This document shows, piece by piece, positions 1 through 64,000 of a DNA stretch of 64,000 nucleotides (positions are counted from its first letter, which is position 1; every line of letters begins with the position of its first letter). A model generated the notes under the pieces. It was not told the DNA's origin. It saw only the letters and a program-made list of their open reading frames with translations, and ran no database searches. Both the position numbers and the translations under genes were made by a program. The DNA is from Apostichopus japonicus. Taxonomy: Eukaryota > Echinodermata > Holothuroidea > Aspidochirotida > Stichopodidae. The stretch lies in NCBI RefSeq assembly GCF_037975245.1, contig NC_092562.1, positions 25,884,554 to 25,948,553 of the forward strand, in the 5' to 3' direction.

Positions 1-1210
1 CAAAATTAAAACATTTTTTTATTACAATTTTTTGTTGCATATCTTGTATCATTTTCTAATATAAAAGGAGTAAGCTTTAACCAAAAATGCCTTCATCTCT
101 ACACCCTGTACTGTGCACACATATCTGCAAATATTACATGTACAGTATGTATATATGTATGTACTGTATGTATGTATGATGATAAATAACGATAATCACA
201 GATTGTACTCACATCCCAAGCTGGACCTCTCTTTTGATTTTTCTTCTGCTCATTCCTCTTCTGACGACCTTGCTTGGTGGATGCTGTTCGTCCTTCCTTT
301 CTGACAAATGACATCTTTCAAAATGTCACTGGTAGACAACATTTAACGACATCTAGCTCTATAAAAAATGAAAATGGGAAAACTGTGTATAGGAGGGATT
401 ATGGTGAAATGCATGCAGATGTTTAGATGTTTTATCCTAATCCCTCCTCCCCCACACCCTCCCCTCCATATTATAAATTAGAACCTAGTAAAACGCATCG
501 GTAAGTGTCATAGTTTTCAACCGAACCACATTTTCATCAAACAAGAACAATAACCGTTGGAAAGTGTGTAAACATCAACATACAATTGAAAGTGAGAGCA
601 AGGAACGTATTGACAGTCGTGTACTGGCGGCGTCTATAAATGATATCGTACCAGTTTCACGAAACTAACAACGCTACACCGTCAGATACACGAACCCACT
701 TTCACTACAGTACCACAGTAGCAACTTCTCACGTAAAAAGAACAATTTTTCTGTGCTCCAGATATCACTATCTATGAGAAAGCTGAAAATTAAATAATAT
801 ATCAAGTGCTTCTAAAACACCCTACCAGCTTTAATCCAGTGATACAAAATTCGCGCTTTGACATCATCTTTGAATTGCAGACTGTACAGTAAAGTTATAC
901 CTGCCATCAAGTGTTTTAAGTTCTAAACCTATTTTCGCCATTTTTGACCAATTGTGTCATATATTATGTTTGTAATTGGACGTCCAGGGTTCGCTCCTTT
1001 TCAGACCTTCCAAGAAAAAGTAACAAATTACTGTATGTTAACAGATACTTTTATATATCCTTCGTCGATGAAGCTAAAACATTAATATTGCACACCAATG
1101 TGGCACACAAATGACGATGGCATCACAGAATGTTTGTTACTACATTTCATTTACATTGAAACATTCTCAGTTAACACATATCTGTCCACTTTATTTCAAT
1201 CATCACTGTC
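1..1210. other. Non-coding stretch with TGTA-type microsatellite; nothing else firm
   Basis: A short (TGTA)n-like run lies at about 141-177. Apart from the possible minus-strand exon at 213-314, no exon, RNA gene or element with clear ends was recognised. If that exon is real, 315-700 would hold its upstream region. Confidence 0.4.
213..314 (-). CDS. Possible first coding exon of an unidentified minus-strand gene
   Basis: Read on the minus strand from 314, an ATG opens 34 codons of a strongly basic, Lys/Arg/Gln-rich peptide (starts MSFVRKEGRTASTK, ends KRGPAWD). It runs exactly into a consensus donor GTGAGT (plus-strand complement at 207-212), which would leave phase 0. Any further exons would lie left of the window. 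The composition resembles small basic nuclear or nucleolar proteins, but I recognise no family. It could be chance: only one exon is visible and no homology is claimed. Confidence 0.35.
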
Positions 1211-1218
1211 GTTTTATC

Positions 1219-1573
1219 CAAGGGCGTAGGAACCGGGGGGCTGTGAAAAATATGGGAGCGGAAGTATCATTCCGCCCCCCCCCCCCCGCTCCGCAAGTCA
1301 GAAAACCCCTTTTTCATTTCCAAATGAGAAAAAAAATCTCATTTGGAGCACCAAATTGCATCTAAGGCCAGGTGAAAATGCAAAATTATTTACAAAATGG
1401 AGTGTGGTGTTGAAGTGTGCAATATTGCACCAAATTGCATCTGAGGCCACCTGGACATGCAAAAAATTTCCAAAGGGGGAGGGGACACCCCCTCCCCGTA
1501 GAACCCTCCCCCAGGCCGGCCATCAGTCTTCAGCCCCCCCCCCCCCACTCAAAAGTAACTTCCTACGTCACTG
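1219..1573. mobile_element. hAT-like MITE with 8-bp target site duplication
   Basis: The 355-bp element starts CAAGGGCGTAGGAA and ends TTCCTACGTCACTG, imperfect terminal inverted repeats. It is bounded by the direct repeat GTTTTATC at 1211-1218 and 1574-1581. An 8-bp duplication is the signature of hAT-superfamily insertion. It has no transposase, so it is non-autonomous. Inside, a segment around AAATTGCATCT (about 1350 and 1430) occurs twice, and C-tracts lie near both ends. Confidence 0.75.
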
Positions 1574-1581
1574 GTTTTATC

Positions 1582-2641
1582 ACTAAATATTTTACCTAAG
1601 TTCAACCTGGTGAGGTTTGTGAGTATCCTTAGAACCTGTAAAAATTGAAATGAAACGAACAAGGAAGACCTGTCTGGCAAATATCGAAAGCAACCTGGAA
1701 AAGAGCAAATAGTTTTACGACTTGAGTAGAAGGGGATTTGAAACTATACTCACTGAGAATTAAAAACAACTGTTAAAGGTTTTTAACTGAGTGGCCAACA
1801 TTTGTTTTGTTTTCTAGCATTTAAAGCAATCTTTCTCAACCTGGAGTCCGCAGACCCCTCGGCAGTAAGTATTGAGTCAAATTTATCCGAATGGGTCTGC
1901 AGAGAAAAAAAAACGAACGTGTCCGTCAACCGCGAGGACAGCTTGAACAGTCTGCTGTCAAGGCAGTGAGAGCGAGTCTGAGAATGCCATATCGAGCAAA
2001 GAAACCCAATATTGTTCTGAACTTCGCCCCAACCATGACGGTGGTTGGGCTGAGATCATTGATGATCCGGGCATATTCGATATGTATGGGTCTCTGCCTG
2101 GTAATTAAGCAGTCTTTGTATGAAGTTCAACATTCCTCGTACCATCAAGCTATGCTTCGTTATGCTTCAATCCCTATATTAGGATCCTGTTGATATATTT
2201 CGTTGCAAATTATTTCTGTTGGAATTGTACCGAACATTGAAACTTTAAAGAACACTTTAGCTCAATCTAGAGTAGAGGTGTGATTTGAAAATGTGTGGGT
2301 CATTGGTCTTACCCGAGAATTTCCAGTGCCATTATTTTTCAGTACACCTTGTCGATTTCCTCAAATGGTGTTTTAGTACAAGCTTCATATGAATTCCCTA
2401 CAAATTCATATCTACAGTAGATCTGCTTACATGTGCATTTTGAAGTAGAATTTTGTTTATTAAACATGTTTTACTAGTTACAATTATCCCTTCTATTGTT
2501 GTCACCTGTTGAATGATGTACTATTGTAAATAAAATAACGTTTTAATGTTTGGGTGAAATATTATGCCGCCACAAGACATGTAGTATTTGTATGTATGTA
2601 TGTATGTGTGTATGTATGTATGTATTGTATGTATGTATTTT
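1582..2641. other. Non-coding; possible hAT end and TGTA microsatellite
   Basis: Around 1825-1925, TTCTCAACCTGGAGTCCGC resembles the ends of some hAT transposons that start with TTCTCAACCTGG, but no partner end was found. A (TGTA)n tract at about 2590-2640 abuts the SINE-like copy. No supported exon. Confidence 0.35.
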
Positions 2642-2866
2642 AGATCCTCCTGCAAGCAGGAACTCGCGAAGAAGCCTCGTTGGTTTGTCAAAGCCGCAAG
2701 CTGACCGAAGTCAGTCTCCTATAGATTCATATTTAACGTCCATGATTATGAATTGTCAATTGTCAACAACTCTGTAACTGGACGACATACATTAATCTTG
2801 GGAGTGACTCGAACTGGGGACCTTATGATTGAAAGGCACCGGCGTTAACCACTGAGCTAACACTCC
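2642..2866 (-). mobile_element. tRNA-derived SINE, copy A
   Basis: Read on the minus strand it opens GGAGTGTTAGCTCAGTGG, a tRNA-like 5' end with a good polymerase III A box. A B-box-like AGTTCGAGTCA follows, then a non-tRNA body. The same sequence recurs at 7639-8085, which establishes it as an interspersed family and not a tRNA gene. It sits immediately upstream of the transporter exon fragment. Confidence 0.75.
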
Positions 2867-2885
2867 TATTTACATTGTTTTATAG

Positions 2886-3033
2886 ATGGCCGTGCAGATC
2901 TACGCTCCCTCACTTGCACTCTCCATAGTCAGTGGGCTGAGTGTTAATGTCGATCATCGTGGTGGGAGGAACGTGTGTTATCTATGTTACCATCGGTGGG
3001 ATTAAGGCTGTGGTTTGGAACGACGTTTTCCAG
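2886..3033 (+). pseudogene. SLC5A8/A6-like sodium-coupled transporter, internal exon with frameshift
   Basis: The family moves monocarboxylates or vitamins with sodium across the plasma membrane. An acceptor (TTTTATAG) precedes an exon reading YAPSLALSIVSGLS in one frame and, after position 2946, SIIVVGGTCVIYVTIGG then KAVVWNDVFQ in another. A consensus donor (GTAGGT) follows. Together these match the TM4-5 region ending in the family motif KAV-W-DVFQ. A net two-base loss between GTT (2943-2945) and ATG (2947) breaks the frame where relatives carry one extra codon. Upstream exons and the following middle exons are absent, so a relic is most likely; a local assembly error is the alternative. 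Confidence 0.7.
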
Positions 3034-4187
3034 GTAGGTAAAACACTTTATTGTACAAGATCGTACATATACTTATCTGTTCTTTTCAGATCTCCCACAA
3101 ATGAACCAATTTCTTCAATATCAAATTAAAGGGAGGTGCTCATTTCCATTTTTTCTCTTGAGGGCCAGAGAGATGTGCAAGTGTCGTTCACGGAGTCGAC
3201 GAAAAATATATATAGAAGACGAGGATAGGTAGAACCAAAACTTGTATTAACCAACGGGAAAATCACTCAATATGTACCATCTGTTTTTTCTGATATTGTG
3301 TGTAAATATTATTTACATAATGCAGGTGGCTTTTTATTATTTATAAATTGATATTCCGTTGTTTTAGTATCCTGATGGAATATTATAGCTGGATGGTATC
3401 CACAATATCAGTTCTATGGATAACACCCATGGCACATTTTCTTTATTATTGGAAATGAAAACATATCTAACTCTAATAAAATTTGTGGGCTGAATTGTAG
3501 GGGGATATTACAATCGCTCCCTTATCAGAGAAGTCAATCATCAACAAAAACAACAACAAATTTTCATTAGTTTAGGCCTAGGTCTTATCTACAAAAAACT
3601 ACTAGGGAGGATTGGAGGGCGTCAATCCCAATTGAAAAGTGGGCGGGCGGCCATAAATGACTGAACATGGATCAAACTGCTGGGAGTGTACGCGTAGCGC
3701 ACAACACGAGCGACATGGCGCAAAGCTTTTATCGCGTGTATATACCAGCAAGATAGTAATATATTCTTGATCTGGAAAAATACTCTTCAAAGACAAAACT
3801 TTAACGCAAGGCAATAAAGATAACAAGCACAAGCATATCACCAAAGCACATTAGATGCAAATACCCAAAATTTGATGATTAACAAGTAATCATTTACGAT
3901 ACATAGCCCAGTGGCGTAGCCAGCATTCTTTTGTTAAGGGGGCAAGATTTTTCTTAAGGGGGGCAACCATGGTTGATGGTAGAAAGAAATATAGTGTATT
4001 AATGGGCACCTCGGCTGCACAAATACACATCCAATGGTTCAGTGGAACATGACACACTATCACTTAATTTACCTCTATTGCAGAGACAATCGTCGTGTTT
4101 TCTTGGATACAATGAATAAATTAGGCACTCTAGTTCACTACATGCCCAGATTTCCACAAAAACAAGTTTCACTATAGGCCTATTTAG
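3034..4187. other. Gap between transporter fragments, no exon recognised
   Basis: About 1.15 kb where an intact SLC5A gene would need several more exons (roughly TM5 to TM12). I see none. CAGTGGCGTAGCCAG at about 3911 resembles the terminus of a MITE family, but no matching end could be assigned. A TAGGCCTA-type motif occurs near 3573. Confidence 0.4.
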
Positions 4188-4717
4188 GTATGGTCTCAAA
4201 GACGGGCCACCTCATTAGCTGCCTTCTTAGGAATGTTAAGCGCCACTATCGTTGGTATTTGGCTAAAAATAGGTAACACTTACTACCCTCGTGCACCAAC
4301 TTCCCGACCCCCTTTATTTACTGATCGGTGTAACGGTACAACGATGGTGATGAAGACGACGTTGACATCGGTAAATGATGCTTATGATGTTTCTCTATTT
4401 GTAGATGGCGACCTCAATTTGAAGATATCCCACCGTCAGTGTATCATATTTCATATGTCTATTACTCATTGGTCGCTTGTGTCGTGACTTGGTTGGTGGC
4501 TCTTCTAGTCACTGTGTTTACTCAGAGTTTTCAAGATTTCTATGGCAAAGTCTCCTGGCTCGACGAGGAAAGAAAAACTAACCAGGATTTGTTCCTCCAT
4601 GTCGACGATCTCTTCATGCGCAAAAGAAAGTCGGAAGGAGAGGATCAAGACGAAAACGAAAATGAAGACCACACAGAAAATTATGCCGAACTACAAACCA
4701 CTGAGCCTAACATGTAG
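4188..4717 (+). pseudogene. SLC5A8/A6-like transporter, C-terminal exons with a second frame break
   Basis: After the acceptor ATTTAG (ends 4187), one frame reads VWSQRRATSLAAFLGMLSA, then IVGIWLKIGNTYYPRAP and PLFTDRCNGTT up to a GTAAAT at 4371. This is the penultimate membrane segment and its glycosylated loop (N-G-T sequon). From about 4406 a different frame reads VYHISYVYYSLVACVV, the last membrane helix of the family, then an acidic and lysine-rich tail ending at TAG 4715-4717. Only 34 bases separate the candidate donor from a candidate acceptor (TTTGTAG, ends 4404), too short for a normal intron, and the phases disagree. With the break at 2946 this marks a decayed or misassembled copy. 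The C-terminal tail itself is open. Confidence 0.65.
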
Positions 4718-7638
4718 TGTATTGTGACACGGTGGATTTAATTTATATTAAATTTTATCTGGTTATCTTTTTAAGCCAAACGAGAAACCTGGTATAGTTT
4801 AATATGGAATACAACGTGACTTTATCATGTCGCAGTAGTTAGTTATTCGCGTATGTTATGCATGGTTGCTAAGATTATAGTTGCTTACAGAATTGGGTTA
4901 TATAATATAGCCTACTGTAGTGTAGTGTAGTATTCTATTCGATTTGCATTTAAGATATCTGTAATCCATTTTAATTGAAATTAATTATTCAGAGATATCT
5001 GTAATTAGCTAAAGATTATTTGAGACTATCTTTAATTATATAATAAATCCATACTTCCTGTTAAGATAATAAGATAAAGTGGAGTTGTTAAGATACGATG
5101 TCGTTGAAACTGATTAATAATAATAGTAATAATAATAATAAAATTGATAACGACACTGAAGGAATGTGTTCGTACCGCGCACACCGCAAGCGCCATGGCG
5201 CCTAGCCATAATCGGGTGGGTCCAGGGCCCACCTTAGGGCCGCTGATGGGTCCAGTGGCGAAGCCCCCGGCGGGACCCAGTTGCCGACTTACGTGTACGT
5301 GGTACATGTTTAGTTTTATAGCCATAATATCACGTTTCATGAAAAATGAATGGACGAGGGGTTTGCTTAACAATTTCAGTACTATGGGGTGTCAGGGACG
5401 GTGGAGAGGAGGGGGTGCCCACTTCCTGTTTAAACGTACCGAAGTATTGCTTATTTATGCATTTATGCAGGTTCGGTGAAGTTAAATATTGCTTGGGGTA
5501 TAAATTCCCACCAAAAATATTAATTTCCTTCTTTCCCAAATTAGTGAAGGGAATTAAGGGGGTTTCGGTTATATGTTTCCATCTGTGATAACTGAAATCC
5601 CTAGTGGATTAAATGTAGAAGGGGACACCGAACTAATGGTGTACATGTTTAAAGTGTAGTTAAGATCAATATTCCCATAATATTTCTGATTTTAAGGCAC
5701 AGTTTCCAGCCAGTGGCGCAATCACATCCTACGATCGAGGGGCAAGGGGATGACGTAGAGAGTGGTGATAAATTTTCAAGTCTGTATAGTTTTCCATAGT
5801 AGCTTAAAATAACAGTACACTTTATCTCGAGACTACAAGGGGAATATGTAGTGGAAGGCGAATTTTCAGTGGAGGTACATTGGGAAGGGTAGGGGAGGGG
5901 TGTGGTGAGTTGAAAATGACCTCAAATTAAAGTCATTGCTTCACTAGATCTTGACAATGTACAAAACATGGCTAAGGTCGTATTTCATTCTGCCCCCTAT
6001 GAACCCGAACGGGGTGGAAAGGAAAGCATATGGATACATAGCCTTTTTAAGTTAGGGGAAATATTGTAGAAATTCCACAGATACTTGGCATAGAAAACGA
6101 AACCTGTATGCTGCTTGGAAAATCAATTGAACAGTCATGCCGATTAACCAGAACTGTTACGATGACATCACCACTCAAGAATTAAAATGAAACAATTTTT
6201 ACTCTAAAGAAATTCATTTTAAGTCAGCAATTTTATACAAGAACTTTTCAATAGGTTAAAAAAATATTTCAGGCTCGTGGTTAGGAGCTGGTTTGAAAAG
6301 GGAAGGGTTCCATGGAAACTATCACATTGTCATTGCATTCTTATAACGGCACAGTGAATATTATCCTCGATCGCCCAGAACCCTCCAACTACGAACGTGG
6401 TCCAATGAGTTAATTCAGCTAAACCAGCTAAATGACGGAAATATATGTCATGACCATGAAATAATAAGCTGTTAAAACGACCAATCGATTCCTGGCTGTA
6501 TACGTAAGAGAAACATTTTTATATTAGTTTCTATTGGGTGGAAACCCGAGATAATTGAGTTGACTTCCATGTGGGTGTAAGCACACCCTCACCTGGCGTC
6601 TTCTGTTCACTAAAAAAGAACATACTTGCAGTGGCGTAGTAAGAATTAATTCTAAATCTCAGGGGAGGTGAGAGGAATCTTGGAACATAACCACATTGAC
6701 TTTAAGGTGAAGTGTGTGCCCCCACTTTCTCCCGGCAATGCTAAAGGATCAGTATAGTAAAGTGGTCATAATTTGACCATTCGAGGAAATTCTTACTTTT
6801 TGTGGATAAAGAAAGAGCGCCACAACTTTGATTTTTATCCTATGGATAACGGTTTCGCTAATTCGGCAACTTTACAACTGTAGTTTGAGAAGTCAGGATT
6901 TCTGTTCCCTTGCTGTCGTACCACAATAAATAAACTGCAGTGACTATACGCACTAAATTATTCGTCCAAGGTTGCAAGATCATAAATTGGATAGATGTTT
7001 TCAACTGACATACCATATACCCACCATCTGAAATATAGCTGATTGCTACGACGATCGTGGTTGCTACATGGTTGCTATGGTAATCGTGGTGGTCGATCGT
7101 GTTCAATCGACGATTGCTACGACGATCGTGGTACTTATATAATTTTATCCATCATGACAGTTTAGATTTTGAGCTTGAATAGGTTAAAATTTAACAAAGT
7201 ACTTTCAAACTCACTTGCAGGCTCTCTTTGCAGAATCTTACCCGTTTCACCAAACAAATTCTAAAATATCCCAATTTACCTTCAAAACTCCTGATTTTTA
7301 CACCACTTATACCAGTAATTTCACCCCTCTTCAACATCCAACGGCTTGCACTTATAACTGCAAAGATACCAAGAAAGTCAAGTTAGTATAACTTGTTGGG
7401 TGTCAAAAGCCGATGAAATGTTATTAAAATAACCAGCAGTGTTGGCCTCCGTGTATGTATATATTCTCCGTGAATCGTTGTCCAACAGCAGAATTCGTTA
7501 ACTAATTACACGTTAATCGTTACCTTCAAATATGCAATGAATCATTATCAAGACTATGTAACAATACAAAAGAAATAATAAAGCAATTGCACTGAGTTGT
7601 AACAGGGAACTGGGCTCAGTGACCTCCAATATTTATAT
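4718..7638. other. Intergenic, repeat fragments only
   Basis: No supported exon. Fragments resembling MITE termini (CAGTGGCG) occur at about 5250, 5712 and 6632 without assignable partners. Around 7045-7130 the sequence GATTGCTACGACGATCGTGGT recurs as a short local duplication. Confidence 0.4.
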
Positions 7639-8085
7639 TAGATCCTCCTGCAAGCAGGAACTCGCGAAGAAGCCTCATTGGCTTATCAAAGCCGCAAGCT
7701 GACCGAAGTCAGTCTCTTACATTCATATTTAACGTCCATGATTATGAATTGTTAATTGTCAACAACTCTGTAACTGGACGACATGCATTAATCTGGGAGT
7801 GACTCGAACCGGGACCTTATTTTAAACTGTGTATTTAAATTTCTTTCATGTGGAATACTCAAACGTGCATGTTTTTTATTTTTCATATTCATTTATATTG
7901 TATTTAATTCTGCATTTTTACTACATATTTTGTGTCATATTTTTATATTTCTTTTTTGCTGTTACATAGCGTTTTAGAGCACTTTTGTGGATTTTACGCT
8001 TTACAAAATAAATTATTATTATTATTATGATTATGATTGAAAGGCACCGGCGTTAACCACCGAGCTAACACTGAGCTAACACTCC
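7639..8085 (-). mobile_element. tRNA-derived SINE, copy B, split by an insertion
   Basis: Same family and orientation as 2642-2866. The body runs 7639-7820, is interrupted at the base run ACCTTAT, and resumes at about 8033 with GATTGAAAGGCACCGGCG. At the tRNA-like end a 12-base segment (GAGCTAACACT) is duplicated in tandem, absent from copy A. Confidence 0.75.
7821..8032 (+). mobile_element. Short insert with (TTA)n tail nested in SINE copy B
   Basis: About 210 bp of AT-rich sequence ends in a segment around GCTTTACAAAATAAATTATT, then (TTA)n. It splits the older SINE, with TTAT present at both junctions as a probable short target duplication. The trinucleotide tail is typical of short retroelements. 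The class is not assigned. Confidence 0.6.
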
Positions 8086-9300
8086 ACTGAGTGTTAATAT
8101 AACAAAGAGATCATCCACGTTGTTGAAAACGTAAATTTAGCTACTTGCCCTATTTTCCTTATAGTTGCACATTTTCGTCTAATTTTCATCATCATTGGTA
8201 TAACTTTGTTGGATTCTCTTTTCAAAGTCTCTTTTCAGACATGTTAACCTTATATGTAAGCAATCATGATTTCTGCATAATCGGCATCCGAAACCTTTTG
8301 CTCATGTCTTCTGCTTGGTTGAACAGGGACGTCTTATTAACACATCTCTGCGTTGATCTATGTAGCTATATATGGGCCTACAACTCTTTAACTTAACACT
8401 TGTTCATGGGCACAAACAGAATCAGAGAAATATTTCATTGTTTTATTTTTTTCTATCATCACTTTGCATAGACCTATACTGTCTAACGAGCTGGTGTAGC
8501 GCGTCGCCGGATTGTGGCAAATTTTGCGCAAAAATGCCACCATTAAATCGAAACCGATTGTTACAGTTGACTAAACATAATAACAATCAGTAAAGAGAAA
8601 GAAGCCGCTATTGGAAACAATTAGTGTAAGCATAAATAATTAAATTGTCCTTTTTTATTGTCATGTGTGCAATATATAAGAATAGCGCCTGTACCATCCA
8701 TAGGCCTATTCGCAAAGTGAGTCACATAACAATTTTTAAAATACACCGTATTTCGCTGAACTTGGAGTGCGTGAGTATATTCAAAATTCATCTATACAGT
8801 AAACTAAATCACTTATCTTCAAGGGGCAAAATAGTAAGGCTTAAACTGAGCTTTACCCTTAGGGTTTTTACAGTTAACATTGTAGAGGATTGTTATGACC
8901 TACAGGGTTGTACTTTTAACTATAACAATAGATTTACAACGGCTGTTAATAAACAAGTGAATCAAGCTAGACGTGCCGTTTTACAGTCTATTGAATAAAT
9001 TCTGTAACCTACAGCTATACCATTGGATTTACATAGTTTAGCTGTTTGATCAACTGGTTTCTCCTTGTTCTAATTCTATGGGTACAGTGAAATGTGGGGC
9101 TTTGATCATTTTAGTCAAGTTGAAGCTTTTCATATAAAATTCTGTATTTAAGCAACTATTACTAATATCGTTGGTTGCTTTTTCAGTTTGTTTTGTAAAA
9201 CGACATTATGGCAGGCTCTTCGTTCGACAACTTGTCCACGAAAGATAACCAAAATATTTTGGCTTCGTCTAGTGATCAGAATCTCTCGAGTCTGCATAAC
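8086..9300. other. Intergenic; one doubtful coding fragment near the right end
   Basis: After an acceptor-like TTTTTCAG (about 9186), an ATG at 9208 opens MAGSSFDNLSTKDNQNIL, which runs directly into the TA microsatellite at 9311 and becomes a meaningless Ile-Tyr run. It may be a truncated 5' coding piece or chance. No other exon is supported. Confidence 0.25.
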
Positions 9301-9308
9301 CAATATAA

Positions 9309-9310
<2 letters not shown>

Positions 9311-9381
<71 letters not shown>
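9311..9381. repeat. (TA)n microsatellite
   Basis: About 70 bp of pure TA. It is followed by two copies of an ATGTGTCACCAAAAA motif and a second TA run at about 9418-9447, so the microsatellite and the neighbouring element are interleaved. Confidence 0.95.
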
Positions 9382-9389
<8 letters not shown>

Positions 9390-9470
9390 CACCAAAAAAA
9401 AATGTGTCACCAAAAACATATATATATATATATATAGATATATATAAATAAAAACTATGTCACCAAAAAA

Positions 9471-9706
9471 AAAATATGTCACCAAAAACAGAACTAGTAT
9501 TGTTCGATACAGGTGACAAACGCCTACAGTGGAATTACGACCTTCCTTACCGGTTTAGAACCTCTGGACATACAATCAGCGTCCATGGCCTAGTTGGTTA
9601 GGGTGTCCGCGTACAAAGCGGGAGGCCCGGGTTCGAATCCCTGTGGAGGCTGGAAATTTTTTCACTGTTCTTGATTTTCCGACTCATTACGATTTTCATT
9701 TACATA
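9471..9706 (+). mobile_element. tRNA-containing interspersed element, copy 1
   Basis: From ATGTCACCAAAAACAG through a tRNA-like core (A box TGGCCTAGTTGG, B box GGTTCGAATCCC, anticodon-like loop between CCGC and GCGG) to GATTTTCATTTACA and a TA tract. A reverse-oriented relative lies at 15781-15996. The tRNA-like part is in the middle, with about 100 bp before it, unlike a classical SINE where it is the 5' end. The shared flanks argue against a functional tRNA gene. Confidence 0.75.
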
Positions 9707-9728
9707 TATATATATATACATATATATC

Positions 9729-10693
9729 TAGGCGACCATAAACCCTTCCGAACTGTGTCAAGTTTACTATTAGCTTAAATTTGTGTTTCTTATTTACCGT
9801 TTCCATGGAGAACAAAATACCGTGTAACAGGCAAGCCTTGCATATTTTAAGTTTAATTAAGATGCTTGTTCGTTGCAACAAGCACCTCTATTTGAAACAA
9901 CCTCTATTTTGGAATATAAATTTTCATCACCTTTCAAATGTTTTCATTAACAGATTAATAGAATTCAGGCTAAACAATATTTCGTCCTTGACCGCATTTT
10001 CAAATCTCTTTTTGAGACAACAGGCAAATACTTGGAAAGGGTGTAGCAGAGGCTCACTCCACCCACTTACTTTCTTAAGGATGTTCCTCTTAATTGTAAT
10101 CCCTTTTGATTTATTCAGAAATCGATTTGGTTTCCAATTCGCTCTCTTATGTCATACAGCATGTTATTTGTGTATGTAACAGACGTCCAGTCTATTGTCA
10201 GTTGGCATTCCATTCAATAGAAATTTATCGATAAGTGACAATGGTATCTCTTTATTGTCAAACCCTTTCCAAAGTAAATCAGCTATTTCATACCGTGTAC
10301 AGTATATAGCAGGACCTGTCTAGATTCTTGGATTACCCAACCGTATCACGATTCTATTGTTAATATCTTATCATCTGGCACCCACGTTTTTTTTTCTCTA
10401 GCAAGCTAGTCTTTTCAACCGCGTGGGGAGTTAATATTTGCACCCTTGGTTGATATGATTTCACACTAGTCCGTTCTTAGGAAGCGGAGTACACACATCT
10501 TCCGCCGTTTGGGGTCTATTCTTAATGTCGTCAATGGCATTGTACAGTAGCGTAGGCCTATTATGAGTTCTTGTCTTGGTATATTTACAATAAAAAATCA
10601 TCGTATACAAACACACGGGGTTTTCCGTACGCGAGGAAAACGCGGGTGTGCGGTGCTTTTTTTTTACCTCCGCAGTAAACGGCGGGGATTAGA
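9729..10693. promoter_or_regulatory. Upstream region of the giant EGF/Ly6/mucin gene
   Basis: No coding exon is recognised. Close to the start codon, TATATTTAC and CAATAAAAAATC near 10577-10600 are TATA-like. A pyrimidine tract followed by CCGCAG at about 10660-10673 looks like a splice acceptor, so the start codon may sit in a second exon behind a 5' untranslated one. Promoter position is therefore uncertain. Confidence 0.3.
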
Positions 10694-10763
10694 ATGGATA
10701 GGACTATATTTTTAACATTCGTCGTCTCGTTACTTGCTTCGGTTGTTACAGTTTATGCTCAAG
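10694..10763 (+). CDS. Exon 1: signal peptide
   Basis: ATG opens [18 protein letters not shown], followed by TVYAQ: a short polar/basic start, a long hydrophobic core and a VYA-Q cleavage-like end, a textbook signal peptide. The exon ends after 23 codons plus one base at a consensus donor GTAAGT. Phase 1 matches the first EGF acceptor at 24927. No other signal-peptide exon or competing start was seen upstream of the EGF exons. Confidence 0.7.
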
Positions 10764-12344
10764 GTAAGTTTGAAATCTTTTTTGATTCAATTTATAATTG
10801 GAACAAAACTATGTCAAGTGTTTAACTTAAGCCTTTTCCGATATGTGTACATAGACTTACATTTTAAGTTAGATTCCGATGTATCCATATATCGACCTTC
10901 ATGTAAATAATATCTCACAAGGGAGGCCGGCCTTTCACCCATTTCACGATTCGATTTGTTTACCTTTGAAAGCTATAGTGGACAAGCAATTTCGTAAAGT
11001 TTTCGTCAACTTTTGAAATTAATGTTGAAAAGTTGAATTAGCTACGACTATTATGAGCCACCCATCCCCTCCCAGTGAAAAGTGTCGTCATTCAAGCTGA
11101 AAAGGCTTCGGCGGTTAAGAATCATGATCCTATTAGTTGCACCAGAAATCTGTTAGAGAGTCAATCATAGCCTCCAATTGCTCACCACCCCCCCCCCCCT
11201 CGCGGAAAAGTAACCCAAGGAATATAACTCAAATGTGGATCATTGCGCAATGATTGAGAAAGCTGTGTATGATTGAAACGTCAAGTATACATCTGAAACA
11301 ATAGGCCTACTCTAAAAAGGTTACTTCCTGTTTTAACCGGAGGAGTTTCACAATAGTACCGCAAGACCCTGGGGAGTGAGGGGGGTAGTAGGGTAAGGGT
11401 GGTCATTTAGCTGGGGACAAATGATCACTAATTACCGTGGTGTGCTGAAGGACGGGTGGGGGGGGGGTGTTTGCTATGATTAAAGGGTGCGAATTTTGAT
11501 CCATGTGTTCAATTTTGAGACGGTTAAAGTTGAAGTTTTGTTTTCAAAACGTTTAAAATCCACCACATTGGTTATGCCTTTGCTCCACCTGCCCCTCACG
11601 GATTCGGGTGACCTTTTCTTTAATACTGATGACCTTTGAACTAAAATGAACTGTATTGTATGCATGGAGGATGAACGAAAGGAAAATCTTGACGTTCAAA
11701 GTTTGCCGTTTGCTGGACATGAAAGAAACTCTGGAAATCGCTGGGTTGAAGTTGGCGGTTTCTAACCAGCCCCCCACCCCCCAACACACACCCACACGAC
11801 ACCACATAGTTAAGCAACGAGTGATCACAAATGACAAGGGTAACAGTGATATTACCATTTTGCGTGGTCAAGAGAGACCAAAACTCTGGTGCCCTTATCC
11901 TTAGTCCTTAGGTAATAATAGTAATAATAATAAACAGTTCTTATATAGCGCAACATACAATAAAGTCCCGTCGCGCTGTACAAAAGAGAGTGAAAGATAT
12001 GTACACATTATACAATGAGAGTATAAAGAAACAATTATAACAATGAAAACAGGTGTCTTCAAAACAGTTTTGAACATCTCCACAGACACGACATTCTTTA
12101 TGTTGAGCCTGGGAGTTTATTCCAAAGGTAAATATGCCGTTGAGGAAATAGCAGGGGGCGGGGAGGAGTAGGTAGAACAATCATGCTTAAAGAAATATGC
12201 TTATTGAAATATTTTAAATATTTAAATATGCCTCAGAGTGCACCGATTGATGAAAAACATGTTAATTTTCTGCAGGGGTCCCCTCCAACGACCCTATTGC
12301 CACACCCATCCTTTAATTGTATGTATTTGTATTGTATGTAATTG

Positions 12345-12434
<90 letters not shown>

Positions 12435-15400
12435 TATATATATATATTCGTCTTTTCACTTCCACGTGTACAACACGTTCAGTCAATAGGCTACTAATGA
12501 CATTGCAGTCGTCTGGGTTTTGTATAGAAATACATCTCAAAACTCCGGACAATATCAAATCGCCCAGACCAGCCCCTCTTTACGTTACTTAATATAGAGG
12601 CCTAGATATCCCATAATTATTGGCAACCGAATTAATAGAAAATGGCCTCAGGACAATTTTAAAGTATAGTGACTGCGGATAAATAGCCATATCTTTTGAT
12701 TTCTCAAGTTGTCAATTAAACTAGTTTAACAATTTGCTTTTTCTATAGAAAAAAACAGGTTCGTTCTCTGGTTACCCCAAGTGAATGACCTCTTGTTGCT
12801 TTCTTCAGGTCAGACTATGATAAATATTGGACATGTATTGTTGTATACTCGTTCCTCCCTCTCCTATGGGCCCCGTTGTCCTCAAAACAGGTACTATACC
12901 ATTTCCCCGAGCAGACAGTTGACCTATATGTAAATACTACGACAATATTGTGTAACACAATAGCGTCTGGTTACCCGTACGGGGTGCCCCTCCAAAGACC
13001 CTTTCATGGGGCCCAGACGATCTCTGGATGGACTAGAATAAGTTCAAGTGTAAAATAATATATCAGTACACGTGAGAGTTAATGAACCGTTCAAATTTTA
13101 AAAGGTATGAAATATATGTAGGTTGCTACAATTGTCAAAAAGAATTTAATTGGGGTTCTATTAATTCAAACTAGTCCTAGACGTCGTGGAGTTTAATTTA
13201 AACGAACAATGAACGATCTAACAATGATAAATTTCTGAGTGCCACTTTTTCACCTTTTTTTAGTATATTATGGAGCGCCAAAGGAAGCTACCATCATGGT
13301 TTGTTTTGTAGTTTTGCATCCATACATACTGTTACATGTAAATTACACGGAGCTGCCGTATGTATAGGCAAACGTTAGCCCACATGTTAAAGATAGCCTA
13401 TCATTAAATGAATCCAATGCTATACATCAATAGTTCCCAGCCTGCGTGGGATCCTTTAAACTTTCGTATACTCTTTGACAGGGCGAGTCACAAAGATAAC
13501 ACCGGATTTAATCGGATAAGCCGTAGCAGTGAATAGTTATCTGGTGACTAATGTGGAACTGCCTCCACCTAGCACCGTACATACTACACAAATATTATAC
13601 AATATGATTTGCGTCAGATGTTTTTTGTGTCGTCAATGTAAGATTAGAGACTTATCGACAAAATAATCAAATCCACTTGTGAATGGAAACATTCGATCCC
13701 GGATGTTCGTTTTTTTTTACACGGGTATTAAGAAAATTGGAAAAGTAACAACTCTTTCCGTCACTCACTTCTTAACAAGAAATTGTATTTAGCCACTATG
13801 TGAAAGGGTTGGTAAATGCAAAGAGCTTCCATGCATGCGCTCCTGTCACGTCTATCACATGTCTAACAGCAACAACTATGATATCGATGGTCTATATCAC
13901 TATCTTTCACGGTATTGGATAATGTGGTATTGTGTGCAAGGTTTTGTGTGCAAGGGTCAGTGAAATGGTAGAGAGGGACCGGGTGATAGTTTCCTCCTCT
14001 AGAATGTCCTTAATAGCAAATGATAGCTTCTATATCTGATGGTAGCCAAAACGTATCAGAAAAGCCTATGTATATCTTTGTATGGGGACCACTGTCTAGT
14101 TTATGTATAGTCTCTTTTCCCTGCTCATTGAGGGTCCCAATGTAGGTAAGTGTCCCCATATGTGGGTCAGTGTCCCCATATGTGGGTCAGTGTTCCCATA
14201 TGTGGGTCAATGTCCCATATGTGGGTCAGTTTGCCTAAATGTAAACAGTGCTCAATGTCGGTATGGAATTAAACTTGAAAATACAGAACCACCAGGAGGG
14301 AAGTCACACTTTTAAAAACTTCTAGGAAATTTTGAGCATGCTAAAATTTGGGTTCGCTACGGATGAACTTTAAGGAACTTACAATACTATTTCCAAGTTG
14401 ATTCTAACAGATTCGTGCAACTATAGCAAGTTTTAAAAGAGGTTTCGTTATGGAGCATGTAGTATATGCATACATCATAGCATATACTTGTAAATCCTTT
14501 GTGTGGCTCCGGTGGGGGGGGGGGAGTGGAGTCGTCGTACCCTCTGAGCAGGCCACTCTTTCCCCTATCAGAGCTACCCTCATCTGTACAGCAACTTGTC
14601 AAGTTGTTGGTTTTCCATCAATTCCTCGCTACGGGTCTGCTTTAGCACGCACATATAACATAACAAGGTACGCCTAACCTTCGTTTTAAATTTGTCTTAA
14701 GTGGCTGGTGGTAACACAATCTGTTGACCTGGTTCTGGTCTTGTGGTGTATTAAACACCCGACTTCAGTGGTTTTATCGCTTGCAGAGAATTGGAGCCAA
14801 ATAAAACAAAATGTTCACTTTCTTATTAAAGTCGAAGAACCACTGGCCCATGTGTATAATAGGCTTACAAAATTACTCTCAGGGACAGTGAGTGAACTTC
14901 CTCCTCTGTGACACAGTTTTATTTTTTCAAGGAGTTGAAAATCGAAGTTCCGGTGTATTATTGGTATTCTCGCATGTTACGCATGAAAAGTTAACCAAGT
15001 AATGACCTGTTAATTAGTGGCAATTAGTTTCATTAATCAAACAATTGCATCTAATCACCACAAACACCACTCGCCAAGGCGGCTGATACAAGATGCATAG
15101 CACTTTTACGAGTAAAGGTTTCTATATCACAGCAGTTTTCCACCCAGTGATCCATAGCACGGCAGTTCAATTTTATCGGTAAAGATATGAGATTTAGCAA
15201 ACCAATACATGCTTCTTTTAAGTGGAATTCATATAAAATTGATGTCCTTTCTACTGTATATATATCTATATATATATATATGTATACAGTATTTTTGAAC
15301 ACAAAATACATATTGTTACCCATGACGTCACGACAAATGTTTAAAATTCTGTCCCACGGATAATACCAATTGCCTACAAAATTCATAATTTTGATCTAGC

Positions 15401-16089
15401 AAATGGGAACTTGCATTCTACTAAACAAATAATTGCTAAACCGTTTTACGTTGTATCTGATTCAAGAGTTTTGTTAAGTCATAGGAAGGTCCTTTCGACG
15501 TTGCTGATACTAAATTCTGTACATTTAAGCCTAAAGGCACGATCGAAATTCAAAAACAAAAATCTTCGTCAACACTGAGCTAGAAAATGAACGGCTTTGT
15601 ATGTATATACTGTAACTTCGATATGAAAAATGTTTTTCAAAACTTCAGTGTCACATAACAAAGTTATTAATGAGATTAATATTACTACAGAGAACTCCAG
15701 TTATCGCTTCCAGTCCGGTTGGGACATATACTGTATTAATTTAAATACTGTATTAATTAATATATATATATATATATATAAATGAAAATCGTAATGAGTT
15801 GGAAAATCAAGAACAGTGAAAAAACTTTCAGCCTCCACCGGGATTCGAACCACGGGCCTTCCGCCCCTAACCACTAGGCTATGGACGCTGATTGTATGTC
15901 CAGAGGTTCGAAACCGATAAGGAAGGTCGTAATTCCACTGTAGGCGTTTGTCACCTGTATCGAACAATACTAGTTCTGTTTTTGGTGACATATTTTGCCT
16001 TACTCTAGAGATCAAACATGATGCTAACCAACTCGAAATCATTTGTGATTCCTAAAGCCGGATCTCGAAATAGATACTTTAAACAGATA

Positions 16090-16167
<78 letters not shown>

Positions 16168-19100
16168 GGGTATGACATTAAAAGCCCACTATAGGTTTTG
16201 TTTCTTTCGGTAAGAAATAGGTTGACAATTGACTCACAATGCTTAAAATACCGTTTATGACAATATCATCCATTATATTAACTAGCTTGCATGTTTCATT
16301 TCAAATACTAAGAAATTTCCAAGTTTGGTTTCAATTTTGAATTCTGTTTAGTCCTTTATCGACATTTTGTAAGAAAAGGTTGACAATTGACTCTCAATGC
16401 TTCAAAATACCGTTGATGACAGTATAATCCATTATCTTAACTAGCTGGCATGTTTCATTTCAAATACTAAGAAATTTCCAAGTTTGGTTTCAATTTTGAA
16501 TTCTGTTTAGTCCTTCTCGACATTTTGTAAGCAAATGTTGACAATTGACTCACAATGCTTCAAAATACCGTTGATGACAATATAATCAATTATCTTAATT
16601 AGCTGCCATGTTTCATTTCAAATACTAACAAATTTTTCCAAGTTTGGATTCTGATTTTGACTTCTGTTTGGATTTCGATTCTGTGAATATATTGCACTAG
16701 AAAAGTGAAGTCGATATGCACTAAAATGACTTTACTTTTCGATAAGGACTAAACGTAAAGTAACATGTCGATAAGGACTAAACGTAAAGTAACATGTCGA
16801 TAAGGACTAGACGTGAAGTGCTCCTCGATAATAAAACACTGCATGGGGTTCAATGAAGCCTCCACATAATATTAAAGTATGCATGATGTGTAACTTCGTT
16901 GAGCAATAAAGTCATATTATGTTTATATTGTGTTCTAAGACACATGTACATGACACATATAGGGACATGTACAAAATGCCGAAGACCTTGTTTGTACATT
17001 AAGTGGACCAATACATGGATCGAACGACTTTAAAATGCGAGTATTGGCGTTCAGTGCTTCAATACAAATCCGCTTAAAGGAGATTTGGAACATTAAAAGG
17101 TGTATCAACAATTAAAGACATTTCTCAGCACGGCGTGAGATTGATCTCCGTGCACAATGTGCCGACTATTTTGGACATTTTCTCGAACTCTCATACCAAT
17201 TCCTTATCTTTTGGTCATGCTTTGTTACCTAGGAACTTATTCTCCAGGATTATCGCTTTCCTTTTTGTGACTGTCTTGTCTGCATGAAAACGACCAGCGA
17301 TCCGAGTAGAATGGGAGGAGGAGGTGGGGTCTAGAACATATTGAAAGCTATTCATATATATTTTAGCATCAGACTGCAGGCGCGAAGCGATGAATTTGCC
17401 AAGGGAGGGGCGAACCTGTAGGCAAACTATTAGAGCCGTAGGTTCGGCACTGGAAACTATTTAAGCGTAGCACCACCATGTGTTGGTGCGAATCGTACAA
17501 GAAAATTTTGGCCGAAAATGCCTTCCATACCGCTGGAACTGTCACTAATTCCCAGGTCTTGTAAATTGCATCTAAGCATTTTCTATTTTGAAATACTAGC
17601 GATATCATACAAACATACAAAAAAATGCGGTCGCCCCTTCCCCCCCCCCCTTCGCTACGTGCCTGGTATCAGACAACTTGGCACTCATATATGCACGACA
17701 TAACGATTAAAGATGCCACATGACTCTTTTGTTATATGAGGAAGTAGAAACACAGCAAGTGGTGTGTGATATGTTCATGACACGTGTTGTTCAAAATAAA
17801 ATTTACTTTCACATCTTCTTGTTAGGGGCCAACTTCTCCTTGAAAGGTGAAAACGTTTGTATGTTTATTTAGCTGACAATGCATCTCATCGTTCAAGGCG
17901 TCAATGTGTATCTGTATTTCTTCATGAGCAAATTCCTATGTTGTTATATGTGGATAATAAATGAGTATCCGTTATCATAAAGCAAAGCGGTTTGTTCATG
18001 TCAATTTCGACGATCTCGTATCTTTTGATGTTGCCAGATACATAATTACAAATTCCACCACATTCATAAAGATCTGAAACTATTTGCGATAAGTGGTGTG
18101 TTCTGTATAGCGTTTAAAAGGCCGTTTCAGACATTTGACAGCGATATTATTGATAAACAATCAACTACCAACATACGACAAACTCACGGTATGAGCCTAG
18201 TTATACTCTGTTTGAAGAACCATGAAGTTGTGGCAAATTTTAGTTGCCAAACGCCATGGTTTTGCCGCGCGCAGTGACCAGTTAAACTGGTATTCCAAAT
18301 ATACGTGGGTGTAAAACTGAACAAGTATATAGTCCGATAGCTATATAGGTATAGGCTCTATCTTACGCAACCTCGATCCCCTGGGCGCTTATGTAAGCTT
18401 TTGTGATGTGGTGAGTCTCTGACCTTTGGAGAGAACAGGGTCAACGCTCGGGCTTTGTATCCCATGGTCCATGAAAAGGCAGATTGAAATTCCACGGACA
18501 TTAGTTTTCTGATACTGGAGAAATTCAATGAAGCAATTCCAAATTAAAATCCCCACAACGCTGTATAGCGTAGTTACAGCCTGTATGCGTTGGCTTCATA
18601 TAGGAAATGATAATACTTACGTATACCTTGTCTGTTATGCAACGAATGCGAGGAAACAGTTTCCTTGGTAAAACTTCATCGGTAGAAATCTGTTCTTTTG
18701 ATATAGGCCTAGGCCCTATCAAGAAATCAACATCTTTAATAACTGACTGCAGAGGGAATCTCATACCAATCCAATGTCTTTGGTCTTTTCAGAGGTCATC
18801 GGTAGTCATTTTAATTGTTAATAGATCATTGTCTGTATCAACTGTTAATGTGTCAAAGTCAAGGTCTTTAGTAAAAGGTCATAAATTCATTTTTTTTTTG
18901 CAAAATTTATCAATATTTTAGTAAATATAAAAGCTGGAAAATAGTCTTATGGTGGGTTTGGCCAGCCATATGTCATTGCGACATTCTAACTTGTATAAAG
19001 TTACATACTATAAGGATTTGAGTTATTGGGTTGAATTTGTAGTAAATGACTGTGTGTTTGTTGACATTTGGAGTAAGCATTATTTCATTTTTCAGAGGAA

Positions 19101-22100
19101 AGCCGGGTGTATATAAAACTGGGGCCATGCACATAGTCACAGGGTCTAAATCATTGTTTTGTTGTTTCAGCGTAGCCCCAGTGCATATAGGCCTATTTAC
19201 TTTGTTCCTCGCTTACCTGTCTCCTCACAACCTTAAAAGAAAAAAAAAACTTACAAGCGCTAACACGCTCCGAACATATAGTATGCGCTTCAGGGGCGTC
19301 GGAAGCTATTTGGGATTGGTAAGGCAGATCAGAGTATGGCCATCTATCATAATTATCGGGGGGACGTTTGGTAGGTCAAACTGCGCTACGCGCCACCATG
19401 GTTGGCGCGTAGCGTAATGGAGAACATTTTGAAAAAATACCTCCCAGATTGCAGGAAATGGCACTTCCCGAGCTTGAAAACAAGACCCCTGCAATGCCAG
19501 AGTAGTCACATTTAGCCTACTTGCTTGTTTCATTTTGGTTCTTTATTTTTTGCCATTTTTTTTCTTAGTCCTTCCTTTTTTTCTCTTTTTTTTTGCGCCG
19601 TGAATATTGGTCCGGCGTTCGCCGGACCTGCCGTACCGGCTCCGACGCCCCTGGCTTTATGAATAATGTTTGATGTTCCCACAATTTAAGCAGAGGTGCA
19701 TTTCGAGGCACCTGATGGTCTGGTCGTGGCGGTGCGCTAGGTGGTTTCTATAGAAAGTTGGAAACTTTTACTGAGCTACGAAAGTGACATAATTCTCATC
19801 TCGACATGAAGAGATTTGAGAAGTAACAGGTATAATTATCCCAGCAAACACAAAACGTTAAAGTTTCCAACTTTCTATTGAAACCACCTAGCGCATCGCC
19901 ACGACCAGACCATCAGGTGCCGCGAAATGCAACTCTGCTTAAAATGTCGGAACATCAAACATTATTCATAAGCATTTTCGGAGCGTGTTAGCGCTTGTAA
20001 GTTTTTCTTTTAAGGTTGTGAGGAGACAGGTAAGCTCGTCACTCGTATATTCTCTATATTAATAAATCCTATTTATTTTAATGAGGAGTAATTGTACTAA
20101 CAATGTTTAGCCATTCACGTCATTCACGCCATTCTCGCCATTCACGCTAATTAGGCTTTATCTATGGTATCGTTCACCCACATGCCCGTTGAACTGTACC
20201 TCACCGTCTGCACGTATCCATGGTAATTTAGTGGCGGGTGGCGGGTAAAAAGCATGCAGTGTTCAAAGTGAACAAGTACCAACTTAAAGAATTCTGTATG
20301 ATTACGGCGATGATGAATCATTCATATATATAAAGAGCTGCCGTATGATACGGTTCTGTATTTTGGAGACGCCCCAAAATACGAACGGGATAATGATAAT
20401 AGTCGGTTATACCGTATAGTAACATAATACGTGTAGTCACTCAACTAAACGGCTTAACTATTTCTACAATGCCGGTGGTTGGCCAATCGGCCGACTTGAG
20501 AAGCTTACATCAAAGGCATACTCATCTAGCAGTTGGGTACACTTGGCAACGCATTGATTGTATATAATGGAAGTATTTATGTTCCTTACAACTTTCATAT
20601 AATAGCCTCGAGAAAGATTGATGTCATGGGTCAGCTTAATTTCCCAGCCACAGTCCCTATACTGTTCACTTATATAGTACGGTATATATTATTGTTACCC
20701 GCAGTATATTATTTCTGCTACCTAGGCCGTAGGAGATCTAAACTATACAACTTTTTTATGCCACTATTTTTATGTTCCTAATGGTTTTAATTGTTGGCAA
20801 TACAGAAAACGGTACAGTGCATTAAAGGCGAAGGCCTCTTTACTTTCTACTTTTTGGGCCAAAAAAAGAAGAAGTAGAAAAAAAAATTGCACATGAAGGA
20901 TAAAATGTTTTAAAAACCATGTTAGGCTAAGGGACTCGGTCATTATGGGCAACGTGTGTACAATGTGTCAGATGGTGTGTACTGCAATTCTTATTTCCAT
21001 TGTGAAAACGGAAGCAATCCTATTGTAGTTTATGAAAGACAGTATTGTATAGTTTTACAATATCTTAATAGTTTCTTCTCTTTAATTCTCTTTAATTTGT
21101 ACAAAAGAAGCCAAGTAGGGAAGTGACCATATTTGCTATAATTTGTTTCTACGATTGCTTTCTTTCTTATGGAATTGCGCTATTTCTTTCGTATATTTAT
21201 ATAACTCCTCTTAGTCTAAGTTGACACACTGTCATTAATTATAGGACTGAGGGCTCACCACTCACTCGTCAAACTGAGGGCGCACTTGCTTTGTGAGCAA
21301 TAGGGTCTCTAGTGAGCAAACATTGGTACGGTTGTATGCCTTTTCAGGGGCGGATACACGTGTGGGGTGTGGGGGGGGTGGGGGAATCTGGGCTACGGGC
21401 CCGTAACCTTTTGTGTGAGCTTGATTTTACCTGTCCCGCTTTGGGGCATCCCTTTACCCAATGTTTTGTTATGAACTCGAGTCGGTACTGATAGCAATTT
21501 CTGAATTTACCGATGCTTGTAGCCTGGAAAGTCCTGGATCCGATCCGCCTCGCTTTTTCTGTAATCTTCGGTTCTCATTCAGGGTTTGAATTCATATTTG
21601 CTTTGCCTCCCATAAGTTAACCCTATTTCGTACCGTCTTCATTGTCTTGCATGCATGGTTGAACTTGGTTATGTGATTTTCACACAGACACAGGAATAGT
21701 CGCTCCTTCCTTTCCTTTTACTTAGAATGGAAATATTATTCGCTTGGTGGAATTTTCAAGCTGCTTTTGAATGCATCGGAAGTGTTTTCAAACTCATGTG
21801 ATTAGAGACTATAAAAGCCAGCCAATGAGTTGCTTCAACAACGGTTGGACAATGTCGTATTTTCACAACCATTATAATACCTATAGCCCAGAAGTAAATT
21901 GCAGAACGCCCAAAGGTTATTTTTGCCTCATCAAGTAGAAATTCCATTGTCGTCCTTGTCAAGTCTCTATAGGCTTTTCATTTTGGATGGCGAAGCTTCA
22001 TGAAAGCGTCAGAAATTTTACCCCGAGCAGGATATCAACTTGAGTTTCGATACCTTTTACATGATAGAATTCATTTTATATTATTCAAACACGGAAGTCT

Positions 22101-25100
22101 ACATCATTATTCAGTTATCCTCAATAAAAATTAATTTCCATTTGGGTGAGGTACCATGTTTTACATTGTGACATGAACATATTCGATCCTAATTTTTCAC
22201 AAACGACCGTTTAGTAATTTGACTATAGGCTATATATGATGACGGGTCGGCCCATGAGCACGAGTTTCAGCCCAACAGATCAGCCAATGAACACTAACAG
22301 CCCACTGAACGCTTATAAGTAGGCCACAACCAAGTGAAATCCTTTAGAAAACGAAGTGCTTTCACCCTAATGCTTGCTTGGCTTGCATCCAGGGTCACGG
22401 TGTGATCGATGATGGAAAACAGCAATTCTAAGTTACTGCGGCCGGAGGGATGGGGGGGGGGGGAGGGAGGGATCTTCTCGACTTTATTACCTGATACTTA
22501 TTTGGCCGGTATAATATATAGGCCTAGTTGAAAAGTTTTGTTGAACATTGCAAAATATTAGCCTTCTTTTTGCAGTCAACTCGCAAACAATGAATACTAA
22601 TTCAGGGACCAATTTATTGTTTCAAGCTCTACGCATGCGTTATTGAAGACCAGCGTTCGTCAAATTAAGCAAAGATAGAAACTTTTTCAAATGAGTACAG
22701 AGTTCCTTTCAAGGTACCTCAGGAATTCTAACAATTTCGGTTTTATCACAATTTCTTCGATTTTTTACCAGTCGGGCATAATGTGGTCTGGCTCAGTGGC
22801 TGGGCAATGTTTTTGCCAGAGACTATATGAATTTGGTCCCGGTAAACATTCGGAAACCGGGCAACAAACAAATATAGCTAAGTTACTGTGTCGTCTGCAA
22901 ACGATGGGATAGCGAATATTATGAAACTTATTAGGTCGGTTGCTTGGTAATACCGTACTTGTTGGTTTGGCTGCCGACAGAAAGAAGGTTGTTGCTAATT
23001 TTTTCGAGTAAATGGGAGAACATGAAGACATAAGAAAATTGCAGGAAATGTAACAGTCGTCAAATTGCCATGTGTGGAAGTCCTGTCATGCATGTGGTAT
23101 AAAACAAATTACTGTAAATCTGCACTAAGCTACAGTAGCCTAATTTCAAGCCTAACGTTAGGCCTAGACTAAACTGCACGCAGCCTACGCCTACAAAGTA
23201 TAACATTCGGACTAACCTAAGATACCATTACTAAACTGTAAACAAGAGGATGTAGGCCTAGTATGGTTATGCAATCGCTATATATAGGCTAGACCTAGCC
23301 TAGTAATAACAAATATAACTTACTGATTTTGGTAGGCTGTATAACTATTACCAAGGCTTAGGTAAAGCTAAAGGCCAGCGGATGCTGTATGTGGGTTCTG
23401 AAGTCAGCTAAAAATTCTCAGTATTGTCTATCTTGGTCAATTTTCCCAGTTGTCCTCCGCATCTCGCCGCTCCTGACTTGGATAAGCATTGACATCGTCA
23501 ATTCACGTTTAAACCTTTATATGAAGAAGATGAATTAAGTTACACGATCAGTTAGTTATAATTCAAATAATCTACATTGCTGATCAAAATTTCGCGATAT
23601 AGAGTCCTCATGGTCATGGAGTCATGGCGACAAAACCAGAGGGACCCTCAACCGCGCAGATATCCGTGAAATTTGGCCATGGCCGCGCATGGAGCGAAAA
23701 ATTACTGATCACTTGCCCGCGCAAAATGCAAACTTTCCAGTCTGGGGCCAGCCTGCACTTAATCTTCTTGGGGTCTTTTAATATTAGGAAGCTTTTCTGA
23801 AAGTGTGAGCCTGCTTTATTCCAAAATGAAGCGGGATAAATCCCTCGCCTACCACAATCGGGGTGGTAGGTAGCCACTGAACTGACATCAAAATGGAAAA
23901 GACATGCAGAGTCAGGACACTTTTTTGCACTCTGGAGTCTGGGTCTATACTGTTGTCTAGGCTATATTAATGAACTGAAAGCGTACTCATTATCCCATAC
24001 TTTTCCACCCCACTATTGTAAAGCCTGGCATATTATATCAGACCCTGTGATTGACCCTTGGCTGTATCCAGCTGCATGACCTCCCATTCTCATCAACCTG
24101 GACACATCAATTACTCTAGATGATGACATGATAAGATGACATGGGTTGCTAGTCATGAACCATCTTCATATCTTTGGGGAAACCATGCAGGTTTATGATG
24201 ATAATAATAATGATGAATGTAGCCTATGCTACACTGAAAATGAAACTAGAAATGATCAATATTTATGATTTATGTGTATACATACATATGCATTTATATA
24301 CAAAGGTCAACTACAGTACACAATTAAAAAAGTATTAACAATGTATAGCTGTAGTAATGATCATGTAAATATTGAGTGTTTACAGTTTTGCTTCAATGCA
24401 CTTATTAGAAATGCTTGACATACATGCATTCCGTGAAGGTTAATGCCAGGTGGAGGACAGTGCACTAATTTGCTGGACTGTACCGCATAACTCAAGTACT
24501 GGAAGCAGTGGGGTGTAGACTGGAACTTTGGAAGGGATCTACCAGTGTTGGCATCTTGGGTCAGGGACTTGGACTACAGTGGTATAATTTTGTGACTTGT
24601 CACTTTCCTTTGACTTACATTCAAAGACTTGATTCTTGCCCAATGACAATGAGAGCTATTCTCAAGTTGTGTAAGACAAAGCTCTTGTAGATCTATCACA
24701 TATAGCAGCAGGCTTGAACAATCCAATCAAAGGAGGTTGTGAATAACCTTGACTCAACTTAATGGACGAATCAGGACTTTTCATAGCCAGTCAACAATGA
24801 AACCAGTTGGGGACCAGAGCAATGACCAATGAGAGTTCAACAAGTTACCCCAAATTCATAATCTGTTGGGATTATCTATTTCTTTCTTAATTGATCGCAT
24901 ATTATTTTGGCCTTTTATCTTCTCAGATCCATGCAGACCAGATCCCTGCACCAACAATGGGGCTTGCTTCCAAGATCCATTGAATGAAGAATTTGGTTAC
25001 ATTTGTGTTTGCCCTCCAGGATTTCTTGGTCAGAACTGTGAGGCAGGTTTGTAAGCATGGCACGGCAAGCATTAAGCCACTGCACTTTTCTTGCACATTC

Positions 25101-28100
25101 ACATTATATGTCCATGTAGTAAGTCCATAAGTTTCTTTCGGTCCTCGGTGAAGCAATGATTATGTAACGATTTCTAGAAGTAAACCTGCTTACAAAAACA
25201 ACAGCTCGATCAGGTCAGTCCCAAAATAGTTGTTACATTTGTTTTGAAAGTTTGCTTAAATACCTTTTTTATCTTTGTTCAATGGCATTTTTCTCTGGGC
25301 TGTTTTGGTATTCTCAAGGGGAGGGAGGGGACTGGGGGAAGGGGCAAGAGGGGCGAAGAATGGCAAATCATGGGGTTCATAGCTTGACTGGCACTAGTAA
25401 AGCTATTATATCCATATGATTAGGAAGTGTTTCTTCTTGTTTTAATCACTTTATCATGGTCTTCACATCTTCTGATTTTTTTCACAAAGTTGTTTCAAAG
25501 ATAACCGTTAGTGAGGATTTTTATGGGAAATTTTGTTTGGAAATGTAGAAAATTATCTAAGACCAATACCTTTCTTACCTTTTACATACACATTGGCTAT
25601 TTCAATTGTGTATGTTCACATTAAGATAGTATGCAGTTATGTGTGACTCCCTCCTAAAAGTTAAGAAACACAACTGGAGAGAGAGAGAAGAGAAAACAAG
25701 GACTACGAAACAATATCAACAAAAGACATTTTAATTGTGAATAGAAATATTTAACAGCTTTTCATACATTATTGCAAAATCAGACATTTTTTTCTTATCT
25801 TTTCATACATTTGTTTGTTTGTTTATTCACCAGAGATCGATGAATGTGACTCCAACCCTTGTAGAAATGGCGGAACATGTACCGACGATTTTCTAAAATT
25901 CACTTGTGAATGTCCCCCTGGCTTCAGTGGTGTTACATGTGAACTTGGTAACTTTGTTAACTTTTATTAAATATCTTCTTTACGAATGCCTAACCCATCA
26001 AAGATCTGAATGTGAATTTCAGGTTGCGTTCACTCCAGTCTGGATGAGAAAAAGCCTTCGCAGATGCATATATGCAGTTAAAAAAGTTGACAAATTTGAG
26101 GAAACTTGTGCACAGAAGACATATATGCCTACAAAAGGAAGGCATCTCACTCATTTTATCAGGTTCCAGATGGATTTTAGTCAAAACATGCGATAGATTT
26201 TACGATTTATCACTACGGCACTAAAAAACAAGATGGAAATTTAAAAACTGGAGAAAAAACTGATAAAGTCCAGTAATACTGTAATCTTGAGCAGTTAACT
26301 TAACTTTTATATTGCAAAGAGTCACAACTGTGAATGCATATGTACAGTATCCCCTTCCTCTTTACTTGTGGAATTCTAAACTTCTAATGGTTATTGTTCT
26401 TGACTTTTGAGGTAATCCATTTAATACACTTCTCCAGCTTTTCTTCACAACGAGCTGATTGATTTCCACACATTTCAATCTGCATATATTTTCACCAAAC
26501 AACTGTTGTTTGTATTCAGTGTGTAAGAGTTTGGAAGAACCTGAAACTTTGGAATAAAATGCTGTCAACGTAGGGATCAAATAGCATGGAAAAGTTCTTG
26601 CAATCGACACATTAGCCCAAAGTGCACCGCGCTCAAGTTAAGAAAAGACAGTCTAGCTTATTCGTTTACTTTCTGGCTATCTCTCCTATCTTACTTACCT
26701 GAAATGAACAGATTTTCATACATTTTTCTGATCACCAAATAAATTTATTATCCTACTGTTAATGTATTAGGTGACATGGGATAGCAGAACGTTATGATCA
26801 GCTGTTTTTGGCACAGTGGAAGCTGTGGTAGTCAACTTCAGTACACTGAATAATTTAACTGAATGAAGTACCCTGCCCCTCCCCCTCCACCTCCCACACC
26901 AAAAAACAAATAAAGTTTGGCACCTCATTTCCTAAGGATTTTTTTATCACTGAAATAGTTTGAGAATGTTAACATTCAGATTTTTGGAGAACAGGAACCC
27001 CATTGTTTTAAAAGGTTCAAAATTAATTGAAACTGTTGATTTCACATAATAAAACTTTTTGTTGTTGCTGTTGTTTCCATGAAGAGAATGATCCGTGTGT
27101 TCCTAATCCTTGTTTGAATGGTGGGACTTGCCTTCCCGAAGGCCTTACGTACACCTGTCAGTGCCCTGAAGACTATGAGGGTGTAAACTGTGAAAATTGT
27201 GAGTATTAATTATGTAGATTTGATATCATTCTCTTGAAATTGCTTAACCCTACAGCTATAATTTTCCCAGAAATGAATCGATAATCCACAAATTGCATTT
27301 GATGAAGTTTGTAATAGTTCTTGACATTGCACTGGAAAATGGTAGTACGAAAGGTATGTTTGAGAAGGGTTTGACGGTGGTGTGTGGGGGGGGGGGGTGC
27401 GGCGGGTTAGTGGATGAGTGGTTCAGAGAGGCCATGTTTTGAACTAGATTAGTTAATTTGCATACGAAATTACGCCGACATTAAATTGCAACATATTTTG
27501 GTTATAGCACCAACATGTATGTGTACATTTAAGCTTGTAGGAGTTTTTATTTGTATATATTGTTTTTAAAGAAACTCTCCTTTCACTCTCCCACCTGTCA
27601 CCCCATGCAGACCTCCTTGACCTCACATTGGCTAATCATATAGTTTTGGACCCTCTTGAATCTTTCATTGGGTAGATAAATATGACTGCTTTGTATTTAA
27701 ATCAATATAAACAATATATATATGTTTTAAGCACTATAAGAACTTCTGCCAAATTCAACCACCATTTTCAAAGTATATTAACAATCAGGGGGTGTTGAGG
27801 TCAAGCCAGTTTATTCCTTACTCTATGTCCCATATGTACCCGGCCACCATAATTGACCAATCACTGGGGCTGTACCACCTGATCTGCACTTGTCAGGCCT
27901 GATAAATTGAGAAAAACAAGGAAAAAAAAAATATATATAATAAATTTTAATACAAAATTATAAAATAATTTACATTATTAAATTATTATTATTATTATTA
28001 TTATTATGATGAAAATTATTATTATATATTAAATATTAAATATCATTTAATTATTATATTATTAAAAAAATAAATTATTAAATAATGTGTCTGCAAATTA

Positions 28101-31100
28101 CCTGGGGAAAAAAGTCCTTTTATTATGAATCCGTCCTTCACGTTAAGTCTACAAACATCAAACCTGATCCTGCTTGGTCTGATCTTTGTGCTGTGTAAAG
28201 TGAAGTAGAGTCATTCAGATGTTTTTGTAAGAAGAATATAATATACTGCGGTTGCAAGAAACATGTCGTTAAGTCTCTTATTTTCAAGTGAATACTTTCA
28301 TTGATGTTTGCATAGCCACTAGACAATAGATGCCTGGGTACAAGACAAGGTCATAAATGTCAACTTACAAGGTTCCTGCTATAATCCAGTACCCAGTGAA
28401 TACAAATACAGATCGAGATGGTATTGTGAGAATTGATTTACATTTCATTCATTCTTTCTTTGTAAACAGTGAAACCTTTCTGTGAGCGGCAAGACCCCTG
28501 CCTGAACGGTGGAACTTGTCTGGACTTTGGAAGATTTGCGGTGTGCTTGTGTCCTCCCGGATTTTTGCCCCCAATATGCAGGGGTAAGATTATGGGTTTT
28601 TTTTCCCCTTTTTTTTATGCCTTGAAAGTGATCACTTTTGCTTGTTACTTCCCAGAAGTGTATTGTTGGATAGTTAGGTAGTCCCAACAAGGTAAAGAAA
28701 CCTTTTTTTAAAATATCAGTTTCAGGTACTGTATCATTAATAATTTTTGAGAGTCACAAATCAGTAAAAATCTTTTTAAATTTCAAAAGTGAAGCGACTG
28801 GGACAAGTTTGACTCAGAGTGAGGAAAACATTGGCAACGTCACAGTGATTCGTTACAATTCCGTTATCAAAGAACAGCATCGAGATGTCACAGTAACTGG
28901 AATGCTTCTATAATCGTCATCAGTATGACGGACGAGCATGATCAGAGCATGATCAGAAGATGGATGAATAATGAATACCTTTGGCCCCAACCTTCAACTA
29001 TCATTTTTAACTCCAAACTCTTAATACAGAGCTGCCAACTAGTACAGGTTTCCGTTAATTTGTGCAGGAAATCTTGATGAATACAGCAATGAATACAGAA
29101 TTTAAATATACAAAACTGTAGTAATGATAATAGTGATTTATGCCTGGGAAGAAAACAAGCTATGATAACAGAATAATCATACACAGACCTGATTTTGCCC
29201 TTGGAATTGCCCCAAAGCCCATGTAAATGGTTAATCATAAGATCTGCGTTTTAAAGGTTGTTTAAATTGTTGGTTCATGGTGAAGCAAATTTAAATCGAA
29301 AGCTGATTTTTGTTAACGACCATTCTCAATGGTAATTACACCCCTGTGTAAAAAGTAAGTGCTTTGCAGGTGCTATTCATTTATGGGACTTTACAAATGT
29401 GGTGACAGGAGTTTCTTTCATTTTCAGTTAGAAAGCAGCTCAATGAAATACGTGTAAAATTTAATATTGCCATTTTATTACCAACAAGACTGTATTTGAG
29501 CTTGTGGACTTGTATAGCATAATAAGATGTAATGATGTAAGGTCAGTTTATGAAATATCAACAACAATTATTTATCAATTCCTTGTCCCGTGAAATTTTT
29601 TTTTCATCGACCATCGATCTTATGACGTACATAGCCTAGCATAACGTAAGGCTTGGTTCTACAGTAGTGTTTACAGAGGCCTAACTGCATTTGTACCTAG
29701 TAGCCATGACAATGTGGCCTTGAAGATGATCATTTTAATATATTTTGTAGGAAGTATACTCGTTTTAAGGAAAATACAGAAAGTATTTCTAATGGTTGGC
29801 AGCTCTGCATTTAAGTGTTTTTTCCCCTATCATTTGGGAAATATGTCTACTTACAGGCTCTTTGCTTCCTTGGCACACTCTTCAGTAGCTTTGCAATAAT
29901 TTGTATGTTCTATATTCTTTACTAAATATGTTTTCTTTATTAATGTGGAAAATCCTGCACAGGCAATTGCTTTTGTGTAACTTGCTACAGATGTCAAAGA
30001 TCAACCAGTAAAAGTTAAGATACAAGGCAACAACTTTTGGTGAATGTTTGGTTTTGAAACAAATTTGTATGATATGTTACAGTAGAGTAGACAGGCACTT
30101 TATTAGTCACTAATTAGCTGGTAAGGTCAATTAAAGAAGGAATAATAAAATACAAAGGGACAGGTTGACCTCAGCCCTATCAGCTTAAATACAAAAGATT
30201 TAAAGATTAAGAGTTTTTAATAATAAGAATGGAACTGGTTAACTGTAATGCTGATTAAGTTATTAGTTGAGTCTCACTTCTGGTGGTGCCCACAACCAGA
30301 TATGTATGCAATATGATTTAAGGCTTAATATGTGGATTGTGAACTGTTCACCTTGGATTAAACAACTTGCCAGGGAGGTAATTTCTTAGTTTAGGCCAGA
30401 GTAAAATCGATTGGAAGGGGAACCTTAAAGTGATATTAACTGCTTTTACCCAAAGTATATGGTTAAAGTCTTCAGACCTGTTAATATGTTATTGCTTACA
30501 ATAACATATTCATTAATACTTTTTATTTGGGCATGTTTTGCAGTACCATGAAGATACAAACATATTACATAATTTCCATGATTTTCCATAATTTTTCCAT
30601 ATTTCTAGCGCCTCCTACAACTCCTAGTCCTCCTGTATCAAAGCGGATAACTGACTTGGTAACAACTGGCAGAATAGTATCACTGACATCCTCCACCCAA
30701 GTTGGAACCACGGTTCTTGCGACCACTCCTGGAACAGGTACAGTATTAAGCTTTAAAGTTGCAAGGCACACTAGTGTCAGTGAATCCTGCACTGTCTCTA
30801 ACCATGGTTGGTGTCAAACTTTATTTCAATTTCATTGAAGTTATCAAACTTCTACCTAAATTCCATATTCCCTCAAAAACATCAGTTTGAATTTGAAGAT
30901 TGCAATTTATCAAACAAGCTATTTTATAAAGTTTTGAAATGAATGTGATGTCAGGGACTGGTTCGATTGGTAAATGCAAATAACAGCAAAATGTCAAACA
31001 GGAAATTAACACATTTATGTTCAGATGTATAACTACATTACAGGTTGTTCATAGAACCGTATTACTTTCACTCTTTTAATTCGAACAAAATTTATGTGAA

Positions 31101-34100
31101 CCCCAACCCTGCAGAAGAAAATGTGAACACTTATAATTCAATTAATTCACAAATACCAATACATTTCATTGATATTTTCTCTATTTCAGTAAACCAGTGC
31201 TATATATGTTACGATGAGCATGAATGTGCCAACATTGAATTCGTCTCAACTGAAAACTGTGACCCCGACTCTGTATGTGTGGTGACAAATATCACATTGA
31301 GTACAACAGGTATCTGGACACTTTATTATGTAATCTATGTGAAGTGGCAACTCACGTCATATTGAGCCACACAGAATTCGCAAAAATTGATGTCTGTTAT
31401 TACATGTGTGTTCATTGCCAACGGGGCCTGCCAGTGACACTCGAAATCAACAGAGGGCGCTATTGCTTATATCTAGTTGTGTAAAACTTGGCAAGCTGAA
31501 GTATATCACTTCTTATCATAGCAGTACCATGAGATGATCACTGCTGTTATATACATTGATTGACTTAGTGAAGAGATCTCTTAAAACATTTTCAAAGTTT
31601 CAAGTCAACCTAACTACTTGACGCACTTGAGCTTGTGTCTCCTAAATGTTTTTCTGGTGTTTTAATTGTTCAATGAAATACGTAGAACCATGAACGCGTC
31701 TATAAACCAGCTCATCAGCATCCCAGTTCATCAGGCATGCTTACAGCTTTTCACATGGTGGTGGTACATAATTTGTTAAGTTCACCCACATCAGGACAGA
31801 TATGCGAGTGGCCCATCTGCTGAGATGCAGGAGTGTCCATTGTCATTCTCAATAGCTGGTGACAGCAGTGGGTTTCATATTCATGTGCTGCTCAAGCCTA
31901 TGGATTTGTTCAGCCAAATTGCAATTTCGAGACGCTTCGATTTATCTTTTCCATAGATGTTGTACTCAGACGTTGTGTACCTCGTGCTTGGAAACCTGCT
32001 GGCCAACGTTGTGTAGATGGACAAACGTTCTATGACAGTTGCTTCTCAGCTGGGGATCCTCTTTGCAGAGGTGAAGAACCAGTAGGAGTAGAAGGGAGAG
32101 CTTGTTTCTGTCAGAGTGATCTATGTAATGATTACTTTGTAGAACGTGAACTTGTAGGTGAGTAACTTGTGCATCCCTCACACCAACATGTGTACTGTGT
32201 CCACCCCCATCTTTATTCCGATTTAGTCGCAAAAAATGACACCGTCAAAATCTTATATTTTGGCATTAGACTTGCTTATTCTCGCTTTCCTGTTAATCGA
32301 TCAGCGTTAACGAATTAGTTATGATTTATCATTGTTTGGAATGCTGAAACGGTTTTTAGTTGAGAAATATCAATTTACTTAGTTTAATAAATGAAATGAT
32401 TCTTATTGATTTGTTCAGTTTGAAATTTTAAGAGTAACATTTTATGTGGTATCTTTTTACCTAGTGGACACCTTGCCATGTTGTTAGGTATTTATACCTG
32501 CAAGATACATTAGTGAAAATAACGGAATCAGTAGCAAAATATATATCTCCTCTGTTTTGCAGCAACTACTGCTTCAGCAACAACTGACACTGTGTCATTG
32601 ACAGCCACTAACCAGACAGATGCTAGTGCAGCATCCAGTGTTTCCAATGAAAGCCAACAGACTCCTGTTTCTCCTGATGTTGTATCCTCAACAGTAACAG
32701 GCCAGACAGATGCTAGTGCAGCATCCAGTGTTTCCACTGCAAGCCAACAGACTCCTGTTTCTCCTGATGATGTGGCCTCAACAGTTACAGGCCAGACAGA
32801 TGCTAGTGCAGCATCCAGTGTTTCCACTGCAAGCCAACAGACTCCTGTTTCTCTTGATGTTGTATCCTCAACAGTAACAGGCCAGACAGATGCTAGTGCA
32901 GCATCCAGTGTTTCCACTGCAAGCCAACAGACTCCTGTTTCTCCTGATGTTGTATCCTCAACAGTAACAGGCCAGACAGATGCTAGTGCAGCATCCAGTG
33001 TTTCCACTGCAGGCCAACAGACTCCTGTTTCTCCTGATGTTGTTGCCTCAACAGTAACAGGCCAGACAGATGCTAGTGCAGCATCCAGTGTTTCCAATGA
33101 AAGCCAACAGACTCCTGTTTCTCCTGATGTTGTATCCTCAACAGTAACAGGCCAGACAGATGCTAGTGCAGCATCCAGTGTTTCCACTGCAAGCCAACAC
33201 ACTCCTGTTTCTCCTGATGTTGTATCCTCAACAGTAACAGGCCAGACAGATGCTAGTGCAGCATCCAGTGTTTCCAATGAAAGCCAACAGACTCCTGTTT
33301 CTCCTGATGTTGTATCCTCAACAGTAACAGGCAAGACAGATGCTAGTGCAGCATCTAGTGTTTCCACTGCAAGCCAACACACTCCTGTTTCTCCTGATGT
33401 TGTATCCTCAACAGTAACAGGCAAGACAGATGCTAGTGCAGCATCTAGTGTTTCCACTGCAAGCCAACACACTCCTGTTTCTCCTGATGTTGTTGTCTCA
33501 ACAGTAACAGGCCAGACAGATGCTAGTGCAGCATCCAGTGTTTCCACTGCAAGCCAACAGACTCCTGTTTCTCCTGATGTTGTTGTCTCAACAGTAACAG
33601 GCCAGACAGATGCTAGTGCAGCATCCAGTGTTTCCACTGCAAGCCAACAGACTCCTGTTTCTCCTGATGTTGTGGCCTCAACAGTAACAGGCCAGACAGA
33701 TGCTAGTGCAGCATCCAGTGTTTCCACTGCAAGCCAACAGACTCCTGTTTCTCTTGATGTTGTGGCCTCAACAGTAACAGACCAGACAGATACTACTGCA
33801 GCATCCAGTGAGTTATTTAAAGTTAAATGTTAGGGGGATATCATTTCTTTTATGCTATTGGCAGTTCTGAAGTTACCAACTATTTATGAGTTTCTTTTTT
33901 GTTTTGTGTGAAATTACTTCAGTTTGTCTTTCATATCTTTACCTCAGTGGTAACAAATGATGAAGTTAAAACAAAACTCCATTGTCACTAATGTGATGCA
34001 TTTTGTTGCCTTTTTTGGTATTGAAGTATTGTTGGAAATATTGAGGTATACAAAACATCCTAACAGCTGCAGTATAACCAAAACCTACAACTTTACAAAA

Positions 34101-37100
34101 ATGTGATATTAGATTCTCAAATTAAATTAAAGAATTCCAACATGACTGTATTCTATATGTTGTCAGTATAGTGAGTAGTTCATGTCTGCTGGCTTCAACT
34201 TCAAAGACAATTTTAGTCTTTACAAACACCATATATGGAAAAATTGTGATTTGCTTCCTTCATATAAATTTTTTACAGCAATTCGATGCTACAGTTGCGA
34301 CAATATTGATGGTAGTTGTGATTTGGAGAATGTACCCTTTACGCCTTGTGAACCTGGAGAAATTTGTCTCTCAAGGAATTTGACAACCACTTTTTTGTTT
34401 GGTAAGTGAGTTTGATTACTTGTCTGATTACTGTAATTATGGATTCATTTATTTCTATATTCATCGTTTATTTATTCATTTGCCAGTCATTTATTATTGT
34501 CTTAGAAAGTCAGGAATTAGTCATGCAGTCAGCCATGCTAAAGAAAAAAACCCTGAATATTCTTGATTTAAATTTGATACATTGTATTCCAAATCTTGAC
34601 CTAACCCATATTTATCTGGTTAGAGTTATGAACACTGTGCTGCATTGGAAGTATTTTTATGTTTTACTAGATTTATTGTATCTCACAAACATGAGAAAGC
34701 ATAGGAGTCTCTAGTCAGTCAAACCAAGAATTTTTCAAAACATTGAGTTGTTTTTAGGCTGAATAAATTTCTTGTTTATCACTAGGAACTGTGGAGATCA
34801 CCCAGAATGATGTGGCCAGAAGTTGCTTCCCTAGTTCAGTTGCTCCAGTTAGCAATGGATGCTTGGAAGGGTCAGTATTTTATGACGTGTCAGGAAATCT
34901 TCCACCAACGGTGACTATAAGCAATGTCCTCGGAAGGGTCTGCTTCTGTGATTCCGACCTATGCAATGATCGGAACATCCCGCAAGATGAACCTGGTAAA
35001 TATAATCTGTATAATCAGTGTTATTCTAACTATTCTGTCTTGCTTGTGTTTTAGTGGTTGGAATTTGTCATGAGAATTTTGAGAAAAAGTTAATTGCTTA
35101 TCATCATTTAGTATGCAGTTATGGTTCACCTTAATTTATATATCACTGTCATTGCAGATTGTGAATAGTGATCTGAGACTTGCTTGAATCGATGTCATTA
35201 TAGAAGTACCTATACTCTGCCATGTCATTGCTCTGTCTTCTGTTAAAATATGATTTGTGAAGAAGAAAGTGCAAATCTTGCTCTCAGAATGTTAAGAAAA
35301 GTTTTCAATTCCTTTTCCTCCAATTAATATTAGTAACTGTCACAGAGAGTACCCAAACATCTGTAAGCGAATCAACTAATGCTCCAGCTAGTCCTGCCAC
35401 TGGTGCTACACAAGCCTCAACAGTAACTGGTGCAACACAGGCCTCAACAGAAAGCAGTGCAACAACAGCCTCCACAGTAACTGGTGCAACAGCAGGAACT
35501 GATACTCCAGCTAGTCCTGCCACTGGTACTACACAAGCCTCAACAGTAACTGGTGCAACACAGGCCTCAACAGAAAGCAGTGCCACAACATCCTCTACAA
35601 TGAGTAGTGCAACAGCAGGAACTAATACTCCAGCTAGTCCTGCCACTGGTGCCACACAAGCTTCTACAGTAAGTGGGGCCACACAGGCGTCAACAGTTAG
35701 CAGTGCCACAACAGCCTCTACAATGAGTAGTGCAACAGCAGGAACTGATACTCCAGCTAGTCCTGCCACTGGTGCCACACAAGCTTCTACAGTAAGTGGT
35801 GTCACACAAGCCTCAACATTAAGCAGTGCAACAAAAGCCTTCACAGTAACTGATTCAACAGCAGGAACTGATACTCCAGCTAGTCCTGCCACTGGTGCCA
35901 CACAAGCTTCTACAGTAAGTGGTGCCACACAGGCGTCAACAGTAAGCAGTGCAACAACAGCCTCTATAATGAGTAGTGCAACAGCAGGAACTGATACTCC
36001 AACTAGTCCTGCCACTGGTGCCACACAAGCTTCTACAGTAAGTGGTGCCACACAGGCCTCAACAGTAAGCAGTGCCACAACATCCTCTACAATGAGTAGT
36101 GCAACAGCAGGAACTGATACTCCAGCTAGTCCTGCCACTGGTGCCACACAAGCTTCTACAGTGAGTGGTGCCACTCCGGATGTTTTGACCTCAACAGTAA
36201 CAGGCCAGACAGATGCTAGTGCAGCATCCAGTGTTTCCACTGCAAGCCAACAGACTCCTGTTACTCCTGATGTTGTTGTCTCAACAGTAACAGGCCAGAC
36301 AATTTCAACAGAGTCAAGAACAAAAGCAACATCTGTTGATCAGTCACCACCATCAATGGCTACAAAAATGACTTCTCCAGGAGCTACTACAAGAGAGAGT
36401 GATGGTAGGTCACACTTAAATGTTTCAGAAACAGCACCTTCATTAACTGGTGTGAGTTATTCAAAGTTAAATGTTTGGTGGATGTCATACCTTTATGCTA
36501 TTGTCAGTTTTGAAGTAAGCAACCATTTAAAAGTTTCTTTTTGTTTTGTGTGACATTACTTAAGTTTGTCTTGTAAGGATTGCAGCACGGGAAATTAAAG
36601 AATTCCTACATGACTGTATTCTATATGCTATCAATACACTGTATTCTATATGTTGTCAGTATAGTGAGTAGTTTATGTCTGCTGGCTTCAACTTCAAAGA
36701 CAACTTTAGTCTTTACAAACACCATATGGAAAAATTATGATTTGCTTCCTTCATATAAATTCTTTACAGCAATTCGATGCTACAGTTGCGACAATATTGA
36801 TGGTAGTTGTGATTTGGAGAATGTACCCTTTACGCCTTGTGAACCTGGAGAAATTTGTCTCTCAAGGAATTTGACAACCACGTTTTTGTTTGGTAAGTGA
36901 GTTTTATTTACATGTCTGATTACTGTAATTATGGATTCGTTTATTTCTATATTCATCGTTTATTTATTCATTTGCCAGTCATTTATTATTGTCTTAGAAA
37001 TTCTGTAGTAGGCATGCAGTCAGCCATGCTAAAAAACACCTGAATATTCTTGATTTAAATTTGATACATGGTATTCCAAATCTTGACCTAACCCATGCAT

Positions 37101-40100
37101 GTTTGGTTAGAGTTAAGATGCATTTCACGCAGGTTGTAATGACTCCAGTCAGTGCCTGGAATTTGAGTAAGGTTGTTATATGTTTCAAGCAGTGTTACAA
37201 TGACTCCAGTCAGTGCCTGGAATTGTTGTTATATGTTTCAAGCAGTGTTACAATGACTCCAGTCGGTGAATGGACTGGAGTGAGATTGTAAGTTAATATG
37301 CATTTCAATGGGAGTAAAATTTGTTATGGCTTTCAAGCAGTGTTGCAATGACTCCAGTCAGTGCCTGGAATCGAGTAAGATTGTAAGTTAATATGCATTT
37401 CATGCGATGTTGCAATAAGTCCAGTCAGTGTCTGGACTCCAATTAGAAAGCTCCTCATGTTATCAGGGACTTCACTCAAAAGACTCAAATTGTCTTATAT
37501 TGCCTTGAGACACTAGTCCTCACATCGATGGACTCAATGACAGCTGTGGTTTCAACCATCAAACTATAAAACAATGGCAAAGAATCTAAACCTTAAAGCA
37601 CTGTACAGTGCTGTTATAAAACACCATGTACAGTATATAACATTTAGCAACCTACTCTATAGGAAAGGAAACTGGATTATTAAAAAATGTTACTTTTTCA
37701 ATTTTTTTCTCCAAAATCCAAACACAATCTGGCAACAATTGTCCAGTTCCCACTGTGAGCACTTACTGCTTCATAATACCTTTTCATCTAGTATCATTTG
37801 CTTAATCTTTTTAGCTGAATAAATTTCTTGTTTATCTCCAGGAACTGTGGAGATCATCCAGAATGATGTGGCCAGAGGTTGCTTCCCTAGTTCAGTTGCT
37901 CCAGTTAGCAATGGATGCTTGGAAGGGTCAGTATTTTATGACGTCTCAGGAAATCTTCCACCAACGGTGACTATAAGCAATGTCCTCGGAAGGGTCTGCT
38001 TCTGTGATTCCGACCTATGCAATGATCGTAACATCCCGCAAGATGAACCTGGTAAATATAATCTGTATAATCAGTGTTATTCTAACTATTCTGTCTTGCT
38101 TGTGTTTTAGTTGCAGGAATTCGTCATGAGAATTTAGAGAAAAAGTTAATTGCTTATCATCATTTAGTATGCAGTAAATGGTTCACCTTAATTTATATTT
38201 CACTGTCAATTGCGGATTGTGAATAGTGATCTGAGACTTGCTTGAATTGGTGTCAGTATTATAGAAGTACCTATGCTCTGCCATGTCATTGCTCTGTCTT
38301 CTGTTAAAATATGGTTTGTGAAGAAGAAAGTGCAAATCTTGCTCTCAGAATGTTAAGAAAAGTTTTCAATTCCTTTTCCTCCAATTAATATTAGTAACTG
38401 TCACAGAGAGTACCCAAACATCTGCTAGGGATTCAACTGAAGCTCCAGCTAGTCCTGCCACTGGTGCCACACAAGCTTCTACAGTAAGTGGTGCAACACA
38501 GGCCTCAACAGTTAGCAGTGCCACAACAGCCTCTACAATGAGTAGTGCAACAGCAGGAACTGATACTCCAGCTAGTCCTGGCACTGGTGCCACACAAGCT
38601 TCTACAGTAAGTGGTGCAACACAGGCCTCAACAGTAAGCAGTTCCACAACAGCCTCTACAATGAGTAGTGCAACAGCAGGAACTGATACTCCAGCTAGTC
38701 CTGCCACTGGTGCTACACAAGCTTCTACAGTAAGTGGTGCAACACAGGCCTCAACAGTAAGCAGTGCCACAACAGCCTCTACAATGGGTAGTGCAACAGC
38801 AGGAACTGATACTCCAGCTAGTCCTGCCACTGGTGCCACACAAGCTTCTACAGTAAGTGGTGCAACACAGGCGTCAACAGTAAGCAGTGCCACAACAGCC
38901 TCTACAATGAGTAGTGCAACAGCAGGAACTGATACTCCAGCTAGTCCTGCCACTGGTGCCACACAAGCTTCCACAGTAAGTGGTGCCACACAGGCCTCAA
39001 CAGTTAGCAGTGCCACAACAGCCTCTACAATGAGTAGTGCAACAGCAGGAACTGATACTCCAGCTAGTCCTGCCACTGGTGCCACACAAGCTTCTACAGT
39101 AAGTGGTGTCACACAAGCCTCAACATTAAGCAGTGCAACAAAAGCCTTCACAGTAACTGATTCAACAGCAGGAACTGATACTCCAGCTAGTCCTGCCACT
39201 GGTGCCACACAAGCTTCTACAGTAAGTGGTGCCACACAGGCCTCAACAGTAAGCAGTGCCACAACAGCCTCTATAATGAGTAGTGCAACAGCAGGAACTG
39301 ATACTCCAGCTAGTCCTGCCACTGGTGCCACACAAGCTTCAACAGTAAGTGGTGCCACACAGGCCTCAACAGTAAGCAGTGCCACAACATCCTCTACAAT
39401 GAGTAGTGCAACAGCAGGAACTGATACTCCAGCTAGTCCTGCCTCTGGTGCCACACAAGCTTCTACAGTAAGTGGTGTCACACAGGCCTCAACATTAAGC
39501 AGTGCCACAACAGCCTCTACAATGAGTAGTGCAACAGCAGGAACTGATACTCCAGCTAGTCCTGCCACTGGTGCCACACAAGCTTCTACAGTAAGTGGTG
39601 TCACACAAGCGTCAACATTAAGCAGTGCAACAAAAGCCTTCACAGTAACTGATTCTACAGCAGGAACTAATACTCCAGCTAGTCCTGCCACTGGTGCCAC
39701 ACAAGCTTCTACAATAAGTGGTGCCACACAGGCCTCAACAGTAAGCAGTGCCACAACAGCCTCTATAATGAGTAGTGCAACAGCAGGAACTGATACTCCA
39801 GCTAGTCCTGCCACTGGTGCCACACAAGCTTCTACAGTAAGTGGTGTCACACAGGTCTCAACATTAAGCAGTGCCACAACAGCCTCTACAATGAGTAGTG
39901 CAACAGCAGGAACTGATACTCCAGCTAGTCCTGCCACTGGTGCCACACAAGCTTCTACAGTGAGTGGTGCCACTCCGGGTGTTTTGACCTCAACAGTAAC
40001 AGGCCAGACAGATGCTAGTGCAGCATCCAGTGTTTCCACTGCAAGCCAACAGACTCCTGTTTCTCCTGATGTTGTTGTCTCAACAGTAACAGGCCAGACA

Positions 40101-43100
40101 ATTTCAACAGAGTCAAGAACAAAAGCAACATCTGTTGATCAGTCACCACCATCAATGGCTACTAAAATGACTTCTCCAGGAGCTACAACAAGAGAGAGTG
40201 ATGGTAGGTCGCACTTACATGTTTCAGAAACAGCATCTACATTAACTGGTGTGAGTTATACAAAGTTAAATGTTTGGTGGATGTCATACCTTTAAGGTAT
40301 TGCAATTTGTCAGTTTTGAAGTTAGCAACCATTTACAAGTTCCTTTTTTGTTTTTGTGAAATTACTTAAGTTTGTCTTGTAAGGATTGCAGCGCGGGAAA
40401 TTAAAGAATTCCTATATGACTGTATTCTATATGTTATCAATACACTGTATTCTATATGTTGTCAGTATAGTGAGTAGTTCATGTCTGCCGGCTTCAACAT
40501 CAAAGACAACTTTAGTCTTTACAAACACCATATGGAAAAATTATGATTTGCTTCCTTCATATAAATTCTTTACAGCAATTCGATGCTACAGTTGCGACAA
40601 TATTGATGGTAGTTGTGATTTGGAGAATGTACCCTTTACGCCTTGTGAACCTGGAGAAATTTGTCTCTCAAGGAATTTGACGACCACTTTTTTGTTTGGT
40701 AAGTGAGTTTTATTTACTTGTCTGATTACTGTAATTATGGATTCGTTTCTTTCTATATTCATCGTTTATTTATTCATTTGACAGTCATTTATAATTGTCG
40801 TAGAAATTCTGTAGCAGGCATGCAGTCAGCCATGCTATAAAAAACCTGAATATTCTTGATTTAAATTTGATACATTGTATTCCAAATCTTGACCTAACCT
40901 ATATATGTTTGGTTAGAGTTAAGATGCATTTCAAGCAGTGTTGCAATGACTCCAGTTAGTGCCTGGACTGTAGTGAGATTGTAAGTTAATATGCATTTCT
41001 ATGGGAGTAAGATTGTTATGGCTTTCAAGCAGTGTTGCAATGATTCCAGTCAGTGCCTGGAATCGTTGTTATTTGTTTCAAGCAGTGTTGCAATGACTCC
41101 AGTCGGTGCCTGGACTGGAGTGAGATTGTAAGTTAATATGCATTTCAATGGGAGTAAGATTGTTATGGTTTCCAAGCAGTGTTGAAATGACTCCAGTCAG
41201 TGCCTGGACTCGAGTAAGATTGTAAGTTAATATGCATTTCATTCGGTGTTGCAATAAGTCCAGTCGGTGCCTGGACTCGAGTAAGATTGTAAGTTAATAT
41301 GCATTTCATGCGGTGTTGCAATGACTCCAGTCAGTGTCTGGACTCCAATTAGAAAGCTCCTCATGTTATCAGGGACTTCACTCAAAAGACTCAAATTGTC
41401 TTATATTGCCTTGAGACACTAGTCCTCACATCGATGGACTCAATGACAGCTGTGGTTTCAAGCATCAAACCATAAAACAATGGCAAAGAATCTAAACCTT
41501 AAAGCACTATACAGTGCTGTTATAAAACACAATGTACAGCACATTAACATTTAGTAACCTACTCTATAGGAAAGGAAACTTGATTATTCAAAAAATGTTA
41601 CTTTTTCAATTTTTTTCCCAAATCCAAACCCAATCTAGCAACAATTGTCCAGTTCAACCTGTGAGCACTTACTGCTTCATAGTACCTTTTCATCTAGAGT
41701 AGTTTGCTTTAAAATATTTTGGGCTGAATAAATTTCTTGTTTATCTCCAGGAACTGTGGAGATCATCCAGAATGATGTGGCCAGAGGTTGCTTCCCTAGT
41801 TCAGTTGCTCCAGTTAGCAATGGATGCTTGGAAGGGTCAGTATTTTATGACGTCTCAGGAAATCTTCCACCAACAGTGACTATAAGCAATGTCCTTGGAA
41901 GGGTCTGCTTCTGTGATTCCGACCTATGCAATGATCGGAACATCCCGCAAGATGAACCTGGTAAATATAATCTGTATAATCAGTGTTATTCTAGCTATTC
42001 TGTCCTGCTTGTGTTTTAGTGGCAGGAATTTGTCATGAGAATTTAGAGAAAAGGGAATTGCTTATCATCATTTAGTATGCAGTAAATGGTTCATCTTAAT
42101 TTATATATCACTGTCATTGCGGACTGTGAATAGTGATCTGAGACTTGCTTGAATCAGTGTCATTATTATAGAAGTACCTATACTCTGCCATGTCATTGCT
42201 CTGTCTTCTGTTAAAATATGGTTTGTGAAGAAGAAAGTGCAAATCTTGCTCTCAGAATGTTAAGAAAAGTTTTCAATTCCTTTTCCTCCAATTAATTTTA
42301 GTAACTGTCACAGAGATTACCCAAACATCTGCTAGGGATTCAACTGATGCTCCAGCTAGTCCTGCCACTGGTGTTACACAAGCTTCTACAGTAAGTGGTG
42401 TCACACAGGCCTCAACAGTAAGCAGTGCCACAACAGCCCCCACAGTAACTGGTGCAACAGCAGGAACTGATACTCCAGCTAGTCTTGCCACTGGTGCCAC
42501 ACAAGCTTCTACAGTAAGTGGTGCCACACAGGCCTCAACAGTAAGCAGTGCCACAACAGCGTCTACAATGAGTAGTGCAACAGCAGGAACTGATACTCCA
42601 GCTAGTCCTGCCACTGGTGCCACAAAAGCTTCTACAGTAAGTGGTGCCACACAGGCCTCAACAGTAAGCAGTGCCAAAACAGCCTCCACAGTTACTGGTG
42701 CAACAGCAGGAACTGATACTCCAGCTAGTCCTACCACTGGTGCCACACAAGCTTCTACAGTAAGTGGTGCCACACAGGCCTCAACAGTAAGCAGTGCCAC
42801 AACAGCGTCTACAATGAGTAGTGCAACAGCAGGAACTGATACTCCAGCTAGTCCTGCCACTGGTACCACACAAGCTTCTACAGTAAGTGGTGCCACACAG
42901 GCCTCAACAGTAAGCAGTGCCACAACAGCGTCTACAATGAGTAGTGCAACAGCAGGAACTGATACTCCAGCTAGTCCTGCCACTGGTGCCACACAAGCTT
43001 CTACAGTAAGTGTTGCCACACAAGCCTCAACAGTAAGCAGTGCCACAACAGCCTCTACAATGAGTAGTGCAACAGCAGGAACTGATACTCCAGCTAGTCC

Positions 43101-46100
43101 TGCCACTGGTGCCACACAAGCTTCTACAGTAAGTGGTGTGACACAGGCGTCAACTGCAAGCAGTGTCACAACAGCCTCTACAATAAGTAGTGCAACAGCA
43201 AGGATGAGTTCAACATTGCCTCCAGAGACTTCTACTCAATTTCGAGGTATGCTTTGCAAATATCATTTTAACTTGTGTCTAAGACACATCCAGAGTACAA
43301 AGACACATAATTATGAGTTGTTCAGTATATGAAATCCGAAACATTGCACAGTCCATTATCGTTAATGTTAATAGAAATAATATTACATTAATGAAATAGG
43401 AAAGCGTTCACCTCCAGCCTAACATTAGTTATGTGCTGTAGCAACTGGGCTTGTGTATCTTAGTTATCATTATTTATTAAAGTGCATTATGAAAGCAATT
43501 GTTGGATGAGAAGTATCTCCCATTTACCAAAAAACAGGTGAACTCTTTTATTTTGCTGTCATTTCTTTTTCAGGCTTTCGATGCTACATATGTTTTGATC
43601 AGGAATCTTGCGCAGAGAGTGAACTTCTCTTCGAAACCTGCCCGGACAATTCCATTTGCCTGACAAGGAACGTGACTGCTACCTATTCACTTGGTAAGTT
43701 AGACTAAGTAAGAAAGAAGTAAATTTACCCAGTTGTTAAAAATGATATTTTTTTTTCACAAATTCTTCCTTCTTTGAGTCTATCCTTTTTCCAATCATTT
43801 ATCAGTGCTCTTAACCTTATCCATGAAACTAATCAACATAATGTTGACCAAATTCACTGATCGGACTGTTGTATCACGTACATTTAGTTTACAGTTAAAA
43901 TTGTTTTGGAAAGTAAACTTTAAGGATTTATGCATGATTAATTGATTATGAAAACTACTGATGAAATTTGGGATGAATTGGAAAGCATCCAGCAGATCAT
44001 ATTGATGTTTCCATCCTTGAATGAGCTCGGACTCAAACTTTGAATATGTATTTTGTATTCAAAAGTTTAAACCCAAGGGAAAGTACCATGAGCTAAGTCA
44101 CTGCATTTAACAGTAAGAAGTTCTACACAGATATATCCTGAAGTAACTTAAGTCTTCAGGAACCAAGATTTGATTGACCGATAAAGAGTCCTTTTCGAGC
44201 AAATGAAATTTTTGTCTTACGAAGGTGCTGGAGAGTTCCGGCAGAATGATTTGTTTCGAGGATGCTTCCCCAGTGACTTGACAGCTGTTAAGGATGGATG
44301 CGTACCTGGACGTATTTTCTATGACACTGCGGGTCCATTACCTTCAGGGGTGACATTGAGGGATGTGGAGGGAAGAGTTTGTTTCTGTGATACAGACTTG
44401 TGCAATATTGAAGAGGTGTCCAGAGAGTCTCCATGTAAGTTTTGAGTCTTTTCATTGTTCTGTATTGAAATAAACAAAAACTAGTCTTACCATTGTTCTG
44501 AATTGAAATAAACAATAACTATTTACAAAAGATAAACATGTCATAGTCTATTTTCTGCATGATCAACTTTTGATGTGCTGCCTCTGTTTTTACCCTCTAA
44601 GGGGAAGGTTGTTTAATGTTTAAGGAATACTTTGAGACCATTTCCTTGTAGGTTGTACAATGTTTGGCATAGTTTCTATGATAATTAAAAGGATAATGTT
44701 ACCTGTAACCAGTTTTCATTTGTGAGGTGAAATTGCAACTTCAGGTTGTTTAACATCAAGGTAAATAAATCTGAATATTACATCAAATATGCACATGGAT
44801 ACAGTCTAGGTTTGAGGAAGAACTTGTAGATGAAACAATGAACAAAAGCTTCTGAAACATAAATAAGTGTCATCAGTGATTAATTTTTACAGCTTCAAAA
44901 GTGGAATCAGTCATTACTATTTTATCTATTATGAGAGTTAACACATTTCATTTTATTTCTCTCTCCAGCTACAACACAAGGTCCAGTTACGTCTATAACA
45001 GCATCTCCTCCCACACCTGAAACTATATCACCTGATGGTGCTACAGATTCTCAATCAAATCTGTCACCAACAGTAAGTGGAGCAACACCTTTCTCAGCTG
45101 TATCTACTGATACACCAGCCAGTCCAGTTACTGATGGTACAGCAGGATCTACAGTTAGTGGAGCAACACCTTTCTCAGCTGTATCTACTGATACATCAGC
45201 CAGTCCAGTTACTGGTGGTACAGCAGGATCTACAGTTAGTGGAGCAACACCTGTCTCAGCTATATCTACTGATACACCAGCCAGTCCAGTTACTGATGGT
45301 ACAGCAGGATCTACTGTTAGTGGAGCAACACCTGTCTCAGCTGTATCTACTGATACACCAGCCAGTCCAGTTACTGGTGGTACAGCAGGATCTACAGTTA
45401 GTGGAGCAACACCTGTCTCAGCTGTATCTACTGATACATCAGCCAGTCCAGTTACTGGTGGTACAGCAGGATCTACAGTTAGTGGTTCAACACCTGTCTC
45501 AGCTATATCTACTGATACACCAGCCAGTCCAGCTACTGATGGTACAGCAGGATCAACAGTTAGTGGAGCAACACCTGTCTCAGCTGTGTCTACTGATACA
45601 CCAGCCAGTCCAATTACTGATGGTACAGCAGGATCTACAGTTAGTGGAGCAACACCTGTCTCAGCTTTATCTACTGATACACCAGCCAGTCCAGTTACTG
45701 ATGGCACAGCAGGATCTACAGTTAGTGGAGCAACACCTGTCTCAGCTGTATCTACTGATACACCAGCCAGTCCAGTTACTGATGGTACAGCAGGATCTAC
45801 AGTTAGTGTAGCAACACCTGTCTCAGCTGTATCTACTGATACACCAGCCAGTCCAGTTACTGATGTTACAGCAGGATCTACTGTTAGTGGAGCAACACCT
45901 GTCTCACCTGTATCTACTGATACACCAGCCAGTCCAGTTACTGATGGTACAGCAGGATCTACAGTTAGTGGAGCAACACCTGTCTCAGCTGTATCTACTG
46001 ATACACCAGCCAGTCCAGTTACTGATGGTACAGCAGGATCTACAGTTAGTGTAGCAACACCTGTCTCAGTTGTATCTACTGAAACACCAGCCAGTCCAGT

Positions 46101-49100
46101 TACTGATGGTACAGCAGGATCTACAGTTAGTGTAGCAACACCTGTCTCAGCTGTATCTACTGATACACCAGCCAGTCCAGTTACTGATGGTACAGCAGGA
46201 TCTACAGTTAGTGGAGCAACACCTGTCTCAGCTGTGTCTACTGATACACCAGCCAGTCCAGTTACTGATGTTACAGCAGGATCTACAGTTAGTGGAGCAA
46301 CACCTGTCTCAGCTGTATCTACTGATACACCAGCCAGTCCAGTTACTGATGGTACAGCAGGATCTACAGTTAGTGGAGCAACACCTGTCTCAGCTGTGTC
46401 TACTGATACACCAGCCAGTCCAGTCACTGATGGTACAGCAGGATCTACAGTTAGTGTAGCAACACCTGTCTCAGCTCTATCTACTGATACACCAGCCAGT
46501 CCAGTTACTGATGTTACAGCAGGATCTACAGTTAGTGGAGCAACACCTGTCTCAGCTGTATCTACTGATACACCAGCCAGTCCAGTTACTGATGTTACAG
46601 CAGGATCTACAGTTAGTGGAGCAACACCTGTCTCAGCTGTATCTACTGATACACCAGCCAGTCCAGTTACTGATGGTACAGCAGGATCTACAGTTAGTGG
46701 AGCAACACCTGTCTCAGCTGTATCTACTGATACACCAGCCAGTCCAGTTACTGATGGTACAGCAGGATCTACAGTTAGTGGTGCAACCGGAAGGATGAGT
46801 TCTACATTGATGGCAGAGACTTCTACTCAACTTCAAGGTATTTCTTGCAATTATTGCTTAAACTTGATCTGGTTCGTAGGAACTGTGTATTGAAATGTTT
46901 AGATACACTTATCGTTCCTAATGATTATGATTTGTATAGAGTTTTATGATTTGTATAGAGTTTTAAGAAGATAAAATGTTTTTTTTTTTTAAGTATATAT
47001 TTTTTATTAATGGTGATATTAGAGTTGTTTTTAAAACAAAACAGGACAGGAAATTATCAAGAATGTTTTACACAGCAAGAAAATGAATAGATGTAACTGA
47101 AATAAAACTCTGCTCGCCAGAAGAAGGAGTTATTTCCTGCACCCACTGAGCTATCCCATCTTTAGTCATTGGTAATCACACTACCCCTCACAGGTTTCAT
47201 TATTTATGAAGTTTATATAAAATAGAACTTTCTAAGAGAAAAGCATCTACAGAACAGTATGGACTGTACATCTTGAAGATTACTCGCTGCCATTTTTTTC
47301 CACCATCAGATTTGCGTTGCTACATATGTTTTGATCAGGAATCTTGCACAGAGAGTGAACTTCTCTTCGAAACCTGCCCGGACAATTCCATTTGCCTGAC
47401 AAGGAACGTGACGGCTACCTCTTCAATTGGTAAGCTAGACTAAGTATACAATGTGACTAATTTTTGAGTCTCTCATGTTTCAACAAACTCCTAGCCATTT
47501 CAACCTCATGTCTGTACATGAAATTGTAACTAAAACTGTATAACGCAAAAGCACTGATAGGACTATCGTATCACACTTAAGTATGTTCCTATTTTTTTAG
47601 AATTCTTGCTCCCAAGAATTTATGCTTTTTTAAAAATGATGACACACCTGTTGTAATTTAAGATCAACAGCAAAGCAGCTATCCAATAATATTGATTTTT
47701 CTATCCTTGATTTAGCTCAGACTAAACTTTCTATGTATATTTTATCTACAAAAATTTAAACCACAGTGAAATTTCCATAAATTAAGTCACTGCTTTTACC
47801 AATAAACAGTGCTATACAGATATTTCTACACAAGTAGTTTTGGTCTTCGGGAACCAATACTAGATGGAATGATAAAGAGTCCTTTTGGTGCAAATTTAAT
47901 TTTTGTCTCACAAAGGTCCTGTAGTGTCAACGCAGGATGATTTGTTTCGAGGATGCTTCCCCAGTGACTTGACAGCTGTTAAGGATGGATGCGTGAATGG
48001 ATCTACTTTCTTCGACACTGCGGGTTCATTACCCGCAGGGGTGACAGTAACCGATGTGGAGGGACGAGTTTGTTTCTGTGATACAGACTTGTGCAATATT
48101 GAAGAGGTGTCCAGAGAGATTCCAGGTAAGTTTTGAGTCTTTCCATTGTTATGTATTGAAATAAACAAAAACTAGTCTTCCATTGTTCTGTATTGAAATA
48201 AACAATAACTATTTACAAAAGATAAACATGTCATAGTTTATGTTCTGCATGATCAACTTTTGATGTGCTGGCTCTGTTTGTACCAGACAACTGCAGGGCT
48301 TTTCTGACATGACACAGCTGTTACCGTTGCCATTTTATGTTTACTTTTAAAAGAGGGAAGTTTGTTAAAGGAAGATTTTGGGACCATTTTCTTGTAGCTT
48401 GTACAATGGTTTAGCATAATTTCTTTGCTAATTGAAAAGATCATGTTACCTGTAATCAGTTTTAATTGTGAGCTGCAATTGGAACTTCATGTTGTTAAGC
48501 ATTATCGTTAACAAATCTGAATATTACATCAATTATTCATATCTTGATGGACACAGTCTAGATTTGAGAAATAAATTGTAGATTCTAAAACAATGAATGT
48601 ACGCATCTGAAACATTAATGAGTGTCATCACTTTATCATTTTACCAGCTTCAAAAGTGGAATCAGGCATGCCATTTTTATCTGTTATGAGAGTTGACACA
48701 TTTCATTTGTTTTCTCTCTCCAGCTACAACACAAGTTCCAGTTACTTCTACAATGTCATCTCCTCCCACACCTGAAACTATATCACCTGATGGTGCTACA
48801 GATTCTCAATCAAATCTGTCACCAACAGTAAGTGGAGCAACACCTGTCTCAGCTGTATCTACTGATACATCAGCCAGTCCAGTTACTGATGGTACAGCAG
48901 GATCTACAGTTAGTGGAGCAACACCTGTCTCAGCTTTATCTACTGATACACCAGCCAGTCCAGTTACTGATGGCACAGCAGGATCTACAGTTAGTGGAGC
49001 AACACCTGTCTCAGCGGTATCTACTGATACACCAGCCATTCCAGTTACTGATGGTACAGCAGGATCTACAATAAGTGGAGCAACACCTGTCTCAGCTTTA

Positions 49101-52100
49101 TCTACTGATACACCAGCCAGTCCAGTTACTGATGGTACAGCAGGATCTACAGTTAGTGGAGCAACAGCTGTCTCAGCTGTATCTACTGATACACCAGCCA
49201 GTCCAGTTACTGATGGTACAGCAGGATCTACAGTTAGTGGAGCAACACCTGTCTCAGCTGTATCTACTGATACACCAGCCAGTCCAGTTACTGATGTTAC
49301 AGCAGGATCTACAGTTAGTGGAGCAACACCTGTCTCAGCTGTATCTACTGATACACCAGCCAGTCCAGTTACTGATGTTACAGCAGGATCTTCAGTTAGT
49401 GGAGCAACACCTGTCTCAGCTGTATCTACTGATACACCAGCCAGCCCAGTTACTGATGGTACAGCAGGATCTACAGTTAGTGGTTCAACACCTGTCTCAG
49501 CTGTATCTTCTGATACACCAGCCAGTCCAGTTACTGATGGTACAGCAGGATCTACAGTTAGTGGAGCAACACCTCTCTCAGCTGTATCTACTGATACACC
49601 AGCCAGTCCAGTTACTGATGGTACAGTTGGATCTACAGTAAGTGGTGCAACCGGAAGGATGAGTTCTACATTGATGGCAGAGACATCTACACAAGTTCAA
49701 GGTACTTCTTGCAATTATTGCTTAAACTTTATTTGTTTCCTAGGAACTGCCTATTGAAATGTTTAGATATACTAAATGTTTTTTGATATTTATTTTTATT
49801 AATTGTGATATTAGAGGTGTTTTTAACCAACACAGGACAGGAAATTATCAAGAATGTTTTACAAAGCAAGAAAATGAATGGATGTAACTGAAATTAAACT
49901 GTGCTTGCCAGAAGGAGTAATTTCCTGCACCCACTGAGCTATCTGATCTTTAGTCATTGGTAATCACACTACCCCTCACAGGTTTCATTATTTATGAAGT
50001 TTATATGAAATAGAACTTTCTAATAGAAAAGCATCTACAAAACAGTATGGACCGTACATCTTGAAGATTACTTGCTGGCATTTTTTTCCACCATCAGATT
50101 TGCGTTGCTACATATGTTCTGATCAGGAATCTTGCTCAGAGAGTGAACTTCTCTTCGAAACCTGCCCGGACAATTCCATTTGCCTGACAAGGAACGTGAC
50201 GGCTACCTATTTAATTGGTAAGTTAGACTAAATGTACACTGTGACTTATTTTTGAGTCTCTCATGTTCCAACCAATTCCTAGCCATTTCAACCTCATGCC
50301 TGTACATGAGAATCTAACTAAAACTGTATAACGCATCAAATGCACTGATAGGACTATCGTATGGCACTTTAGTATGTTCCTTATTTTTATTAGAATGCTT
50401 GCTTTTAGAATTTCCTTTTTTTCATCATGATGACACACCTGATGTAATTTAAGATCAATAGCAAAGCAGCTAACCGATAATATCGATTTTTCTATCCTTG
50501 ATTTAGCTCAGACTAAACTTTCTATGTATATTTTATCTACAAAAGTTTAAACCACAGTGAAATTTCTATAAATTAAGTCACTGCATTCACCAATAAACAG
50601 TTCTACACAGATATTTCTTCAAGTAGTTTTGGTCTTCGGGAACCAATGCTAGATGGAATGATAAAGAGTCCTTTTGGTGCAAATTTAATTTTTTTCTCAC
50701 AAAGGTCCTGTAGTGTCAACGCAGGATGATTTGTTTCGAGGATGCTTCCCCAGTGACTTGACAGCTGTTAAGGATGGATGCGTGAATGGATCTACTTTCT
50801 TCGACACTGCGGGTTCATTACCCGCAGGGGTGACAGTAACCGATGTGGAGGGACGAGTTTGTTTCTGTGATACAGACTTGTGCAATAGTGAAGAGGTGTC
50901 TAAAGAATTTCCAGGTAAGTCTTTCCATTGTTCTGTATTGGTATAAAAAAAAAATATTTACGAAACTGTGCTGTAAAAAAAGATAAACATGTCATAGTCT
51001 ATTTTCTGCATGATCAACTTTTGATGTGCTGCGTCTGTTTTTACCCTCTATGGGGAAGGTTGTTTAATGTTTAAGGAATAGTTGAGACCATTTTCTTGTA
51101 GATTGTACAATGTTTGGCATAGTTTCTATGATAATTGAAAGGATAATGTTACCTGTAATCAGTTTTCATTTGTGAGGTATAATTGCAACTTCAGGTTGTT
51201 TAACATCAAGGTAAATAAATCTGAATATTACATCAAATATGCACATGGACACAGTTTAGGTTTGAGGAATAAATTGTAGATGAAACAATGAACAAAAGCT
51301 TCTGAAACATAAATTAGTGTCATCAGTGATTAACTTTTACAGCTTCAAAAGTGGAATCAGTCATTACTATTCTATATGTTATGAAAGTTTACACATGTCA
51401 TTTTATTTCTCTCTCCAGCTACAACACAAGGTCCAGTTACGTCTACAACGGCATCGCCTCCCACACCTGAAACTATATCACCTGATGGTGCTACAGATTC
51501 TCAATCAAATATGTCACCAACAGTTAGTAGAGCAACACCTGTCTCAGCTGTATCTACTGATACACCAGCCAGTCCAGTTACTGATGGTACAGCAGGATCT
51601 ACAGTTAGTGGAGCAACATCTTTCTCAGCTGTATCTACTGATACACCAGCCAGTCCAGTTACTGATGGTACAGCAGGATCTACAGTTAGTGGTTCAACAC
51701 CTGTCTCAGCTGTATCTACTGATACACCAGCCAGTCCAGTTACTGATGGTACAGCAGGATCTACAGTGAGTGGAGCAACACCTGTGTCAGCTGTATCTAC
51801 TGATACACCAGCCAGTCCAGTTACTGATGGTACAGCAGGATCTACAGTTAGTGGAGCAACACCTGTATCAGCTGTGTCTACTGATACACCAGCCAGTCCA
51901 GTTACTGATGGTACAGCAGGATCTACAGTTAGTGGAGCAACACCTGTCTCAGCTGTATCTACTGATACACCAGCCAGTCCAGTTACTGATGGTACAGCAG
52001 GATCTACAGTTAGTGGAGCAACACCTGTCTCAGCTGTATCTACTGATACACCAGCCAGTCCAGTTACTGATGGTACAGCAGGATCTACAGTTAGTGGAGC

Positions 52101-55100
52101 AACATCTGTCTCAGCTGTATCTACTGATACACCAGCCAGTCCAGTTACTGATGGTACAGCAGGATCTACAGTTAGTGGAGCAACACCTGTCTCAGCTGTA
52201 TCTACTGATACACCAGCTAGTCTAGTTACTGATGGTACAGCAGGATCTACAGTTAGCGGAGCAACACCTGTCTCAGCTCTATCTACTGATACACCAGCCA
52301 GTCCAGTTACTGATGGTACAGTTGGATCTACAGTTAGTGGTGCAACCGGAAGGATGAGTTCTACATTGATGGCAGAGACATCTACACAAGTTCAAGGTAC
52401 TTCTTGCAATTATTGCTTAAACTTTATTTGTTTCCTAGGAACTGCTTATTGAAATGTTTAGATATACTAAATGTTTTTTTTATATTTATTTTTATTAATT
52501 GTGATATTAGAGGTGTTTTTAACCAACACAGGACAGGAAATTATCAAGAATGTTTTACAAAGCAAGAAAATGAATGGATGTAACTGAAATTAAACTGTGC
52601 TTGCCAGAAGGAGTTATTTCCTGCACCCACTGAGCTATCCCATCTTTAGTCATTAGTAATCACACTACCCCTCACAGGTTTCATTATTTATGAAGTTTAT
52701 ATAACATAGAACTTTCTAATAGAAAAGCATCTACAGAACAGTATAGACTGTACATCTTGAAGATTACTTGCTGGTATTTTTTTCCACCATCAGATTTGCG
52801 TTGCTACATATGTTCTGATCAGGAATCTTGCACAGAGAGTGAACTTCTCTTCGAAACCTGCCCGGACAATTCCATTTGCCTGACAAGGAACGTGACGGCT
52901 ACCTATTTAATTGGTAAGTTAGACTAAATGTACACTGTGACTTATTTTTGAGTCTCTCATGTTCCAACCAATTCCTAGCCATTTCAACCTCATGCCTGTA
53001 CATGAGAATCTAACTAAAACTGTATAACGCATCAAATGCACTGATAGGACTATCGTATCGCACTTTAGTATGTTCCTTATTTTTATTAGAATGCTTGCTT
53101 TTAGAATTTCCTTTTTTTCATCATGATGACACACCTGATGTAATTTAAGATCAATAGCAAAGCAGCTAACCGATAATATCGATTTTTCTATCCTTGATTT
53201 AGCTCAGACTAAACTTTCTATGTATATTTTATCTACAAAAGTTTAAACCACAGTGAAATTTCTATAAATTAAGTCACTGCATTCACCAATAAACAGTTCT
53301 ACACAGATATTTCTTCAAGTAGTTTTGGTCTTCGGGAACCAATGCTAGATGGAATGATAAAGAGTCCTTTTGGTGCAAATTTAATTTTTGTCTCACAAAG
53401 GTCCTGTAGTGTCAACGCAGGATGATTTGTTTCGAGGATGCTTCCCCAGTGACTTGACAGCTGTTAAGGATGGATGCGTGAATGGATCTACTTTCTTCGA
53501 CACTGCGGGTTCATTACCCGCAGGGGTGACAGTAACCGATGTGGAGGGACGAGTTTGTTTCTGTGATACAGACTTGTGCAATAGTGAAGAGGTGTCTAAA
53601 GAATTTCCAGGTAAGTCTTTCCATTGTTCTGTATTGGTATAAAAAAAAAATATTTACGAAACTGTGCTGTAAAAAAAGATAAACATGTCATAGTCTATTT
53701 TCTGCATGATCAACTTTTGATGTGCTGCGTCTGTTTTTACCCTCTATGGGGAAGGTTGTTTAATGTTTAAGGAATAGTTGAGACCATTTTCTTGTAGATT
53801 GTACAATGTTTGGCATAGTTTCTATGATAATTGAAAGGATAATGTTACCTGTAATCAGTTTTCATTTGTGAGGTATAATTGCAACTTCAGGTTGTTTAAC
53901 ATCAAGGTAAATAAATCTGAATATTACATCAAATATGCACATGGACACAGTTTAGGTTTGAGGAATAAATGGTAGATGAAACAATGAACAAAAGCTTCTG
54001 AAACATAAATTAGTGTCATCAGTGATTAACTTTTACAGCTTCAAAAGTGGAATCAGTCATTACTATTCTATATGTTATGAAAGTTTACACATGTCATTTT
54101 ATTTCTCTCTCCAGCTACAACACAAGGTCCAGTTACGTCTACAACGGCATCGCCTCCCACACCTGAAACTATATCACCTGATGGTGCTACAGATTCTCAA
54201 TCAAATATGTCACCAACAGTTAGTAGAGCAACACCTGTCTCAGCTGTATCTACTGATACACCAGCCAGTCCAGTTACTGATGGTACAGCAGGATCTACAG
54301 TTAGTGGAGCAACATCTTTCTCAGCTGTATCTACTGATACACCAGCCAGTCCAGTTACTGATGGTACAGCAGGATCTACAGTTAGTGGTTCAATACCTGT
54401 CTCAGCTGTATCTACTGATACACCAGCCAGTCCAGTTACTGATGGTACAGCAGGATCTACAGTTAGTGGAGCAACACCTGTGTCAGCTGTATCTACTGAT
54501 ACACCAGCCAGTCCAGTTACTGATGGTACAGCAGGATCTACAGTTAGTGGAGCAACACCTGTATCAGCTGTGTCTACTGATACACCAGCCAGTCCAGTTA
54601 CTGATGGTACAGCAGGATCTACAGTTAGTGGAGCAACACCTGTCTCAGCTGTATCTACTGATACACCAGCCAGTCCAGTTACTGATGGTACAGCAGGATC
54701 TACAGTTAGTGGAGCAACACCTGTCTCAGCTGTATCTACTGATACACCAGCCAGTCCAGTTACTGATGGTACAGCAGGATCTACAGTTAGTGGAGCAACA
54801 TCTGTCTCAGCTGTATCTACTGATACACCAGCCAGTCCAGTTACTGATGGTACAGCAGGATCTACAGTTAGTGGTTCAACACCTGTCTCAGCTGTGTCTA
54901 CTGATACACCAGCCAGTCCAGTTACTGATGGTACAGCAGGATCTACAGTTAGTGGAGCAACACCTGTCTCAGCTGTATCTACTGATACACCAGCTAGTCT
55001 AGTTACTGATGGTACAGCAGGATCTACAGTTAGCGGAGCAACACCTGTCTCAGCTCTATCTACTGATACACCAGCCAGTCCAGTTACTGATGGTACAGTT

Positions 55101-58100
55101 GGATCTACAGTAAGTGGTGCAACCGGAAGGATGAGTTCTACATTGATGGCAGAGACATCTACACAAGTTCAAGGTACTTCTTGCAATTATTGCTTAAACT
55201 TTATTTGTTTCCTAGGAACTGCTTATTGAAATGTTTAGATATACTAAATGTTTTTTTTATATTTATTTTTATTAATTGTGATATTAGAGGTGTTTTTAAC
55301 CAACACAGGACAGGAAATTATCAAGAATGTTTTACAAAGCAAGAAAATGAATGGATGTAACTGAAATTAAACTGTGCTTGCCAGAAGGAGTTATTTCCTG
55401 CACCCACTGAGCTATCCCATCTTTAGTCATTAGTAATCACACTACCCCTCACAGGTTTCATTATTTATGAAGTTTATATAACATAGAACTTTCTAATAGA
55501 AAAGCATCTACAGAACAGCATAGACTGTACATCTTGAAGATTACTTGCTGGTATTTTTTTCCACCATCAGATTTGCGTTGCTACATATGTTCTGATCAGG
55601 AATCTTGCACAGAGAGTGAACTTCTCTTCGAAACCTGCCCGGACAATTCCATTTGCCTGACAAGGAACGTGACGGCTACCTATTTAATTGGTAAGTTAGA
55701 CTAAATGTACACTGTGACTTATTTTTGAGTCTCTCATGTTCCAACCAATTCCTAGCCATTTCAACCTCATGCCTGTACATGAGAATCTAACTAAAACTGT
55801 ATAACGCATCAAATGCACTGATAGGACTATCGTATCGCACTTTAGTATGTTCCTTATTTTTATTAGAATGCTTGCTTTTAGAATTTCCTTTTTTTCATCA
55901 TGATGACACACCTGATGTAATTTAAGATCAATAGCAAAGCAGCTAACCGATAATATCGATTTTTCTATCCTTGATTTAGCTCAGACTAAACTTTCTATGT
56001 ATATTTTATCTACAAAAGTTTAAACCACAGTGAAATTTCTATAAATTAAGTCACTGCATTCACCAATAAACAGTTCTACACAGATATTTCTTCAAGTAGT
56101 TTTGATCTTCGGGAACCAATGCTAGATGGAATGATAAAGAGTCCTTTTGGTGCAAATTTAATTTTTGTCTCACAAAGGTCCTGTAGTGTCAACGCAGGAT
56201 GATTTGTTTCGAGGATGCTTCCCCAGTGACTTGACAGCTGTTAAGGATGGATGCGTGAATGGATCTACTTTCTTCGACACTGCGGGTTCATTACCCGCAG
56301 GGGTGACAGTAACCGATGTGGAGGGACGAGTTTGTTTCTGTGATACAGACTTGTGCAATAGTGAAGAGGTGTCTAAAGAATTTCCAGGTAAGTCTTTCCA
56401 TTGTTCTGTATTGGTATAAAAAAAAATATTTACGAAACTGTGCTGTAAAAAAAGATAAACATGTCATAGTCTATTTTCTGCATGATCAACTTTTGATGTG
56501 CTGCGTCTGTTTTTACCCTCTATGGGGAAGGTTGTTTAATGTTTAAGGAATAGTTGAGACCATTTTCTTGTAGATTGTACAATGTTTGGCATAGTTTCTA
56601 TGATAATTGAAAGGATAATGTTACCTGTAATCAGTTTTCATTTGTGAGGTATAATTGCAACTTCAGGTTGTTTAACATCAAGGTAAATAAATCTGAATAT
56701 TACATCAAATATGCACATGGACACAGTTTAGGTTTGAGGAATAAATTGTAGATGAAACAATGAACAAAAGCTTCTGAAACATAAATTAGTGTCATCAGTG
56801 ATTAACTTTTACAGCTTCAAAAGTGGAATCAGTCATTACTATTCTATATGTTATGAAAGTTTACACATGTCATTTTATTTCTCTCTCCAGCTACAACACA
56901 AGGTCCAGTTACGTCTACAACGGCATCGCCTCCCACACCTGAAACTATATCACCTGATGGTGCTACAGATTCTCAATCAAATATGTCACCAACAGTTAGT
57001 AGAGCAACACCTGTCTCAGCTGTATCTACTGATACACCAGCCAGTCCAGTTACTGATGGTACAGCAGGATCTACAGTTAGTGGAGCAACATCTTTCTCAG
57101 CTGTATCTACTGATACACCAGCCAGTCCAGTTACTGATGGTAGAGCAGGATCTACAGTTAGTGGTTCAATACCTGTCTCAGCTGTATCTACTGATACACC
57201 AGCCAGTCCAGTTACTGATGGTACAGCAGGATCTACAGTTAGTGGAGCAACACCTGTGTCAGCTGTATCTACTGATACACCAGCCAGTCCAGTTACTGAT
57301 GGTACAGCAGGATCTACAGTTAGTGGAGCAACACCTGTATCAGCTGTGTCTACTGATACACCAGCCAGTCCAGTTACTGATGGTACAGCAGGATCTACAG
57401 TTAGTGGAGCAACACCTGTCTCAGCTGTATCTACTGATACACCAGCCAGTCCAGTTACTGATGGTACAGCAGGATCTACAGTTAGTGGAGCAACATCTGT
57501 CTCAGCTGTATCTACTGATACACCAGCCAGTCCAGTTACTGATGGTACAGCAGGATCTACAGTTAGTGGTTCAACACCTGTCTCAGCTGTGTCTACTGAT
57601 ACACCAGCCAGTCCAGTTACTGATGGTACAGCAGGATCTACAGTTAGTGGAGCAACACCTGTCTCAGCTGTATCTACTGATACACCAGCTAGTCTAGTTA
57701 CTGATGGTACAGCAGGATCTACAGTTAGCGGAGCAACACCTGTCTCAGCTGTGTCTACTGATACACCAGCCAGTCCAGTTACTGATGGTACAGCAGGATC
57801 TACAGTTAGTGGAGCAACACCTGTCTCAGCTGTATCTACTGATACACCAGCCAGTCCAGTTACTGATGGTACAGTTGGATCTACAGTAAGTGGTGCAACC
57901 GGAAGGATGAGTTCTACATTGATGGCAGAGACATCTACACAAGTTCAAGGTACTTCTTGCAATTATTGCTTAAACTTTATTTGTTTCCTAGGAACTGCTT
58001 ATTGAAATGTTTAGATATACTAAATGTTTTTTTTATATTTATTTTTATTAATTGTGATATTAGAGGTGTTTTTAACCAACACAGGACAGGAAATTATCAA

Positions 58101-61100
58101 GAATGTTTTACAAAGCAAGAAAATGAATGGATGTAACTGAAATTAAACTGTGCTTGCCAGAAGGAGTTATTTCCTGCACCCACTGAGCTATCCCATCTTT
58201 AGTCATTAGTAATCACACTACCCCTCACAGGTTTCATTATTTATGAAGTTTATATAACATAGAACTTTCTAATAGAAAAGCATCTACAGAACAGTATAGA
58301 CTGTACATCTTGAAGATTACTTGCTGGTATTTTTTTCCACCATCAGATTTGCGTTGCTACATATGTTCTGATCAGGAATCTTGCACAGAGAGTGAACTTC
58401 TCTTCGAAACCTGCCCGGACAATTCCATTTGCCTGACAAGGAACGTGACGGCTACCTATTTAATTGGTAAGTTAGACTAAATGTACACTGTGACTTATTT
58501 TTGAGTCTCTCATGTTCCAACCAATTCCTAGCCATTTCAACCTCATGCCTGTACATGAGAATCTAACTAAAACTGTATAACGCATCAAATGCACTGATAG
58601 GACTATCGTATCGCACTTTAGTATGTTCCTTATTTTTATTAGAATGCTTGCTTTTAGAATTTCCTTTTTTTCATCATGATGACACACCTGATGTAATTTA
58701 AGATCAATAGCAAAGCAGCTAACCGATAATATCGATTTTTCTATCCTTGATTTAGCTCAGACTAAACTTTCTATGTATATTTTATCTACAAAAGTTTAAA
58801 CCACAGTGAAATTTCTATAAATTAAGTCACTGCATTCACCAATAAACAGTTCTACACAGATATTTCTTCAAGTAGTTTTGGTCTTCGGGAACCAATGCTA
58901 GATGGAATGATAAAGAGTCCTTTTGGTGCAAATTTAATTTTTGTCTCACAAAGGTCCTGTAGTGTCAACGCAGGATGATTTGTTTCGAGGATGCTTCCCC
59001 AGTGACTTGACAGCTGTTAAGGATGGATGCGTGAATGGATCTACTTTCTTTGACACTGCGGGTTCATTACCCGCAGGGGTGACAGTAACCGATGTGGAGG
59101 GACGAGTTTGTTTCTGTGATACAGACTTGTGCAATAGTGAAGAGGTGTCTAAAGAATTTCCAGGTAAGTCTTTCCATTGTTCTGTATTGGTATAAAAAAA
59201 AAATATTTACGAAACTGTGCTGTAAAAAAAGATAAACATGTCATAGTCTATTTTCTGCATGATCAACTTTTGATGTGCTGCGTCTGTTTTTACCCTCTAT
59301 GGGGAAGGTTGTTTAATGTTTAAGGAATAGTTGAGACCATTTTCTTGTAGATTGTACAATGTTTGGCATAGTTTCTATGATAATTGAAAGGATAATGTTA
59401 CCTGTAATCAGTTTTCATTTGTGAGGTAAAATTGCAACTTCAGGTTGTTTAACATCAAGGTAAATAAATCTGAATATTACATCAAATATGCACATGGACA
59501 CAGTTTAGGTTTGAGGAATAAATTGTAGATGAAACAATGAACAAAAGCTTCTGAAACATAAATTAGTGTCATCAGTGATTAACTTTTACAGCTTCAAAAG
59601 TGGAATCAGTCATTGCTATTCTATATGTTATGAAAGTTTACACATGTCATTTTATTTCTCTCTCCAGCTACAACACAAGGTCCAGTTACGTCTACAACGG
59701 CATCGCCTCCCACACCAGAAACTATATCACCTGATGGTGCTACAGATTCTCAATCAAATATGTCACCAACAGTTAGTAGAGCAACACCTGTCTCAGCTGT
59801 ATCTACTGATACACCAGCCAGTCCAGTTACTGATGGTACAGCAGGATCTACAGTTAGTGTAGCAACACCTGTCTCAGCTGTATCTACTGATACACCAGCC
59901 AGTCCAGTTACTGATGGTACAGCAGGATCTACAGTTAGTGGAGCAACACCTGTCTCAGCTGTATCTACTGATACACCAGCCAGTCCAGTTACTGATGGAA
60001 CAGCAGGATCTACAGTTAGTGGAGCAACACCTGTCTCAGCTGTATCTACTGATACACCAGCCAGTCCAGTTACTGATGGTACAGCAGGATCTACAGTTAG
60101 TGGAGCAACACCTGTCTCAGCTGTATCTACTGATACACCAGCCAGTCCAGTTACTGATGGTACAGCAGGATCTACAGTTAGTGGAGCAACACCTGTCTCA
60201 GCTGTATCTACTGATACACCAGCCAGTCCAGTTACTGATGGTACAGCAGGATCTACAGTTAGTGGAGCAACACCTGTCTCAGCTGTATCTACTGATACAC
60301 CAGCCAGTCCAGTTACTGATGGTACAGCAGGATCTACAGTTAGTGGAGCAACACCTGTCTCAGCTGTATCTACTGATACACCAGCCAGTCCAGTTACTGA
60401 TGGTACAGCAGGATCTACAGTTAGTGGAGCAACACCTGTCTCAGCTGTGTCTACTGATGCACCAGCCAGTCCAGTTACTGATGGTACAGCAGGATCTACA
60501 GTTAGTGGAGCAACACCTGTCTCAGCTGTGTCTACTGATGCACCAGCCAGTCCAGTAACTGATGGTACAGCAGGATCTACAGTTAGTGGAGCAACACCTG
60601 TCTCAGCTGTGTCTACTGATCCACCAGCCAGTCCAGTTACTGATGGTACAGCAGGATCTACAGTTAGTGGAGTAACACCTGTCTCAGCTGTGTCTACTGA
60701 TACACCAGCCAGTCCAGTTACTGATGGTACAGCAGGATCTACAGTTAGTGGAGTAACACCTGTCTCAGCTGTGTCTACTGATACATCAGCCAGTCCAGTT
60801 ACTGATGGTACAGCAGGATCTACAGTTAGTGGAGTAACACCTGTCTCAGCTGTGTCTACTGATACATCAGCCAGTCCAGTTACTGATGGTACAGCAGGAT
60901 CTACAGTTAGTGGAGTAACACCTGTCTCAGCTGTATCTACTGATACACCAGCCAGTCCAGTTACTGATGGTACAGCAGGATCTACAGTTAGTGGAGCAAC
61001 ACCTGTCTCAGCTGTATCTACTGATACACCAGCCAGTCCAGTTACTGATGGTACAGCAGGATCTACAGTTAGTGGAGCAACACCTGTCTCAGCTGTGTCT

Positions 61101-63996
61101 ACTGATACACCAGCCAGTCCAGTTACTGATGGAACAGCAGGATCTACAGTTAGTGGAGCAACACCTGTCTCAGCTGTTTCTACTGATACACCTGCCAGTC
61201 CAGTTACTGATGGAACAGTAGGATCTACAGTAAGTGGTTCAACACCTGTTTCAGCCATGTCTACTGATACACCAGCCAGTCCAGTAACTGATGGTACAGC
61301 GGGATCTTCAGTTAGTGGAGCAACACCTGTCTCAGCTGTATCTACTGATACACCTGCCAGTCCAGTTACTGATGGTACAGTAGGAACTACAGTAAGTGGT
61401 TCAACACCTGTCTCAGCTGTGTCTACTGATACACCAGCCAGTCCAGTTACTGATGGTACAGCAGGATCTTCAGTTAGTGGTTCAACACCTGTCTCAGCTG
61501 TATCTACTGCACCAGCCAGTCCAGTTACTGATGGAACAGCAGGATCTACAGCTAGTGGAGCAACACCTGTCTCAACTGTATCTACTGATACACCAGCCAG
61601 TCCAGTTACTGATGGTACAGAAGGATCTACAGTTAGTGGTTCAACACCTGTCTCAGCTGTGTCTACTGATACAACAGCCAATCCAGTTACTGATGGTACT
61701 ACTACTTCAGGTATTTGAATTTTAATCCTTCATCTCTTTTTTTGTAATAACAAATTTAGTAATAGTATATTAAGATTTAAAACATATTGTTTGGGCTTTT
61801 ATTACAAGAAACCATTTTTGATGTCAATAGTTTCTATAAGTTATTGTTAATTATCCTTCTGTTATTGTATATGTTAATATTTATGCTGTTTTTTTGTTAA
61901 CCAAACTGCCTGTAAGATCTTCGATATTGTTCGGCAATAGAACACTTGCCGGTAACACTAGAAACATTTGTCTTATTTCTTAATCACCTTTATTACAGCC
62001 TATCGTTGCTACACTTGCCTGGGAGAGGAACAGTGTTCTGGCGATAATGTCCCTTTCCAGATTTGTAATGCAAACGAAATTTGCATCACAAGAAATATTA
62101 CAGCAACCTTTGGCTTGGGTATGTTTTTATGCAATTCTTGCCTGTATTACTAACAGTGATTTCACTAACATTTACCCACAGAATATCATGTTTATTAATG
62201 CTTATGATAGTGAACCATTACACCCTAGCAGAACAGCGAAATTGTGGGATAGGTGATGCTCATCAGCCAGCCACTAAACTTTGTCCTCGCAGCTATAGAA
62301 TTGCTTAAGACAACATTGATTACTTTGAGCTAACAGTAACAGCAAAACAGACATTTTATGGTCTCATTCAAGCACATTAACCATTTCAAAGCAAAATCAT
62401 GAATGGACAAGCTAATTGGAAAGTCATGAATTCTGAAAGAGGTAGAAAAATGATCAATAATAAGCCAAATTTCTGTTGCAATGTCTTCCCAGCAGATCTT
62501 GATGCATTTGTTAAACCTTTGTAAGGATCAAGCCTTCTAAATCTGATACTGATAACGCCCAACTAGCTCTGAGGCAGCTAATATTTACACTCTTTTCAAA
62601 AATGGTATTCAAAGAAAATTGAGGTCATTCCCTTCTTGTGGTTCTACACTATTATGCACTACTACATGTCCGCTGATAGCTCACACTGTCGATGTGTGAT
62701 TACTTGGTTGTCAGATTCTCCTGTTCTTCATCAGTCCAGAATAATGAAATTGTCGATGCTTGCTTTTTCACATTCGAAAGGTTCCTTCACTGTCTCGAGC
62801 GACGATGTCTTTCGGGGATGCTTCAACAAGAATCTTGTATCTCCAGAGACGGTTTGTTTGGCTGGTCGTGATTACTTTGACCTTGCATCGTCCATTCCCA
62901 CCAGTTTGGAGTTACTGGAGGTAGAGGGCACTGTTTGCTTTTGTCGGACAGACCTCTGCAATAGCGAGATCCTCCTTCAAGAGAAAGAAGGTGAGATCAG
63001 CTGAAGTGTGCTGTTGCAGGCAAAGTCATTCTAATGATAATCAATTCATTGCTTGCATTTCGTGCAAAGTCACATGATGAAATAAGAAATGAATCCTGCT
63101 TTTGGAAGGCACTTACCAAACCAGAGGAAAAAGGGGGCACATGGATTCATTTATGACACATATAAGCTTGTTAATTGCTCTTTCTTTCTTCAAACATTTT
63201 GCTCATTTTTTTGTATGTTAACGTAGACATTACATTCAAGATGAGAAAAGCTAGAAAATCACCCATTTATATTGTTTGAAGCCATCAAATTTAAATGTTT
63301 ACAGTAGTTACAGTGTCAAAATATAGCTGTACATTTCAGGGCACAGCTGTTCATGCCAAACCCTTATTGTCCTATTTGGACAAATTTCTAAGTATCAGGA
63401 CATTAGGACACATCCATTTCATGACAACACAGATACAACTGTCCATGTTCAGAAATGATTGTCCGAATTGGGACTTAGTATTCCCCATTCCCCGACCACC
63501 CCCCCCCCCTCAGCGGACACTTGATTAACGAGTTACAGTCATCACAGGTCATTTTGTGAAGTGATGTTTGCCCTGTCCAGAAAATGTATTCAAATGGTTG
63601 GACATATGATTATATAATCAACTATGGAACATAATTGATGTCAGTGGCAAGTGGTCGTGGGAAAGAGTGAACAAGGTTCTTACGAAAGGAGGAAACATTC
63701 ATAATATTAATACGGACCACAATAAGAGACTGTACGCTGCGTGTGGTATTAGTATGAGTGTAATACTGATGTGGGGATAAGCAAATGTTATTTTTTTGTT
63801 AAACTCAACTACTGCTAATTAGAAAAGTTTTGTTTTTATCCTTCTTTAATTAAAACTGAAATTTCAGTCACAACTCCTGTTCCAACTACGACTACTTTGA
63901 GGACAACGACTCCTCAGACCACAACGGTGGTCACTACAGCTGCAACAACAACAGTGGCCTCGACTACTGTCACTACAAGACCACCCACTACTCAAG
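10694..63996 (+). CDS. Giant secreted/surface glycoprotein gene: signal peptide, 4 EGF, 11 x (Ly6/uPAR + mucin repeat); spans introns
   Basis: This entry is the whole span of the gene; exons are listed separately. The 39 exons give 17,476 coding nt (about 5,825 residues), and the last visible exon ends in a donor, so the C terminus lies outside. Order: signal peptide, four EGF-like domains, one Thr/Ser/Pro linker, then eleven modules of Ly6/uPAR domain plus mucin-like repeat exon. Every junction is phase 1. Each Ly6 domain has the family's ten cysteines (twelve in the first), ends in CFC-x2-DLCN, and is split after a conserved N-x-T sequon. The mucin repeats are 41-49% Ser+Thr and lack Cys, Lys and aromatics, as expected for O-glycosylated stalks. 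The product should enter the secretory pathway; whether it is anchored cannot be seen. I know of no named gene with this architecture. The linkage of exon 1 across about 14 kb is inferred from phase and position; everything from 24.9 kb on is firm. Confidence 0.85.
11911..12170. repeat. Unclassified interspersed repeat with (AAT)n end
   Basis: Begins with an (AAT)n-like run, then a segment around TTCTTATATAGCGCAACA, GCGCTGTACAAAAGAG and CATCTCCACAGACACGAC. This block layout resembles a common aquatic-invertebrate repeat with a trinucleotide tail, reading from the minus strand. I recognise it by pattern only; no second copy is in the window. Confidence 0.5.
12349..12448. repeat. (TA)n microsatellite
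   Basis: About 100 bp of TA interrupted once by AAA near 12430, preceded by TGTATGTAAT-type words. Confidence 0.95.
14151..14229. repeat. 20-bp minisatellite, four copies
   Basis: The unit TGTCCCCATATGTGGGTCAG starts at 14151, 14171, 14191 and 14211, with single changes in the last two copies. Each unit contains a small inverted repeat (CCCCATATGTGGG). Confidence 0.9.
15781..15996 (-). mobile_element. tRNA-containing interspersed element, copy 2
   Basis: Reverse complement of the element at 9471-9706, and like it bordered by TA: a short TA run at 15761-15780 touches one end and the large array at 16087 lies about 90 bp beyond the other. Relative to copy 1 it lacks most of the anticodon-arm segment but keeps both promoter boxes (GGTTCGAATCC and TAGCCTAGTGG on the minus strand). 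Confidence 0.75.
16087..16162. repeat. (TA)n microsatellite
   Basis: About 76 bp of TA with one CATATA interruption, followed directly by a G-run. Confidence 0.95.
16205..16680. repeat. 158-bp tandem repeat, about three copies
   Basis: The anchor GTTGACAATTGACT occurs at 16221, 16379 and 16537, an exact 158-base spacing. Copies share CATGTTTCATTTCAAATACT and CCAAGTTTGG blocks with scattered substitutions. The third copy decays at its end. Confidence 0.9.
16733..16820. repeat. Short tandem repeat of about 29 bp, three copies
   Basis: TCGATAAGGACTAAACGT followed by AAAGTAACATG is repeated twice nearly exactly, with a third diverged copy (ACTAGACGTGAAGTG). GTCCTTATCGACA-like words also occur at the end of each 158-bp unit just upstream, in reverse orientation. 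Confidence 0.8.
17375..17665. mobile_element. Probable MITE (hAT-like)
   Basis: Starts TGCAGGCGCGAAGCG and ends CGCTACGTGCCTGGT, with imperfect inverted ends. It is flanked by GCATCAGAC (17366-17374) and GTATCAGAC (17666-17674), a duplication of 8-9 bp with one mismatch. It contains an interior hairpin-forming GCGTAGCACCACCATG segment similar to one in the element at 19291. No coding sequence. Confidence 0.5.
19211..20035. mobile_element. Foldback element with long inverted arms
   Basis: GCTTACCTGTCTCCTCACAA at the left end and its complement TTGTGAGGAGACAGGTAAGC at the right end bound the element. The arms also share AGCGCTAACACGCTCCGAA, then (19660-19770 against 19855-19975) segments including GACCAGACCATCAGGTGCC. 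The loop is about 85 bp. The left arm is interrupted by a second element (19291-19653). No transposase is visible. Confidence 0.8.
19291..19653. mobile_element. MITE nested in the left arm of the foldback element
   Basis: Left end CAGGGGCGTCGGAAGC, right end GGCTCCGACGCCCCTG, clear terminal inverted repeats. GCTT flanks both sides (19287-19290 and 19654-19657), a likely 4-bp target duplication. The right foldback arm shows the uninterrupted sequence. It contains a near-perfect palindrome around CGCTACGCGCCACCATGG at about 19384-19414. Confidence 0.75.
24927..25046 (+). CDS. Exon 2: EGF-like domain 1
   Basis: Acceptor TTCTCAG, donor GTTTGT, phase 1 on both sides. It encodes [18 protein letters not shown], then [17 protein letters not shown]: six cysteines in the EGF order with the PC-x-NG-x-C and CPPGF-x-G-x-NC hallmarks. 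It is slightly longer than the next three because of an insert between the third and fourth cysteine. Confidence 0.92.
25047..25833 (+). other. Intron 2, nothing recognised
   Basis: AT-rich intron with a G-rich tract near 25315-25360. No exon or element was identified. Confidence 0.5.
25834..25947 (+). CDS. Exon 3: calcium-binding EGF-like domain 2
   Basis: Encodes [16 protein letters not shown], then [15 protein letters not shown]. The D-x-D/N-E start (IDEC) is the calcium-binding EGF signature, here present only in this domain of the four. Donor GTAACT, phase 1 both sides. Confidence 0.93.
25948..27084 (+). other. Intron 3, nothing recognised
   Basis: About 1.1 kb with no supported exon or repeat boundary. 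Confidence 0.5.
27085..27198 (+). CDS. Exon 4: EGF-like domain 3
   Basis: Acceptor CATGAAG, donor GTGAGT. Encodes [20 protein letters not shown] and [16 protein letters not shown]. All six EGF cysteines are present. It begins END instead of a full calcium-binding D-x-D-E. Confidence 0.93.
27199..28469 (+). other. Intron 4 with AT-rich/(ATT)n tract
   Basis: A very AT-rich block at about 27920-28085 includes a (TTA)n run near 27985-28006. A G-run lies near 27385. No exon recognised. Confidence 0.6.
28470..28583 (+). CDS. Exon 5: EGF-like domain 4
   Basis: Acceptor GTAAACAG, donor GTAAGA. Encodes [16 protein letters not shown], then [16 protein letters not shown]. The usual Gly before the sixth cysteine is replaced by Pro, so it is the least canonical of the four, but all six cysteines remain. 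Confidence 0.92.
28584..30608 (+). other. Intron 5, nothing recognised
   Basis: About 2 kb. No exon, no clear element ends. Confidence 0.5.
30609..30737 (+). CDS. Exon 6: Thr/Ser/Pro-rich linker
   Basis: Begins [13 protein letters not shown] and continues with a Thr/Ser-rich stretch ending LATTPGT. Unlike the later mucin exons it is short and has no internal repeat. Phase 1 both sides. It separates the EGF block from the first Ly6 domain. Confidence 0.82.
30738..31189 (+). other. Intron 6, nothing recognised
   Basis: About 450 bp, AT-rich, no feature identified. Confidence 0.5.
31190..31309 (+). CDS. Exon 7: Ly6/uPAR domain 1, N-terminal half
   Basis: Encodes [16 protein letters not shown], then [17 protein letters not shown]. 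The C-Y-x-C start and five cysteines match the first half of a three-finger domain. The sequon is NIT. Donor GTATCT. Confidence 0.88.
31310..31956 (+). other. Intron splitting Ly6 domain 1
   Basis: About 650 bp, no recognisable element. Its position inside the domain is the same in all eleven modules. Confidence 0.6.
31957..32157 (+). CDS. Exon 8: Ly6/uPAR domain 1, C-terminal half, with extra cysteines
   Basis: Encodes [18 protein letters not shown], then [18 protein letters not shown], and closes with [11 protein letters not shown]. It lacks the RGCF-P motif of later modules and has two additional cysteines (DSC and PLC), which could form one extra disulfide on a finger. It is the most divergent C half. 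Confidence 0.88.
32158..32562 (+). other. Intron between Ly6 domain 1 and mucin exon 1
   Basis: About 400 bp, nothing recognised. Confidence 0.5.
32563..33807 (+). CDS. Exon 9: mucin-like exon 1 (30-residue repeats)
   Basis: After a short leader, a 90-bp unit is repeated with starts every 90 bases from 32611 to 33781 (13 full units and a partial). Core: [18 protein letters not shown] and [12 protein letters not shown]; 13 of 30 residues are Ser or Thr. The exon appears to end inside the last unit, at TCCA then GTGAGT, which keeps phase 1. Variants (STAS/SNES, SQQT/SQHT, VVSS/VVAS/VVVS) are shuffled among units, a sign of exchange within the array. Confidence 0.88.
33808..34278 (+). other. 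Intron between mucin exon 1 and Ly6 domain 2
   Basis: Its start (TTATTTAAAGTTAAATGTT) matches a stretch that lies about 50 bases inside the corresponding introns after mucin exons 2 and 3, showing that the donor site has moved between modules. Confidence 0.65.
34279..34401 (+). CDS. Exon 10: Ly6/uPAR domain 2, N-terminal half
   Basis: Encodes [17 protein letters not shown], then [17 protein letters not shown]. Five cysteines and the sequon NLT. The peptide is identical in domains 3 and 4. Confidence 0.92.
34402..34785 (+). other. Intron splitting Ly6 domain 2 (short form)
   Basis: At 384 bp it is far shorter than the same intron in modules 3 and 4 (949 and 1,052 bp), which carry a CCAGTCAGTGCCTGG minisatellite that is absent here. 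Confidence 0.75.
34786..34995 (+). CDS. Exon 11: Ly6/uPAR domain 2, C-terminal half
   Basis: Encodes [31 protein letters not shown] and [14 protein letters not shown]. Five cysteines complete a ten-cysteine domain. It differs from domains 3 and 4 only at EIT (EII there) and RSC (RGC there). Confidence 0.92.
34996..35333 (+). other. Intron between Ly6 domain 2 and mucin exon 2
   Basis: About 340 bp, closely similar to 38052-38394 and 41961-42301, the equivalent introns of modules 3 and 4. Confidence 0.75.
35334..36404 (+). CDS. Exon 12: mucin-like exon 2 (41-residue repeats)
   Basis: Opens [15 protein letters not shown], then about seven copies of a 123-bp unit ([20 protein letters not shown], then two QAST/TTAST-type blocks); 20 of 41 residues are Ser or Thr. 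The 3' end switches to the 30-residue type ([18 protein letters not shown]) and closes with a unique tail ending TTRESD. Donor GTAGGT. The exon is therefore a chimera of two repeat families. Confidence 0.88.
36405..36769 (+). other. Intron between mucin exon 2 and Ly6 domain 3
   Basis: Contains an unused GTGTGAGT near 36450, the counterpart of the donor used after mucin exon 1. Confidence 0.6.
36770..36892 (+). CDS. Exon 13: Ly6/uPAR domain 3, N-terminal half
   Basis: Same peptide as exon 10, with nearly identical codons (a CACTTT to CACGTT change near the end is among the few differences). Confidence 0.92.
36893..37841 (+). other. Intron splitting Ly6 domain 3, with minisatellite
   Basis: At 37120-37440 a unit around AATGACTCCAGTCAGTGCCT is repeated with irregular spacing of roughly 50-80 bp. 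The rest matches the equivalent intron of module 4. Confidence 0.8.
37842..38051 (+). CDS. Exon 14: Ly6/uPAR domain 3, C-terminal half
   Basis: Carries [14 protein letters not shown] and the [13 protein letters not shown] terminus. Same peptide as exon 17. Confidence 0.92.
38052..38394 (+). other. Intron between Ly6 domain 3 and mucin exon 3
   Basis: Near-copy of 34996-35333, with small substitutions. Confidence 0.7.
38395..40203 (+). CDS. Exon 15: mucin-like exon 3 (41-residue repeats, longest of its type)
   Basis: About thirteen 123-bp units, versus about seven in mucin exon 2. It has the same leader ([10 protein letters not shown]) and the same hybrid 3' end with one 30-residue-type unit. 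A variant unit with [16 protein letters not shown] recurs at two places in this array (near 39130 and 39630) and once in mucin exon 2, so a block of several units has been copied. Confidence 0.88.
40204..40575 (+). other. Intron between mucin exon 3 and Ly6 domain 4
   Basis: Counterpart of 36405-36769, with the unused GTGTGAGT at about 40249. Confidence 0.65.
40576..40698 (+). CDS. Exon 16: Ly6/uPAR domain 4, N-terminal half
   Basis: Third copy of the [11 protein letters not shown] peptide, with only silent changes (ACAACC to ACGACC) relative to exons 10 and 13. Confidence 0.92.
40699..41750 (+). other. Intron splitting Ly6 domain 4, expanded minisatellite
   Basis: From about 40920 to 41345 the unit (GTTGCAATGACTCCAGTC, then GATTGTAAGTTAATATGCA) is repeated at 53-95 bp spacing, with 65 bp between the last two. 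It is the longest version of this intron. Confidence 0.85.
41751..41960 (+). CDS. Exon 17: Ly6/uPAR domain 4, C-terminal half
   Basis: Peptide the same as exon 14. Silent changes include ACGGTG to ACAGTG and CTCGGA to CTTGGA. Confidence 0.92.
41961..42301 (+). other. Intron between Ly6 domain 4 and mucin exon 4
   Basis: Near-copy of the module 2 and 3 counterparts. The acceptor is AATTTTAG instead of AATATTAG. Confidence 0.7.
42302..43246 (+). CDS. Exon 18: mucin-like exon 4, junction exon (41-residue repeats, foreign 3' end)
   Basis: Leader and about seven units are of the 41-residue type, but the 3' end reads [14 protein letters not shown], the ending used by the 27-residue-type exons 5-9 ([13 protein letters not shown]). 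It lacks the 30-residue-type tail of mucin exons 2 and 3. It is thus the boundary between the two module clusters and looks like a recombination joint. Confidence 0.88.
43247..43573 (+). other. Intron between mucin exon 4 and Ly6 domain 5
   Basis: About 330 bp, no feature recognised. Confidence 0.5.
43574..43693 (+). CDS. Exon 19: Ly6/uPAR domain 5, N-terminal half
   Basis: Encodes [19 protein letters not shown], then [20 protein letters not shown]. First of the second Ly6 subtype (CYIC-DQESC). Sequon NVT. Confidence 0.92.
43694..44224 (+). other. Intron splitting Ly6 domain 5
   Basis: Ends AGAGTCCTTTT then TTTTTGTCTTACGAAG, related to the equivalent introns of modules 6-10 but clearly diverged. 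Confidence 0.6.
44225..44434 (+). CDS. Exon 20: Ly6/uPAR domain 5, C-terminal half
   Basis: Encodes [32 protein letters not shown] and [17 protein letters not shown]. It has PGR where domains 6-10 have the extra sequon NGS. Donor GTAAGT preceded by CCAT, so the split codon gives Ser instead of Ala at the next junction. Confidence 0.92.
44435..44968 (+). other. Intron between Ly6 domain 5 and mucin exon 5
   Basis: Contains a short tandem duplication of a segment with ATTGAAATAAACAA (about 44465 and 44505), also seen after domain 6. Confidence 0.7.
44969..46837 (+). CDS. Exon 21: mucin-like exon 5 (27-residue repeats)
   Basis: Leader [20 protein letters not shown], then about 21 units of 81 bp. 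Core: [19 protein letters not shown], then TAGSTVSG; 11 of 27 residues are Ser or Thr. Ends [15 protein letters not shown], donor GTATTT. Unit variants (TGG for TDG, GSTPVS, TDV) are intermixed. Confidence 0.88.
46838..47309 (+). other. Intron between mucin exon 5 and Ly6 domain 6
   Basis: Carries a 21-bp tandem duplication (ATGATTTGTATAGAGTTTT near 46925 and 46946). The remainder is shared with modules 6-9. Confidence 0.7.
47310..47429 (+). CDS. Exon 22: Ly6/uPAR domain 6, N-terminal half
   Basis: [16 protein letters not shown] with TATSSI at the end. Intermediate between domain 5 (Phe after CYIC retained) and domains 7-10 (Ser at that place). Confidence 0.92.
47430..47915 (+). other. Intron splitting Ly6 domain 6
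   Basis: Alignable throughout with modules 7-10 but with numerous substitutions, so this module is older than the 7-10 block. Confidence 0.7.
47916..48125 (+). CDS. Exon 23: Ly6/uPAR domain 6, C-terminal half
   Basis: [18 protein letters not shown], then [13 protein letters not shown] and [18 protein letters not shown]. It is the first domain with the second N-glycosylation sequon (NGS) and keeps the Ile of domain 5 after DLCN. Confidence 0.92.
48126..48723 (+). other. Intron between Ly6 domain 6 and mucin exon 6
   Basis: About 600 bp, the longest of this intron set, with an insert near 48280-48340 (CAACTGCAGGGCTTTTCTGA) not seen in the other modules. Confidence 0.65.
48724..49701 (+). CDS. 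Exon 24: mucin-like exon 6 (27-residue repeats)
   Basis: Ten 81-bp units. The leader differs by [14 protein letters not shown]. Private changes include AIPVTD, a unit starting ATAVSA and SSDTPAS. The closing unit has GTVGSTVSG, shared with mucin exons 7-9. Confidence 0.88.
49702..50097 (+). other. Intron between mucin exon 6 and Ly6 domain 7
   Basis: Almost identical to 52397-52793, 55174-55570 and 57950-58346. Confidence 0.8.
50098..50217 (+). CDS. Exon 25: Ly6/uPAR domain 7, N-terminal half
   Basis: [16 protein letters not shown]. The Ser after the third cysteine is a private change; domains 8-10 have Thr. Ends NVTATYLI. Confidence 0.92.
50218..50704 (+). other. Intron splitting Ly6 domain 7
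   Basis: 487 bp, same length as in modules 8, 9 and 10 and near-identical to them. Confidence 0.8.
50705..50914 (+). CDS. Exon 26: Ly6/uPAR domain 7, C-terminal half
   Basis: [18 protein letters not shown] through [18 protein letters not shown]. The peptide is unchanged in domains 8, 9 and 10. Confidence 0.92.
50915..51418 (+). other. Intron between Ly6 domain 7 and mucin exon 7
   Basis: 504 bp, the same length as 53611-54114 and 59164-59667; the copy at 56388-56890 is one A shorter. Near-identical sequence. Confidence 0.8.
51419..52396 (+). CDS. Exon 27: mucin-like exon 7 (27-residue repeats, 10 units)
   Basis: Leader ends [10 protein letters not shown]. Distinctive units are second ATSFSA, third STPVSA, eighth ATSVSA and ninth SLVTDG. 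These landmarks recur in exons 8 and 9 and allow the arrays to be aligned unit by unit. Confidence 0.88.
52397..52793 (+). other. Intron between mucin exon 7 and Ly6 domain 8
   Basis: 397 bp, the same length as the following two counterparts. Confidence 0.8.
52794..52913 (+). CDS. Exon 28: Ly6/uPAR domain 8, N-terminal half
   Basis: [16 protein letters not shown] to NVTATYLI. Same peptide as domains 9 and 10. Confidence 0.92.
52914..53400 (+). other. Intron splitting Ly6 domain 8
   Basis: 487 bp. Differs from the module 7 copy at isolated bases (for example ATCGCACTTT versus ATGGCACTTT). Confidence 0.8.
53401..53610 (+). CDS. Exon 29: Ly6/uPAR domain 8, C-terminal half
   Basis: No differences from exon 26 were noticed at the DNA level. 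Confidence 0.92.
53611..54114 (+). other. Intron between Ly6 domain 8 and mucin exon 8
   Basis: One of four near-identical copies. It carries AAATGGTAGATG where the others have AAATTGTAGATG. Confidence 0.8.
54115..55173 (+). CDS. Exon 30: mucin-like exon 8 (27-residue repeats, 11 units)
   Basis: Same landmarks as exon 27 plus one extra STPVSA unit after ATSVSA, giving exactly 81 bp more. The third unit has changed to SIPVSA. Confidence 0.88.
55174..55570 (+). other. Intron between mucin exon 8 and Ly6 domain 9
   Basis: 397 bp. Differs at single bases, such as AACAGCATAGAC versus AACAGTATAGAC. Confidence 0.8.
55571..55690 (+). CDS. Exon 31: Ly6/uPAR domain 9, N-terminal half
   Basis: Same peptide as exon 28; no nucleotide difference was noticed. 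Confidence 0.92.
55691..56177 (+). other. Intron splitting Ly6 domain 9
   Basis: 487 bp, with the private change TTTTGATCTTCGGG (TTTTGGTCTTCGGG elsewhere). Confidence 0.8.
56178..56387 (+). CDS. Exon 32: Ly6/uPAR domain 9, C-terminal half
   Basis: Same peptide as exons 26 and 29. Confidence 0.92.
56388..56890 (+). other. Intron between Ly6 domain 9 and mucin exon 9
   Basis: One base shorter than its counterparts because of an A-run near 56418, which explains the 2,776 versus 2,777 bp module length. Confidence 0.8.
56891..57949 (+). CDS. Exon 33: mucin-like exon 9 (27-residue repeats, 11 units)
   Basis: Same length as mucin exon 8 but not the same order: one middle ATPVSA unit is missing and one is added after SLVTDG. 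The third unit shares the SIPVSA change of exon 8, and the second unit has the private DGRAGS. Equal length hides an internal loss plus gain. Confidence 0.88.
57950..58346 (+). other. Intron between mucin exon 9 and Ly6 domain 10
   Basis: 397 bp, near-identical to its module 7 and 8 counterparts. Confidence 0.8.
58347..58466 (+). CDS. Exon 34: Ly6/uPAR domain 10, N-terminal half
   Basis: Same peptide as exons 28 and 31. Confidence 0.92.
58467..58953 (+). other. Intron splitting Ly6 domain 10
   Basis: 487 bp, matching modules 7-9. Confidence 0.8.
58954..59163 (+). CDS. Exon 35: Ly6/uPAR domain 10, C-terminal half
   Basis: Same peptide as exons 26, 29 and 32, with one silent change (TTCGAC to TTTGAC). 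Confidence 0.92.
59164..59667 (+). other. Intron between Ly6 domain 10 and mucin exon 10
   Basis: Last copy of this intron in the block; a few private changes (GGTAAAATT, ATTGCTATT). Confidence 0.8.
59668..61710 (+). CDS. Exon 36: mucin-like exon 10 (27-residue repeats, longest array)
   Basis: About 24 units. Its leader matches exons 27, 30 and 33, but the array is independently expanded with long runs of identical units (about 59920-60440) and a run of VTPVSA variants (60660-60920). Near the 3' end, units degrade (STAPAS with a codon deleted, [13 protein letters not shown]). It ends TTTSG at donor GTATTT, without the [11 protein letters not shown] ending of the other 27-residue exons. The 3' boundary is therefore an older or different junction. 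Confidence 0.88.
61711..61998 (+). other. Intron between mucin exon 10 and Ly6 domain 11
   Basis: About 290 bp and unrelated in sequence to the introns at this position in modules 6-10. Confidence 0.6.
61999..62118 (+). CDS. Exon 37: Ly6/uPAR domain 11, N-terminal half
   Basis: [20 protein letters not shown], then [18 protein letters not shown]. Five cysteines, sequon NIT. Its DNVPF resembles the ENVPF of domains 2-4 more than domains 5-10. Confidence 0.9.
62119..62780 (+). other. Intron splitting Ly6 domain 11
   Basis: About 660 bp, no recognised element. Confidence 0.55.
62781..62990 (+). CDS. Exon 38: Ly6/uPAR domain 11, C-terminal half
   Basis: [33 protein letters not shown] and [14 protein letters not shown]. 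It keeps the DVFRGCF and CFC-x2-DLCN landmarks but is otherwise well diverged. Donor GTGAGA. Confidence 0.9.
62991..63867 (+). other. Intron between Ly6 domain 11 and mucin exon 11
   Basis: About 880 bp, with a C-tract near 63500. No feature assigned. Confidence 0.5.
63868..63996 (+). CDS. Exon 39: mucin-like exon 11, short and non-repetitive
   Basis: 43 residues, mostly Thr with Val, Ala and Pro ([17 protein letters not shown], ends RPPTTQ). It has none of the three tandem repeat types. A GTAA donor at 63997 shows the gene continues outside the window in phase 1. Confidence 0.82.
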
Positions 63997-64000
63997 GTAA

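Follow-up and report, generated by a model that had tools for sequence, protein, structure and literature searches.

A predicted EGF-LU-mucin surface protein gene of Apostichopus japonicus with a likely receptor-like pseudokinase tail

Introduction

Multi-LU proteins, among them uPAR, C4.4A/LYPD3, CD177 and those of Drosophila, contain LU (Ly6/uPAR) domains with ten cysteines, which are encoded over two exons with phase-1 introns and are repeated within one polypeptide (PMC6600238, PMC4839075). The primordial LU domain comprises 60-90 residues, Drosophila proteins carry 2-44 LU domains, and LU domains generally bind proteins via their loops and their concave face (PMC6600238). In those sections of the two sources that deal with architecture, LU domains stand alone or in LU-only arrays, with few exceptions. 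Here we describe a gene of the sea cucumber Apostichopus japonicus that begins in the window, i.e. the whole stretch of 64,000 nucleotides analysed (C2:25884554-25948553), and that shares the repeated ten-cysteine heads over two exons and the phase-1 introns with these proteins, but has a stalk exon, mostly with long mucin repeats, between the heads and EGF exons joined to them. Its heads are also longer, as their first-to-last cysteine span of 94-98 residues exceeds the 60-90 residues that the consulted part of PMC6600238 gives for the primordial domain, and they end in the motif CxCxxxLCN.

By analogy, the nearest architectural parallel is the alternation of the gel-forming mucins MUC5AC, MUC5B and MUC2, in which a cysteine-rich domain of ~100 aa (CysD) alternates with PTS repeats in near-identical copies, as described in the relevant section of PMC9712336. 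In contrast to these mucins, the window gene has LU domains instead of CysD, each of its stalks forms a phase-1 exon of its own, an apparent membrane anchor follows, and no VWD domain was among the Pfam matches obtained for it. A second parallel is MUC16, which has SEA domains between its repeats. ErbB3 is a pseudokinase of the RTK family. CCK4/PTK7 is likewise named among the pseudokinases and has, like the probable product of the window gene, a receptor architecture with a tyrosine-kinase fold that lacks a catalytic residue (PMC8662651, in the part considered here). Unlike the RTK-family pseudokinases, the window gene has LU and mucin parts in its ectodomain, and the main text of PMC8662651, as far as it was available, mentions neither uPAR nor mucin. 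The FGF and Tie receptors were the whole-length kinase matches in the PDB that followed an EGFR tandem construct among the best 60 of 104, and differ from the window gene, in which the HRD Asp is lost. Tie also combines EGF and FN3 domains. The TGF-beta receptors are Ser/Thr kinases with one three-finger domain, without mucin and without EGF. They show the combination of a three-finger ectodomain and a kinase that is predicted here, and are one of the few non-LU settings named in the consulted part of PMC6600238. The starfish three-finger protein Lystar5 is likewise an echinoderm protein with a LU domain, but it is small and has a single LU domain; binding to subunits of nAChR and of integrins has been reported for it (PMC12843386, PMC9410279, both in excerpt). 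Among the open-licence PMC papers listed by the literature searches, none was found to describe LU domains that alternate with mucin parts, or an RTK that carries such a series.

Materials and Methods

The window was read in all frames, and exons were rebuilt from splice sites and reading frame. Genome searches covered 671,581,487 bases in 35 contigs. The 100 kb to the right of the window were examined as well, and the coordinates given for this region are continued from those of the window.

Results

An uninterrupted series of 39 phase-1 exons in the window

An earlier note on this DNA had described 39 phase-compatible exons on the plus strand between 10694 and 63996, and this series could be reproduced. 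It consists of one signal peptide exon, four EGF exons, one short stalk exon and eleven units of LUa, LUb and stalk; all 38 introns are GT-AG introns in phase 1, and the spliced frame comprises 5825 aa without any stop. Exon 1 (10694..10763, plus strand) encodes a signal peptide of 23 aa, starts with the ATG at 10694 and ends at a phase-1 donor GTAAGT. In a scan of 5000-24920 it was the sole signal-peptide-like phase-1 exon. Intron 1 is 14,163 bases long and gave no Pfam match in four of its six frames, and the same holds for all six frames of positions 1-9990; neither VWD nor cystine-knot domains were among the Pfam matches obtained, which covered part of the introns. Intron 1 also contains a 158-base tandem repeat in 2.9 copies (16210-16669).

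The four EGF exons lie on the plus strand at 24927..25046, 25834..25947, 27085..27198 and 28470..28583, and score 27.7, 38.3, 40.7 and 29.3 bits, respectively, with PF00008, so that all four exceed the Pfam cut-off of 21.5 bits; the earlier note had likewise described four EGF exons. They are followed by a short Thr/Ser/Pro stalk exon of 43 aa (stalk0, 30609..30737, phase 1-1, S+T 0.40), and then by the heads and stalks, all on the plus strand as well. LU1 (exons 31190-31309 and 31957-32157) has 12 cysteines and reaches 24.4 bits with the Pfam model QVR, under the cut-off of 27.3, and is followed by stalk M1 with 415 aa in 30-aa repeats (32563..33807). LU2 (34279-34401, 34786-34995; 31.3 bits) precedes M2 with 357 aa in 41-aa repeats (35334..36404), LU3 (36770-36892, 37842-38051; 30.9 bits) precedes M3 with 603 aa (38395..40203), and LU4 (40576-40698, 41751-41960), the protein sequence of which is identical to LU3, precedes M4 with 315 aa (42302..43246). 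The donors of M2 and M3 are ambiguous and therefore uncertain, since M2 could end at 36404 or 36449 and M3 at 40203 or 40248. The next head, LU5 (43574-43693, 44225-44434), scores 25.7 bits, again under the cut-off, and is followed by M5 with 623 aa in 27-aa repeats (44969..46837). LU6 (47310-47429, 47916-48125; 29.5 bits) and LU7 (50098-50217, 50705-50914; 31.9 bits) are each followed by a stalk of 326 aa, namely M6 (48724..49701) and M7 (51419..52396). LU8 (52794-52913, 53401-53610; 31.6 bits), LU9 (55571-55690, 56178-56387) and LU10 (58347-58466, 58954-59163) are identical at the protein level; their stalks are M8 (54115..55173, 353 aa), M9 (56891..57949, 353 aa) and M10 (59668..61710, 681 aa). 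The last head in the window is LU11 (61999-62118, 62781-62990), with 24.9 bits under the cut-off, and it is followed by the 43-aa stalk M11 (63868..63996), the donor of which, GTAAGG, straddles the window edge.

The LU heads

In all 13 heads, i.e. those of the window plus LU12 and LU13 described below, the LU domain is encoded by two exons with flanks in phase 1, and these exons measure 120-123 and 201-210 bases in the eleven window heads. The window holds eight distinct head sequences (LU3=LU4, LU8=LU9=LU10), and ten are counted together with LU12 and LU13. All ten distinct sequences match Pfam PF17064 (QVR) with E-values of 6.2e-5 or better, and the model matches the heads end to end. Five of the ten, corresponding to eight of the 13 heads, pass the 27.3-bit cut-off; LU1, LU5, LU11, LU12 and LU13 stay below it at 24.4-26.7 bits. 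Matches of the heads to PF00021 (UPAR_LY6) never reach the cut-off of that model. A PDB search with a LU profile gave four matches at E<=10, none of them a LU protein, the best with 0.051.

The ten cysteines that the earlier note had ascribed to the heads apply to ten of the eleven heads in the window, but LU1 has two extra ones, which makes twelve; the ten core cysteines are kept in all 13. The last cysteine is followed by Asn in every head, and the CxCxxxLCN ending and the span of 94-98 residues are likewise common to all 13. Moreover, an N-glycan sequon (NxS/T) is found at the same place in the 13 heads and in both heads of a related locus. The heads are predicted to share one fold of the three-finger type. 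Between old head copies (pairs 2-5, 2-7, 5-11, 7-11 and 2-11) dN/dS is 0.18-0.38, at dS values of 1.8-2.9 that are near saturation, and dS was not computable for the two LU1 head pairs tried. The young pairs 5-6, 5-7 and 6-7 gave 0.81, 0.69 and 1.05, and the pairs 2-3, 2-4 and 3-4 gave 0.19, 0.14 and 0, in both cases from few changes.

Mucin-like stalks

The eleven window stalks M1-M11 range from 43 to 681 aa and add up to 4395 aa, with 1896 Ser/Thr, 380 Pro, 31 Lys/Arg, nine aromatic residues and no cysteine. Per stalk, S+T makes up 41-56% and P 5-12%. From this composition it can be inferred that the stalks are O-glycosylated, stiff and extended. Tandem arrays are present in M1-M10, with 0% indels and with unit lengths (90, 123 or 81 bases) that can all be divided by three. 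The three repeat families, 30 aa in M1, 41 aa in M2-M4 and 27 aa in M5-M10, parallel three head blocks (LU1; LU2-4; LU5-10), and remnants of the M1 repeat close M2 and M3. Within the stalk repeats 140 of 398 changes are synonymous compared to 119.7 expected (p 0.029, with copies that are not independent), and this slight excess suggests that the composition is kept, but the sequence hardly.

The eleven alternations of a LU domain with a Thr/Ser-rich stalk claimed before are therefore confirmed, as all heads match QVR and the stalks are rich in Ser and Thr and free of cysteine. Because of the Pfam E-values, the uniform phase and the low dN/dS between the old head copies, this series is not a product of chance. 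The domain search of the spliced protein that had been proposed thus matched both QVR and PF00008, and the open series of 5825 aa together with these matches bears out a gene for a very large surface glycoprotein of the type EGF-(LU-mucin)n. The EGF exons and the series of heads and stalks very probably form one product.

Continuation beyond the window

The series appears to run on for ~12 kb past the right edge of the window, where the extension that had been proposed led to two more heads, a FN3-like exon, a transmembrane (TM) helix, a tyrosine-kinase-like domain and a candidate GPI-like exon. LU12 (65042-65161 and 65746-65958, with the acceptor at 65746 or 65752) scores 26.7 bits with QVR. 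It is followed by the 21-aa stalk M12 (66123-66185), the 3' splice site of which is strong with 17 pyrimidines among 20 positions, and by LU13 (66805-66921, or from 66811, and 68347-68550; 26.5 bits). The next exon (68832-69110) was labelled FN3-like by eye. No FN3 model of Pfam matched it at E<=10, where two unrelated models appeared (0.038 and 0.053), and in the PDB an unrelated consensus TPR came first (0.014), followed by the FNIII domain of Contactin-3 (0.16). Then come the TM exon (70064-70254, or from 70046) and the kinase exons K1-K4 (70894-71116, 71838-71939, 72422-72612, 73204-73317) and K5-K8 (74032-74102, 74657-74697, 75088-75184 and 76174-76294 with the stop), all on the plus strand. 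A further C-terminal exon may follow K8. The whole model comprises 54 exons and 6540 aa (C2:25895247-25960847, plus strand) in one frame, the single stop of which lies at the end. All 53 introns are GT-AG; phase 1 is kept throughout the 45 introns before the TM exon, and the remaining eight are mixed.

The kinase-like domain

Against Pfam, the kinase region gave PF07714 with 1.3e-39 and PF00069 with 2.1e-20. Among the best 60 of 104 PDB matches obtained with phmmer, the EGFR tandem construct leads with 8.6e-36 for its two copies together, but with 5.8e-15 for the best single stretch, and FGFR4 (2.8e-30), Tie2 (1.2e-29), FGFR1 and FGFR2 come next; with an incomplete kinase model, Tie2 ranked above FGFR4. 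The stretch 'CVAHHLGAKN' was aligned to 'CIHRDLAARN' of FGFR4, so that the HRD position reads AHH and the catalytic Asp is absent, and 'DYP' was aligned to DFG. By eye, VYLR stands in place of the VAVK of beta-3 and there is no glycine loop; the segment beta1-beta3 was not aligned by any profile. The kinase thus appears RTK-like without the catalytic HRD Asp, and has FGFR and Tie among its best matches, a placement that comes from matches and not from a tree.

All eight kinase exons are open, and the domain is therefore not a decayed copy. Among the matches listed, 20 in the genome reach E<=0.001, of which seven are the gene's own exons. The best-scoring of the other 13, at C2:22.34 Mb, shows 29% identity, and up to 53% is reached by short ones of exon length. 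A close kinase paralog was rejected on the identity of this best-scoring non-self match. The domain thus has the appearance of a pseudokinase that is structurally complete and isolated.

Relatives in the same genome

A genome search with one head exon gave at least 38 matches at E<=10, 13 of which belong to the gene itself. A scan of the whole genome with the QVR family gave no match at E<=0.001, which is probably due to the distribution of each head over two exons; the control was also without a match. A second locus at C2:2.327-2.336 Mb on the minus strand contains two EGF exons, two LU heads, which are 27-40% identical to the heads of the window gene, and one frame rich in Thr/Ser. Its last exon seems to be of the GPI type, and the sole kinase found at this locus is encoded on the opposite strand. 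This is a single-exon frame of 430 codons at C2:2320452-2321741 (plus strand) with a TM helix and a tyrosine kinase with intact HRD and DFG, convergent with the LU locus. Its opposite strand, its single open frame and the two intact motifs led us to reject it as a homologous tail.

The minus strand of C2:4.897-4.952 Mb holds thirteen matches to LU exons, which mostly have E-values above 0.001 and perhaps represent another multi-LU gene. Two further loci, at C16:4.24 and C16:8.54 Mb, have EGF and LU exons no more than 3 kb apart, and the EGF copies of one are nearly identical to those of the other. Given these loci elsewhere in the genome, shuffling of EGF, LU and mucin modules seems to be a family habit. 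The kinase tail was seen only in the window gene, with the flanks of most other LU loci covered for about 1.5 kb a side.

The genome searches also touched mitochondrial sequence. COX1 on contig 35 was read best with genetic code 9 (504.3 bits), tied with code 14, and codes 24, 4, 5 and 13 gave 490.8, 482.8, 473.4 and 471.6 bits, respectively. An ND4L-like frame follows it by eye, and Aragorn found no tRNA there. Genetic code 9 and a COX1-ND4L gene order point to an echinoderm. Further COX1-like stretches at C29:14745-31219 are perhaps nuclear copies or duplicated mitochondrial sequence.

Discussion

One gene or several

The link of the kinase to the ectodomain is likely, but not proven, and the junction LU12-M12-LU13 is the place that matters for it. 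A signal peptide, one TM helix and a tyrosine-kinase domain are all present and phase-compatible in the sequence-built model, the exons lie on the same strand, and the phase matches across LU13, the FN3-like exon and the TM exon. Since a receptor-type kinase needs a signal peptide and the scan found none between M12 and LU13a, one gene is favoured, and a continuous product that includes the kinase can be regarded as reasonably probable. The scan of 64000-70060 returned five rows: two starts in the M12 exon (66086, 66098), two within LU13a, and a fifth between LU13a and LU13b (67020-67083), which would leave a broken head.

It is unlikely, although several elements would suit it, that two overlapping genes are present, namely a giant GPI-anchored EGF-(LU-mucin)n glycoprotein that ends at 66410-66498 and a separate small receptor made of a signal peptide at 66086, LU13, the FN3-like exon, the TM helix and the pseudokinase. 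Translated from the ATG at 66086, M12 would give a plausible signal peptide (MLLLMLFFLLSIA). Positions 66410-66498 could plausibly serve as a phase-1 last exon of the GPI type, with about 20 hydrophobic residues at its end, and for the relative at C2:2.33 Mb, too, the last exon seems to be of this type. In addition, a poly(A)-signal-like word is located at 66656. However, such words occur in 29 of the 38 introns anyway, the first exon of the second gene would sit within the last intron of the first, and the putative signal peptide reads through the same pyrimidine tract that makes the 3' splice site of M12 strong. Only one other GPI-like terminal exon (61809) was found in 25000-70060, and therefore a chance origin of the one at 66410 is possible, but not sure.

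Independent of the junction, the copy number of units 7-10 is uncertain. Units 7-9 are pairwise 99.3-99.7% identical over about 2.7 kb including the introns, unit 10 shares 95.5-95.6% identity with each of these three, and the values for units 5-6 and 6-7 are 90.5 and 93.8%. This high identity means either recent duplication of units or, in part, an assembly error. That some of units 7-10 were falsely duplicated, so that the true repeat number differs, would be compatible with each of the other explanations and fits the near identity of units 7-9, but we consider it improbable, as the stalk lengths differ between some copies and unit 10 is less similar to the others. Since LU1, LU2-4, LU5, LU6 and LU11-13 have diverged, the architecture does not depend on units 7-10 in any case.

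A single gene could also have two C-termini by alternative splicing, with a GPI-anchored form (66410) besides the transmembrane pseudokinase form. Both continuations are phase-compatible with M12, but with two GPI-like candidates in 25000-70060 the one at issue may have arisen by chance, and this reading is more doubtful still. An arrangement in which several short genes, each made of LU or LU-mucin exons, lie in tandem, the idea that the earlier note had named as its refutation, is very improbable: LU genes are commonly clustered (PMC6600238, in the part consulted) and an in-frame ATG with a hydrophobic stretch lies upstream of LU3a and LU4a (36610, 40416), but these stretches are intronic and broken in the LU2 copy, every ectodomain intron is in phase 1 with a median intron length of 487 bases from LU1a to LU13b, and the scans found one GPI-like terminal exon in the array (61809), no signal-peptide-like exon between 31190 and 64000, one weak phase-1 candidate in 25000-64000 outside the LU array (27302, between EGF3 and EGF4) and none on the minus strand of 5000-70060. 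We also rejected a plain secreted mucus mucin, because a TM helix and a kinase-like region follow in phase, and a pseudogene, because there is no stop or frame break across the 54 exons.

A receptor-like pseudokinase with a mucin ectodomain

On balance, the best explanation is thus a single surface receptor-like pseudokinase of ~6540 aa with a mucin ectodomain. It would be a single-pass protein that consists of a signal peptide, four EGF domains, twelve repetitions of LU head and mucin stalk, LU13, the FN3-like part, the TM helix and an RTK-like pseudokinase. With the TM helix and the kinase-like domain beyond the edge, the role in mucus, adhesion or recognition that had been proposed is revised to that of a receptor-like pseudokinase, probably, with the mucin part retained in the ectodomain.

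An extended mucin stalk measures 0.25 nm per residue. Accordingly extended, ten of the twelve stalks (315-681 aa) would give distances of about 80-170 nm between heads, compared to only about 11 and 5 nm for the last two stalks (43 and 21 aa), and all stalks together would give a filament of about 1.1 micrometre. The heads may offer a protein partner a large number of similar binding sites, and a multivalent ligand would thereby cluster the receptor. ErbB3- and PTK7-like pseudokinases serve as docking or allosteric partners for other kinases. As a dead kinase cannot phosphorylate, the one predicted here would have a comparable docking or allosteric role for other, active kinases. Stalk length and head number would evolve by unit duplication.

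With slightly less assurance than the single gene itself, we picture a micrometre-long bottlebrush receptor with 13 heads, an EGF tip and a pseudokinase, i.e. a transmembrane mucin that would at the same time be a receptor of the RTK family, with LU as a mobile module. LU exons that are interleaved with mucin and EGF exons, all in phase 1, make a strong case for LU as such a module. If the kinase belongs to the gene, the gene would bring together the receptor tyrosine (pseudo)kinase and the transmembrane mucin as two ideas of a receptor, and it would become testable whether a filament of glycocalyx length signals by clustering.
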